64,000 nucleotides of DNA from Magnolia sinica (lineage: Eukaryota > Streptophyta > Magnoliopsida > Magnoliales > Magnoliaceae). The stretch covers positions 19,303,586-19,367,585 of the forward strand of contig NC_080589.1 of the NCBI RefSeq assembly GCF_029962835.1, read 5' to 3'. The notes under the pieces were generated by a model, which searched no databases, had not been told where the DNA came from, and was given only the letters and a program-made list of their open reading frames with translations. This document shows, piece by piece, positions 1 through 64,000 of this stretch (the stretch's first letter is position 1; each line of letters opens with the position of its first letter). The position numbers and the translations under genes are program-made.

Positions 1-170
1 AATGTTTATTTTCTATCCAACCTGTTGGTTAAGGCCACAAATATCTGGATGAAGAGACCACACAAATATCAGCTTCATCTAAAACTTTCATGATCCACGA
101 GAGAAGTTTGTATTGATCGATTACCGTTGTTTCGTATTATAGCCTATAGCTGAGATTTGGATCTGCTTCG
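1..170 (+). repeat. Flanking copy of a recurrent cassette, left of the giant MULE
   Basis: This stretch belongs to a repeat cassette seen at least ten times in the window. Its hallmarks are a TGTTTATTTTC block, a 'gatgaag' block, a 'GATCNAAAACTT' block and 'GATTTGGATCTGC'. It is cut by the window start. It breaks at 171-179 and its continuation resumes at 32707 (catgccttaaaatg), so it is the left half of the target site of the large MULE. No coding potential is seen. Confidence 0.6.
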
Positions 171-179
171 TTTTTTTAA
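171..179. repeat. Left 9-bp target site duplication (TTTTTTTAA)
   Basis: These nine bases directly precede the GAGAAATTTAGG terminus and are identical to 32698-32706 directly after the matching right terminus. Nine bp is the usual MULE target duplication length. The sequence is T-rich, so chance identity is less unlikely than for a mixed 9-mer. Confidence 0.7.
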
Positions 180-305
180 GAGAAATTTAGGACTGTGGAC
201 CCCACCTTTTAGCCGGCTGTTTTTATGAAAGAAGACAAATCTTCTTGCAACTTAGACCTGCACGTGCGGATTACGAATTTCAGAATGAAAATACCCCTCC
301 TTTTT
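180..305 (+). repeat. Left terminal inverted repeat of the giant MULE
   Basis: It begins GAGAAATTTAGGACTGTGG and matches the reverse complement of 32571-32697 with only a few substitutions and small gaps. Weaker similarity continues for tens of bases inward (for example 'cgttgctttcac' near 333). The outermost base is G on the left and C on the right. Confidence 0.82.
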
Positions 306-659
306 AAATACTCCTTTCAATGAATTACTTTCAGCGTTGCTTTCACTCCGCTTAACGTAAAAACAGGTGCTTCCAGCCCTACGCTCTCGTGGAGCTAAGA
401 ACTGAAGTACGAAGGGTTTTCTTCTCATTTTTCCAACTGAAACATCTGTGAATCATCATCATTCTACATTTTCCATTTTTCATCTTGGATAGGGTTACGT
501 GAAATCCCACGAGCTGGTTGCATCTCCTTGAAAAGGTTCAAAATATTCTCTCACCCTAAAGCACCTCTCTTCAACCTACATTTGACCGATACTGCAGTAG
601 TTGGAGGTTCAGATCTTGAAAAAAAATGCTACACTTGTACAATGGCATTGCATGTGAAG
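306..659. other. MULE left subterminal region without recognised genes
   Basis: This is AT-rich single-copy-looking sequence between the terminal repeat and the first 21-bp array. No ORF of note is seen. It may hold promoter elements reading inward, but nothing specific is recognisable. Confidence 0.4.
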
Positions 660-2250
660 TTCGGTCAATTCCATGCGTTAGGCTTAGTCAATTTCATGCG
701 TTAGGCTTAGTCAATTTTATGCGTTGATTGATCAAATCCATGTCAAACTCGCTCAATTCAATTTGAAGCTCACTCAATTCCATTCTAGGGCTCACTTGAT
801 CTCATGCTAGGCTCACTGAATTCCATGTTTACCCTGCTCAATTTCATGCTAGGATCGCTCAATTTAATGTTTACCCAGCTTAATTTCATGGTAGATAAGG
901 TCAATTTAATGTTTGTCTCGATAAATATCATGCTACGATTGCTCAATTTAATGTTTGCCCAACTTAATTTCATGGTAGATAAGGTCAATTTAATGTTTGC
1001 CTCGATAAATTTCATGGTAGGATCGCTCAATTTAATGTTTGCCCAGCTTAATTTCATGGTAGATAAGGTCAATTTAATGTTTGCCTCGATAAATTTCATG
1101 GTAGGATCGCTCAATTTAATGTTTGCCCAGCTTAATTCCATGGTAGATAAGGTCAATTTAATGTTAGTCTTAATAAATTTCATACAAGGATCGCTCAATT
1201 TAATATTTGCCTAGCTCAATATTATCCTATGCTCGCTCAATTTACAGTTTTTCCATTCAATTTCCATGCAATGCTCGCTCAATTTAATGTTTGCCCCGCT
1301 CAATATCATGTTATGCTCGCTTGAAGAAATGTTTGCCCAACTCAATATTACGCTTTGCTCGCTCGTAATATCGTTTGCCCACATCAATATCATGATATGC
1401 TCGCTTAATTTATCGTTTGCCCAGCTCAATATCATGCTATGCTCTCTCGATTTAATGTTTGCTTGCATAGTTGAATTTATAGTTTGTCACGCTCAATTTT
1501 CAGTTTACACCATTCAATTTCATGCTTGCCGCGCTAATGTTTCGGATTCTCCCGCTAAATTTTTCAGTTTGCCCTGCTCATTTTCATGTTTGCCCCGCTC
1601 AATTTTCATGTTTGCCCCGCTGAAATTCATGTTTCCCCTGCTCAATTTGTAGTTTGCCCCGCTGAATATAATTTTTTCCCCGCTTAATTTCATGTTTGCC
1701 CCACTAAATTTCTAGTTTGCCCTGCTGAATTTCATGTTTACCCTGCAAATTTTCTAGTTTGTCACATTGAGTTTGATGTTTCCCCACTGAATTTCATGTT
1801 TGCCCGGTTCAATTTTCAGTTTGCCCCACTCAATTTCATGGTTGGCCCTCTGAATTTCATGTTTGCCCCACTCAATTTCCAGTTTGCCCTACTCAATTTC
1901 ATGCTTGCCCCGCTTAATTTCATGTTTGCCCCGCTCAATTTCATGTTTGCCCCACTAAATTTCATATATTGCCCCGCTTAATTTCAAGTTTGCCCCCCTT
2001 AATTTCATGTTTGGCCCACTCAATTTCTAGTTTGTCCCGCTGAATTTCATGCTTGCCCCACTCAATTTCCAATTTGCCCCGCTTAATTTCTAGTTTGGCC
2101 GCTCATTTTCATGCTTGCCCCGTTGAATTTCATGTTTGCCCCGCTCAATCTCCAGTTTGCCCCGCTCAATTTCATGCTTGCCCCGCTCAATTTCATGTTT
2201 GCCCCGCTTAAATTCCAATTTGCCCCGCTCAATTTCATGTTTGCCCCACT
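660..2250 (+). repeat. Left array of a degenerate 21-bp repeat
   Basis: About 75 units of a 21-bp repeat, with occasional 20- and 22-bp variants, containing the core CAATTTCATGTTTGCCCC. Early units (660-800) are more diverged and later ones more uniform. Because 21 is a multiple of three, both strands show spurious ORFs with heptad patterns such as MFAPLNF. The same repeat recurs at 3558-4013 in the same orientation, and at 17440-17955, 25495-26170, 27055-27285, 28925-29445 and 31078-31535 in reverse orientation, that is, inverted around the MULE genes. Confidence 0.9.
860..1195 (+). repeat. 84-bp higher-order repeat inside the left array
   Basis: The 21-bp units are grouped as four-unit blocks. 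The same landmark (CAATTTAATG) recurs at about 860, 944, 1028, 1112 and 1196, exactly 84 bp apart. The four unit types within a block differ from each other more than the blocks do, which indicates amplification of a four-mer. Confidence 0.8.
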
Positions 2251-2562
2251 CCTTTATGTTAGCCAAGATCTTGTCTTAATTCTTATGAAAATCCTTCCAA
2301 AGAAAAAAATTTCCTAAATAATACACTCGAGAAAAAAACAATTGGGCATTTTTTATCTAAAACATACTAGGAAACTTAATTTTTTACTAATATGGTGAGG
2401 AACTCATATACTTGTTAATGGAATAACATGTTTATGTCCACCAATTAATTGACATGAAAAAATTAAGTGCCAAAATGAATGATATTGAGAAAGACTTATG
2501 CTAACATATGTTACTTAATAAACTAATAGGGAATAGTTATGAACCTCTGGATTTCTTGACAC

Positions 2563-3128
2563 CTAGTACATGTCCCCATCAAAATCACTATTTGCCATCT
2601 CATCTGCCAATGATCGCGGCCCTTTGGTTGGAAAGAAAATAGCATATTTAGAATTTCCAACAACATTTATCAAATTCCCGATATAAGTCGCAGTGAAAAC
2701 ATGAATATCTCCAAAGTGTAGTCCAAGAGCCTTGTATACTAATATATTTTTCGAGATTTGCCTATTCTCTCGGTATTTTAGTAAGAAATAAAGCATGAAA
2801 ATGTTAATTAGGTAACAAATGCAAACATATCACATTAGGCTAAAACAATCAGAGGAATCACATAAACAGAGTAATATAGCAGCAGAATTAGAAACAGATT
2901 AACACAAACTTCAATAGCTTTTAGCATTCCAGTCGGATCTACAGTTCCCGTAAAATAGTAACACTCACTGGCATGAAGCCTTCCTCCCTTGAGACTTTTC
3001 AATTCTTCTATCATTATCACTGACAAGTGAGCTTTCAAATACAGTTCATCAAGAGGAATTCCACAGAGAATCATTCTCAACGTAAGAAAATCATCCATGT
3101 CTCCGTGATTCAATGCAGCTGCAATTGT
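2563..3128 (-). pseudogene. Captured fragment of an RNA-dependent RNA polymerase gene (RDR3/4/5-like)
   Basis: Two exon-like blocks on the minus strand match the catalytic region of plant RDR proteins. The first (about 3121-2880) reads MDDFLTLRMILCGIPLDE, then GTVDPTG and EVCV. The second (about 2775-2563) reads LGLHFGDIHV, RSLADEMANSDFDGD. DFDGD is the form of the catalytic DxDGD loop typical of the RDR3/4/5 clade, whereas RDR1/2/6 have DLDGD. A plausible 3' splice site (ttgcag) precedes the first block. The codon after DFDGDMY is TAG where Trp is expected (TGG to TAG), and similar sequence continues for a few residues before homology ends. Only the core is present, so no enzyme can be made. 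It lies between two parts of the MULE's left array, so it is a transduplicated host fragment. RDRs make double-stranded RNA in silencing. Clade assignment is inferred from the motif only. Confidence 0.82.
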
Positions 3129-3234
3129 AAGGACTAGTAATTAGTGGAATTTATCATAGAGGGTGTCAAAAATATTTTCTTAAAGAAGAAATTGCCCAAA
3201 GAACACTTTTTACTTTTTAGGTAATTCAGCTAGA

Positions 3235-3300
3235 ACAAGTGGATGACAACATGTTCAATTTCCTGTTTGGCCCGCTCAAACAAGTGGATGACAACATGTT
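3235..3300 (+). repeat. Single 21-bp-type array unit between 21-bp direct repeats
   Basis: The 21 bases at 3235-3255 (starting ACAAGTGGATGAC) recur exactly at 3280-3300. The 24 bases between them are one reverse-variant unit of the neighbouring array (caatttcctg...cccgctcaa). This looks like an isolated array unit that arrived with duplication of its target. Confidence 0.75.
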
Positions 3301-3557
3301 GAAGCAATATGGAAAACGTACAATGATTAGTAAATTAGTTGTTTTTGTCATTCCTTTGAATTTCAAATGTTCCAATTGTGCAACTATACAGTTCCTTGTT
3401 TGATATTTTTTTGTCAACACATCAACGAACAATATCTTCAATAGGATGTATCAATGATACAAGTAGACACTATTTTTGAGTAGGGAGGTAGACCCAAATT
3501 TACAAATGTCATGTGAGACTCAACCATGGATAGATTTTCAACTGGCATCAAGTTTAG

Positions 3558-4013
3558 ATTGCCCCGCTGAATTTCATGCTTGCCCCGCTGAATTTCATGT
3601 TTGCCCCGCTCAATTTCCAGTTTGCCCCGCTCAATTTCATGCTTGACCTGCTGAATTTCATGCTTGCCCTGCTCAATTCATGCTTGCCCCACTCAATTTC
3701 ATGCTTGCCCTGCTTAATTTCATGGTAGATAATATTAATTTAATGTTTGCCTCGATAAATTTCATGCTAGGATTGCTGAATTTACTGTTTGCCTAGCTCA
3801 ATATTATTCTATGCTTGCTCAATTTATAGTTTGCCCATTCAATATCCATGCAATACTCGCTCAATTTAATGTTTGCCCCGCTCAATATCATGCTATGCTC
3901 ACTCAAAGAAATGTTTGCCCAACTAAATATCGTGTTATGCACGCTTGAAATATCATTTACCCACATCAATATCATGATATGCTCGCTTAATTTATCGTTT
4001 GCCCAACTCAATA
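3558..4013 (+). repeat. Left array, second part, next to the transposase gene
   Basis: About 21 units of the 21-bp repeat in the same orientation as 660-2250. Its last third (about 3720-4013) closely matches the more variable block at 1190-1450, so the array was probably split when the RDR-bearing segment (2251-3557) entered. The array ends about 240 bp before the transposase start codon and may include its promoter. Confidence 0.85.
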
Positions 4014-4256
4014 CCACTTGAAACCATTCGTTAACGACGAAGGCCTAATCTGTATAAGATCTGGTTGTTTTTTTTTTCTTTTTTTTGAAATATAAACGCG
4101 TAGCTTGCATTTCATTTCCTTAAGCTCTTTATCATCCTCATCTATAATAGAAACTGAGCTGTCGGCCCTTCATTATTTAATTGAGTTTTGTCATATGGCA
4201 AGGTTCCATTGATTTATGATTCACTGATAATGTGTCATTGTATTGGTTTTCAGATA
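4014..4256 (+). promoter_or_regulatory. Transposase 5' leader with probable intron end
   Basis: This lies between the array and the first in-frame ATG of the PB1-like domain. A good plant 3' splice site (ttggttttcag) ends at 4253, three bases before the ATG at 4257, suggesting a 5'-UTR intron. No TATA box is convincing. Regulation from the array side is inferred. Confidence 0.4.
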
Positions 4257-6653
4257 ATGGCTACAAGAATCATGTGCTCTTTTGGCGGGGAGTTAGAATT
4301 TGAAAACAAACGATACTCGTACACAAGTGGAACATCAAAACAAATGACGTTACGTCTGGAGACTACGTACGAGGAGCTTCGATCTAGAATTTATAAGATT
4401 ATTAAGAGCAGACCAGAAGATTGTGATATTAGGATGAAAGTATTGAATCCTTGCACTAACGAATCAATGCCTCCAATCGAAATCGAAGACGACGTCAAAG
4501 AGTTCTTGTCTTACCAGTTTGAGCATTCGGATAAATTCATCCCGTTAGTCATCGAAACAATCCAACACATCAATACCACCACATACGTGGATAGTGTGGC
4601 TGATGAGTATGGTGTGGAATTTAAATACAATCCCTCTCCATTACAAGTTGTAGTAAGCAATGATCAATTACCCGAGCCGCTGCAAGCATTAAATGTCGTG
4701 ACTACGCAAGTCAGTGGTGTAATTGATATTAAAAGTAATTATGAATACAAGACACCGCCGTTAGCATCAACAACGGATCTGTCATCATCATCCACCATCC
4801 CATCTGTGCGTGTAAGCGACATTCTGCTTTGAGACCTTCCCGATACATCAAACCTCATGACTCGTCAAGTTCTCGCGTCATTTGATGATGATGCATTCAC
4901 CAATGCAAAAATGCTGGAATATACTGATTTGTTATGTGAACCGACCGATATAGCTGTTGGGCAAACGTTTAAGGACAAGAGTCGGTGCCAGTATGTTTTG
5001 AGTCAATTTGCAATTCAGAATAATTTTCGGTATAGAATAATACACTCAAATTCCAGGAGATTTACCGTGGTGTGCTTCGAAGATGCATGCGAATGGAGGG
5101 TTCATGCATCTCGGGAGAATGATACGAATATATTCAAAATATGGACTTATGAATCAAAACACACGTGCTGCATGGCATGGATGAAGAGTGATCACCGGCA
5201 AGCCAGCAGTAAGCTAGCGTGTGATCTAGTTATTAGCCGCATTGAACAACGCCTAGGGTTGAGGCCAGCTGACATTATCTTCGCCATGCAAGAGAAATAT
5301 AATATTCGTATTAGTTATTGGAAGGCATGGAAAGCTAGGGAGCTTGCAATTAATCACGTGATGGGGTCTTACGAAGACTCCTACAATCAACTCTCTTTGT
5401 ATTTGCATGAGTTGAGGAGGGCCAACCCAAGGACAATTACTGCCGTTTCTGTGAACCAACAGACTTGGAGGTTCGAGAGATGTTTTCTAGCTCTCGGACA
5501 ATGCATACGAAGTTTTCAGAAATCATTGCGGAGGGTATTGGCTTTTGACGGAACACACTTAAAGGGCAAATACAAGGGTGTGCTATTCATCGCCACTGCC
5601 TTAGATGGGGACAATCATATATTTCCACTTGCGTTTGGCATCGGAGAATCAGAGAACAGCAGTAGTTGGAATTGGTTCCTTACCCACCTTAACAATGTGT
5701 TAGGGTCTGTGGAGGGTCTTGTCATTATATCCGACCGACATAAAGGTTTGATGAAAGAGGTTCCCCAAGTCTTCCCGCATGTAATCCATGGGTATTGTGC
5801 GTACCACATCTATAGAAACTTAGTGGACACTTTTAAGGATAAGTCGTTGGAAATGTATTACTGGATGGCTGTGAAGACTTGCAGGAGGGCCGAATTTGAA
5901 AAAATAATGCATGATATCAAAATGGCCAATCCCCCAGTACATGCATGGTTGACAGAAATTGGGTACGAGAGATGGGCATCTTCGCACTTTCCAGGAAGAA
6001 GATTCAACTTGGTCACGACGAATATTTCTGAGTGCGTTAATGCCCTTTTCAAAGAAGCACGTGAATACCCCATTACGAAATTGATAGAGGCTGTAATACT
6101 GAAGATACATGAATTGTTTTACAAGAGACGAGAATCTGCGGCATCATTTGTGGGTCCATTGACACCATGGGCGGAGAAACAGTTAAAGGATATCGTGCAG
6201 AAGGCGCGAGATGTTCGCTGTCATGCTATTTCTCGAGATGAGTACTATGTTGTTGGAGATTATAACGATACGGTGAAGCTCAGTGAGTTTTCATGTACAT
6301 GTCGTGAGTTTGGCGCGAAGGGGTACCCTTGCATGCATGTCCTGTCAGCCTGCATAAACTACAATTTGGATCACTACTTATACTTCTCCCCATTTTACAC
6401 GGCGCATAATTACCTGACCACGTATAGTGAATCGGTGTATGCAGTATGCGACAAGAGCGAGTGGGAAATTTCAATAGCCTTCGAGGAGTATTGTGCATAA
6501 ATTAAACCCCCAGGATAGAGGAGGTCAGCTGGAAGACCCAAAAAGCTTAGAATTTCATCGCGTGGAGAGGAATCGAAAACAATAAAGTGTGGGCGATGCA
6601 AACAAACCGGGCATAATCGCCGGTCGTGCAAGTTTCTGATACCCGGTGTGTAG
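4257..6653 (+). pseudogene. MuDR-type MULE transposase, nearly intact, three in-frame stops
   Basis: One reading frame runs the full length. An N-terminal PB1-like/MuDR N domain (about residues 1-110) is followed by the MuDR DNA-binding region, the DDE catalytic core (FDGTHLKGKY for the first Asp, IISDRHKGL for the second, a Glu following in the YERWA region), the conserved CxxH helix element (CAYH), and a SWIM finger (CTC...CMH near 6295-6342). A CCHC zinc knuckle (CGRCKQTGHNRRSC) lies at the end. Stops are TGA at 4830 (before LPDTSN), TAA at 6498 and TAG at 6516; the first two fit CGA to TGA and CAA to TAA changes. The longest open stretch, 4857-6500, is 547 aa and holds the whole catalytic core. 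The enzyme would cut the inverted ends of this MULE family. The start at 4257 was chosen because of the adjacent splice acceptor; a start at 4188 is possible but lies in the probable intron. Confidence 0.93.
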
Positions 6654-6829
6654 CATATCGTGTAATTTATGTAACTTAAGTAATTTATGTACTTTGTATG
6701 ATACATACAATTAAAAGTTATATATTGCTCTTAGTTGATCTTCATGTATAGCATATCGTGTTAAAATGCACCAATTGTCAGCCTTATCTATACATGCATT
6801 CCATAATGCCCCCTTGTATTGTAAAAAGA

Positions 6830-7140
6830 AATTATCCACTACAATACCTTTTGGATAATCAACACCGCGTGCAAATACATCAGAAGTCACGAGAATAAGA
6901 CCTTTTGACTTCTGGAACTCATCTCCAACCCTGGTTTTATAGCTCTACGGCTTTCTATAATGGATCTCTCGCACATTCAGGTTCAACTCGGAAAGAAGGT
7001 TAACAACCAGTCTTTTGACCATTGCAGAAGTACAAAAGACAAGAATCTGCATTTAACTTCGACTGGTATAACCTAGAGGCTGCGGACTGAAGAATCTTGG
7101 CAAGAGGAGTAAAATTGATTTCGGTAACTGCAACAAAGTA
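6830..7140 (-). pseudogene. DEAD-box RNA helicase fragment (helicase C domain)
   Basis: On the minus strand the sequence reads QILVFCTSAMVK, then LNLNVREIH, then KGLILVTSDVFARGVDYP. These are helicase motifs IV and V of a DEAD-box protein, close to the plant RH26/RH31 type. One in-frame TAG (CAG to TAG) follows RKP, and the upstream piece (7060-7140) is out of frame by one base. Homology stops abruptly after GVDYP near 6850. No ATP-binding half is present. The fragment is too short to work and is best explained as host sequence captured by the MULE. Subfamily is inferred from a few motifs. Confidence 0.7.
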
Positions 7141-8833
7141 ATGATAGAGAGATTCAAATTAGGTCCCGAGTGCCCCATCAGCAAGGCATCCGACCAGATC
7201 AATGGTCCCAATCAGCATACATGTTTGCGATGGGTGTGGTGGTGGAGCAACACCTAATAGAACTTTACGAAGCACAACATAATAGCATCTCTCTAAGCCA
7301 CATTGCATCATTCAGTATAGAATCGTTATGCAATTATTGTATCAGAATGCACGATTAACATAAAGATTATCTGAAATCATTTGCTAATGTGGAGTATAGA
7401 TAATCAGGAAGGAACATATGACATGGCTTTAAAGAAAATGCCTCTGATATATATATAGTAGGATACCAAATTACTACTTCAATGAATCGCTTATAACAGA
7501 TAGAAGGATCAATTCCATGTTGAAGAGACATGTAGTAAGTAGATACAAAGAAATGAAGAGAGTAAACATAGGGTGCCAATCAGGAGAGCAAGTGAAAATG
7601 AGTCCGAGAGAAATTGATGGATAAAAACTTTGATATATAGGAAGAGAAAATAATAAAATGGGATAAAGATTGTGGTAGAAAAAATATAAATAAAAAAGTT
7701 GTAGATGATAGGAAAGAAAGTGATAGAACTTATTAATAAATTTTGTATTAGGAGAGGAGATGATCAATGTTATTACTATATATGCATATTAGGCCTTGTT
7801 TCTTTTGTTTCTTCATCCCGACCTGTATGGCTGATTTCTCATGATTTTGCTCCTTCATATGATTGCCCTTTTTCTTTTTTTCTTTTTTCAAAAATAGGGC
7901 CATGCCCCTAAATCTTTGTTAATAAGAATGGATGATATACAAGCTACACTTTCGAGTGGGCTCCACACAAAAGAGCAGGCATCACCTATCATATCGGGAA
8001 ATTAGAAAAACTGATAATAAAGAAAAAAACAAAGAAGAGATAAAGCCACCCTTTCTTTGTATCAAAACAGGGCTTTCCAGCAAGACATTTGATGTCAAGC
8101 AGCTACTGAAAAGGCAGAAATAATTTCCAGAACATCGCCGCCTCACGAACCAGCAGCAGGGGAACATTTCCCGACTCCTCCACTACACAAGCTACAATCA
8201 TACCCACAGCCAGATGCTGCCACCCTTCTTACATTTACAAGAACATAGCCACCTCACGAACCATCAACAAGAAGAAAAAATCTGACCCCACAATGCCCAG
8301 AGATAGACACCCCCTGGATAGCCTCACTATATATTTTCCAGCATCTGCCCCAGAAAGAAACTACCTTCACTTCACTTTCCATTCTAGAAAGCTACTTCTT
8401 GCGAAGATCTAAAGCTGAAGCTGAATTGAACTTGAGGCAGCACAAAAATATCACAGATCGAACCACGGACAGTGGAGAACGCAACATCTGCATGCGAGGA
8501 CTATAGCCATATCATATGATTGCCCTTGACTTGTCATACATCCTAGAGGCACCAACATTCCAATAATGTTATTGTGGTCTTTAGGAGTGATGCGCGCTCG
8601 CGCACAAAAAAGAAAGAAAAGCCCAACAATGTTATAATGGTGTCATGTTATAACCAAATACTATAATCAAAATAAGTACCCCAAGTATAGGCACTAAAAT
8701 CATAGTCCCCTGCATTAGTCAAAGTAAAATTAACGTCACTATTTAAATAAACAGTTTGACAATAATATCCAATAGGCTTGGCATCTTAAAAAGATACATA
8801 ATGCACAAGCCAAAAGACATGACTAAATACTGT
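7141..8833. other. MULE interior without recognised genes
   Basis: AT-rich sequence with only short random ORFs on both strands. No family similarity, array or obvious non-coding RNA was recognised. Confidence 0.5.
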
Positions 8834-10138
8834 CTAGCTAGATGGACCACTATCCGGTGGAGCGACATCATCATGCCGACAGGTGATTGTGGCAATAAGG
8901 GTGTCAATCTTATGCTCGACCCGTTCCATACCCTTCTAGATGGCCTCCGAAAGCCGCTCCAGTCGCGTGAGTCGTCTGTCCTGCTCATCCATGTGCCTGA
9001 CAATGTATGCCCTGCGGTTATGGTATGGCATCCTTCGACTAGTATGACCATACAAGGATCGTGGCTGCTCTCCCTCTGTAGGATAGTCGGTGTCGGCTTC
9101 CTCCGTCTCAGTCGCGTCCGTCTCTGCAGCCTCTGTCTCCGCTGCCTCTGCTTCTGCTCTCCCATAAACTTCTGTCTCTCCCATAAAATCTTCACTACGC
9201 CTTACTGATGTCGAAGCCCCTTTCAACCCCAGTTTCATGCGCTTGATGTTGTTTTTTGTAAACATTTTCACGGGTTTGGGTCGGTCAGTGGTGGGCATTA
9301 GGCTAACATGACGGGAAAGTAAACATAATAGGTGTGGGAATAGAATGGCATCCCTTCTCGTGGTTGCTATGTTGTCGGCAATTATTTGAGTAATGATGGT
9401 GGGCAGACACAAACGTATACCATGACAGATGCTGTATAGAATATCTAACATATATGAAGTAATGTCAGACTTGTTCGAGTCCCTCGGATAAACATTCCAG
9501 GTGAAGATACTGTGTAACATCTTGTACTTGTCTTCCAAGTGTGTTGCTCTCAGTGTACTACTCTTATGCCAAGGAACATTCTGTCCTTTACAAAAATACT
9601 TCGTCATTTCTACCCGCACAGCTGGGTCATCAATGTCATGATCCGTTAAGCCTCAACCTATAGCTAGAATCCCTAAAAGTTGTGCAACCACCCCAGTATT
9701 AATGGTGGTGGGTGTCTCTCCAATTGTCACCTGAAATGAAGCAGGGTGCATTACCAGCGAGTGACAGTATGATAGAAATATGATCACTTGCTCATTTCTA
9801 ACTGTCCCTCCAAAATCTAACAGGTTACTCCACCCAACATTCTCTAAAATCTGTGGAATCTCAAATTGCTGGATGCACGCTCGATCGATTTTTTTCTCAT
9901 ATACTATTTTTCGGACGCGATATTTGTCGTACATGTTCGCAGGGGGAGGAGGAACTTGTGGGATCAATTTTTCTGGTTGAATTGGAGTACTCCTTTGAGT
10001 ACGAGCTCGCCTGGCCGGTGATTCGGTCGGGGAAGTCCGTTCCTCTGCCTATTCCGATCTATGTCTTGAACGGAGTTTGGTACGATCTCCCTTGGATGAC
10101 TCTCCAACCATGACCTTTTTTCCTTTATCCTTAGGCAT
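8834..10138 (-). pseudogene. Plant transposon-domain protein gene (PF20167-like), three in-frame stops
   Basis: A single minus-strand frame runs from ATG at 10138 (MPKDKGKKVM) to TAG at 8834, broken by TAG at 10049, TGA at 9653 and TAG at 8936, all of C-to-T type. Parts in order: basic N-terminus, Pro-rich linker, a globular region (FEIPQILENVGWSNLL, then FQVTIGETPTT, then HSIFTWNVYPR), a Thr/Glu-rich tail with repeated AETE/TETE, and a coiled-coil-like end. The organisation resembles the 'putative plant transposon protein' domain found in many plant mobile elements, and the gene at 50395-51609 inside the Gypsy element has the same layout. Molecular role is unknown. The family assignment rests on pattern memory, not on a search. 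Confidence 0.6.
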
Positions 10139-11760
10139 TATGACGGTTGAGATGATAGTCCCTGTTACAAACAAAGGAAATGATAAAATAAGGCAATTAA
10201 GGTAATAAAACCATCTGAAGGAAATCTGTCGATATTTATGTGTGAGAATGTTCCCTTTGTTCAATACTTACTCAAAATCAGTAGGTGGTTCATATGCATG
10301 AAATTTGATTGCAACCATATTCTTAAAAAGGAAACATTTAAAGATTTCTATATTCAATTAAGAAATTTCTCATTAAAGAAAGGAAAACACATCACAATGG
10401 AGGGAAAGAATTCTCAATGACAAGGAAGGTATGGCTAATCCCCCGTCCACAAGATTGGCCATTTGATGAGCATCTCTACAAAACACGATCGACATTGCTT
10501 CACATGGATCCTTGCAATGGTCAAATACTACTGTCCATCACACCCTTCAACCAAATTAGTCCCTTCGAAAGCAACAGATCAAACAACACTTGGTGAATCA
10601 AAATATAATAAACCAATGATGGATCGCCAGGAGTTCAAAAAAAATAAGAAATAAATCACCAAAGTTTAAAAGAGAAATGGATTGGTTCCAACAGCCCTAA
10701 TTATATTTCTATTAATTTGGAACTTTTGGCCGGTGGCAAGCTCAATCAATGAATCAATGATGTTTATGGTGCACCTGCTCCCACAACTAGTGATTGATAG
10801 TACTAATGGGTCACTCACCACCCATATTACTTGAGACATGAAAAGGCAGAAACAATTCAATTAGACAATATCATTCAAAACATACAAATTGTAACAAAAG
10901 AGCACAACGGTTGAAAAATAATTCTCAATTTTTTAAATAAACTAATTCACCTCTGAAATGCTGTGAATAAGTATATTAATGAAAACATAGTCTCTACATA
11001 TGCATGCAGATTGACATAACATATACGAGAAAAACAGATTGTTAGAATAAAAGAATGGTACATATTCAACATTCACATCCTATCAACCCAATGAAGATCT
11101 GTGCCCCTACTGTTGCCAAACTGTTCATTTGCTGGCTAAGGCAATTAAGGTAATTCCCCAACACAGTCAATTCATTGCTCCCCAAATCGTATGGTCCGTG
11201 TTTGCAATCTTGATAGCGTCGGTATCACAGTTCACACGAATTTCAGATATTTAGTCTAACTAAACACACCCAACAACAGCAATGATTTTTTTTTTCCTTT
11301 ATTTTGAGATTTTTTTCACATAACTTACAACGGCAAAGGCAGGTTAGACCACATTCCTCTATTCTTAAACCAAAGACCACACCTCTCTATAGGAATGATG
11401 AATGAGATAGACTCCAATAAAACTTTTCCACCATTTCAAAAATGGTGAGGACACGACCGTCATATATATTGTATGGCACGTTTCCCAAATCATAACCATG
11501 ACAAGAAGACCAAGAACCTATCCACCATCAGTGCTTTAAGAACCTGTAGAACACAAACACAGCATTTTATATCGATTGCAATGAAGACAAACATACCGAG
11601 ATCGTCAAAGAAGAAATCCCTCGAAGAGCCCCGTTGCTAATGTGGAGAAATCCGGTTGAGATGAAGTTGAGGGAAGGTTATGGAAGAAGGATTCTAAAAA
11701 TGGAATAAGAGAGAAATAAATGATGGTTGGTGAAAGCAGTTAATGCTGTTTTCTTTTTCA
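10139..11760. other. MULE interior without recognised genes
   Basis: AT-rich sequence with no ORF above background and no recognised domain on either strand. Nothing further is seen. Confidence 0.5.
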
Positions 11761-11764
11761 AAAA

Positions 11765-12620
11765 CGATAATCGTCGATATATCGACATATCGACACTATT
11801 GGGATTTCAACGGTTAGAACACTGGAGAGTTCAATTCTTCAATCGATATTATCGACCACTTGTCGATATATCGACAATATGCTGTCGATAGTATGTAAAA
11901 CATGTCGATATATCGATAAAAAATGGAATTCTTGGTCTTTCGTTACTGGATACATTCAGACGTAAATCGATATTATCGACAATTTGTCGATATATCGACA
12001 ACTTACGTCGATTATATCGGTGACATGTCGATCCTATCTACAACTTACGTGGATCATATCGACGATATATCGATAATATCGACCGTATATTTCTGGTTGA
12101 CAAATGAGGACATAATTCGATATTATCCACAATATGTCGATATATCTACGTCTCTTCTGCTATCGATATATCCACATCTTGTCGATATATCGATAAAATA
12201 TGAAATTTTTTGTTTTGCTCGCTGGACAAATGAGAACATAATTCGATATTATCTACAATATGTCGATATATCTACGTGTCATCTGCTATCGATATATCCA
12301 CATGTTGTCGATATATCGATAAATATATGGAATTTTTTGTTTTGCTCGCTGGACAAATGAGGACATAATTCGATATTATCCACAATATGTCGATATATCG
12401 ACGTGTCATCTGCTATCGATATATCCACATTGTGTCGATATATTGTTCAAATATGAAATTTTTTATTTTGCTCGCTGGACAAATGAGGACATAATTCGAT
12501 ATTATCTACAATATGTCGATATATCGATAAATATTGTCGATATTATCGACAATGTGTCGATATTATCTATGACTTAAGTTGATAAAATCAATGATATGTA
12601 GATTATATCGACTTATGCAA
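11765..12620. repeat. Cluster of TCGATATATCGA palindromes with a ~123-bp period
   Basis: Dozens of copies of TCGATATATCGA and variants (TCGATATTATCGACA) fill this block. From about 12085 to 12520 a longer unit is visible, with CGCTGGACAAATGAGGACAT-type landmarks at about 12100, 12225, 12347 and 12475, a period near 123 bp. The core is self-complementary and rich in CG steps. Function is unknown; possible roles are protein binding sites or cruciform-prone DNA. Confidence 0.85.
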
Positions 12621-13427
12621 ATTTTGATATTTTCATTGGTGTATTTTTTTGAAAAATTATTCATGTACCTTTTTGTTGGTGTATATTTTTTTGTTTATGT
12701 TTGGGTTAGTTTGTTGAACATACCCTCCACCCCCACTAGGGATCGATACGAACATGAGGAAATTCCATCTTTGTTTATGTTTGGGTTAGTTTTTTTTTCT
12801 TTGACTGCTTGTATTTTTTAGCCACCAGCCAAGAAAAACGCACCTAAATATCACTTTAATTTCACTACTAATCTATGGAGGTGTCCCAAAAGAAAATTTT
12901 GATGGATCTTCTGAGTAATGCTTTGAATGATGCTTGAAATGTTCGTTCTAATAAGCACATTGTATTGAAAGGTATGTTTTGTACTTAAGACCTATTAGAT
13001 GTGTTGTTGAAAGCGATGAGGACATGTACTGGGTGTTAAGAAATCTAGGGGTTCGTATACAATTCTCAAATTATAGGAATGCATGCCTGTGATTGTTCAA
13101 CTTGCAAATGTTTCTTTGCAGGAATGACAAGCATAGTTGCGTGAGATGTGTGGGTCTTCTGCAGCAGCAACGTTCACAAATAATGTGGAGGCCTAATCCC
13201 CTACACCCTTGTCATGTGTCTATGGGATTGATCATACAGGTTTCAATATTAGTATTCCCCACATAATATTCACCCAATTTTCCTTGCTGCAGTTTGGCAT
13301 GAACTCATAGTTTTCAAAGATGCAGTTTGCCATGAACCCATATTATCGGCAGAATCCCACATTATCGATAGCATATTATCTTAATTCAACAAGGATTTGC
13401 AAAATCCATGAGATCTTCTCCTAACAC

Positions 13428-14111
13428 ATGAGCCAGGAACTTCTTACGCTGATTAAAGAACATCTTCTGAACATACTTAGAAGATCAAATAATGTGGAGT
13501 GGATGGAGCTGCTGACACAACTGTTTGTAAAGTTGAGTAATTTTCGTAAACATCATGTGACACTTCTCACCCCTGTCTTACAACCTCTTCTTTCAGCTGC
13601 TAGTAAGGTGTTGGAGAGACTTGACAGTAAGTGTCTTCATACACTGAATGCAATGCGCAAAATGCTCACAGGTGCCCCAGTTGTGCCTCAATTGCAATAT
13701 ATCCGCTCTGGTTGGTGTAAAGATCGTTTGCTTGCACAAGTTCGAAAGACCTGCAATAGGATGTTATCTAGGCTTGAAGAAAGAGATGAATTGCTAAAAC
13801 CATTGGCTAAACCATATTTGTTCCCTGCATTATTTCTCATTAAAATAATGCAGAGAATGAGCAAATCTCGGGAGATATTCATATTGTCACTGCAACTTAT
13901 GTCAGCGATTTGGAGAATGTTGTTAGAAATTATAAATATGCTATTTTCTTTTCAAATCGATCTAGTTCTTATTGTAGTGCACTACTTATTGTTGTTAGTG
14001 GTTGCAAGGGAAGTGCTTCTCAGGCACTCCATTGAATCTGCAGTAGGCCTGAATCAAGACTGCACATTTCCACCGTTCACAAATCCATGTCGACACCTAG
14101 GCAAAATATGA
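13428..14111 (+). CDS. Unrecognised ORF, possibly a captured host gene piece
   Basis: This is the longest open frame between the transposase and ULP1 genes (227 aa). The first 140 residues are Leu/Lys/Arg-rich and look helical (for example KVLERLDSKCLHTLNAMRKM, then RMLSRLEERDELLKPL); from about residue 150 the sequence becomes hydrophobic and probably non-coding. Two exon-like blocks lie upstream: one from 12878 with an ATG and a GTATG donor (one internal TGA), and one after a tttctttgcag acceptor at about 13122. A piece at 14140-14210 repeats 13895-13960 (AIWRMLL, MLFSFQ). I do not recognise the family. It could be a degenerate multi-exon gene carried by the MULE. Confidence 0.35.
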   Translation: MSQELLTLIKEHLLNILRRSNNVEWMELLTQLFVKLSNFRKHHVTLLTPVLQPLLSAASKVLERLDSKCLHTLNAMRKMLTGAPVVPQLQYIRSGWCKDRLLAQVRKTCNRMLSRLEERDELLKPLAKPYLFPALFLIKIMQRMSKSREIFILSLQLMSAIWRMLLEIINMLFSFQIDLVLIVVHYLLLLVVAREVLLRHSIESAVGLNQDCTFPPFTNPCRHLGKI

Positions 14112-14225
14112 AAAAAAGTAAAGAAAATCTTCAAAGTATCCATGCGACTTACATCGGGGATTTGGAGAATGCCATTGGGAATTCTTAATATGCTATTTTC
14201 TTTCCAACCAAAGGGACATGTCCCT

Positions 14226-14400
14226 AAAAGCATGAAATGTATACAACACAATGTATATTCAATAATGTATATAACACAATGTACATTGTATATTCAACAA
14301 TGTATATAACACAATGTATACAACAGGAAATGGTACATGAGTGGGACAACAATGTACAATGTATATTCAATAATGTATAAAATACAATATATATAGTACA
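14226..14400. repeat. Short tandem repeat of an ACAATGTATAT-type unit
   Basis: The words ACAATGTATAT and TTCAATAATGTATA alternate six to eight times with a loose period of about 25-30 bp. It lies just 3' of the ULP1 gene stop. No function can be assigned. Confidence 0.7.
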
Positions 14401-14438
14401 ACATTTCAACAAAATTACTCCTATGACCTTGACAACTA

Positions 14439-17275
14439 TCATTTACGGACTAAAGACAAGCAGTCATATGTTATTGACTTCCTCCAATCAGCAGTGAATT
14501 TTTGCATGTCTATTCCCGCTAAGGTGAGACCGCTACACAAAATGTCGATGTATTTCATTACGAATATGCCGCAGTCATAACCGTTGTCCTGCTTCGGCGC
14601 TGATTCATCGACTCTGATGGTCCATTTCTTCCCTTCAAGCGCAGTGCTGTCTCCAGTGACATGGAAGAGAATGGGGACTACATCAGTCATCTTCCTCATC
14701 ATATGCTTGTACTTTATTAATGGATTTGTGCTTAAGCTATCCACAATAACCATTTCCCTCTTTCTTGGATATATGACCAGCAAAAACCAATGTGAATTTT
14801 CATGGTTTATGGGCGCGTACACTTGTCCATGATTGAAAAAATAATATATTAGTAAAAAATGAATAGAACACATAACACTCATAAAAGAAGTTCTAGGACG
14901 AGTGCAATACCCGTTCATAACACCAAATCGCTTTGGTGTATGATTTATCTCGTTGCTTCGCAATTGCGTAGACCGAGTTCAGCTCGGCTATTAGCTCGGC
15001 CCGTTCTGACGTTGAGTCCGATGCCCAGTATGCGATCAAAACCAGCAAACACCTATCAATCATTGGCTGTTACAGATAGACATGATCAAAGATCAATACA
15101 TGTAAGAAGTTGAAAAAGTGAAACATATTAAGTATTATCCGAATTAAATAGTCACCAGAAAAAACATTGGACATAACTTGCAATCCTGAGGATAGACTAT
15201 TGCCAGGTCGGTCCGCCTCGTCTCAAGGAAATCGATGTATTTGTCGATAGCCTAATCAATAGGATAGTACGATTTAGCCATATATTAATATAACAAATAA
15301 TTACATGTCAATCAATGCATATAGAGAGTAAATTAGTGATGCCTACCACGCTATCAACCCATGCATCCTTCACCCATATCGTACCAAACCAGGAGTAGGC
15401 TGTCGTGGCCTTGTTCGCTTCATACCAGTCCTCTACCTCTTTCAATTGTTGCACAGATAGTATCCTGAATGGATCCATCTGTAGAGGAAATGGTATCGAA
15501 GTAGTGGCAAAACTTGCTGCAGCCTTGGGTTCGGGAACCAAACCAGGGGTTGTATCAAATGCAGACAGGGACAAGTACGGAGAAACCTTATAAATTGATG
15601 GCTTCAGTACCCTTTTGGGTCTCCTCTGATAGACGGGATGAGAAGTGGATGCATCAAATACATTACCCTTGGCGAAACCAAACGTGTGCACATCGAATTC
15701 CCCATGCATGAAGCGTTCTTGCTCCTTAATATCATTTTTTCCCCCTCTTCAACTCCTCACCCTCCTCCTCCTTTGTACAATCTTCCATCTCCTTATTAAA
15801 CTCCTTTCTATCCTTCGCTAACTTTTCTTTCTCTTCAAAAAACAAATCCTTCTCCCTTTTCAATGCTTCTTTCTCTTTCAGTAACGCCTCCCTCTCATTA
15901 ACCCTCGCTTCTTTCCTTCTCAAGTCTTCCTTCTCTTTCCTCAATTCTTCCCTCTCCTTCTTTAATTCCTCTCTCTCCTTCTTCAGCTCTTCCTTCTCAA
16001 CCCGAAATTCCTCCATAAGAATAATACCCCCCGCTCGGTCCCTCTCCCTCCATGCCTTTCTTAGTATTTTTGCCCTCTTCGTCTGATTCATCTTCCTCCT
16101 CATGATCACTCTCATTACCCTCTTCCTCTTCTTCCTGGGTCTCAGTGAGCTACACAGCATAACGATGGGTATGTAAGAGAAATGATACCTTTACAAAAGC
16201 AGAAAAAATATAGTTCATTTTTCTATAACATCTTACATGGAAACTTTCACGAACCGATCTCACCGCATCCGTTTCCCATTCTCGAAGGGTCGGTTCTAAT
16301 TTCATTATTACTGATGTCTGCAAAAGAACGAAGAGTATTGTTAAATATAAAAGCATATACCTGTTAGAATTAAGCAAAGTAAATGCCAGAGAAATATATT
16401 AACTTACAGCTTTATTTTCGAGAATAGCATGTATTTTGTTGTACCTCCAACCCTTCCAGCCTCGATATTGATTAAAGCGTGGAATTTGATGGGGAACATA
16501 TGAAACAACACACTCTTGCAGGGCAGGTAGTATCTCTACTGCCCATACCTGTTAGAATGAAATTGCACCGGCTTAAAAATTCATAATTGTATATAGAGGA
16601 TAAACATATAAAAAATAAAAGGTGTTCTTACTTGTAGAGGAAGGAGGCAACCACATACAGTGTACCGAGGGGCACTTGATGCGGCAATGCCAGATTCTAT
16701 TCCTTGCGACATTGTATGGTACCCCAAACTACCCCAAGGATAGCTATAGAAATCATCTAGCGAGTCCACCAAGTGAATATAATCCATGTTGCACATGGTT
16801 TTTGGTTCGGTTCCCCTGAGAAAGAACTCTACAACCAGGAGTAGGGCAACCTTCATGACATCCTCATGCTTATTACTGTCAACTAATCTATCAAAAACGT
16901 CCATTAGGTCCTTCTTTAATACTGGATATTGCTTGAAGTATTTGTCTCTTAATGTACTCGTAGTGCCACAAATTTTCGGTACAGTAAGATCTCCAGTTTT
17001 AAGGCCCGTAATGAGGGTGAAGTCCATCTCGGTAAACTGCACTCGTCTCCCTCTAATCTTAAATACTAGATCACCTTTATATCGTTGAAAAAGAAGGTGA
17101 AATAAAGCCCCTAAAAATTTAAAGGATGTAGCATGTAATAGAAATGAAAAAGGGGATTGGCTAAACAAATTTAGCCCATTATCGTGCTTTTCCAATCCAC
17201 CCTTCACCTTCTCAAACCACCATTTCAGTGTACACCTAGACGTTGGGTTGGGGATTACAGCAGAATATTCGTCAC
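14439..17275 (-). pseudogene. DUF1985-ULP1 cysteine protease gene (C48 peptidase) of the MULE
   Basis: A multi-exon minus-strand gene. The first block (17275-16633) follows a tttgcag acceptor and carries a DUF1985-like domain (VQFTEMDFTLITGLKTGDL). Its donor is GTAAG. Short exons follow near 16553-16419 and 16331-16237, both ending at GTAAG. Next come an acidic stretch and a long charged coiled coil of EEL/KKE heptads (16160-15740), then RRPKRVLKP and a linker, two small exons, and the ULP1 catalytic domain (14836-14439) with His in NSHWFLLV, Asp in IVDSL, and Gln and Cys in PKQDNGYDCGIFV. All catalytic residues are present. Two homopolymer-type frameshifts (near 16030 and 15735) suggest decay. 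ULP1 proteases remove SUMO-type modifiers; ULP-like genes of this build occur in Kaonashi MULEs. It reads inward toward the transposase. Confidence 0.85.
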
Positions 17276-17439
17276 CTGCAAAGATGAAAATGAAAAACAT
17301 ATCAAACAAAAAATTACAAACATAAACATACTGTACAAAATCAGAAATAGATGAAAACAATGTAGCATTTCATGAATTTGAACAAGGTTCATATGAAATA
17401 TAGATAGAAATTGAGCGAGAAAATACCAGAAATTTTGCA

Positions 17440-17955
17440 ATACAAACTATCAAAATAAGCGAGGCAAACATGAAATTGAGTAGGGCAAACTAGATATTCA
17501 GCGGGGGACACTAGATAAACAGCGGGGCCAACTGAAAATTCAGCAGGCCAAACTGCAAAATTGAGTGGCAATTACATGAAATTTAGCGGGGCAAACTAGA
17601 AATTCAGCGGGTCAGACTTGAATTTCAGCGAGGGAAACTTGAAATTGAGCGGGGCAACTAGAAATTCAGCGCGGTAGACATGAAATTAAGCAGGGCAAAT
17701 ATGAAATTCAGCGGGGGAAGCTAGAAATTCAGTGGGGCAACTATGAATTCAACGGGGCAAACAAAAAAATCAGCGAGGCAACTTGAAAAATCAGCGGGGG
17801 AAACATGAAAGTGAGCGGGGCAAACTACAAAATCAGAAGGGCAAACAAGAAATTCAGTGGGGGAAACATTAAATTGAGCGGGGTAAACTAGAAATTGAGC
17901 GGAGCAAACTATAAATTCAACGGGGCAAACTTGAATTTCAGCGAGGGAAACTTGA
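17440..17955 (-). repeat. Right array of the 21-bp repeat, next to the ULP1 gene
   Basis: About 24 units in the opposite orientation to the left array (core GGGGCAAACATGAAATTG). It begins about 165 bp upstream of the first recognised ULP1 exon, as the left array does relative to the transposase. This inverted placement is the main sign that the arrays are subterminal parts of the MULE. Confidence 0.88.
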
Positions 17956-18304
17956 ATTTGAGCTTATAATGTTCAAATGGACCACACCACATGAAAATTT
18001 TGAATTGAACTTCTCATATTGATCATTTCTTAGGGGCCACAGAAGTTTTAGATCAAGCTTATAATTGTATTTTCTATTAATGCATGTCTTTATGATCTTA
18101 TGAATAGGTTTGATAATAAGCAAACATCACTGTTGGGCCCACTATGGTTTCAACGGTGGAAATCATTATGCCCACTGTTTCCCGTGGTATGATCCACTTA
18201 ATCTTTTGATACGCTTCAGTTTGGGGCTAACCCGCTAAGATTAGATGGAAGAACGGATGGATGCCGTGGATATACTGCATACATTCAATGTGGGACCATA
18301 TGAC
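17956..18304 (-). repeat. Cassette and 'spacer' sequence beyond the right array
   Basis: It contains a reverse-orientation copy of the recurrent cassette (gatcaagct block near 18052) and then a spacer beginning CATTATGCCCACTGTTTC that also follows the arrays at 27285, 29446 and 31536. It is cut at 18304 by the family A solo LTR. Confidence 0.7.
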
Positions 18305-21300
18305 TGAACGCCCTGAAAATTGGGGGTCGCGCATACGCTCAACTCCCGAGTTCCCAAGAGTCACTTTTAACCGATTTCGTTAATGCGTTTATTTAGGTTT
18401 AGTTACGTAGCTTGGAAGTTCCTGGAGCATAAAACATAACCACACCAGTCTACTGAAATAAGCAAAAAACAAACATACATTTATATACAGGTCCAAAAGT
18501 ACAAAAGGGGCGCATGACGCTACCCAATCAATATCTTAAAAGAATAATAAGTCCAAAAGAATAGAACTGAGCTCCCCCACTCAGTGACCCAATCCCGCCA
18601 ATCATGCTGGCGGAGAACCCTCCATCAGCTGGAAGTATGATAGCTCGTCTTCCTCGTCCAGGCTCACTTCGCCGGGCTCCTCTAGTCCCGAGTCACCTGC
18701 ATCTATGAATGAGTCTGGTTGGTGTTTTAAAACACCGTTCCAGAGTGGGAATGAGTGATCAACTCAGTGGGTGCTATTAATCTCAAGTGATCACAGGCAT
18801 CAATTATAATATGATCTTAATGAAAAGCAGACAATCACATACGTCTAAGTAATCTTTTCAATGCGCATGAATGTAGTATGGCATGATGCATGCCCTCACT
18901 ACAACGCTCCCTCGTGCGACACCATCTAACGATCGCCAATGCCAACACTCCCTCAGTGCGACCTCGACTGCCGAGTCGCCACCCTAACTAGTGCGATGCA
19001 ATGCGATCGTTTTAGCCGAGTTATTAGTTAGGTCCATTCATCCAGCAGATTGAGGATTCTGGTACACCCTACGTATTAATGCCCTAATCTAGGTGCAAGG
19101 CCAAGACCCCCCAATGCGTGAGGCCGAGGCTCCGCGGTCCGTGATCCCGTCAGGTTCCTCATCCCCGACTTCAAGCACATGAGGAGTGCCAAGAGAAAGG
19201 GATCGCTCGTGGTCACTACGGGGAGGCGCGGTACCCCAGCGTAGGCCGACAGCTCGGACACAGTGTCCCATTCCACCATGCCCGGCTCACGAGGCTGTGG
19301 ACCAATTTCAAGTGGGTTATTGATGAGCTACAACGGTTGTAGGGTGTCCCAGGTTCCATACAAGTGTGAGCAAACAGGGTTAACAATCATGGTTGGTCAG
19401 ACAGTAGGCTAGACTGCACGAGTCCAGGCAAGTGCATGGCGGAACGACATCGGGTGCAAGCAACCCATGTAGTCTAACTACAGTCGCCCACACACACTCG
19501 CCCAAATCCATGGGTTTAGCCTCAAGGCGGTCCTACCAACGAGACCGCCTTAACTCTCCTTGTTTTCTTGACCAACCCTAGGGTTTGGATGGTGGTCCAC
19601 AACATGTCAACGGACAGGGGTATCAACTAGCAAATCATCATCATGTTCTCACCCTCAACTTATAATTCAGATTCTTCTAATAAGCAAGCTAACACAATTT
19701 ATGAGCAACGATGCATGTGTGATGTGTGTGTTGGTGAGGAAGTTGCTCACTTCCTACAACTCATGGAAACAAATTACACAGGAAACAAATAAGTCACGCA
19801 TGCTATAGGGCATCATCATATGAGCAAATCCAACAAGACATCAACAAGTGATCATCAAATTACACCAAGTCATGTAAGAAGCAAGAACAACATCATGTGA
19901 GGGAATCAAATAAAACATACAATTCCATACCACTCTAAATAAGCATAAATTCCTAGGTTTTCTCTATATTCTCTAAATGCATCAACCAAGCAATCAAAAT
20001 CATTAAACTCATATTGAAATTGGTGCTAGGCCACCTAGGAGTAATAGTCCGCACCTATGGTTCATTGGAGATTCAGAAAATGCCCAAGGAAAGAGGGCTT
20101 TCGGGTCGATCGGCCGGAATCCCTACAACAAGCTCTTGCATGTTAGAATTCCAAGCCAAACCCACCTTCCTACATAGATTTCATCAAGAATGGGTGGAAA
20201 CCTTACCTAGGCAACCCAGGGTCGGTTGTTGAAGTCAAGGAGGAGAGTTTCTCCTTGTAAGAGAGGTAGGGAGTTGGAAGGGTTGGCTCTCTTGGGGCCC
20301 CACTCTGATCTAGGGTCCACCTTGGATCTCCTCCTTCTCTCTTTCTCCTCTTTACTCTCCTTCACTCTCCTTCTCTCTTGGTGGTTGTAGCAAATGAGAG
20401 AGAGAGTGTTATGAGAGATAGGGTTTATCCCCTAGACTTGGGCCCTTTGGCCTTGAGTTTCCCCAATTTTCCAAAATAGCCTACTAGGTCTCCTTTTTAG
20501 AGTTGGAGTGGCCCTAACCAAATTTGGTGGGTAGGTGCCCTATGGCCCGATTAGGGCCCGCGTAAAATTTGGGAACAAACGGATGGACGATTGTGGGGTT
20601 TGAGTCAACGGTTTTGATCTTTAAACGGCCCTGAGGGATCCATTCTGGTGATTGGAGTGGTTCTGGTAACCCTATGGCTATGAAAATCGTAGGATAGATG
20701 CTTCATGGCCCGATGAAGGGCCATGTAAAATTTGAGGACGATTTGTCACACCCCAAACTCGGGAACCGGGCTCACAAAATTCCCGATCGCCGAATCTGGC
20801 GCCGACAGCCTCCGTAGAACCCCATTCTCGGCTCCCAGCGCCCATTCGCCAGGTTCCGATCCTGGGATGCTACAAGGAGGATTTTTAACATCCGTTTGAT
20901 TCGTAATAAGCATAACCAAAGGCATAACCCACAAACAACAACCAAAAACTCCATCACATTTCCACTATAATCAAAAACTTTACAGGTACAATGAGCATAA
21001 GGGAAATACAATGAAGATAGACCAAAACTCCAAAAGAAGATCAGCCACGCGTCCAAGCCTCAGCGCTGCTAACACTACCTGCACGGTCGTGCATAAGCTT
21101 ATAAAGCTTAGAGGGTGGTGAAAGTGTATGCTCGAAGGTGATAATGTAGTCATGCGGTATCAGAGTAATGCGGAACATGTTGATGAATGCTAAGAATCCC
21201 ATTAGCCGTACGAGGCCATGCGGTGCAAAGAATGATGTCGGCCATACGAGGCCATGCAATGCAAAATGCAAGTCAAGCATACAAATCCTCATCTAAGTCC

Positions 21301-22189
21301 ACATGTCAATACGACTCAAATCGGGAATATCACCGAGGTCTAGTACACTCCAAACCAGATTGCCGCCCCATCGCGCGCAATAAGGTGAGTGGAAAAGACC
21401 TCACTATCCGCCTGCCAATATCGGGCTCGGCTCGTCAATAGCGGACCCATTCCTCGAGCTGGTCAGACTCAGCCTAGCATTGCCCCCTACTCTCGGGCGG
21501 GTAAGGCCGCACCCCCTTCCAACCGACCACGACACAGTGGAAAGCGCAACCGTCTGGTAATCGGCACCCAGCGCTCATGCACCCACTCGATCTAGAGCGT
21601 TGGAGCAACCTCCTGGTACCATAAGGGTTTAGGGACTTTCACCCGAGGATATCTATCGCACCCCATGTAGAAAAAGATTTTGTATCCAATCCTGCCAACC
21701 ACGATGCGTCTGTGGAGGCTATGGCCCTGATGTCGCTAGGGCGTAGAGTAACCATATCACATAATGCGAATGCATGAATCACACTATTCAGTCATGCAGC
21801 AATCCTGCGCATATCGTGCGCTCATTAGGGCAACACCCCCTATACGGGAGTCCCTAAACAATCTACCCAAAGACTTATGCTATGATCAGTCATCTCTCAT
21901 ATCAAGCATACATATGATGCATATGATCATGAATCATGGAATTTAAACATGCTATATAGGATGGATGACATGCATAACGAAGGTGGGCCTAGACGACCTG
22001 CACATAACACGCATGGGCCTAACAATGGGCCTTAGGGAATGTCATAATGCGGACATTTAACCACACTATGCTTGCAATGTGGACGTCAAACCACCATTGC
22101 TCCCAAGGCATAGCCCTGACGTAAACATCATTACATAAATCATAATGGGACTGCACATTGCAATGAACCTTAGGTATAACTCATTGGGC

Positions 22190-22480
22190 CTTCAATACAT
22201 CAAATGGGCCGTATCATATGGGCCTCATGTTCATCAAGCGGACCGCACCAATGGGCCATATGTACATTGCAATGGGCTATAACCCGTGGGCTTTAGAACG
22301 TGTCAAATAGGCCTACGTTTATGGGCCTTATACGTGTCAAATGGGCCTCGACAGTTGGGCTCCATATGTACATCAAATGGGCCTACTCACCTGGGCCTTA
22401 TATGTATCAAATGGGCCTCGCCAATTGGGCCCCATGTGCACATCAAATGGGCCTCAACTCATTGGTCACAAGTACTGAGG
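22190..22480. repeat. GGGCCT/CATCAAATGGGCC word array in family B
   Basis: Irregular repeats of ATGGGCCTNATATGTACATC with spacing of about 30-40 bp. The same block appears in the other two copies (about 39750-40200 and 53640-54070), so it is an inherent part of family B. Confidence 0.75.
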
Positions 22481-22514
22481 TGGGCCTCCCACCATCAATA
22501 AATTATATATAATA

Positions 22515-22516
22515 TA

Positions 22517-22569
<53 letters not shown>

Positions 22570-22800
22570 AAACATATAATATTATTTTTAATATAACATT
22601 ATATATTTATATATAACATATATTGTATATAATACAATATTATATATATATATATAACATATGATATTATATATATAATATAACATTATACATATAACAT
22701 ATATTATATGTAATATAATATTATATATATATATATATATACACACACCAGCACACACATGCACCCACACACACACGCGCACACACACGCACACAGAGGG
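22515..22800. repeat. (AC)n and AT-rich microsatellite in family B
   Basis: An (AC)n run of about 36 bp is followed by about 190 bp of mixed TATA-type simple sequence and a CACACACG run. Other family B copies carry (AT)n at corresponding places (40226, 55680). The short ORFs here are artefacts. Confidence 0.9.
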
Positions 22801-24344
22801 CTCCACCGTCCAGGCGGACGGTGGAGGTAAAACACATACATCACTGTGGGCTCCATGTGGGGCCCACCATAATGTTTATATTCCATCCAACCCGTTGGGC
22901 CTAAATAGAGGGTGGGAGGAATTTTCACCCTGATCCAAAACTTCTGTGGACCCCAAATGGGTTTCAAAGGTAGAGGTTCAATCCCACTATTCCATACGGT
23001 GTGGGCCACCGGAGTCTGGATCAGGCTGATTTTGGGGTGGGCCCACGTCGGATAGGGGCCCACCATATGAAGCAGTTTAGATAGCATATAAACATCGAGA
23101 GTGGGGCCACAGGCTGCAGTGGTGGCACGCTTTCGGTCGTCGTCGCCGGGCCAGCTGGCCAGCGACGGCCTTTGCTTCTGACTCGGCGGACAGACATTCT
23201 TCTTTATTATTTTGATTTACATTTTTTGATGGATTTTGCGGTGGGGTCCATATCCGGCGAATCCACTCGTCAGTGCTCTCCATGGCTCACCACGGCGATT
23301 CAAGTCAATATCGGACATGTTTTGGCGTACTAGGAAATTAGGGAAGGTTTGATGGTGAAAACCGCCATTTGGTATGGTATGGCCCGCCCGAAGGTCTGAT
23401 TAACCCCATCTTTTGGCTCAACGCCTAAAACAGATTTGGGAAAGGAATGGACGGCATGGATTTAATACATACATCAAGGTGGAGCCTACACCAGTGGGCC
23501 ATCCCCAAACCAAGCAATTATATTTTTTTCTTTTACCTTTTCCATGGAACGTCCAGCGTCCCTGGACGCTGGACTCTCTCCAAATGTACTAGAGGTGGGC
23601 CTTGCTTATGTGGGCCACCTCATGGAGGATGGTGTGTATACTACACACAAGGTGGACCCCACTCGTAGGTGAGTTGGATGGAATACATACCCTATGGTGG
23701 GGTCCATTCAAGTGGGCCACACATAACCTCATAAAAATAAAAATAAAAATAAAAAATAAAACAATTAAAAATAAAAAGGGAGAGAGATAGAGAGTGAGAC
23801 CGTGTGATGGAGGGACCCCGGCACTATGGGCCCTCCCTTGCACTAAATCATACATCAAGTGGGTCCCATTTTATGTGGCCCATTAAAAATTAAATCCAAC
23901 GGTGGAGATCCCTTCTCCACCAAATTAAACGGTCTAGATGACCCTAAACATACAAGAAAATAAACATCATGATGGGGTCCATGGAGAATGGCCCCATCAT
24001 GGAATGATCATGATGATCCAAGTGGGCCATCGGCCACATCTTAGGGTCCAATGTGAGATCCAAACCATTGATCGGTTGGCCTCACTTGGCCCATCTTATA
24101 AATATGAAAATCTACCCTATCAAGGCACCCACCACTTGATCTTCTTGCTCCCTTGGCTTCCTTAGTTCCTTGAGCTCCTCTTTGATGGTGGAAGATGAGA
24201 AATGGATGGTTGAGATGAGAGATCAAGGGGGAGGAGATGGGCCACACTTGAAACTTGGGAGAGAATGGGAGAGGGTCTCATACGTATGGTGCTCTCTCTC
24301 TTGGATTGGATTTTTAAAAAAATGAATAAGAGAGATAGTTGTAA

Positions 24345-24386
<42 letters not shown>
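24345..24386. repeat. (GA)n microsatellite in family B
   Basis: A run of about 20 GA units near the 3' part of family B. Matching runs sit at 42121-42160 and around 55866-55890 in the other copies. Confidence 0.9.
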
Positions 24387-24388
<2 letters not shown>

Positions 24389-25494
24389 AGATGGGTGATG
24401 GAGTGATGGGGGATGGTTTGGGTTGAAAATGGTAAAAAGAGGTATGGTTGTTGTTGAAATTTGGAAAAGAGGAGTGGTGAGGTGGAAAGAATGGTGGACT
24501 TTTGTAAAAGGTGGTGATGGGTTGTTGTACTTGAGGTATGGGATGCTTTAATGGTTGATTGATGGGACTAATAGTAGAGATTCCCTCGAAATCCGCAACG
24601 CGCGGTGTTTCTTCGGAATAAACGCTGATCGGCATCTTCTTGCCTGGGTATCGGTTCGGTGCGCAAGTCACGGCGTTGGAACCGCGGCGACGACGCGGTC
24701 GCTATGATATAACTTTCGGACCAAGCCGACGTCGGTGCGCGGGACCTGGCTTAGGATCGTGCGCAAATACCGAATACGGTGCGAAGGTTGCCAGAATTTG
24801 ACCGGAAGGACCGCGGAAGCTAACGGAACAGTACGGATTAGGACACGGGTCTTACACGATTGGACCTGGGGTTTGGTCGTACGGGTCCGATTTGTGATCG
24901 ACGGTCACCATTCCACGATCGGGCCATGAAGAGGGGGTGGGTGGGTGTAGAAAAATCCATTAGACCTCCACCATAAATATAGAAGAGATTCGATGGTTGG
25001 ATAGCCTGGTATCTCGGCTTCATTTGCAAGCCCCAGATTTTGGTCCTGACATTGGTGGGGTGCATTTAGTTGGTGCTAGATCCCACTTCTGGGTGTTCGT
25101 TAGGTCTGCGGTCCGCGATGGTCCACAAGCCCAGTGAGCTCTATGGTTCCCTAAATTTTTAGATTTTTCTGACCTTCTCGCGTCGCGGTATAGCCGTACG
25201 GGCTGAATGGTCATCCGGTTGGGCGGCCCACACTCGGTCTTGTCATGGTCCGTCAGGTTTATTCAAATGGGCTAATCCTATGTTAATTAGCTTATGGTAC
25301 CCCCACCGCGTGTGTTTTAAACAATCAGTCCTGTGGAAAATCCTACGTGGATGCCCAAGGACACTGTACTGGTTGAACGGGTTGTTACAATGACTTTACT
25401 TAATACAATGGGAGCAGACTGACTAACTCAGTACGCAATCCGATTACGCTTGCTATGATGTTTTATTTGTAATACATCATGTTCATTGGATTAT

Positions 25495-26170
25495 ATATAC
25501 ACCAAAACCCCATATTTGAGAGGGAACCTAGACATTGAGGGAAGGAACCTAGATATTGAACAGGGCAAACATGAAATTCAACGGATGAAACAAAAAATTC
25601 AATGGGAAAAACTAAACAATGAGTGGGGCAAACATGAAATTCAACGGGCCAAACATGAAATTCAGCGGGGCAAATTATGAAATTAAGCGGACCAAACTAA
25701 AAAATCAGCGTGGCAACCTGAAAAATCAGCAGGGGAAACATAAAATTGTGCGGGGCAAACTAGAAATTAAGCAGGGCTAACTAGAATTTTAGCGGGGGAA
25801 ACATTAAATTGAGCAGGGCAAGCTTGAATTTCAGCGATGGAAACTTGAATTTAAGAGGGGCAAACTTCAAATTCAGTGGGGCAAACTTGCATTTGAGCCG
25901 GGCAAACTAGAAATTCATCGGGGTAAACAAGACATTAAGCGGGAGAAACTTGAATTTTGGGCGGGGTAAACTAGGAAATCAACGGGGCAAACTAGGAAAT
26001 CAGCGAGGTAAACATGAAATTGAGCGGAGGAAACATGAAATTCAGTGGGGGAAACTTGAATTTGAGCGGGCCAAACTACAAAATCAGAGGGGTAAACTAG
26101 GAAATCAGTGAGGCAAACATGAAATTGAGCGGGGAAAACATGAAATTCAATGGGGCAAACTAGAAAATCA
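25495..26170 (-). repeat. 21-bp repeat array, right arm copy 2
   Basis: About 32 diverged units in the same orientation as 17440-17955. It contains more substitutions than the other arrays (ATCAGCGGGGCAAACTAG-type units mixed in). It ends directly in a broken spacer ('catta-cgcccactgt'). Confidence 0.85.
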
Positions 26171-26176
26171 TTACGC

Positions 26177-26687
26177 CCACTGTGTTCGGTGCTCTGTGGG
26201 CCCCATGATGATGTATGTGTTTCATCCATGGCGTCCATCTATTTTTATACATCATTTTCTAATATTATACAAAAAATGAGGTATGTCCTAATCTTAATTG
26301 GACCACATTACATGAAACAATGTTTCATGAACACCGACCATTATAAACTTTTTGGGGGTCATAAAAGTATTGGATCAAGATGATCTTTGTTTTTAGACTT
26401 CGTTTGGGTCTTTTTGACCTAATAAACAGATTGGATTTCAGATAAACAGTACAGTGGGCCTCATGAGGATTTAAATGATGGATATCCAATTACTATTGTT
26501 TTCCTGTACTGTGGTACATCTATGATATATATCCCTCTTATTTTTAGGATGAAGCCCTGAAATGATCTTTACAAATGGATGAACGGAATGGATGAAACAC
26601 ATACATCATGGTGGGGCCCACAGAGCACCGACCACCAACCACGGGGCTGATGTCAGGAGGAGTAGCCAATCCATTTCCTATACTACA
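26177..26687. mobile_element. 5'-truncated MITE of the GGAAACGGATTGG family
   Basis: The right end (GGAGGAGTAGCCAATCC, then ATTTCC) matches the ends of the MITEs at 31658-32332 and 32720-33257, but the left end is missing; the body is joined directly to spacer sequence at about 26176. A recombination or deletion between spacer and MITE explains it. Confidence 0.7.
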
Positions 26688-27053
26688 TACATTCAATGTG
26701 GCCCCAACTGAGTTTAAAATATACCTGTGGTGCGTGATTTCTTCCCTGGACCAACCATTTTCGGAAGAAGACAAAATGCTGATAAGGGGGCCCATAAAAT
26801 GAGTTTTTTTCATCTTTCTCATGGAACCGGAGCGTGGAAGGGGGGGGGGGGGGTGAAAGCAACGTGAAAGCATCAGCGGAAAGGGAGATGAAAATCAGAC
26901 AGTGAAAAGGGAGAGGAAAAGTGGACAACAGTGAAAAGGAGGGGTATTTTCGTCCTGAAATTCGTAATCTGCACGTGCAGGTCTAAGTTGCAAAAGAAGG
27001 TTTGTCTTCTTTCATAAAAACAGTTGGCTAAAAGGTGGGCTCCACAGTCCTAA
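26688..27053 (-). repeat. Internal copy of the MULE right end
   Basis: This copy matches 32333-32693 (including the region before the terminal repeat and most of the terminal repeat itself) but stops at CCTAAATT, four bases short of the true end, and runs straight into another 21-bp array. It includes a run of about 13 G near 26840. It shows that the right terminus has been duplicated. Confidence 0.8.
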
Positions 27054-27054
27054 A

Positions 27055-27285
27055 TTGAGTAGGGCAAACTAGGAAATGAGCGGGGCAAGCATGAAATTGA
27101 GCGGGGCAAACACGGAAATGAGCAGGGTAGGCATGAAATTAAGCAGGGCAAACATGAAATTGAGCGGGACAAACTGGAAAATCAGCGGGGCAAACATGAA
27201 ATTGAGCGGGGGAAACATGAAATCAGTGGGGCAAACATGAAATTGAGCGGGGGAAACATGAAATCAACGAGGCAAACTAGAAAAT
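27055..27285 (-). repeat. 21-bp repeat array, right arm copy 3
   Basis: About 11 units, clean and similar to those at 29210-29445, of which it is the counterpart in the 2.16-kb duplication series. It follows the truncated terminal repeat without spacer. Confidence 0.88.
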
Positions 27286-27414
27286 CATTATGCCCACTGT
27301 TTCTCATGGTATGATTCACTTGATATTTTGATATGCTTCAATTTGGGGCTCAACCGCTAAAATTAGATGGACGGCGTGGATATACTACATACATTCAATG
27401 TGGGCCCATCTAAG

Positions 27415-28121
27415 TGTAGGTTATAGGTTTAGGTTATAAGTGTAGGTTATAGGTTTATGTTTAAGTTAGGTTATGGGTTAAGGGTTAGGGAACTGAGAAT
27501 AGGTTAAGGTTTAGGTTTAGGAAATCGGGTTCGGGACCAGGTTTAGGTTTGGGTTTTCAAGTTTAGGTTTAGGTTAAGGAGTTGAGATTAGGATTAGGTG
27601 TAGGTTTAGGTTTAGGGATTTGAGAATACATTTAGGTTACAGGTTTAGGTTTAGGTTATAAGTGTCGGTTATAAGTTTAGGTTTAAGTTAGGTTATAGGT
27701 TAAGGGTTAGGGAACTAAGAATAGGTTAAGGTTTAGGTTTAGGAAATCGGGTTCGGGACCGGGTTTAGGTTTGGGTTTTCAAGTTTAGGTTTAGGTTTAG
27801 GATTAGGTGTAGGTTTAGGTTTAGGGATTTGAGAATACATTTAGGTTATAGGTTTAGGTTTAGGTTATAAGTGTCGGTTATAGGTATAGGTTTAAGTTAG
27901 GTTATGGGTTAAGGTTTAGGGAACTGAGAATAGGTTAAGATTTAGGTTTGGGAAGTTGGGTTCGGGACCGGGTTTAGGTTTAGGTTAAGGAGTTGAGATT
28001 AGGATTAGGTGTAGGTTTAGGTTTAGGGATTTAAGAATACATTTAGGTTACAGGTTTAGGTTTAGGTTATAAGTGTCGGTTATAGGTTTAGGTTTAAGTT
28101 AGGTTATAGGTTAAGGTTTAG
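27415..28121 (+). repeat. TTTAGG telomere-like degenerate array, unit 1a
   Basis: Dominated by GGTTTAGG with variants TTATAGG and TTTAAG, plus the phrases 'gggttcgggacc' and 'gatttgagaatacattt'. These phrases recur about every 210-220 bp (near 27525, 27745 and 27957), so there is a higher-order period. The plant telomere repeat is TTTAGGG; here most units lack the third G. Confidence 0.85.
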
Positions 28122-28514
28122 GGCCCGTTTGCCCCGGCAGATTGGAAGGGATTGAATGGTATTAGGGTGGATGACATGGATTTCTAGGTAATGATGGTGT
28201 TGTCGGTGGATTGTCTGGAGATCCATGGGATTGCTATATCCTTGGATTGTTATATCCAATCTGTTTGGCACGCCCGGCCAATCTTGGGATTAAACCTTCT
28301 CATCCCTTCCAATCCCTCAAACCAAACACGTCCCACACAAATTTGAAAGGATTAGGGTGGATTGGATGGGATTTAAAGGTAATGATGGTGTTGTCAGTGG
28401 ATTGTCTTAAGATCCATGGGATTGGGATCAGATCACCAACTTTATTTGGCACGCTAGGACAATCCCGGGATTTGACTTCCAATCCCTTCCAATTCGACCG
28501 GCCAAACGGCCCCC
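28122..28514. mobile_element. Tourist-like MITE, copy 1
   Basis: 393 bp with inverted ends (GGCCCGTTTG... and ...CAAACGGCCCC, extended by GATTGGAAGGGATTG inward) and a 3-bp duplication TAG on both sides, inserted in the TTTAGG array. The interior is a loose head-to-tail dimer, since the 'ggtaatgatggtgttgtc' block occurs twice. PIF/Harbinger affiliation is inferred from end sequence and 3-bp duplication. Confidence 0.78.
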
Positions 28515-28924
28515 TAGGGAACTGATAATAGGTTAAGGTTTAGGTTTAGGAAATCAGGTTCGGGACCGGGTTTAGGTTTAGGTTTTCAAGTTCAGGTTTA
28601 GGTTAAGGAGTTGAGATTAGGATTAGGTGTACGTTTAGGTTTAGGGATTTGAGAATACATTTAAGTTTTAGGTTATAAGTGTAGGTTATAGGTTTAGGTT
28701 TAAATTAAGTTATAGGTTAAAGTTTAGGGAATTGAGTATAGGTTAAGGTTTATGTTTAGGGATTTGAAAATACATTTAGGTTTTAGGTTACAAGTGTACA
28801 ATATAGGTTTAAGTTTAAGTTAGATTATAGGTTAAGGTTTAGGGAATTGAGAATAAGTTAAGGTTTAGGTTTAGGGATTTGAGAATACATTTAGGTTTTA
28901 GGTTTAGGCTTAGGTTTAGGTTTT
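28515..28924 (+). repeat. TTTAGG telomere-like degenerate array, unit 1b
   Basis: Continuation of the array after the MITE, with the same GGTTTAGG words and the 'gatttgagaatacattt' landmark three times. It passes directly into the 21-bp array at 28925. Confidence 0.85.
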
Positions 28925-29445
28925 GAGCGGGGGCAAACATGAAATTGAGTGGGGGCAAATTAGAGAATCAGCGGGGCAAACATGAAATTGAGGAGGGGAA
29001 ACGTGAAATTGAGTGGGGCAAACTAGAAATTGAGCCGGGCAGGCATGAAATTGAGCGGGGCAAACATGAAGTTGAACGAGGCAAACTAGGAAATGAGCGA
29101 GGCAACCATGAAATTGAGCGGGGCAAACTAAGAAATGAGCGGGGCAATCATGAAATTGAGCGGGTCATACTAGGAAATGAGTAGGGCAGGCATGAAATTG
29201 CGCAGGGCAAACATGAAATTGAGCGGGGGAAACATGAAATTGAGCGGGGCAAACACGGAAATGAGCGGGGTAGGCATGAAATTGAGCGGGGCAAACATGA
29301 AATTGAGCAGGACAAACTGAAAAATTAGCAGGGCAAACATGAAATTGAGCTGGGGAAACATGAAATCAGCGGGGCAAACTATAAAATTAGCGCGGCAAAT
29401 ATGAAATTGAGCGGGGGAAACATGAAATCAACGAGGCAAACTAGA
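28925..29445 (-). repeat. 21-bp repeat array, right arm copy 4
   Basis: About 25 units, among the least diverged in the window. Same orientation as the other right-arm arrays. It is followed by the CATTATGCCC-type spacer (here 'aatatgccca'). Confidence 0.9.
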
Positions 29446-29579
29446 AAATCAATATGCCCACTGTTTCTCGTGGTATGATTCACTTGATATTTTGATATGC
29501 TTCAATTTGGGGTTCAACCGCTAAAATTAGATGGACGGCGTGGATATACTACATACATTCAATGTGGGCCCATCTAAGT

Positions 29580-30285
29580 GTAGGTTATAGGTTTAGGTTA
29601 TAAGTGTAGGTTATAGGTTTACGCTTAAGTTAGGTTATGGGTTAATGGTTAGGGAACTGAGAATAGGTTTAAGGTTTAGGTTTAGGAAATCGGGTTCGGG
29701 ACCAGGTTTAGGTTTGAGTTTTCAAGTTTATGTTTAGGTTAAGGAGTTGAGATTAGGATTAGGTGTAGGTTTAGGTTTAGGGATTTGAGAATGCATTTCG
29801 GTTACAGGTTTAGTTTAGGTTATAAGTGTCGGTTATCGGTTTAGGTTTAAGTTAGGTTATAAGTTAAGGGTTAGGGAACTGAGAATAGGTTAAGGTTTAG
29901 GTTTAGGAAATCGGGTTCGGGACCGGGTTTAGGTTTGGGTTTTCAAGTTTAGGTTTAGGTTTAGGATTAGGTGTAGGTTTAGGTTTAGGGATTTGAGAAT
30001 ACATTTAGGTTATAGGTTTAGGTTTAGGTTATAAGTGTCGGTTATAGGTATAGGTTTAAGTTAGGTTATGGGTTAAGGTTTAGGGAACTGAGAATAGGTT
30101 AAGGTTTAGGTTTAGGAAATCGGGTTCGGGACCGGGTTTAGGTTTAGGTTAAGGAGTTGAGATTAGGATTAGGTGTAAGTTTAGGTTTAGGGATTTAAGA
30201 ATACATTTAGGTTACAAGTTTAGGTTTAGGTTATAAGTGTCGGTTATAGGTTTAGGTTTAAGTTAGGTTATAGGTTAAGGTTTAG
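29580..30285 (+). repeat. TTTAGG telomere-like degenerate array, unit 2a
   Basis: Counterpart of 27415-28121 with scattered substitutions. The 'gggttcgggacc' landmark recurs near 29690, 29910 and 30120. Confidence 0.85.
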
Positions 30286-30678
30286 GGCCCGTTTGCCCCG
30301 GCAGATTGGAAGGGATTGAATGGTATTAGGGTGGATGGCATGGATTTCTAGGTAATGATGGTGTTGTCGGTGGATTGTCTGGAGATCCATGGGATTGCTA
30401 TATCCCTGGATTGCTATATCCAGTCTGTTTGGCACGCCCGGCCAATCCTGGGATTAAACCTTCTCATCCCTTCCAATCCCTCAAACCAAACACGTCCCAC
30501 ACAAATTTGAAAGGATTAGGGTGGATTGGATGGGATTTAAAGGTAATGATGGTGTTGTCAGTGGATTGTCTTAAGATCCATGGGATTGGGATCAGATCAC
30601 CGACTTTATTTGGCACGCTAGGCAAATCCCGGGATTTGACTTCCAATCCCTTCCAATTCGACCGGCCAAACAGGCCCC
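30286..30678. mobile_element. Tourist-like MITE, copy 2
   Basis: 393 bp, same TAG duplication, exactly 2164 bp after copy 1 and nearly identical to it. It was copied with the surrounding unit rather than inserted independently. Confidence 0.8.
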
Positions 30679-31077
30679 TAGGGAACTGATAATAGGTTAA
30701 GGTTTAGGTTTAGGAAATCGGGTTCGGGACCGGGTTTAGGTTTAGGTTTAGGTTAAGGAGTTGAGATTAGGATTAGGTGTACGTTTAGGTTTAGGGATTT
30801 GAGAATACATTTAAGTTTTAGGTTATAAGTGTAGGTTATAGGTTTAGGTTTAAATTAGGTTATAGGTTAAAGTTTAGGGAATTGAGAATAGGTTAAGGTT
30901 TAGGTTTAGGGATTTGAAAATACATTTAGGTTTTAGGTTACAAGTGTACAATATAGGTTTAGGTTTAAGTTAGATTATAGGTTAAGGTTTAGGGAATTGA
31001 GAATAAGTTAAGGTTTAGGTTTAGGGATTTGAGAATACATTTAGGTTTTAGGTTTAGGTTTAGGTTTAGGTTTAGGT
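30679..31077 (+). repeat. TTTAGG telomere-like degenerate array, unit 2b
   Basis: Counterpart of 28515-28924, ending with five uninterrupted TTTAGG-type units (GGTTTAGGTTTAGG) just before the 21-bp array. Confidence 0.85.
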
Positions 31078-31535
31078 TTTGAGCAGGAGCAAACATAAAA
31101 TTGAGTGGGGCAAATTAGAGAATCAACGGGGCAAACATGAAATTGAGGAGGGGAAACATGAAATTGAGTGGGGCAAACTAGAAATTGAGCTGGGCAGGCA
31201 TGAAATTGAGCGGGGCAAACATGAAGTTGAACGAGGCAAACTAGGAAATGAGCGGGGCAACCATGAAATTGAGCGGGGCAAACTAAGAAATGAGCGGGGC
31301 AACCATGAAATTGAGCAGGTCATACTAGGAAATGAGTAGGGCAGGCATGAAATTGCGCATGGAAAACATGAAATTGAGCGGGGGAAACATGAAATTGAGC
31401 GGGGCAAACACGGAAATGAGTAGGGCAAGCATGAAATTGAGAGGGGCAAACATGAAATTGAGCAGGACAAACTGGAAAATCAGCGGGGCAAACATGAAAT
31501 TGACGGGGGAAACATGAAATCAGCGGGGCAATGTA
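31078..31535 (-). repeat. 21-bp repeat array, right arm copy 5 (outermost)
   Basis: About 22 units, nearly the same unit order as 28925-29445. It is the outermost array of the MULE right arm and is followed by spacer sequence to 31657. Confidence 0.9.
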
Positions 31536-31657
31536 GAAAATTATTATGCCCACTGTTTCCCGTGGTATGATTCACTTGATATTTTGATATGCTTTAATTT
31601 TGGGCTCAACCCCTTAAATTAGATGGAAAAATGGATGGACGGTGTGGATATTCTACA

Positions 31658-32332
31658 GGAAACGGATTGGCTACTACCCCTGCCACCAGCCAATGGCTGG
31701 TGTTTGGTGCTCTGTGGGCCCCATCATGATGATCTTTGTTTTTAGCCTTCATCTGGGTCTTTTTATCATATTAAACAAAAATTGAGGTATATCCTGATCT
31801 CAATTGGACCACATTACAGGAAATAGTGTTTAATGAACATCGACCATTAAAAACTTTTTGGGGGCCATAAAAGTATTAGGTCAAGATGATCTTTGTTTTT
31901 AGCCTTCATCTGGGTCTTTATCACCTAAAAAACAAATTGGATTTCAGACAAACAGTACAGTGGGCCTCAGGAGGATTTCAAGGATGGATATCCAATCACC
32001 ATTGTTTTCCTCTAGCAGGCCACCAGCCAAATTTCCATCTAATTTGGGGCTCAACCCCTTAAATTAGATGGAATTTGAGCGGACAAAATGGATGAACGGA
32101 ATGGATGAAACACATACACCATGGTGGGGCCCACAGAGCACCGACCACCAGCCATGTACACCATGGTGGGACCCACAAAGGAACGACCACCAGTCATGTA
32201 CACCATGGTGGGGCTAAAGAGCACCGATCACCAGCCACGTACACCATAGTGGGGCCCACAGAGCACCGACCACCAGCCACGTAGATCATGGTGGGGCCCA
32301 TAGAGCACCGGAGGAGTAGCCAATCCGTTTCC
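31658..32332. mobile_element. MITE with GGAAACGGATTGGCTACT ends, inserted in the MULE spacer
   Basis: 675 bp with inverted ends of about 19 bp plus diverged continuation. It splits the spacer phrase 'ggatatactacatacattcaatg' seen intact at 27385. The flanks TATTCTACA and TATACCCAT resemble the expected 9-bp duplication of TATACTACA. The body holds a reverse copy of the recurrent cassette. MULE-type origin is inferred from the 9-bp duplication. Confidence 0.75.
32090..32310. repeat. ~48-bp tandem repeat inside the MITE
   Basis: About five copies of a unit with the words ACACCATGGTGGGGCCCAC, AGAGCACCGACCACCAGCCA. It explains why this MITE is longer than its relatives. Confidence 0.85.
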
Positions 32333-32570
32333 TATACCCATACATTCAATGTGAGCCCAACTGAATTTAAAATATACCTGTGTTGCGTGCTTTCTTCGCT
32401 GGACCGACCATTTTCAGAAGAAGACAAATGTTGATAAGGGGGGCCCACAAAAATGGTTTTTTTGTCTTTCTAACCCGCCGAAGAAAAGGGGTGAAAGCAA
32501 CGACAGTGAAGTAGCAGTGGAAAGGGAAAGGAAAAGGAAACAACTGAAAGGGGGAAGAAAAACAACAATG

Positions 32571-32697
32571 AAAAGGAGGGGTATTTTCGTCCTGAAATTC
32601 GTAATCTGCACGTGCAGGTCTAAGTTGCAAAAGAAGGTTTGTCTTCTTTCATAAAAACAGCTGGCTAAAAGGTGGGGTCCACAGTCCTAAATTTCTC
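32571..32697 (-). repeat. Right terminal inverted repeat of the giant MULE
   Basis: Reverse complement of 180-305 with few differences, ending AAATTTCTC. Sequence from 32333 to 32570 inward also matches the internal end copy at 26688-26930. Confidence 0.82.
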
Positions 32698-32706
32698 TTT
32701 TTTTAA
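32698..32706. repeat. Right 9-bp target site duplication (TTTTTTTAA)
   Basis: Identical to 171-179. The bases that follow (catgccttaaaatg) continue the cassette interrupted at 170; compare the uninterrupted order 'gatctgcctcattttatc' to 'agccttaag' near 40530-40562. Confidence 0.7.
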
Positions 32707-32719
32707 CATGCCTTAAAAT

Positions 32720-33257
32720 GAAAACGGATTGGCTACTCTCCCTCACACCAGCCCAGTTGCTGATGGTTGGTGCTCTATGGGCCCCACCATGATTTATATG
32801 TTTCATCCATTCCGTTCATCCATTTTTAAAGATCATTTTATGGCTTGTTTGAAAAACTGAGAGGTATATAAATCTCAAGTGAACCACACCACATGAAAAC
32901 AATAGTGATTGGATATCCAACATTAAAATCTCCTAAGGCCCACTGTACTATTTATTTGGCACCCAATATGTTCATTGGGTCATGCAGGCCCAGATGAAGG
33001 GAAAAAACAAAAATCAGCTTGATCCAAAACTTTTATGGGCCGAAAATGTTTTTTAATGGTTGGCGCCCATTCAACACTGTTTCCTTTAATGTGATCCACT
33101 TAAGATTAGGATATATCTCATTGTTGGTCTCATACCGTAAAATGATCTCTAAAAATAGATGGAAGGCATGGATGAAACGCATACATCATGGTAGGGCCCA
33201 AAGAGCACCGACCATCAGCCCTTGGCCGGTGTCAGGCGGAGTAGCCAATCCGTTTCC
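32720..33257. mobile_element. MITE with GGAAACGGATTGG ends, full length
   Basis: 538 bp with inverted ends of about 32 bp (left AAACGGATTGGCTACT, right AGTAGCCAATCCGTTT). Flanks CCTTAAAAT and CCTTACAGT agree at 7 of 9 bases, as for an old 9-bp duplication. The interior is the recurrent cassette in plus orientation. Confidence 0.82.
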
Positions 33258-33607
33258 CCTTACAGTGACCTTTAAATACGGATGGACAGCGTGGAAGTCG
33301 TCACATATATCACAGTGGGTCCCATAGTCAGGGGTCGCACCACCTAGGTGGATCCGGGTCTCACCCAATCCGCTCCGACATCATCGAGAGGGCAGCATAC
33401 GTACATTGGATTTGGATCGTTGATCATTTTCATTGATTGCCCATGCCTCTCATGCAAGTGTGGACCACGTGGTGAGAAGATCATCTTGATTTCTGGACGA
33501 CAGCATTTCCAGGGTACCGCATATGATGAATCTCCTGGGCTCCCATGCAAGGTGACGCGTCTACATCTCGGTCGCGCGGGTCATGTTAGCTTCTAATGGA
33601 GGACTGG
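33258..33607. other. Non-coding remnant next to MITEs
   Basis: It starts with the continuation of the cassette (gacctttaaatacggatggacagcg) and then unrelated sequence. Short ORFs overlap on both strands and show no recognised domain. Confidence 0.45.
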
Positions 33608-34075
33608 TCGCAGATTGCCTGCGTCAGTTCCTGCGGCGGTAGCTAGGTGGGACCCACTGCGATGTTAGTGAGAAATCCACCCTGTCCATCCGTTTTTCCA
33701 GATCATATAAAAAAATGAGCCCAAAATTGAGTTAGATTCAAAATTCAAGTGGGCCACGCAACATGAAAATTTGAAGAGGGAAATGCCTCCCGTTGAAACC
33801 TTCCTGGTCCACCATGATGTTTATATGCCATCCAAACCGTTCATAAGATCGTTTCTACCGTGGTTTAGCCTTATCCAAAACTTTTGTGGCCCCACGAACA
33901 TTTCAACCGCAGGGTTCAATTACAACTGTTTCCTGTCGTGTGTGGGCCACTTGAGTTTTGAAATTGTCTCAAGTTTGTCATCGTGTCCTATCATAATATG
34001 GAAAAACGTATGGACGGAGTGGATTTCCCATAAACATCACGATGGGCCCCACGGTCGCGGGCAATCCGCTTCTCC
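33608..34075. mobile_element. Probable MITE with GCRGATTGCCYGCG ends
   Basis: The left end (GCAGATTGCCTGCG) and the right end (CGCGGGCAATCCGC) are inverted with two mismatches, and the interior is again the recurrent cassette. I could not see a clear target duplication. Confidence 0.5.
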
Positions 34076-34458
34076 ACGAGTGAGTATTTGGATACCACCG
34101 TTTTCTTAATTGTGGGTCCGACCGATTTACAAGTGGCAATAGCACTGTTACAGATATTGAGCAGCATAGATGGTGGAGAATAGTCCCAAAGCAACACTGA
34201 CTGGTCAACCTTGGCCATCCAATTTCCATCACTGAATTTGGACCCACTGCCATTTTAGTTTTAATTATCCATTTGGTAGCCACTATTTGGTTGGTCACGA
34301 TCTTTACATCAGTGTGATTTTTGGGGTATGCCCCATCCATAAGGATCTCAATGACTTTCACGGTTAGGATCAACATGTTAAGGTGCCACGCATGAGATGA
34401 GCGAGACATCGCAAGTTAAACAGCTTTGGTTAAATATCACTGCAATCATTCATGTACA
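34076..34458. other. Intergenic stretch, nothing recognised
   Basis: Short random ORFs only. No repeat family identified. Confidence 0.4.
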
Positions 34459-34678
34459 TGATAGACAGAGCTGGGCATGTGTAGAGTCGCAGCGAGTTAT
34501 GGCTGTCCCGACTTGATGCAGTTTTGAAATAGGCCAGACTCGAACTCAACTCAACTTGGTATCGAGTTTAGTATACCTAAACTGATCTGAATCTAGGTCC
34601 GACTTGGACTAATCCAGGCTGAGTTCAAATTGGCATCGATCCGGATCAAGAGATGAGAGAGGGAGGGAATGGAGAGGA

Positions 34679-35150
34679 TGTAAGAACTCTATGTGGTGAG
34701 TCTTATTGATCAACAGTCTGGATTGTCCTATTAGTTGGACTATGAGATTGAGTAAATCAGTTGGCCATACTTCAGGTGATCCGCTGCACAACCTATCTAT
34801 GCAACAGTGCGTATTAGGGCTGGAATGCTATTGTTGTTTATGCAGACAACAATTTGAATTGAACTAGGACACAGCAATGTGGAGCAGTGGGAGAGAGAGT
34901 TATGATGGGATTTAAACTCCTCCTCAGCTTCTATATAATAGAAGAGCTAGGTACTCGATCCAACACAGTGACAGAACTCGAAGTCCCATCTGTTATTCTA
35001 TATGAAGGTGTGAAGGAGAGGAAGACTATAACATCGGTATTCTATTATTCTCAACAATTGCTTCTCGCTTAGGTAAGTCATACGAACCCTAGATCTTCAT
35101 GACCTGTGCACAGCCGATCTCTAGAATTTCCACATCCAGATAATCTTATA
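34679..35150 (+). repeat. Copia 5' LTR
   Basis: Aligns end to end with 61400-61875. It contains a TATATAATAG box near 34932, about 35 bp upstream of the phrase 'gatccaacacagtgac', a plausible promoter. It ends ...ATCTTATA where the 3' LTR has ...ATCTTACA. Confidence 0.92.
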
Positions 35151-35151
35151 G

Positions 35152-35165
35152 TTGGTATCAAAGCC
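35152..35165 (+). other. Copia primer binding site
   Basis: TTGGTATCAAAGCC directly after the 5' LTR, complementary to the 3' end of initiator Met-tRNA as in most plant LTR elements. Confidence 0.85.
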
Positions 35166-35189
35166 ACTATGTAGAGGCATGGATGATCA

Positions 35190-35800
35190 GATTATCTATT
35201 TCTCATATAAATTCATCCTCTAGGGATTTAAATTCCAGATCAGATTTTGAGTTCCCAAATCAGATAAATTGGGATTTCGATTTTCGAATCCGATTAGGGA
35301 TTTTCATCCTCACTTCCAATATTAGGGGTTTCGAATTCAAATCCCCTAATCCAGATGTTAATTAGGGATTATTCGAACCCCAAATCCAGTTAATTTGGGA
35401 ATTTCAGTCCTATACCCCATATCCAGTTGAAATTAGGGATTTCAAATTTGAAATTGGGGATTTCGGATTTGAATTCCTAAATCAGGAATTAGGGATTTCC
35501 ATCCCCAAATCAGCAATCAGGGATTTCAAATTCCAATTCCCAAAACAGCTATAGGGAATTTCAAATCCCCAACCCTAATTCCAGATTTCGATTAGGGATT
35601 TCTAAACCCAGATCCCTAAATCCAATCAATTAGGAATTTTGGATTCGAATCCCCAAATACAACCAATTAGGGATTATTCGAAACCCTACGTCCAGTTGAT
35701 TAGGGATCTTCAAATACCTGAATCCAGTTGTATCAATGTTAAGGATTTAAAACCCCAAATTCGGCATAAATCGGGGAGTTCAATCCCATTGGGGTTTACC
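35190..35800 (+). repeat. Copia leader: degenerate AATTAGGGATTTC repeats
   Basis: About twenty loose copies of (A)ATTAGGGATTTCAAATCC with variable spacing of 25-40 bp. It lies in the unusually long (2.3 kb) leader between primer site and gag. The small ORFs here are not considered genes. Confidence 0.75.
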
Positions 35801-36060
35801 AATCATGTCGTTCCTCGATCACCTGGGCTGGCAGCCATTGCTGACCCTTGGATCAACACACGAGGGCTGTGCCTCGCCATTCTGAAATCTTCCTTGCATC
35901 AGGAGCCATTGACGACGTCTATAGGTCCTATCTTCATTGTTGGCGACCGTAGAAGTTATTTCCACAACCTCTCAGTGCGATCTTTTGGTGTTGGGATTGC
36001 CAGAAATCTAGGTGGGAGAGAAGCTTTCTCTTCTCAGCTCGTCAGATGCGCAACTAGAGA

Positions 36061-36061
<1 letters not shown>

Positions 36062-36108
<47 letters not shown>

Positions 36109-36109
36109 A
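36062..36109 (+). repeat. (CT)n microsatellite in the Copia leader
   Basis: An uninterrupted run of about 23 CT units. Confidence 0.95.
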
Positions 36110-36189
36110 CTGTAAGCCGTTTTTACGTGACCCGATTCACGTCCGCTCAGATAAGTGGACTCGTCTTATGTCCATTCGGATCTGAGGGC

Positions 36190-36410
36190 TCGTTTAGAAC
36201 GTGAATGGGCATGATCTGTGGGCTTATATTAGATCTTTTTAGATCTAGAATGGGCCTAATCCGTGGGCCTATATTGAATTCTTCATATCTAGAATGGGGC
36301 TGACCCTTGGGCCTATATTGAATTTCTAGGTCTGGATTGGGCCTATACCGGATTTCTAAAACTAGAATGGGCCTGATATTTGGGCTTGTATTGGATCTTA
36401 GAGCTGATCA
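36190..36410 (+). repeat. ~60-bp tandem repeat in the Copia leader
   Basis: Four diverged copies built on AGAATGGGCCTGATCCGTGG, then TATATTGAAT and a TCTAG word. Confidence 0.75.
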
Positions 36411-37478
36411 CCTCATAGCATGAATCCTTGACTGGGCCTGAATCTTTTAAATCATCGGATTTTAGTCCGATTTCGGGGACACACTCCGGTTATCTTTAGG
36501 CCCTAGTAAGGCTAAGTGATTATACTTATAAAGATCTTAATTTATAGTGTGTCATATTAAACATTTTCAATACTGACTCATTCACTGGATATCCATACAG
36601 ATACAAACCTTCAGTATATGGATCTGTAATATATGACCTTCAAGATACAAACCTATGCATGGGTCTACCCATCCAGTTAAATAAATCCACCTATCATGTG
36701 AATGTCATGGGTTAGACTTGTGATGTTCATTTATCATGCAGAGGCTTGATCCGTCCTAGTTATAGCCCATTACCCATCATTAGAAGTTGATATATAGACC
36801 ATTAGAACATATAATGTGAAACTATACATATGTTTAATTTTAAGGTTCTTATATGTTCCAATGATCAATACCGACCATCTTGTGGGCCACATCAGACTCA
36901 TTTAAATATAATGCATTGAGAGACAGGATTATAATCGCGATCCTAAGTCAATAGTTGTAGTGTTGGATTCGGTTGTGTTAGCCACCATAGTGACCTCAAT
37001 CGATGAAAATTTTACAAGTACAGACTTTTAATATTGAGATTAAGAGGATTGCGTACAGTTGTGTTTACATTTTCATACGTATGGTAACGAAAACACGGAC
37101 GATTACCGTTTAGCAGTCACGTAAATGGGTGAAGTATATGGTGCTGGTAATGTAAAGTTGAAAGACTCATCTCACCCACACGTGTTGAGTGTCTCAGATC
37201 TATATGACTAACACCACTTATCTTCATGTTCAGGAGGATCACTGGCATGTTATTATTACCACTTATAGGAGGAATAATGATGATGTAATATATTCTCACC
37301 AGGACGTGATGGTTGGGCCCATCGTCATCTTGGATGATTCAGTTGATGCCTCCCTTAACAATTGAATTGATTAACTTTGCTTGATATTTTGTTTACATTC
37401 ACGAAATTGTTTTGTGAAATAATGAACTAATGTGAGTATATATGTATCTCTTCTATTTTAGTTTAAATTCCAACTAAT
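36411..37478 (+). other. Remainder of the Copia leader
   Basis: Non-coding sequence up to the gag start. No domain or repeat recognised. Confidence 0.5.
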
Positions 37479-38089
37479 ATGCATCAAGTCCCTGCCTTAA
37501 ACGAGTCTAATTATGCTCAATGGAAGAACGCCATTGAAGTTGTACTGGGCTGCCTACAATCAGATCTTGTCCTGATAACACTAGAACCGCCAAAACCATC
37601 TAATAATACCACTGAAGCAAAATATAAACGATGGGAGGCATAATTTAGATTAAATGATACATGCTTGAAAGTCATAAAATATTCGATTTCTAAATCTATG
37701 AAGGGTGTCATGCCTGAAACAGATAAGGCCAAAGCTTTCCTAACTGAAATGGGAAAAAGGTTCCAGAAATCTGATAAGTCTGAAGTGGGTATTCTTTTGA
37801 ATAAATTGACTCGCTCATCGTACGATGGAAAAGACAATATCCGTGAATACGTTGTAGAGCAGATCGAGGTCGTTCCTAAGATCCGTTCTCTAGGGCTTGT
37901 ACTCACTGATGATCAACTGGTTCATTTGACCATGAACAACCTACCTCCCCAATTCGGAACGTTCCTGGTAAACTATAACACTTTGAAGGACATGTGGACA
38001 TTGGATGAACTTATCACTCAGTGCATCCAAGAAGAAGACAGGATCAAGCAAATGATCAAAGTTCAAAATGTTAATATGGTGACCTCAGG
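37479..38089 (+). pseudogene. gag: Copia gag, 3'-truncated
   Basis: Frame from ATG 37479 (MHQVPALNESNYAQW) with one in-frame TAA at 37641. The UBN2-type gag domain is clear (SDKSEVGILLNKLT, then YDGKDNIREYV, then LPPQFGTFLVNYN, then WTLDELITQCIQEE). It stops at 38089 where family B begins, before the CCHC zinc knuckle. gag forms the particle in which reverse transcription happens. The ending residues now run into LTR sequence. Confidence 0.9.
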
Positions 38090-40225
38090 TGTCACGCCCC
38101 AAACTTGGAAACCGGGCTCATAAAATTTTCGATCACCAAATCTGGTGCCGACAGCCTCTGTAGTACCCCATTCTCGGCTCCCAGCGTGCATGCGCCAGAT
38201 TCTGAACCTGAGATCCTACAAGGAGGATTTTTCAGCATACATTTATCTTGTAATAAGCATAACCACATGTTTACCTAAATCACAAAGGCAACATTATCAT
38301 CACATATCCACTAATATAAATATTTGAATACAGTGTTGAAAGGGAAATACATGTATCAAAATCAAAGCTCCAGAAGACCGCTGCACACTCCATGCTCACT
38401 GCTACTGCAACCTAACGCCACCTGCATGCATCTATCGTGCATAAGCTTATAGAAAGCTTAGAGGGTGGTGAAAGTGTGTACACAAGATAAGTGCCAAGTA
38501 TTCAATGCAATACAATGTCAGAAATATTGGCAAGATCATGAATCATATGATAACAGAGTAAGCAAAAATACTGACAAGTCCATGAGTCATATAATATTAG
38601 AGTACGCAATACAAATTAGCTATGCAAATGAGGAGTCATAGAGAGCCAAATATCAGATGCCGAGGGTACAATGCAATATATAAATCCTGCTAAATCCGTC
38701 TAGGCCATATAAGTACAGAAAACATAACAACCTAAAATGTCATATGCCTGCATATGCAATATGCGATGCGAATGAAATGACCAAGCTGGAGTGTGAGGTC
38801 GGGATGATAGTACGTAGTATCACAGGCTACGGGATCCATCACAAGGGACTTCTATTCAAACTAGTCTCATACCTAAATTTGGATAGTCAGACTCAATGTG
38901 GTAAACTCCTGATCTCAGGTTAGTCACGCGCCCAACCGAAATCCTGGTTATGCGGAGGTACACGTAACAAATAGTTGCGCACCACCAGCCCGAGTGGATA
39001 GTGAATGAATGAATGAGTATGCAATTCCTGTTTAATAAGTCCATATATCAGTACGGTTCCTCTGAGATTACCACCAGGGTCTAGTACACTCCACACTAAC
39101 TGCCGCCTCCCTAATCGCACAGCCCAGCGAGTGGAAGAGACCACATTATCCGCCTGACCAGTAATCTGTCAATACCTACCTCGCTCGTCGATAGCAAACT
39201 CATTTGCAAGCTGGTCAAACTCAGTCTAGCTTATAACCCCCTCACTCGGGCTGATAAGGCCACACCGCCTCCCAACCAACCATGACACAGTGGGAGACGC
39301 GGCCTATTGGCATTCGGCACTCAGACGCTCATGTATCCACTCGGTCTAGACGTTGGGGCGTCTCCTGGCCTCGGAAGTTTAGGGACTTTCACCCACAGAC
39401 ATCCAAAGTACCCAGATGCTCGAACCAAACATTTTCGGTGTCCCATCTGGTCATTCACAACATGCCTGTGGAGGCCACGACCCTGATGTCGCTAAGGCGT
39501 ACGACGATCATGTCACACATATGCGAGATGCATGAGTCACACTGTCCAGTCATGCAGCAATCCTACACGTACCGCGGGCTCATGTGGGTAACTCTTATCA
39601 GTGAGTCCCATAAATAATCTGCCCAATGACATATGCTATGATCAGTCATTATTCATATCATGCATACATATGATGCATATGGCATGAGTCATGGAATTAT
39701 ACTAAGTATGTTATATGGTGATGAACTATCCTCACAACGAAGATGGGCCTAGATGGCCTACACACAACAAGTATGGGCCTATCAATGGGCCCTAGGGAGA
39801 GTCGTAATGCGGACATTTAACCAACATTATTCTTACAATGTGGACATTAAACCATCATTGCTCTCAAGGCATAACCCGCCAAAAACATCATTACATAAAC
39901 CATGGTAGAGTCACACATTATAATGGACTTGTGTACATCCCATGGGGCCTCAACCCATGGGCCTCATATACATCAAATGGGCCGCATCCTGTGGGCCTTA
40001 TATATATCATGGTGGGCCTCAATGGACGAGCCACAAATACATCAAGATGGGCCTCATCATATGGCCTTATATATATTAAGGTGGGCTTTAACGGACGGGC
40101 CACAAATACATCAATATAGGCCTCATCACATGGGCCTTATCCAATGGGCCAAATCAATGGGCCAAGTCAAATGGGCCGAGTTGAATGGGCCAATTCAAAT
40201 AGGCCGAACTCAACTCATCTATTTT

Positions 40226-40233
40226 TTAGAAAT

Positions 40234-40281
<48 letters not shown>
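40226..40281. repeat. (AT)n microsatellite in family B copy 2
   Basis: About 28 AT units, in the position held by (AC)n/(TA)n in copy 1. Confidence 0.95.
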
Positions 40282-40286
<5 letters not shown>

Positions 40287-42118
40287 CATATCAAAATATC
40301 AACTAGACCGCACTCCAAATAACAGTGGTGACAATGATTTCCACCATTAAAATTCTCAAGGCCCACTATAGCATTTATTTTCTACCCAATTTGATCATAA
40401 GGTCACATGGACCTGAATGAAGAGGAAAAACAAATTTCCTAATGATCCAAAACTTCTGTGGCAATAAAAAGGTTTTTAATGGTAAATGCTTAATCCGCAC
40501 TACTTTTGCTGTGTGGTCCACTTGATAGGCAGATCTGCCTCATTTTATCTCAAGCCTTAAGGCAAGCTCGCCAACTGGATGGGCAGTTTGGACGTAACAC
40601 ATACATCAAGAGTGGGGTCCATTGGCCGTCCAACAGATGGACGACCCAACCAAAATGGCCAAACGACATTGATAAAACATATACATCAAGTGGGTGGGTC
40701 TCACCGTCCAGTGGTGTGGACGATGTGGATACAACACATACATCATGGAATGTGTCCCACCGTCCAGTGGAGTGGCCAGTGCCGGGACCCACGATCCCTG
40801 ACCGTTCACGCCACAGCAACGCAGGACGCTGCTGCTCGTCCCTGGATGTTAGTAGCAGCACCTGCTGCTTATATTTTTTTAAAAAAAATAAATTTTCTGC
40901 AGTTTTTCACAGGTGGGGCCCGCATCAGGAGAATCCACCCCATCCACTGGATTCTATGGCTCAAGACAGACCCATCAAGCCCAATATTCGATGTGTTTTG
41001 GTGTATAGAAACATCAAAGGGGATTTTAACGATAAAAACAACTATTTTCTATAAAATGACCCACTAGATAATCGGATTGGCCTCATTTTTCGGCTCAATG
41101 CCTAAAATAAGTAGGGAAATGGGATGGATGACGTGGATTAGATCAATGCATCAAGGTGGGGCCTATATGAGCGGCCCACCCAAAAAGTTTAGAATCAAGG
41201 TGATATTTTTTTTGTTAATACAATCCACTTTCTGTTCACACTTCACTACACGTCCAACATCTAGGGACACTGGACGGTGTGAATATAACTCATCCAGGTG
41301 GGTCCCACATGGATGTGGCCCACTTGATTTGTATCAATCTAATATTTGTGTTTTTCCCTTCGCCATAAGGTAGGGCCCACATGGTTTGGATGGTGTAGAT
41401 CTAACACGCCATTAAGTGGGTCCCACGAAGGTGGACATCTTGGATAAATTGCATACATCATGGGGCTAACAACAAGGGAAAAGAGAGAGAGGGAAAGAGA
41501 GAGAGAGAGATCGAGTGATGGAGGGATCCTGGCACTATGGGCCCTCCCTTTTCATGCATTCAATCATACACCAAGTGGGTCTTAATACATGTGGGCCCAC
41601 CAAATCAAAAATCAACGGTGGAGATTCCTTCTCCACCAAAATGGAAGGTCTAGATAACCTCTTTTAAACTAGAAAGTAAACATCATGATGGGGTCAATAG
41701 AGAATGGCCCATCATAGAATGATCATGAGAATCATAATGGGCCATCGGCCACATTTAGGGTCCCAAGTGAAATTCATACCATCAATCGGTAGGCCTCACT
41801 TGGCCCATCATCAAAAGAATAAAATTTAGGCTTATAGAACACCCACCATTTAATCTTCTTGGTCCGATGGAACGCCGATCTCCTTGTGTCCCTCTTTGAT
41901 CAATGGTGATGAGAATTGAAGGACTATGATGATGAATCTTGGAATAGGAAGTGGGCCACACACACACTTTTCTCTCCTTGAAAATGCTTAGACGTCCACC
42001 ACTTTGTTGCTTGGAATTTGTGAAGAGAAATATTGAGATAGAAGGGGTGGCTGTAAGAGAGGTGATGGGTGTGAGTGATGGATGTGAGTTTTTTGATGTA
42101 CTTGACATGCATGGGTGT

Positions 42119-42121
42119 GTC

Positions 42122-42156
<35 letters not shown>

Positions 42157-42160
42157 GTTG
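42119..42160. repeat. (GA)n microsatellite in family B copy 2
   Basis: A run of GA units, corresponding to 24345-24386. Confidence 0.92.
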
Positions 42161-42427
42161 ACTTTGGGGTTGCTCTTATACTTGACATGAGGTGATTGAT
42201 TGATGGGACATGATGTAGAGATTTTCTTGGGATTGCAAACACGTGGTGTTTTTCTCGAACTGAATGCGGGCCCACATCTCTTGGCCAGGATATCAGATCG
42301 GTATGCAAGACACAGCGTTGAAACTGTGGCGACGGTGCGGTCGCAATGGTACAAGTCTCGCATTGAGCCAACTCATATCTATGGGATACAACTTAGGGTC
42401 ACGTGCAAATGTCGATTATAGGTCGCG

Positions 42428-45395
42428 TGTAACACCCTGAAAATCAGGGGTCGTGCATACACTCGATTCCCGAGTTCCCGAGTATTACTTATAACCGATT
42501 TTCAATAATATGCATTTAATCAGGTTTAAAGGCACAGCTGAGAATTTTCGGAAACATGAAGCACAACTACATAAGTCTACTGAAATGAAAGAGATCTAGT
42601 ATATATACAGGTCTAAAAATATAAATGGGTCACACAAGGCGTTGTCCAAAAAAATTACAAAAAAAGAATGATATGTCCAAAAAGAATGGAGCTGAGCCTA
42701 CTGCTCAGTGATTAAAATCCTGCCTATCAAGCTAATGGAGAGCCGCCCATCAGCTAGAAATAAGACAGCTCATCCTCCTCATCAAGACTCGTGCCGTACT
42801 CTGCGTCACCTGCATCTATGGGATAGTCTAGTTAGTATTTTAAAACACCATCCCAGAGTGGGAGTGAGTGATCAACTCAGTGGGTGCTATTAGTCTTAAG
42901 TTGTAACAAGTATCAGTTATATCATGAACTTAATGAAAAGTAATCATTCACAAACACCTAACTAATCTTATTAATGTGCATGCATGACGGATGATATGAT
43001 GCATGCCCTCACCACAACACTCTCTCGAGTGACTCTATCTAACGATCGCATATGACCAACACTCCCTCAGAGCGACCTATACTGCCGAGTCACTACCCTA
43101 ACTAGTGTGATGTAATATGATTGTGTTAGCCGAGTTCTTAATTAAGTCCATTCATCCAATAGATTGGGGAATCTGATACACCTCACATATCAATGCTTCA
43201 ACTAGTTGCGATGCCAAGGCCCCTCAACGCGCGAGGCCAGGGCATTGCAATCCTTGATCTTGTCGGGTTCCCCATCCCTGACTTCAAGCACATGGGGAGT
43301 GCTAAGAACTGGGATCACTCGCGGTCACTACGGGGAGGTTCGTCACCCCAGCGTAGGTTGACAACTCAGCCACAGTGTCCCATTCCACCATGTCCGACTC
43401 ATGAGTCGGTGGATCGACTTCAGGTGGTTATCGATGGGCTATAACGGTGGTAGGGTGTGCAAGGTTCCATACATGTATGAGCAAACAGGGTTAACAAACA
43501 AGGTTGCTCAGCTAGTAGACTAGACCATATGAGTTCAGGCAAGTACGTGGTCAAACAGCATCGGGTATGAGCGACCCATGTAGTCTAACTACTGTTGCCC
43601 GCACGCACTCACCCAAATCCATGGGTTTAGCCTCAAGATGGTCCTACCTACGGGGCCGCCTTCACTCTCCTCATATTCCTGACCAACCCAAGGGTTTGGG
43701 TGGTGATTCATAATATACCAACTAACAGGGTTATCAACTAGCATAAACAACATCATGTTCTCATACTTCTCAACATACAATTTAAAATCTCATAGCAAGA
43801 AAGACTAATGTATTGTGTGGGTTGGTGAGGAAGTTAAGCACTTCCTACATCTCATAGAGCCAATTTGCACAAGGATTGATAAGGCATATATGCTATAGGA
43901 CAACATCATGTGTAGAAAACCAAACAAGACATAAACATGAGATCATCAATTCGTACCAAATCATGTGAGAGGCATGAACAACATCATATGAGAAAATCAA
44001 CATGACATATAATTTCATACAATTCCAAACAAACCAACAATTCCTAGGTTCTTCCCTAAATTCTCCAAATGCATCGTTCAAACAAACAAAATCATTAGAC
44101 TCATACTACAATTGGTGCTAGGCCACCTAAGGTTAATAGTTTGCACCTTTGTATCATTGAAGGCTTGGAAGATGACCTAGGAATGTGGATTTTTAGGGTC
44201 AAAATTTCTAAAGCAAACATTTGTATGTTAAAATCTTATACAAATCCCTTCTCAACACAAGAGTTTTAAGGAAAGGGATGAAGGATCTTACTTAGACAAT
44301 CAACAGAACGATTCTTGTGGTTGTGGTGTGGGGTTTTCCTTTTGAGAAGGGATAAGGAGTTGCAAGATTGGGTTTCCTTGGCCCCACCTCGATCTAAGGT
44401 CCACCTTGCCCTTCTTCACTCTCTCTTTCTTCTCTCCTTACTCTCTTACTCTCACTTTACTCCTTAGTGGTTGTGGTAAAGGAGGGAGTTATGAGAGAGC
44501 TAGGGTTTATTTCCTAGACTTAGGCCCTTTGGCCTTAGTTTCCTCAAATGCCTATAATGGCCCTCTAGGACCTCCTATTGGCTTTTGGGGCGGCCCCAAT
44601 ACCTCATGGCCACCAAATTTGGTGTGTAGGTGTCTCATGGCCCGATGAGGGGCCATACAAAATTTGGGAACAAACGGATGAACGGATATGGGGTTTGATT
44701 ATACGGTTCCGACCTTTAAGTGGCCCTGTGGGGTCCATTCCGGTGATTGGAGCAATTCTGGTGGCCCTCTAGCCATGAAACTTATAAGGTAAGTGCTCCA
44801 TGACCTGATGAAGGGCCATACAAAATTCAGAGGCAAACGGACGCGGGATCTGACCTCACGGGTCCCATCTGCGTTCAACGGTCACCGTTTCATGATCGGG
44901 TCTCAGATTTCGTGGATGGGCGTAGAAAATTACATTAGACCTCCACCATAAATTTAAAAGAAATTCAACAACTAAAATGTCTTATATCTCAGTTTTAATT
45001 AAGAGTGTCAGATTCTGATACTAGTGAGCTGAGGTGAGTCGCACTTCGCAAGTACCGCTGGGACGGCGTGGATAATTGACTTCTGGATGTTTACTGGGTT
45101 CGTGGTCTGCGATGGACTACAAGCCCAGTGAGATCTATGCTTCCCTAAATTTTTATAATTTTCTGACCTTCCCGGGTCACGGTATAGCCCGCACGGGCTG
45201 TTACTAAGTGTAAACGGCCATTTGGCTTAGCGGCCCGCACTAGGTCCTATCATGACCCATTTGGTTTACTCAATTGGGTTAATCATAGATTAATTTACTT
45301 GCGGTACCTCACCACGAGTAGTTTAAACGAATGGTCCTGCGGCAAATCCTACGTGGACGCCACGGGACACTGTGCTGGTTGGACGGGACGTTACA
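42428..45395 (-). repeat. Gypsy 3' LTR (family A)
   Basis: 2968 bp from TGTAAC to GTTACA, aligned with the solo LTR at 18305-25389 and with 57213-59034. It carries a conserved 'ggtaatagtccgcac'-type segment and a GC-rich end. No coding capacity. Confidence 0.92.
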
Positions 45396-48300
45396 ATCTA
45401 CCCCCCTTATAAATAAATTTCATCCTCAAAATTTGTACCTGTTCGTATTGCTGAAGAAGGCTGGGGTAATGTTTGCGGACTTCTGCTTCTGTCTCCCAAG
45501 TGGCCTCTTCTTCATCATGGTGGGTCCATAGTACTTTGACCAATGGGATGACCTTGTTGCGCAGGACCTGCTCCTTTCTATCCAGTATTCAAGTGGGTTG
45601 GAGAATGTATGTGGCATTTTTCTTGAGCTCCACATGTTCCCACTTGATGATGTGCGAAGGATCGGGGACGTACTTCTTCAACATTGATACGTGGAAGACG
45701 TTATGCACTCCGGTGAGAGGCATGGGTAGGGCCAAGCGATAGGCAACCACACTAACTCGGTCCAAAATCTGGAAGGGCTTGATAAACCGTGGTGCGAGCT
45801 TTCCCTTCTTGCCAAAGCATAAAACACCCTTCATTGGGGAGATTTTGAGAAATACGTGGTCCCCAGCTTCAAATTCCAAGTCCCTCCGCCTTGTGTCGAC
45901 ATAGATTTTTTGCCTGCTTTGAGCCATCAAGAGGTGGCGCCTGATAATTCCAATCTTCTTGGTCGTAATCCATACCAAATCTGGTCCTAGCAAGCTTTTC
46001 TGGCTAGTTTCTTCCCAACAATGCGGGGCTTGGCACGGACGCCCGTACAAAGCCTCGTAAAGCGCCATACCGATGCTAGCCTGGAACCTATTGTTATAGG
46101 TGAACACGACATATGAGAGACAGTCATCCCAACTCTCCTAAAAGTCCAGTACACAAGCTCGTAACATGTCTTCTAATATCTGGTTCACCCGCTCAGTTTG
46201 TCCATCTGTCTGCGAGTGGAAGGTGGTGCTAAACTTCAACTTCACTCTCATGGCTTATTGGATACGAGTTCAGAAGATTGACGTAAATCATGTATCTCGG
46301 TCTGACACAATCTCTAACGGGACGCCATGGAGTCGCACTATTTCCTTGATATACAACTTGGCCAAATCATCGGCGGAGCTAGAAGTCTTGATCGGCAGAA
46401 AATGGGTTGATTTGGTTAACCTGTCCACAATCACCCATATCGAATCATGTCCTTGGGCAAGCCGAAAATGAAGTCCATAGATATGAAGTCCCCTTTCCAT
46501 TCTGTTATGGGCATGGGTTGCAAAAGGCCTGGCGGTCGGCGGTGCTCGGCCTTGACTTGTTGACACGTGAGGCATCGGGACACATGCTCCGCTATTTCCT
46601 TCTTCATGTTGTCCCACCAATAGTTTCGCTTAAGATCCTGGTACATTTTAGTACTACTAGGATGCATTGCCAACTTGGAGTTGTGAGCAGCATTTAAAAC
46701 TTCTTCTCGTAGCCCCTGAAGATTTGGGACACAAAGGCGGCCTCAGTACCATAATCCCCCATCGGTGCTGACTCTCCACTCGAACTTCACATCATTCCTT
46801 TTCCTCTCTCTCATCTTTCCCAATAGCTCATCACCCTCCTAGGCTTTACTGATTTTACTGTTAATCATTGGCTGGGCCTGAATGTGGGCTATGACCTCGT
46901 ACGATTCCTTCACAGTTAGCTTCATGTCGAAGTCCCATATAAATTCCACCATGTCCCGCTCTCTCACCATTAGTGGGGCGGCAAATTCGATTGTCTTTTT
47001 ACGACTCAAGGCGTCCGCCACCAAATTGGCCTTACCAGGGTGATGTGAGACATCGAACTTAAAGTCCTTCAACGTTTCCATCCAACGATGCTGTCTCATA
47101 TTCAGATCCCTTTAGGTGAAGATATATTTGAGACTCTTATGATCACAAAAGAGCTCAAACTCCTCACCATAGAGATAATGCCTCCATATCTTCAACGCAA
47201 ACACCACAGACGTGAGTTCGAGGTCATGGGTAGGGTAGTTCTCCTCATGCTTCCTTAGCTGTCGAGATGCGTAAGCAATTGCCCTGTCCTTTTGCATGAG
47301 TACACAACCCAAGCCCACTCGAGAGGCGTCCATATAGATGGTGTACTTGACCCCTTGCTCAGGTAGTACAAGCACAAGTGCTAATGTCAGTTTGTCCTTC
47401 AACTCTTGGAAGGCCTCCTCCACCTTCTCATTCCAAGCAATTTTGAGGTTCTTCCGTGTCAGTTGGGATAGCGGCCGAGCTATTTTTGCAAAGTCTCTAA
47501 TGAATCTTCAATAGTAGCCGGCGAGATCGAGAAAGCTTCTCACTTCCGTGATCGACTTTGGTAGCTTCCAATCTTGCACGGCTGCCACCTTGGCGAGATC
47601 CACGGATATACCTTCTTTGGACACTACATGTCCCAGAAATTAGATCTCCTTCGTCCAGAAGGCGCATTTCCTAAATTGCGCAAATAGTTGAATTTTCTCA
47701 AGGGTCTCGAGGACTGCCCTTAAATATTCTTCATGCTCTTCACGACTTTTTGAATAAATTAATATGTTGTTGATGAATACGATGATGGATCTGTATAAGA
47801 ACGGCCTGAAGACTCTGTTCATGAGATCCATGAATACCGCTGGAGCATTGGTGAGCCCGAACGACATAACTAGGAACTCATAATGGCCAAAACAGGTTTT
47901 GAAGGCCCTTTTCTATATATCCTCATCCCTGACTCGCAGCTGATGGTACCCTAATTGTAGATTAATTTTTGAGAAATATTGAGCACTCCTTAGCGGTTGA
48001 AAAAGTCGTCAATTCTGGGCAACGAGTATTTGTTTCGAATCGTCACTTGATTCGACCTCCTGTAATCTAGGCATAGACGCAATGAGCCATCCTTCTTCTT
48101 CACAAATAGGACCGGAGCTCCCCAAGGCGAGACGCTGGGTCGGATGAAGTCTGACTTTAGCAATTTGTCAATTTGAGACCTTAGCTCTTCCGTCTCACAT
48201 GGGGGCGTGCGGTAAGTAGGCAAGGAAATGGGTGTGGCACCCAGAGTCAGATCGATCGTGAAGTCTATCTCATGTCAAGGAGGAAGTCCAGGTATGGCCT

Positions 48301-48810
48301 TAAACACGTCCCAAAAATCTTGGACCACGGGTGTGCATATTATCGAGGGCCTATCATAACCATTCTCCAATGAAGTATAACACAAAATCCTACAATCGTG
48401 GCTAACCTGGACTGGGAATGTGAAGGAAGTTCATTGTCTTCGTATACTTTCATTATCAGAGTGTCACAGTCGATCTCCGACTTCATCATGGTCAACCAGT
48501 CCATGCCCAGGATGACATCATAATGGAAGATCTTGGTCACTATCAAATCCACAATCGTCATCTTGCATCCCAAGTCAATGGGGCAATCACGACATATCTT
48601 CGTTACTTTTGAGAAAGTACTGGCGGCGACAATAATCTTTACTCCAATGAATGGAGTGGGGTGTAGTCTTAGATGCTTGACGGTTGCATGTGAAATGAGA
48701 GAAGCAGTGGACCCGGTGTCCACCAACAAAAATATGAGGGTACCTTGTATGTGGGCGGTCACCTCGAAGGCAGTAGGAGTGGGGGTGATTGCATCTTGGC
48801 CCTCTGCCAC
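45390..48810 (-). pseudogene. pol: Gypsy pol: protease, RT, RNase H, integrase
   Basis: Domains in order on the minus strand: aspartic protease (LLVDTGSTASLIS, then DVILGMDWL, 48810-48340), RT ([20 protein letters not shown], 48223-47640), RNase H ([16 protein letters not shown], 47423-47112), linker (HPGKANLVADALSRK), integrase with HHCC-type zinc region ([10 protein letters not shown]) and catalytic core pieces ([11 protein letters not shown], then IVSDRDT), and the C-terminal part (YEALYGRPC; NVFHVSMLKKY; EEATWEAE). Several frameshifts and stops separate the blocks. The RT active-site loop reads FINN where chromoviruses have YIDD/FIDD, so both catalytic Asp are Asn. The copy cannot be active. 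Confidence 0.93.
45396..45408 (-). other. Gypsy polypurine tract
   Basis: On the minus strand AAGGGGGGTAGAT directly precedes the 3' LTR. The pol frame seems to run through it (MKFIYKGGRL) into the LTR, as is known for some chromoviruses. Confidence 0.85.
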
Positions 48811-48849
48811 CAGTGCATGTACTCGTGCCTGCTGTGGAAGGTTCAGCCA

Positions 48850-50046
48850 CTACATAGGCCATTGTGGCGGCCTAACTTGCAGTAGAGGGGGACGGCGAAA
48901 CTGCTGGCTAGGCCCCATCGTCCGTAGAGGCAGAATCTGCAATGCTTGCTGTGGAGGTCTATTGTTGCGCTGAGGTGGCGTGAAACCAAGGTCCCTCATC
49001 CTTGCAAAATAATATGGCTCGGAGTGACCCGTCCTCCCACAATAGTTACACACCTGCGTAGATCGTGTAGAAGGGGTCGGTGTGACCGCTAGCCTGGGCG
49101 GAGAGTTTAGGTGTGGCCTTTTCTCGGCAAAGGAAGAGGACGGTCCCTCCATCCTGTTTCGTGGCCCCAGTTGTGAATGGGTCCGTGAGACTCGTTCTTC
49201 ATCTTGTTCCACCAGTATGGACATCTCGACGAGCTCCGCATAGGTCCAGATGCTCACACAACACATCTTCGAGCGGATGCCGCTCCTTAACCCCGTAGTA
49301 AATCGCCTCATCTTAATCGCCTTGTTGGCGATCATTTCGGAAGCGTAGTGCGAAAATTCTGTAAAATGGTTCTCGTATTTCGCTATGGTCATCCCCCCTT
49401 GTTGGAGGCGGAGGAATTCATTTTTCCTCTCATGCTGGTACGTCTGAGGGAGGTACTTCTCATTAAAGCGGCTCTCAAACTCCTCCCACGTCCACACGTG
49501 GTTCTCGAGAACGGACCGGAGAACACTCTCCCACCATAAGTCTGCCTCTTTCTCAAAGAGATATGAAAGGAGCTCGATATTCTCCGCTTCAGAACAGTGG
49601 AGAGGCCGAAGTAGCTTGATGACTCAGTTGAGCCAAGATTCTGCTTCCTTGGGGTGGTGGGTGCCGATAAAAGTGGGCGGCCTATACCATTAGAACTGCT
49701 CAAACAGATTACTTATGTTGTTTGTGGGTGCGGCTAAGCCCGGTTGTGCCGGTTGCAGCATACCCATGTTATGGGCCATAGCTCCCATCATAGTAGTCAT
49801 CATTTGCTGCTGTTATTGCATGAGAAGCAACGTCTAGCCCATTTGATCCATGACCTGTGGTGGGGGAGGTGTGGGTATCACGGCTTGCGGCGGTGGGGCA
49901 TTTGGGGCCGCCTCTTGGGTAGTGCTACCAGTGTTCTGGGAACCGGTCGCCCCTTGGGTGCCTTGATGATCATCGGAGATCTGGTCCCTATCGACTAGGC
50001 CACCGTCAGGTAGGCGGACATATCGAACCTCCGTTCGTGGAGGCAT
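48850..50046 (-). pseudogene. gag: Gypsy gag with CCHC zinc knuckle
   Basis: One frame from ATG 50046 (MPPRTEVRYVRLPDGG) contains the retrotransposon gag domain (LLSYLFEKEADLWWESV, then FESRFNEKYLPQTYQHER, then FTEFSHYASEM) and a zinc knuckle CNYCGRTGHSEPYY (last His replaced by Tyr or shifted). In-frame stops include TAG at 49834 and further TAA/TGA up to 49510, mostly C-to-T type. It leads into pol in the same frame. Confidence 0.9.
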
Positions 50047-50394
50047 TTCCTGAAAGAACGTCCTTGGATAGGTTAGATACTAATATATTACTCATACCAA
50101 GGTCATGCGTAAATACATAGGATCTATATATATCCTATTCATGAACATAGGCAACCATACACGCAAGCATTTTTATGGTGACAAGAAATTTTCAAGGCAA
50201 TGCATACATTCACATAAATCCCAAAATGCCATTGACATGGCTAGTTACATGTTACCGCATGGATTACAAGCATCACTAGATATGCTAGACAAAAAGGAAT
50301 TACAATCGAGTTGAGTAAAAGTTCTAACTATCCTTCAATTCATGCAGTTAGACCTAACTGACTTAGAGCACACCACTAACTATTAGTTAAACTA

Positions 50395-51609
50395 CTATTC
50401 TTCCGAGTCGGACGAGATCAGGGGTGCTTCCTCCCCCTTGCTACAGCAGATCAGGGTCTTTATGGCCCGATACATTTTCTTATTCCATTTTTCCTGTTTC
50501 GCTTGGTACCTGTCTTGGTTCTCCTTGATCTTTGCTACCTTGGCCTTAAGCACATCCAAGCGCTCACGTATATCTGAGATGGTAAGTGGCACCCTGCCAA
50601 CTTCTTCGATCTCGTCAGCTCTTTCCGCCTCTTTCGCTTCATCCTCATCCTCATTGCTTCTGTCGCTATCCTCTTCTTCTTCGACAGGATCCCCGTATTG
50701 ATCAATGTGAGCCTGTCGCTGCTTGGGGCCTATCTTTATCTTGTTTAACACATCATCACCCAGCAGCTGTCTCAGCACAGGATTCTCGTCCGATCTACCC
50801 ACACCGTATTGCTGAGCCAACTGACAAACCAAGCGACCGAACTGAAGGCATACGCTTTTCCTCGTCGCTCTTGCGGCCCACACAATCTGGTGAAGTACTA
50901 CACTGGGAAGGCACACATCCGCTCCCTGACCCACCTGATATAAAAACTCCACCATATAGCAGGAGTACTCGGAGAGGTTCCCCAGCCTCGGGTACACATT
51001 ATGGGTGCAAATGCGGTGAAGCACCTGGTACTCTGGGATAAGGTTGGTCGAGCTCAGACCCTGCCCTTGCTCCCCTCGCTTCCACTGGGTGACCCGACCA
51101 CACAAGAAGCAGGTCCGCTCATTGCTCGCCTGACTCGTACCCAAGTTTCCCTCATTGATCTGTACCTTGCCCTGAGGCACTCCGAGTACGTCGGCAATAT
51201 CCGTCACCCCAAATGGGAATCTCTTGCTCCCCACTACCAGATCAAAGCCCAAGGGCTTGAATTGAGGGTTTCTGATCTGCACATAGAAAGCCCTAGCTTA
51301 TCCCGCATCCACCTGGTAATTCCCATAGAATATTGGACCCCATTCCTTATCCATGAGTCGGCCGAGTATGGCATACTCATCCAACAGATGCTCCTCCACT
51401 GAGGCCTCGAAGGCGACGTGGCGCACTAGGAAATTTCTCATATCTTCAACGGGCAGTTGGGAAGCTTGAATTGCGGAAGCCCTTTGAGAGTCATTCTTGA
51501 GCTTGGATCAGACTTCTGAGACCGCCCTCACCCTTGGATCCACCTTTTGCTTGCTTTGCCTTTCTCGGCTCGGTCCCGGCTCAGCAGGAGTCAGTCTCTT
51601 CTTCCCCAT
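50395..51609 (-). pseudogene. Extra ORF upstream of Gypsy gag, plant transposon-domain type
   Basis: A frame from ATG 51609 (MGKKRLTPAEPGPSRE) to the stop at 50395, interrupted by TGA (51508-51510) and TAA (51298-51300). It encodes a basic Pro-rich start, a globular middle (FGVTDIADVLGVP, then HRICTHNVYPRLGN, then VGQGADVCLPSVV), an acidic stretch rich in Glu/Asp, and a coiled-coil end (ERLDVLKAKVAKIKENQDRY). The layout and words such as HxIxTxNVYPR are shared with the MULE-borne gene at 8834-10138. It is in the same sense as gag and about 350 bp upstream of it. Function unknown; domain identity inferred. Confidence 0.65.
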
Positions 51610-52346
51610 GGGGTTGGAGAAAGGAGGGTTGAAAATGGGTTTGAAAATGGGATTTGAGAAGGAGGAATGAGAATGAGATTGGGGAAATGGTGTGAGAAGA
51701 TGAATTTGAGGTGAGGGGGAGAGAATGTGAGTTGGAGATGGGCTTGGGTGAGTATGGGAAGAAAAGGTGGGGGTTTTGTTGGAGGGGAGGTAGTTGAGAG
51801 GGGATTTGATATTGAGTTGGTGGATGGGGTTTGAGGAAGAAGGTAAATGTTGGGTTTTGAGATTGAAGAAGAAGATGGGTTTTGGAATAGGCTTGTTGGA
51901 GATGGGTTTTTGAGAAGATGATTTGGGGATGAGGAAGAAGGAGATGGGAATGTGTAAGAGGTGATGATGGGTTTGAGGTTTTTGGGAATGGAGAGGGTTT
52001 CCCTAGGGTTTGGAAGTGGTGGAGTGTGGGGTAGGGGAAGAAATAAGGGATTTGGTGCTTAAGATGCAAGAGAAAGGGGGTCCCACACGTGTGTAGGTTA
52101 CAATGGGGAGGGGGTGCACGAAATGGGCTCGGCATGGCGACGCTAGCCCGCTGTGCATTCGGGCGAGGGGAACACCGGCTAGGCGTGGCGATGCTGGGCC
52201 ACTGGACATCGGGCGTGGGCATGCTAGGGCTATGGAATTTTGGGCATTGGCAACCCCCGTTGGGCGTGGGCATGCCAGTGTGCTGCATGTTTGGGCGTGG
52301 CGACGCTGGTCAGGCGTAGGCACGCCGGCTGGTGTTTTCCACATAG
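51610..52346 (-). other. Gypsy leader, T/C-rich part and GC-rich repeats
   Basis: On the minus strand 51610-52030 is C/T-rich low complexity. 52110-52346 repeats GGGCGTGGCGATGCTGG-like words with a loose period of about 20-25 bp. The long ORF over it is low-complexity (Pro/Ser/His-rich) and not believed. Confidence 0.6.
52272..52346. repeat. 75-bp direct repeat flanking family B copy 3, left
   Basis: Identical to 56600-56674. It replaces the 5-bp duplication expected around an LTR-type insertion. Confidence 0.9.
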
Positions 52347-54419
52347 CTTGTCACGCCCCGAACTCGGAAACCGGGCTCACAAAATTCCCGATCGCCGAAT
52401 CCGGCGCTGACAGCCTCCGTAGAACCCCATTTTCGGATCCCGGCACCCATTCACCAGGTTCCGATCCTGGGATACTACAAGGAGGATTTCAAATCATCAG
52501 TCTGATTCATAATGAGCATAACAAAAGCATAACCCACAAACAATAACCACAAGAACACCACCACAAAATCCACTATGATCAAAAACTTTTGAGTACAATA
52601 CGGCAGAAAGGGGAAATACAATGCAACAAAAGAAACAAAACTCCAGAAGCTCGGCTGCACGCTCCAACTATGGCCAGACTATGGCTGCGACTGCGTCCTG
52701 GCGTCACCTGCACGCATCAATCGTGCATAAGCTTATAGAAAGCTTAGAGGGTGGTGTAAGTGTGTGCGTAATATAAACATACTCAAAATGCAAGGTCAGA
52801 GTAATGCGGAAATCATGGTAATGAGCACATGAATGCAATCAGCCGTGCCAAGGCTATGCGGTACAAGGTATGAATGCTATCGGCCATAATATGGCCATGC
52901 GATGCGAGATGCAACTCAAGCATGCCAATCCTCATCATGTATCAGTACAGTTCTCATTCTGGATAATCACCGGGGTCCAATACACTCCAAATGGCACTGT
53001 CGCTCTCCTAGCCGCACAGTCCAAATGAGCGTAAGAAACCTCACTATCCGCCTGACCAATAGTCTGCCAATACCTATCCGGCACGTCGATAGCGGACCCA
53101 TTCACGAGCTGGTCAAACTCAGCCTAGTATTGCCCCCTACCCTCGGGCGAGTAAGGCCACACTCCTTTCCAACCGACCACGACACAGTGGGAGACGCGGC
53201 CTCCTGGTATTCGGCCCTCGTGCGCTCATATATCCACTCGGTCTCGACATTGGAGTCATCCTCTGGTACCATCGGGTTTAGGGATTTTCACCCGGGGACA
53301 TCTATGGCGTCGCGATACTAGAAACAGTATTTCCGGTATCCAACTCAGCCATCCACGATGTGTCTATGGAGGCTATGGCCCTGATGTCGCTAGGGCATAC
53401 AGTAACTACAATCACACAAATGCAAGTGCATGAGTCACACTATCAGTCATGCAATGGTCCGGTATATACCATGCACTTATATGAGGCAACTCCACCTATC
53501 AGGGAGCCCATAAATAGTCTATCCAAAGGTATATGCTATGATCGGTCACTCCTCACATCAGGCATACATATGGTGCGAATGATCATGAATCATGCATCTA
53601 TACTAAACATGTAATAAGAGATGGGTTCTAGGTATAATGGAGATGGGCCTAGATGGCCTACTTACCACAAGTTTGGGCCTATCAGTGGGCCTTAGGGAGA
53701 ACTATAATGCGGACATTTAACCAACATTATCAATGTGGACGTCAAACCAGCATTACTCCCAAGGCGTGGCCCGTTACAAAATTAACACATATACCATGGC
53801 GGAATTACACTGCAAGCATGGGCCTATCAGTGGGCCTTATGTATGTCCTATTGGGCCTTGACCTATGGGCCTCCAGCACATCAAATGGGCCCCATACATA
53901 GGTCTCATATATACATATCAAGGTGGGCCTCAACGACGGGCTACACATGCATCAACATGGGCCTAGTCACATGGGCCTTGCGTACATTACAATGGGCCTC
54001 ATAATATGGGCCTTATACAAATCAAGGTGGGCCTCAACAAGGATCACTAGTACATGAAGATGGGCCTCCACAATGGGCTTTAAAATATCTCAAAAATGGT
54101 TGGATAGTCGAATGAAACACATGCATCCTGATGGAGCCCATACCAATGGAGGGTGTGGTTTACAATACTTACATAAGTGGGGCCCACCATGATGCTTATT
54201 TTTCACCCAGCCTAAGGCCCAATATAATGTTTATTTTCCACCCAATTGTTCATACAGCTACTTGAACCAAGGTAGGGCCCACTGGACTGGGCCCACTGGA
54301 ATGTTTATTTTCCACCCAAACTATTCATAAGGTCACACGGACCGTGGGTGGGGCCCACCGTTATTTTTGCATCCCCAGTACACGGTTAGAGAGCCCACCG
54401 TTATTTATTTTATTTTATT

Positions 54420-55130
54420 TTATTTTACACATGGATAGGGAGCCCACCGTGATGTGGTCCACAATCCAGCCCACTCATTATGTGTGTCCCACTTGGCTGA
54501 GGGTACAGACCAAGTTTCAGTCGCATCCAGATTTCAGGTAGGCCCCACCAACGATTTTATATATTTTAGGCATGACTTCACATGATTTTAAATGATGTGG
54601 CCCACCGGAGTTCCATATACAGCTGAATTTTGGCATGGACGGATGAAATGTGGGGACCCATCAAATGTACGGTTTGGATGGGAGATATGCATCAAGGTGG
54701 GGCCCACAGCTGGGGCCGTGACCCCCAGCCAATCCGTCCTCGCAGCAGCAGCAGCGCTGCTGCTGCTGTTTTAATTTTTATTTTTTTTTTCTTAAATTTT
54801 TTTTTTTGTTTTGGGGCTCACCGAGACGTGATTCACAATCCAGCCCATTCATTGTGTGTGTCCCACAATTTTAAGGGTCCAAATCAAGTTTCACTTGCAT
54901 CCTAAACTCAGGTAGGCCCCACCAACGAGTTTATATGTTTTAGGCATGTCTTCACATGATTTTAGATGGTATGGCCCGCCTGAGTTCCGTTTATGGCTGA
55001 TTTTTGGAGTGGACGTGTGGGCTGAGGGGACCCATCAAATGGACGGTGTTGATGGTTGAAAGCACCAAGGTGGGGCCCACAGCTGGGGCCGTGAGCCCCA
55101 GCATGTCCGTCCGTCAGCGGCCACCACGGC
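54420..55130. repeat. ~350-bp internal duplication in family B copy 3
   Basis: The series 'cacgtgatgtggtccacaatccagccca ... cacagctggggccgtg' is present twice (about 54440-54725 and 54815-55095). Each copy ends in a CAG/CTG-rich word (gcagcagcagcgctgctg and cggcagcgctgctg). Confidence 0.7.
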
Positions 55131-55616
55131 AGCGCTGCTGCCTCCCTTCGTCCCTTTTTTTTTTTTTTTTGAAAAAAACAATTTTTTTGTAGATTTTCTA
55201 TTGTAGGGCCCACATCAGTCCGATCCGACCCAGCCATAGGATTCTACGACTCATGATCGATGAAATGAGACCAATATGCAATGTGTTGTTGGCGAATGGA
55301 AGGGTCAAAGTGGGTTTCAATGGTGATGCGTCTATTTCCTATGGTATGGCCCGCTTGAGAACCGGATTGGTTCTAAAGTTTGACTCAACGTCTAAAATAA
55401 CCCAAGGAAGAGGATAGACGGATTGGATCAAATATCTGAATCAAGGTGGGGCCTATGTGAATGGTCCACCCTAAAAGTAGCTTTTTCCTTCCCTTTTTTT
55501 TTGTATGCTAGTACACATCCATGCCAACGTCCAGCGTCCCCTGGACGCTGGACGATACACTTAAACACATTGCTATGGTGGGTCCCACGTAGATGTGGCC
55601 CACCATCATATATGGA

Positions 55617-55676
55617 TATAATATATATTATATATATGATACATATTATATTATATATATATTATATAAAATATAC

Positions 55677-55746
<70 letters not shown>
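55617..55746. repeat. (AT)n microsatellite in family B copy 3
   Basis: About 60 bp of perfect AT repeat (55684-55745) preceded by imperfect ATAT/ATAC sequence. Confidence 0.95.
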
Positions 55747-55748
<2 letters not shown>

Positions 55749-56599
55749 GCATTGGGCCATCCAAACAATGGATGGTGTGGATCATCACCTGCAATGGAGT
55801 GGGCCACACCGTCTGGTGTAGATGGACGGGGTAGATGTAGCACATATTGGTGGGATCCACACCATTACAAAGAGAGAGAAAGAGAGAGATAAAGGGAGAT
55901 ATACGGTGAGATAGAGGAACCCCGCCACTATGGGCCCTCTTGATTAGATCACATACATCCAAATGGGTCCCACCAACAAGTGGGCCCTAAAATTTAAAAT
56001 AATGGAAAATCACCCACCTTATCTTCCTTTTCCTTGCTCCCTTGGACTCCTTAGCTCCTTACCTTCACTTTTAATGGAGGTTGATGGACTTTTGATGGTG
56101 GGGATGAGAGATGAGAGGGTGTAGATGGAAGATGGAAGGTGGACCACACTTGAGAGGGAGAGAAAGCTTGGACGTGAGGGGGGGTTGAGTTGCTTGGGAG
56201 AGATATGAGAAATGAGAGAGAGAAAGAAGATATGGAGGGGTGAGGTGAGGTGATGGAGTGATGGGTTGGGTTGAAAAAAATGTAAAGGTGTATGGTTGTT
56301 GTTGAAATTTGGAAAAGAGGAGTGGTGAGGTGGAAAGAATGGTAGACTTTTGGAAAAAGAGGGAATGGGTGTAGTACTTGAGGTATGGTTTGCATTTAAT
56401 GGTTAATTAATGGGACTAATTGTGTAGAGATTCCCTCGAAATCCGCAATGCGCGGTATTTCTTTGGAATAAACGCTGATCGGCATCTTCTTGCCTGGGTA
56501 TCGGTTCGGTGTGCAAGTCACGGCGTTGAAACCGCGGCGGCGCGGTCGCTATGATAAAACTTTCGGATCAAGCCGACGTCGGTGCGCGGGACCTAGCCT

Positions 56600-56674
56600 A
56601 TGCCAGTGTGCTGCATGTTTGGGCGTGGCGACGCTGGTCAGGCGTAGGCACGCCGGCTGGTGTTTTCCACATAG
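56600..56674. repeat. 75-bp direct repeat flanking family B copy 3, right
   Basis: Exact second copy of 52272-52346. Gypsy leader sequence resumes after it. Confidence 0.9.
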
Positions 56675-57197
56675 GGCTGCCTTGCTTTGTGATCTTTTGG
56701 GCGCCGGTAAGGCCCCCCGGGGAAGTACCATATATGATTTTGGGGTAGGAGAGACTGATCTACGCAGTGGCCCTATCTGTTTCATGGAATTATTCCCGAA
56801 TTGGAACCAAAATACCATTTTTCTTCAGTTTCACTATTTTTAACAAATTTTCATTCACCCCCAACTAATTATCCCCAATTGGTTCGGATCTATCACGTTT
56901 AGCTCGGTACTAACTCATTCGGACTTGAATAAGAGCCCCGGCCGTCTAATCACTCCGTTCCGATTCGCTTCTATGGTTGGACTGAAGTACTGTAAGTCTT
57001 GCGAACTCATCCCCTAGTGTCCCTACTCCCTCTTGATACCAAATCCTAATTCTTAGGAAGTCTTGCCATCCCTCTAAGATTGCCGGTTCAGGGTTTGGGA
57101 TGGTCCCTAGTGTTCTAAACCTCTGTTACATTTCCTCTCGAGTCAGCGGATGCGTTAGTGGGTTCATGACCCATTGCCCAATTAATTCCAAACTATT
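56675..57197 (-). other. Gypsy leader between primer site and nested insert
   Basis: Non-coding sequence of the Gypsy 5' region; no recognised ORF. Confidence 0.55.
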
Positions 57198-57212
57198 GCT
57201 TTGATATCAACT
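57198..57212 (-). other. Gypsy primer binding site (degenerate)
   Basis: On the minus strand AGTTGATATCAAAGC lies next to the LTR edge, close to the Met-tRNA-complementary TGGTATCAAAGC seen in the Copia. Confidence 0.75.
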
Positions 57213-59034
57213 TGTAACGCCCTGGAAATCGGGGGTCGTGCATACACTCGACTCCCGAGTTCCCGAGTATCACTTATAACCGATTTTCATTAATATGTGT
57301 TTAATCAGGTTTAAATGTGCAGCCTGGGATTTTCGGGAACATGAAGTACAACCACATAAGTCTACTGAAATGAAAGAGATCTAGTATATATACAGGTCTA
57401 AAAATATAAATGGGTCGCACAAGGCATTGCCCAACAAAAACCACAAAAAAAGAATGATATGTCCAAAAAGAATGGAGCTAAGCCCACTGCTCAGCGATCC
57501 AAATCCTACCTATCAAGCCGATGGAGAGCCACCCATCAGCTGGAAGTAAAACAACTCATCCTCCTCGTCAAGACTCGCGCCGTCAGGCTCCTCGTATTCT
57601 GTGGCACCTGCATCTACGGGAGAGTCTGGTTGGTGTTTTAAAACACCGTCCCAGAGTGGGAGTAAGTAATCAACTCAGTGGGTGCTATTAGTCTTAAGTT
57701 GTAACAAGCATCAGTTATATTATAAACTTAATGAAAAGTAATCATTCACAAACAACTAACTAATCTTATTAATGTGCATGCATGACTGATGATATGATGT
57801 ATGCCCTCATCACAACACTCTCTTGAGCGACTCCATCTAATGATCACATATGACCAACACTCCCTCAGAGAGACCTCGACTGCCGAGTCGCCACCCTAAC
57901 TAGTGCGATGCAATGTGATCATGTTAGCCGAGTTCTTAGTTAAGTCCATTCATCTAGTAGGTTGGGGAATCTGATACACCCCACATATCAATGCCTCAAC
58001 TACTTGCGATGCTAAGGCCCCTCAACGCGCGAGGCCAGGGCACCACGATCCTTGATCCTATCGGGTTTTCGATCCCCGACTTCAAGCACATGGGGAGTGC
58101 TGAGAACTGGAATCGCTCGCGGTCACTACGGGGAGGTTTGTCACCCCAACATAAGCCAACAGCTCGGTCACAGTGTCCCATTCCACCATGTTCAGCTCAT
58201 GAGTCGGTGGATCGGCTTCAGGTGGTTATCGATGGGTTACAACGGTGGTAGGGTATGCCAAGTTCCATACATGTATGAACAAATAGGGTTAACAAACAAG
58301 GTTGGTCAGCTAGTAGACTAGACCGCATGAGTTCAAGTAAGTACGTGGCCAAACGACATCGGGTACTAACGACCCATATAGTCTAACTACTATCGCCCGC
58401 ACGCACTCGCCCAAATCCATGGGTTTAACCTCAAGACGGTCCTACCAACGGGGCCGCCTTCACTCTCCATATATTCTGACCAACCCAAGGGTTTGGGTGG
58501 TGATTCATAACATGCCAACTAATAGGGTTATCAACTAGCATAAACAACATCATGTTCTCATACTTCTCAACATATAATTCAAAATCTCCCAGCAAGAGAG
58601 GCTAACAATATCATGAATAAAGGTGCATGGTGTTGTGTGGGTTAGTGAGGAAGTTAAGCACTTCCTACATCTCAAAGAGCCAATTTGCACAAGGATTGAT
58701 AAGGCATACATGCTATAGGGCAACATGATGTAAAGAAACCAAACAAGGCATAAACGTGAGATCATCAATTCATACCAAATCATGTGAGAGGCAAGAACAA
58801 CATCATATGAGAAAATCAACATGACATACAATTTCATACAATTCCAAACAAACTAACAATTCCTAGGTTCTTCCCTAGATTCTCCAAATGCATCATTCAA
58901 ATAAACAAAATCATTAGACTCATACTACAATTGGTGCTAGGCCACCTAAGATTAATAGTCCGTACCTTCGAATCATTGAAGGCTTGGAAGATGACCTAGG
59001 AATGTGGCTTTTTGGGGTCGACCAGTCGGAATCG
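57213..59034 (-). repeat. Gypsy 5' LTR, truncated
   Basis: Starts TGTAACGCCCTGG and matches 42428-44200 and 18305-20120 closely until about 59034 (last shared word with the solo LTR: GGGTCGACCAGTCGGAATC). About 1150 bp of the LTR are missing and Copia sequence follows at once. Confidence 0.88.
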
Positions 59035-60905
59035 AAAACAGTGGGATTACGAACATAAGAAATTTTGTATTTGAGGAACAAAGGACTATGACTCCAGTCA
59101 TAGTCACTTCAGAACATGTGGATATTAATGATGCAGTTGATCCTGCAGTCACTGCAAAACACCACGTAGAACCTCATGTACAAACCACTGATGAGGAAAA
59201 TCAAGATCACACCAAACAATCTGAATCATTGAGAAGATCTGAAAGAGAGAGAAGGCCTGTAAATCGAGACGATTACATCGTATACTTACAGGAGTACGAC
59301 TTTGACATAGGGGTGGAAAAGGATCATGAATCCTTCATGCAAGTCAAACAAAGTGTTGATCCTTCTTGTTGGTTTGATGCCATGAAAGATAAGTTGAAAT
59401 CCATACAGAACAATAAAGTATGTGATCTTGTAGAATTATCCACTAGAATAAGGCCGATTGGTTGTAAATGGATTTTTAAAACTAAGAGGGACTCCAAGGG
59501 TAATGTCAAAAGATATAAAGTCAGACTTGTTGCCAATGATTTTAACCAACGTGGGGGCATTGATCTTAAGGAGACTTTCTCACCGGTATCTAAGAAAGAC
59601 TCATTCATGACCATAATGACTCTTGTAGCTCATATGGACTTATAGTTATATCATATGGATGTAAAGATTGCATTTCTCAATGGGTATCTGAATGAGAATA
59701 TATACATGTTACAACTCGAAGGCTTTGTAGTTAATATCTCAGAACATTTGGTTTGTAAACTAAAGAAATCCATCTATGGGTTGAAATAGGCATCGCGTCA
59801 GTGGTACCTAAAGTTTCATGGAGTAATTTCCTCGTATGGTTTTGTAGAAAACACTACAGATGAATGTATCTACATTAAAATCAGTGAGAGTAAGGTTGTT
59901 ATGATAATTTTATATGTTGATGACATTCTGTTGGCTAGCAGTGATATCAAGATGTTAAGAGACACAAAAAAATTCTTATCTCAAAAGATTTAAAATGAAA
60001 GATCTTGGTGAAGCTTCTTATGTCATTGGCATTAAGATTCGTCGTGACAGATCACTTGGACTACTCAGCCTGTCACAGAAGGCTTATATTACTAGGGTAC
60101 TCGAAAGGTATGACATACAAAATTGTGCTTCCAGATAGTCGCCCATTATGAAGGGCGACAAATTTGGCCTATTTCAATGTCCAAAGAATAATTTGGAAAA
60201 GAATCGAATGAAAGAATTTTCATACGCATCAGTAGTAGGGAGCGTCATGTATGCTCAAGTCTGTACGCGATCGGATATTGCCTTTGTTGTTGGAATGTTG
60301 GGAAGATACCTATCTAATCCAAGAATGCAACATTGGATAGCTACAAAGAAAGTATTATGATATCTACAGAGAACGAAAGACTTCAGATTCACATACAGAA
60401 GATCTGATCGGTTGGAGTTGATCGAATATTCAGACGCAAACTTTGCAGGCTACGTTGACACGAAGAAGTCTACTTCAGGATACATCTTCATGATGGTGAG
60501 AGGAGCTGTGTTGTGGAAAAGCGTGAAACAATTTACCATAGCCTCATCCACTATGCAAGCTGAATTTATTGCCTGCCATAAGGCATCTAATCAGGCACTG
60601 TGGTTATAGAGTTTCTTCTTAGGTTTGCGAGTACTGGAGCATATCTCGAAACCATTGAGAATATTTGCGATAATTCAGCTATTATTTTCTTCTCTAGTAA
60701 CAACAAGCATTCATCAAGGTTAAAACATATCGACATCAAATATCTTGTTGTAAAGGAAAGAGTTCAGAATTGCCAGGTGTCCATGGAATTCATCGGCACT
60801 AAGCAGATGATTGCAGACCCGCTCACTAAAGGGCTCCCTATTACGCCCTTTCAGGAATATGTGACATCCATGGGAATCATAGATCACACAGATGCTTTCA
60901 GTTAA
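59035..60905 (+). pseudogene. pol: Copia pol: end of integrase region, RT and RNase H
   Basis: Begins in the variable tail of integrase (RRSERERRPVNRDDYIV), then RT (GCKWIFKTKRDSKGNVKRYK, then MDVKIAFLNGYL, then the intact active-site LYVDDILLA at about 59916) and RNase H (SDANFAGYVDTKKSTSGYIF; KHIDIKYLVVKERVQ; MIADPLTKGLP). Stops at 59643 and 59787 (the second CAG to TAG), a frameshift near 59990 and another near 60640. The stop is at 60903-60905. Protease and the integrase core are missing. Confidence 0.93.
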
Positions 60906-61385
60906 TGCGAGTTTGAGTGTATTTTTTTAATTTTCACTGACATTTAGAGATCTCATTTTATACAGTTGTTTTTTGATGATTTTGATATAAAGATTTATTT
61001 CTGCTTCTCTATATATATGCGCAAATTTTGAGTAAGTAGAACTACAGTCCTGTCTTGTTGGAGACATGTAAAAAGCTTCAGGACCTCTTAAGGATATGCA
61101 CATATCATCACACTAAGTGTGTAATCCTTATACCACATTTCCTAGTTCCGAATTTATGTCATTAAGATTGAAAGTACTTGTGATCGCGCTTAGCCTCACT
61201 TCGCCTAAATTAAATGTTGTGACGACTACCGCATTTCGATACTGACAGTCTTGATGGACCAGATTGAATAGCATTACTCATATTGTCCAACAATTTCATT
61301 GGTTAACCATTTAGATGTTTTCTTAAAATCAAAACTTGTTTTCAACATTATTTTATATGATAATCATTGACATTGCTCAATAAAG
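60906..61385 (+). other. Copia 3' untranslated internal region
   Basis: AT-rich sequence between the pol stop and the purine tract. No ORF. Confidence 0.6.
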
Positions 61386-61399
61386 CCCAAGTGGGAGAA
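61386..61399 (+). other. Copia polypurine tract
   Basis: CCCAAGTGGGAGAA directly before the 3' LTR, the usual plant Copia form. Confidence 0.88.
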
Positions 61400-61875
61400 T
61401 GTAAGAACTCTATGTGGTGGGCCTTATTGATCAACGGCTTGGATTGTCCTATCAGTTGGACTATAAGATTGAGTAAACCAGTGGGCCCTACTTCAGGTGA
61501 TCCGCTGCATAACCTATCTGCGCAACAGTGCGTATTAGGGCTGGAATGCTATTGTTGTTTATGCAGATAACAATTTGGGGTGAACTACGACACAACAATG
61601 TGGAGCCGTGGGAGAGAGAGTTATGATGGGATTCAAACTCTCATCTCCTCAGCTTCTATATAATAGAAGAGCTGGGTCCCCGATCCAACACAATGACAGA
61701 ACTCGAAGTCCCATCTATTATTCTATATGAAGGTGTGAAGGAGAGGAAGACTACAACATTGGTATTCTATTATTCTCAGCAATGGCGTCTCACTTAGGTA
61801 AGCCATCCGAACCCTAGATCTTCATGACCTGTGCACAACCGATCTATGAAATTTCTACATCCAAATAATCTTACA
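61400..61875 (+). repeat. Copia 3' LTR
   Basis: Matches 34679-35150 and ends CTTACA, followed by the GAGGA duplication. Confidence 0.93.
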
Positions 61876-62060
61876 GAGGAGGGAGAAAGAGGAGGAGGAT
61901 GGTGGTGGGCGGTTGGCGAGCTTGAAAGATGCAGGTGGGAGGGAGTAGATATGATAGAGAGAGAGAGGAGGAGGGTGGTGGCCGTGATAGGTGGTTGCCA
62001 GGATTGGAAGAGGAGGATGAGGAAGGAAGAGAGAGTTTGGGATTGGGTCGGGTACGACAT
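61876..62060 (+). repeat. Purine-rich GA/GGA tract at the Copia target
   Basis: Almost pure A/G for about 180 bp (GGAGGGAGAAAGAGGAGG). The left target side (34650-34678) is also purine-rich. The ORFs on both strands are compositional artefacts. Confidence 0.8.
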
Positions 62061-62183
62061 ATAGAGTTAGAGATACTTAAAAAATTAAATTTTTTATTAA
62101 TATATATACCCAAATCCAAGTCGAGTTGATTTTGGATTGAGTCAAGTTGAGTTTAGTCTAGCTCTAATGATAGATAGGGCACC

Positions 62184-62648
62184 GATTAGGTGAGGAGGAG
62201 TTAATAGTTTGGTGGGTGAGTCCATGACCGTGGGGCCCACTTAGATCTATTTTTTATATATCCACACAATCCATCCATTTTTGCAGCTCATTTATTGACA
62301 TGGTTTGAAAAGTTAGGTAGATCCAAATCTCAGTGGACCAAAACACAGGAAAACTATGGTGGTTGAACGCCCACCATTAAAAACCACTAGGGCCCACTGT
62401 GATATTTGTTTGCCATTTAACTTCATGATAAGCTCACAGGGACCTAGACCACGGGGAAACACAACTAGCAGCTTGATCCGAAACTTCTGTGTGGTCCACA
62501 TAAGATTTAGATTGGCCTCATATTTGGTACCATGACCTAAAATGACCAAGAAAAATGGATGGACGGCCTGGATATATAAAATCTACTTTGAGGTGGGCGC
62601 CACAGTTAGGAACTCACACAATAAGCCATTACCCAACCTCACCTAATC
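62184..62648. mobile_element. MITE with GATTAGGTGAGG ends
   Basis: 465 bp with perfect 12-bp inverted ends (GATTAGGTGAGG and CCTCACCTAATC). Its body is the recurrent cassette in plus and minus fragments. No clear target duplication was seen. Confidence 0.7.
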
Positions 62649-63119
62649 TACGCCCAACATGATGGGGAGTTATTTAATATACCGGCAGAGTACGATCATC
62701 CATACACATGCACATAACCATGTCTAGATCTAAACCATAAAAGTAATGGGTCCATTTGGATGTAGACTCATCAGAATGATCCACTAATTGCATCAAGAAA
62801 CACAAAAATCAGATGATCCCAACCATCTAAACAACGGACTTCAAATCAACGGTACTAAAAAAACAGTTAATGGTCAACATTAAGTGTTGGAAAGTGACGA
62901 TGAGTGATGTCTATGATCTTCCATACAAATGATTTTTGAAACATCCGTCCATCCATAGTGAGGCCCATTGGTTAGATAGTTCCCACTGATGGATAACATA
63001 GGCACATAGGATGCAGAGAGAGATGGCTTAATCGATAGTTCCATTGATGTATGTGTTGCATGTCCATGCTCTCTATCTTTGTTTTAGAACGTGGACCCCC
63101 ACAAATAAAGCCAATCCAA
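62649..63119. other. Intergenic stretch, nothing recognised
   Basis: AT-rich sequence without ORFs or recognised repeats, apart from short phrases like 'acatccgtccatccat' common in the window. Confidence 0.45.
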
Positions 63120-63690
63120 GGGCCTGTTTGATTTTTATCGTTTCACCTGGACATAGTAAATACTCTGGAAATGGGTGATTATTACCGTTTCACCTGTTTG
63201 AATATTCGTGGGAATTTCATTTCTTGGAAACCGGTTCAAAAGTAGTAGTGGCCATTTTAGGACCCCATCTTGATGTATATGATATATCTGTTCCGTCCAT
63301 CCATTTTATCACAACATTTTGAGATATGAGAAGAAAAATGAGTTAGATCCAACACTCAACTGGCCCATACCAAAAGAAACAATGGCCCCAGGAAGTTTTT
63401 AACGGTAAGTATTTAATTCACATTTTTCTATGGCATGGTCCCCTTGAGCTTTGGATATGCCTCATTTTTTGGCTTAAATTATAAATTCATCTGACATAAT
63501 GGGTGAACGGTGTAGATATATGATATGCATCATGGTGGGACCCACAAATATTTCACAATATTTGCCATTTTTACACCGAAAAAAGTAAGCCATCAAATCA
63601 ATTATGGGGAAGAGTGCGGCAATTAAGGAGGGAAATATTTATTACCATTCACGGGGCATTTCCCTGGGAATTGGAAAATCAAACATGCCC
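63120..63690. mobile_element. MITE with GGGCNTGTTTGATTTT ends
   Basis: 571 bp; the left end GGGCCTGTTTGATTTT and the right end AAAATCAAACATGCCC are inverted with one mismatch. Flanks CAA and TAA fit a 3-bp duplication with one change, suggesting a PIF/Harbinger (Tourist-like) origin. Interior holds the recurrent cassette. Confidence 0.68.
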
Positions 63691-63865
63691 TAAATCTTAG
63701 GTGGACCACACCATATGAAATAACGGTGAATGAATTCCCTATATTACAAGCTTATTGTGGGCTCAAAAAGTTTTGAATAAAGTTGATATTTGTATTTTTA
63801 CATCATTCATGATTGTGAGACCATATCAACATGTTAGATGACAAATAAATACTAAGGAAAACCTG

Positions 63866-64000
63866 TAACACTCGAGCCAAAATGACATCGGACCCTACAA
63901 CGTCCACCAACGAGCCACCTCAGGACCATATTAGGTAGTTCTTATGGAACACACGCACGTAAATTCGGGAAGCGAGGGCGAATAATGTAGAGCGACCACA
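63866..64000. mobile_element. Possible start of another LTR, cut by the window end
   Basis: The sequence changes character at TGTAACACTCGAGCC and becomes GC-richer. TGTAAC is the opening of the LTR families here. No second copy is in the window, so this is a guess. Confidence 0.3.

What the first reader, a model, noticed from the sequence alone, without database searches (positions are those of the whole stretch)
180..32697. A giant MULE with matching ends and an identical 9-bp target duplication
Seen: 126-bp inverted ends, TTTTTTTAA on both sides, and flanks (1-170 and 32707 on) that join into one uninterrupted repeat cassette. About 24.7 kb after removing nested elements, with transposase and ULP1 protease inside, this would be among the largest cut-and-paste elements with both ends visible. 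Known: MULEs give 9-bp duplications, and Kaonashi-type MULEs carry ULP1 genes but are usually much smaller.
Basis: partly seen in the sequence, partly recalled or inferred. Interest (0 to 1): 0.93.

Follow-up and report, generated by a model that had tools for sequence, protein, structure and literature searches.

The report
Giant magnolia jumping-gene family, protease-armed
The window holds one member of a family of exceptionally long cut-and-paste DNA transposons in a magnolia, with matching ends, a 9-base target duplication, a transposase, a second gene resembling Arabidopsis proteins that shield transposons from silencing, and arrays of a 21-base repeat that may be that protein's landing sites.

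Summary
The core observation is real: 180-32697 has 94.5% identical ~127-bp inverted ends and an identical TTTTTTTAA duplication. It is not a freak: 22 of 27 candidate end pairs in the same genome (Magnolia sinica) have 7-9/9 matching duplications; mispaired controls reach 8 in 0 of 702. Sister copy E2 (22,934 bp) is colinear end to end and shows our 32.5 kb to be a ~23-kb element plus a 7,085-bp nested insertion and a ~2.15-kb duplication. The flank 'cassette join' is not supported. Transposase and a DUF1985-coiled coil-ULP1 gene form a conserved unit: 41 of 78 transposase places have a DUF1985 match within 60 kb, all 41 convergent. About 150 copies of a 21-bp unit per element sit in arrays, mostly facing inward from both ends, across the family. 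DUF1985 plus tandem target arrays resembles VANC anti-silencing (PMC5735166), so I propose a giant TIR-MULE with a VANC/KIU-like self-demethylation system; this mechanism is inferred, not shown. Grapevine has 16-18-kb MULEs, one with ULP1: a new, larger variant of a known kind.

The parts
171..179 (.). left target-site duplication TTTTTTTAA
32698..32706 (.). right target-site duplication TTTTTTTAA
180..304 (+). left terminal inverted repeat, GAGAAATTTAGGACTGTGG...
   Evidence: 94.5% to right end; 27-base end found 947+944 times genome-wide with up to 3 mismatches, backward control 0/0
32571..32697 (-). right terminal inverted repeat
   Evidence: right-end search
665..2251 (+). 21-bp tandem arrays, left subterminal, upstream of the transposase
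3559..4013 (+). 21-bp tandem array directly upstream of the transposase frame
4185..6500 (+). MULE transposase frame (DBD_Tnp_Mut, MULE, SWIM in 4833-6497); one in-frame stop at 4830-4832 in this copy
   Evidence: dN/dS 0.32 against copy E2 over 766 codons
8939..10048 (-). two abutting frames; the first matches Transposase_32 (putative plant transposon protein) below its cut-off
   Evidence: shared with E2 and E3
14451..17273 (-). DUF1985 - coiled coil - ULP1 (Peptidase_C48) gene, several exons, VANC/KIU-like; frame breaks in this copy; first exon not located
   Evidence: 802-aa annotated relative P0091
17443..17963 (-). 21-bp array upstream of, or in an intron before, the DUF1985 exons
18305..25389 (.). 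nested 7,085-bp LTR-like insertion (TG...CA), TSD ATGAC at 18300-18304 and 25390-25394; absent from E2
25549..26170 (-). 21-bp array
26934..27056 (-). internal right-type TIR lacking its last 4 bp, fused through AAATT to a 21-bp unit; counterpart in E2 and E3
27062..27277 (-). 21-bp array next to the internal TIR
27052..31543 (.). ~2.15-kb direct duplication (27052-29389 / 29195-31543, 95%); both copies match one stretch of E2
28923..29428 (-). 21-bp array
31079..31531 (-). 21-bp array, right subterminal

Best explanation
180-32697 is one insertion of a giant, TIR-bearing Mutator-like (MULE) family of Magnolia sinica. SHOWN: matching TIRs, a 9-bp target duplication, other copies with the same ends at other sites, a colinear ~23-kb sister copy, a transposase, and a DUF1985-coiled coil-ULP1 gene whose DUF1985 part is convergent with and linked to the transposase across the genome. 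Also shown: 144-162 21-bp units in each of the three elements read whole, in arrays near both ends and upstream of the transposase and of the located DUF1985 exons. INFERRED: the transposase binds the TIRs and moves the element by cut and paste, in trans for copies that lost the gene. The DUF1985-ULP1 protein acts like Arabidopsis VANC/KIU: it binds the 21-bp arrays in the family's own DNA and causes local loss of silencing marks, so that transposase is expressed and the TIRs become usable. The arrays give it family specificity and, spread from both ends inward, let it open a very long element. The role of the ULP1 (SUMO-protease-like) domain is unknown.
For: TSD test: 22 of 27 pairs at 7 or more of 9, 14 perfect. 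E2 colinear from end to end. E3, 26.6 kb with a 9/9 TSD, keeps the plan without a transposase. Purifying selection on the transposase: dN/dS 0.32 against E2, excess of synonymous changes p 2.6e-5 if 22% of sites are synonymous. 41 of 78 transposase places have a DUF1985 place within 60 kb, 41 convergent and 0 otherwise; shifted control mean 0.9, max 4 in 200. Arrays: 154, 144 and 162 units in ours, E2, E3, against 0-4 for 20 shuffled units in ours, 1 unit in the 31 kb beside the element and 2 in ~9.8 kb upstream. Arrays at the right end of 20 of 20 and the left end of 19 of 20 other TSD-supported elements (E2 and E3 among them), with 0-1 units in 1.2 kb of flank. VANC proteins carry DUF1985 and bind motifs in same-orientation tandem repeats in non-coding parts of their own TE (PMC5735166, passages). 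Review: KIU = VANC with Ulp1, same behaviour (PMC13317346, passages).
Against: No methylation, binding or expression data were available. The DUF1985-ULP1 gene has lesions in ours, E2 and E3 and in the C3:77.3-Mb copy, where an active-site cysteine is also replaced; P0091 is the one full-length relative found. Between ours and E2 the ULP1 exon shows no sign of constraint (dN/dS 0.87-0.94 on 9-14 changes; DUF1985 exon 0.46). Array orientation is inward-only in 14 of 20 left ends and 18 of 20 right ends; 4 left and 2 right ends are mixed, one left end is reversed, one has none. Symmetric subterminal arrays also fit a transposition role. The 21-bp consensus was used to find the units, so its constancy across copies is partly built in. 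37 of 78 transposase places have no listed DUF1985 partner within 60 kb, and 3 of 13 TSD-supported elements of 19 kb or more have none listed; both lists are capped.
Confidence: 0.6

Rival explanations
1. The 21-bp arrays are transposition sites: subterminal repeats bound by the transposase or an accessory protein to bring distant ends together, as the subterminal repeats of CACTA elements do (recalled). The DUF1985-ULP1 gene is conserved cargo with another function.
For: Arrays lie near both ends, mostly facing inward, in nearly all copies scanned, including those of 10-12 kb.
Against: Further arrays lie deep inside, directly upstream of the transposase and of the located DUF1985 exons; DUF1985 proteins of Arabidopsis are known binders of such arrays (PMC5735166); transposase-DUF1985 linkage is tight.
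Confidence: 0.3
2. Size is mere bloat: a normal 5-10-kb MULE swollen by old nested insertions shared by descent.
For: Ours contains a 7-kb nested insertion; the copies of 42-50 kb may well contain more (not read); six TSD-supported copies of 10-12 kb and one of 3.4 kb exist.
Against: In 30 of 41 linked pairs the transposase-to-DUF1985 distance is 7.1-17.7 kb, and ours, E2 and E3 share most of the middle. How much of that middle is ancient inserted DNA was not resolved.
Confidence: 0.25
3. Two MULEs joined: the internal TIR at 27056 is a real end and the outer 5.6 kb a second element or a chance duplication.
For: An internal right-type TIR exists, 88% identical to the right end over 212 bp.
Against: It lacks its last 4 bp and in ours is fused through a shared AAATT to a 21-bp unit; E2 and E3 carry its counterpart inside their own 9-bp TSDs, also without the first 4 positions. 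MULEs with extra internal TIRs and no internal TSD are known (PMC3310237, passages). It therefore dates from before these three copies spread.
Confidence: 0.04
4. One-off mobilisation of a chromosome segment caught between two unrelated MULE ends (macrotransposition), or an assembly join.
For: Size alone.
Against: A full colinear copy elsewhere and 21 further TSD-supported pairs with the same ends.
Confidence: 0.01

Closest known systems
KAONASHI (KI) MULEs / KIU-bearing VANDALs of Arabidopsis
   Same: MULE transposase with an ULP1-carrying gene in opposite orientation (PMC2528002 and review PMC13317346, passages)
   Different: described as non-TIR; ours has ~127-bp TIRs, is ~23 kb and is in a magnoliid
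VANDAL21 (Hiun) with VANC anti-silencing
   Same: DUF1985 protein; tandem repeats of a short motif in non-coding regions, arrayed in one orientation (PMC5735166, passages)
   Different: motif differs (YAGTATTAY against a 21-bp unit); no methylation data here; ours adds ULP1 and TIRs
Grapevine Mutavine-18 and Mutavine-1
   Same: large MULEs, 16.2 kb with ULP1 and 230-263-bp TIRs, and 17.7 kb with 70-bp TIRs (PMC2528002 Table 4)
   Different: no TSD length given for either in the table; ours is larger, with 22 TSD-supported pairs and 21-bp arrays
MULEs with multiple TIRs (tomato, Arabidopsis)
   Same: extra internal TIR without TSD beside an outer TSD-flanked one (PMC3310237, passages)
   Different: most of those do not encode transposition proteins; here the internal TIR is 5.6 kb inside and fused to a tandem array
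Barley Hvu_Abermu
   Same: 9-bp TSD, 138-145-bp TIRs, a reverse-oriented gene besides the transposase (PMC9168764, abstract and section 13)
   Different: 8.2 kb; no DUF1985, ULP1 or arrays mentioned in the parts seen

Membership tests
Mutator-like (MULE) superfamily, TIR type | MULE/Mutator transposase domain | tested here: met
   PF10551 E 3.2e-20, PF03108, PF00872, SWIM
Mutator-like (MULE) superfamily, TIR type | long terminal inverted repeats | tested here: met
   94.5% over 127 columns
Mutator-like (MULE) superfamily, TIR type | 8-11-bp, typically 9-bp, target-site duplication | tested here: met
   9/9 here; 22 of 27 pairs at 7 or more
Kaonashi (KI) MULE | ULP1 domain gene opposite to the transposase | tested here: met
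   genome-wide the DUF1985 part is convergent in 41 of 41 linked pairs
Kaonashi (KI) MULE | non-TIR termini (as described in Arabidopsis) | tested here: not met
   clear TIRs; so not filed as Kaonashi
VANDAL/VANC anti-silencing system | element-encoded DUF1985 protein | tested here: met
   PF09331 E 1.1e-14, above cut-off; P0091 PF09331+PF02902
[quoted passage not shown]
   that these are the bound motif is not shown
[quoted passage not shown]
   needs methylomes and transgenics
VANDAL | sequence kinship of transposase with Arabidopsis VANA | not tested
   no named VANA sequence was in hand; the 86 hits are unnamed or uncharacterised proteins for the most part, from Magnolia, Prunus, Quercus and others

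The most novel reading that the evidence does not exclude
A magnoliid lineage of MULEs became giant because it carries its own sequence-specific anti-silencing system: a DUF1985-coiled coil-ULP1 protein and ~150 mostly inward-facing 21-bp target sites per element that open a TIR-bearing transposon of 23 kb or more. It would place VANC/KIU-type self-protection outside the eudicots and outside non-TIR MULEs, and explain how cut-and-paste elements of this length keep transposing.
Probability: 0.35. Interest if true: 0.75.

Novelty: new variant of a known kind. Interest (0 to 1): 0.56.

Why it matters
It gives a multi-copy natural series of TSD-bounded MULEs of 3-50 kb in one genome, some with and some without transposase or the DUF1985-ULP1 gene. 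That makes two open questions testable: how long a cut-and-paste element can be and still move, and whether VANC-type anti-silencing with tandem targets is older and wider than the Arabidopsis and eudicot cases, including TIR MULEs.

Tried and rejected
Rejected: assembly join, one-off macrotransposition and two-element fusion (see rivals). Not supported: the flank-join claim; no held sequence spanned the joined flanks. First taken for a plain solo LTR: the nested 18305-25389; one search shows that its two ends match the two ends of one ~3-kb repeat at 42431-45395 while most of its middle does not, so it is probably a solo LTR with its own inner insertion. Led nowhere: the AlphaFold model of P0091 (mean pLDDT 48.6, only the coiled coil confident), not used for any fold search. 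The DUF1985-only protein search found 4 proteins and the composite search 4, all Magnolia sinica, so the spread in other plants is not known from here. P0091's first ~30 residues were not located in our element. Candidate pairs failing the TSD test: 5 of 27, of which C6:15496120-15511571 matches 8/9 by eye with a 1-bp offset and C6:15508692 is a rival left end for the same right end. The array scan covers 20 of the 22 TSD-supported pairs; ours is, the 3.4-kb copy had 14 units of mixed orientation, two failed pairs had 7 and 25 units, three failed rows were not scanned. Not answered: empty-site search, ULP1 genome search, Transposase_32 genome search. score only the best candidates and one search lists only 100 exact places of 1,891, so family counts are lower bounds and the 27 pairs are not a random sample: they favour copies like ours. 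Sasaki et al. 2022, the primary paper on KIU anti-silencing, was not held and not read; it is known to me through the review.
Full report
WHAT WAS CHECKED. The ends stand as described: 180-304 against 32697-32571, 94.5% over 127 columns, opening GAGAAATTTAGGACTGTGG, flanked by TTTTTTTAA at 171-179 and 32698-32706. The window lies at C17:19303586-19367585 of a 1.84-Gb genome. Its contig lengths equal those listed for Magnolia sinica proteins, and the published M. sinica genome is 1.84 Gb (PMC10999834, abstract and passages), so I take the host to be M. sinica.

A FAMILY, NOT A FREAK. The 27-base end occurs 947 + 944 times (up to 3 mismatches), its backward control 0 + 0. From the places listed I paired ends facing each other and fetched the flanks: 27 candidate pairs with ours, two of them rival left ends for one right end. 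22 of 27 have 7 or more of 9 matching target bases (14 perfect, 5 with 8, 3 with 7); mispaired ends reach 8 in 0 of 702 and 7 in 6 of 702. TSD-supported lengths run from 3.4 to 49.7 kb; the two middle values are 19.9 and 22.3 kb, and 15 of 22 are 15 kb or more (list). These lengths include any nested DNA except where stated.

WHAT IS THE REAL LENGTH. Copy E2 (C3:93024901-93047834, 22,934 bp, TSD TTTCAGAAA 9/9) is colinear with ours from end to end; the longest block is 17.2 kb at 95.2%. It lacks 18305-25389, which is bounded by ATGAC on both sides and runs TG...CA (read from the printout). Both ends of this insertion match the ends of one ~3-kb repeat at 42431-45395, so it is probably a solo LTR with an insertion of its own. 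Both copies of the ~2.15-kb direct repeat 27052-29389 / 29195-31543 match one stretch of E2. Ours is therefore about 23.3 kb of family sequence. E3 (C7:17255188-17281814, 26,627 bp, TSD 9/9) has the same plan but lacks the transposase region.

INTERNAL TIR. A right-type TIR ends at 27056 in ours, at 19990 in E2 and 22964 in E3, 85-88% identical to our right end and in each case starting at its fifth position. In ours it lacks the outermost TCTC and continues, through AAATT shared by both partners, into a 21-bp unit (the E2 and E3 junctions were not printed). That is the mark of a microhomology join or template switch, not of a nested insertion (inference). MULEs with extra internal TIRs are known (PMC3310237, passages).

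GENES. 4833-6497(+) has DBD_Tnp_Mut, MULE and SWIM domains; the frame extends upstream to 4185 with one stop at 4830-4832 in ours. Against E2, dN/dS is 0.32 over 766 codons, with more synonymous changes than neutral (p 2.6e-5, assuming 22% synonymous sites). On the other strand, 17273-14451 carries DUF1985, a long coiled coil and a ULP1 peptidase with His, Asp and Cys positions present in ours (motif reading recalled). An annotated M. sinica protein, P0091 (802 aa, LOC131256580 isoform X2), has both domains in one chain. Ours has two frame breaks; E2, E3 and the C3:77.3-Mb copy have lesions of their own. The ULP1 exon between ours and E2 gives dN/dS 0.87-0.94 on few changes, so no constraint is seen there; the DUF1985 exon gives 0.46. 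8939-10048(-) has a sub-threshold match to Transposase_32.

LINKAGE. 78 transposase and 146 DUF1985 places were scored. 41 of 78 transposases have a DUF1985 place within 60 kb, 41 convergent and 0 in any other arrangement, 30 of the 41 at 7.1-17.7 kb; with positions shifted the mean is 0.9 and the maximum 4 in 200 trials. So the two genes travel together, also in a sister group about 80% identical to ours. Reading the coordinates by eye, of the 13 TSD-supported elements of 19 kb or more, 8 hold a listed transposase, 10 a DUF1985 gene and 7 both; the lists are capped, so these are lower bounds. The transposase in the C3:77304502-77328674 element has no stop in the matched stretch, in a frame given as 805 aa; 23 of 78 transposase places have none.

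21-BP ARRAYS. Units like GCTCAATTTCATGTTTGCCCC (15 or more of 21) number 154 in ours, 144 in E2 and 162 in E3; 20 shuffled versions of the unit give 0-4 in ours, and 31 kb beside the element gives 1. In ours all but two single units fall into arrays at both ends, upstream of the transposase and before the located DUF1985 exons; one single unit lies in the DUF1985-ULP1 gene. In 20 other TSD-supported elements (E2 and E3 among them) scanned over 2.4 kb at each end, arrays are present at 20 of 20 right ends and 19 of 20 left ends; flanks hold 0 units in 19 and 1 in one. Left ends: 14 all forward, 4 mixed, 1 all reverse, 1 none. Right ends: 18 all reverse, 2 mixed. The constant consensus across copies is partly built in by the search; the independent repeat finder gives near-identical units for separate arrays of ours.

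HOW IT PROBABLY WORKS. VANC proteins of Arabidopsis VANDAL MULEs carry DUF1985, bind a short motif and strip methylation from their own family; the motifs sit in tandem repeats, in one orientation, in non-coding parts (PMC5735166, passages; PMC10398659, passages). A VANC with Ulp1 is called KIU and acts likewise (PMC13317346, passages). Our family has the protein type, the linkage and the arrays. I therefore infer that the DUF1985-ULP1 protein binds the 21-bp arrays and opens the element for expression and transposition. Transposase-binding subterminal repeats are the main rival, and nothing measured here separates the two. The review places the Ulp1 capture near the monocot-eudicot split; a magnoliid with it would fit an origin at or before the magnoliid-eudicot split, or independent capture.

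SIZE IN CONTEXT. More than 95% of maize and rice coding-MULEs are 2-10 kb without nested DNA (PMC3903597 section 13); barley Hvu_Abermu at 8.2 kb was called much larger than the MULEs it was set beside, 1.5-4.9 kb (PMC9168764 section 13). But grapevine Mutavine-18 (ULP1, TIRs) is 16.2 kb and Mutavine-1 17.7 kb (PMC2528002 section 8). I saw no paper describing this Magnolia family in the listings, and the M. sinica genome paper's main text has 0 occurrences of MULE, Mutator or TIR.

THE FLANKS. With 1.5 kb on each side joined, no sequence held spans the junction; the right flank begins a complete ~536-bp inverted-ended repeat at 32722, and in the fetched loci left repeat matches end 91 bp before the junction. 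The genome-wide search for an empty site did not complete in five tries, so the empty allele remains untested.

CHANGES AFTER CHECKING. 

Noticed in passing
window 18305-25389: Nested 7,085-bp LTR-like insertion with ATGAC duplication; its ends match a ~3-kb repeat at 42431-45395, most of its middle does not.
   Followed up: partly
window 27417-31079: Degenerate TTTAGG-type tandem repeats, one base shorter than the plant telomere unit (recalled), with ~209-bp and ~115-bp higher-order periods inside the right part of the element.
   Followed up: no
window 32722-33257: Inverted-ended ~536-bp MITE-like repeat just outside the right TSD; partial or full relatives lie inside the ends of many family members.
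   Followed up: partly
genome places, e.g. C14:54035978, C9:75011064, C14:68534557: A sister transposase group, about 80% identical to ours; 8 places have frames given as 807-811 aa without stops and some are convergent with DUF1985 matches; possibly younger or still active. Its TIRs and lengths were not read.
   Followed up: no
C9:61018659-61019058 (L077): Two left-type TIRs in the same orientation, 2 bp apart.
   Followed up: no
window 12099-12525: 126-bp tandem repeat (3.4 copies, 93%) in the shared middle of the element.
   Followed up: no
window 8939-10048: Reverse-strand frames, one resembling Transposase_32 (putative plant transposon protein) below cut-off, shared by ours, E2 and E3; possibly a third element gene.
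   Followed up: partly
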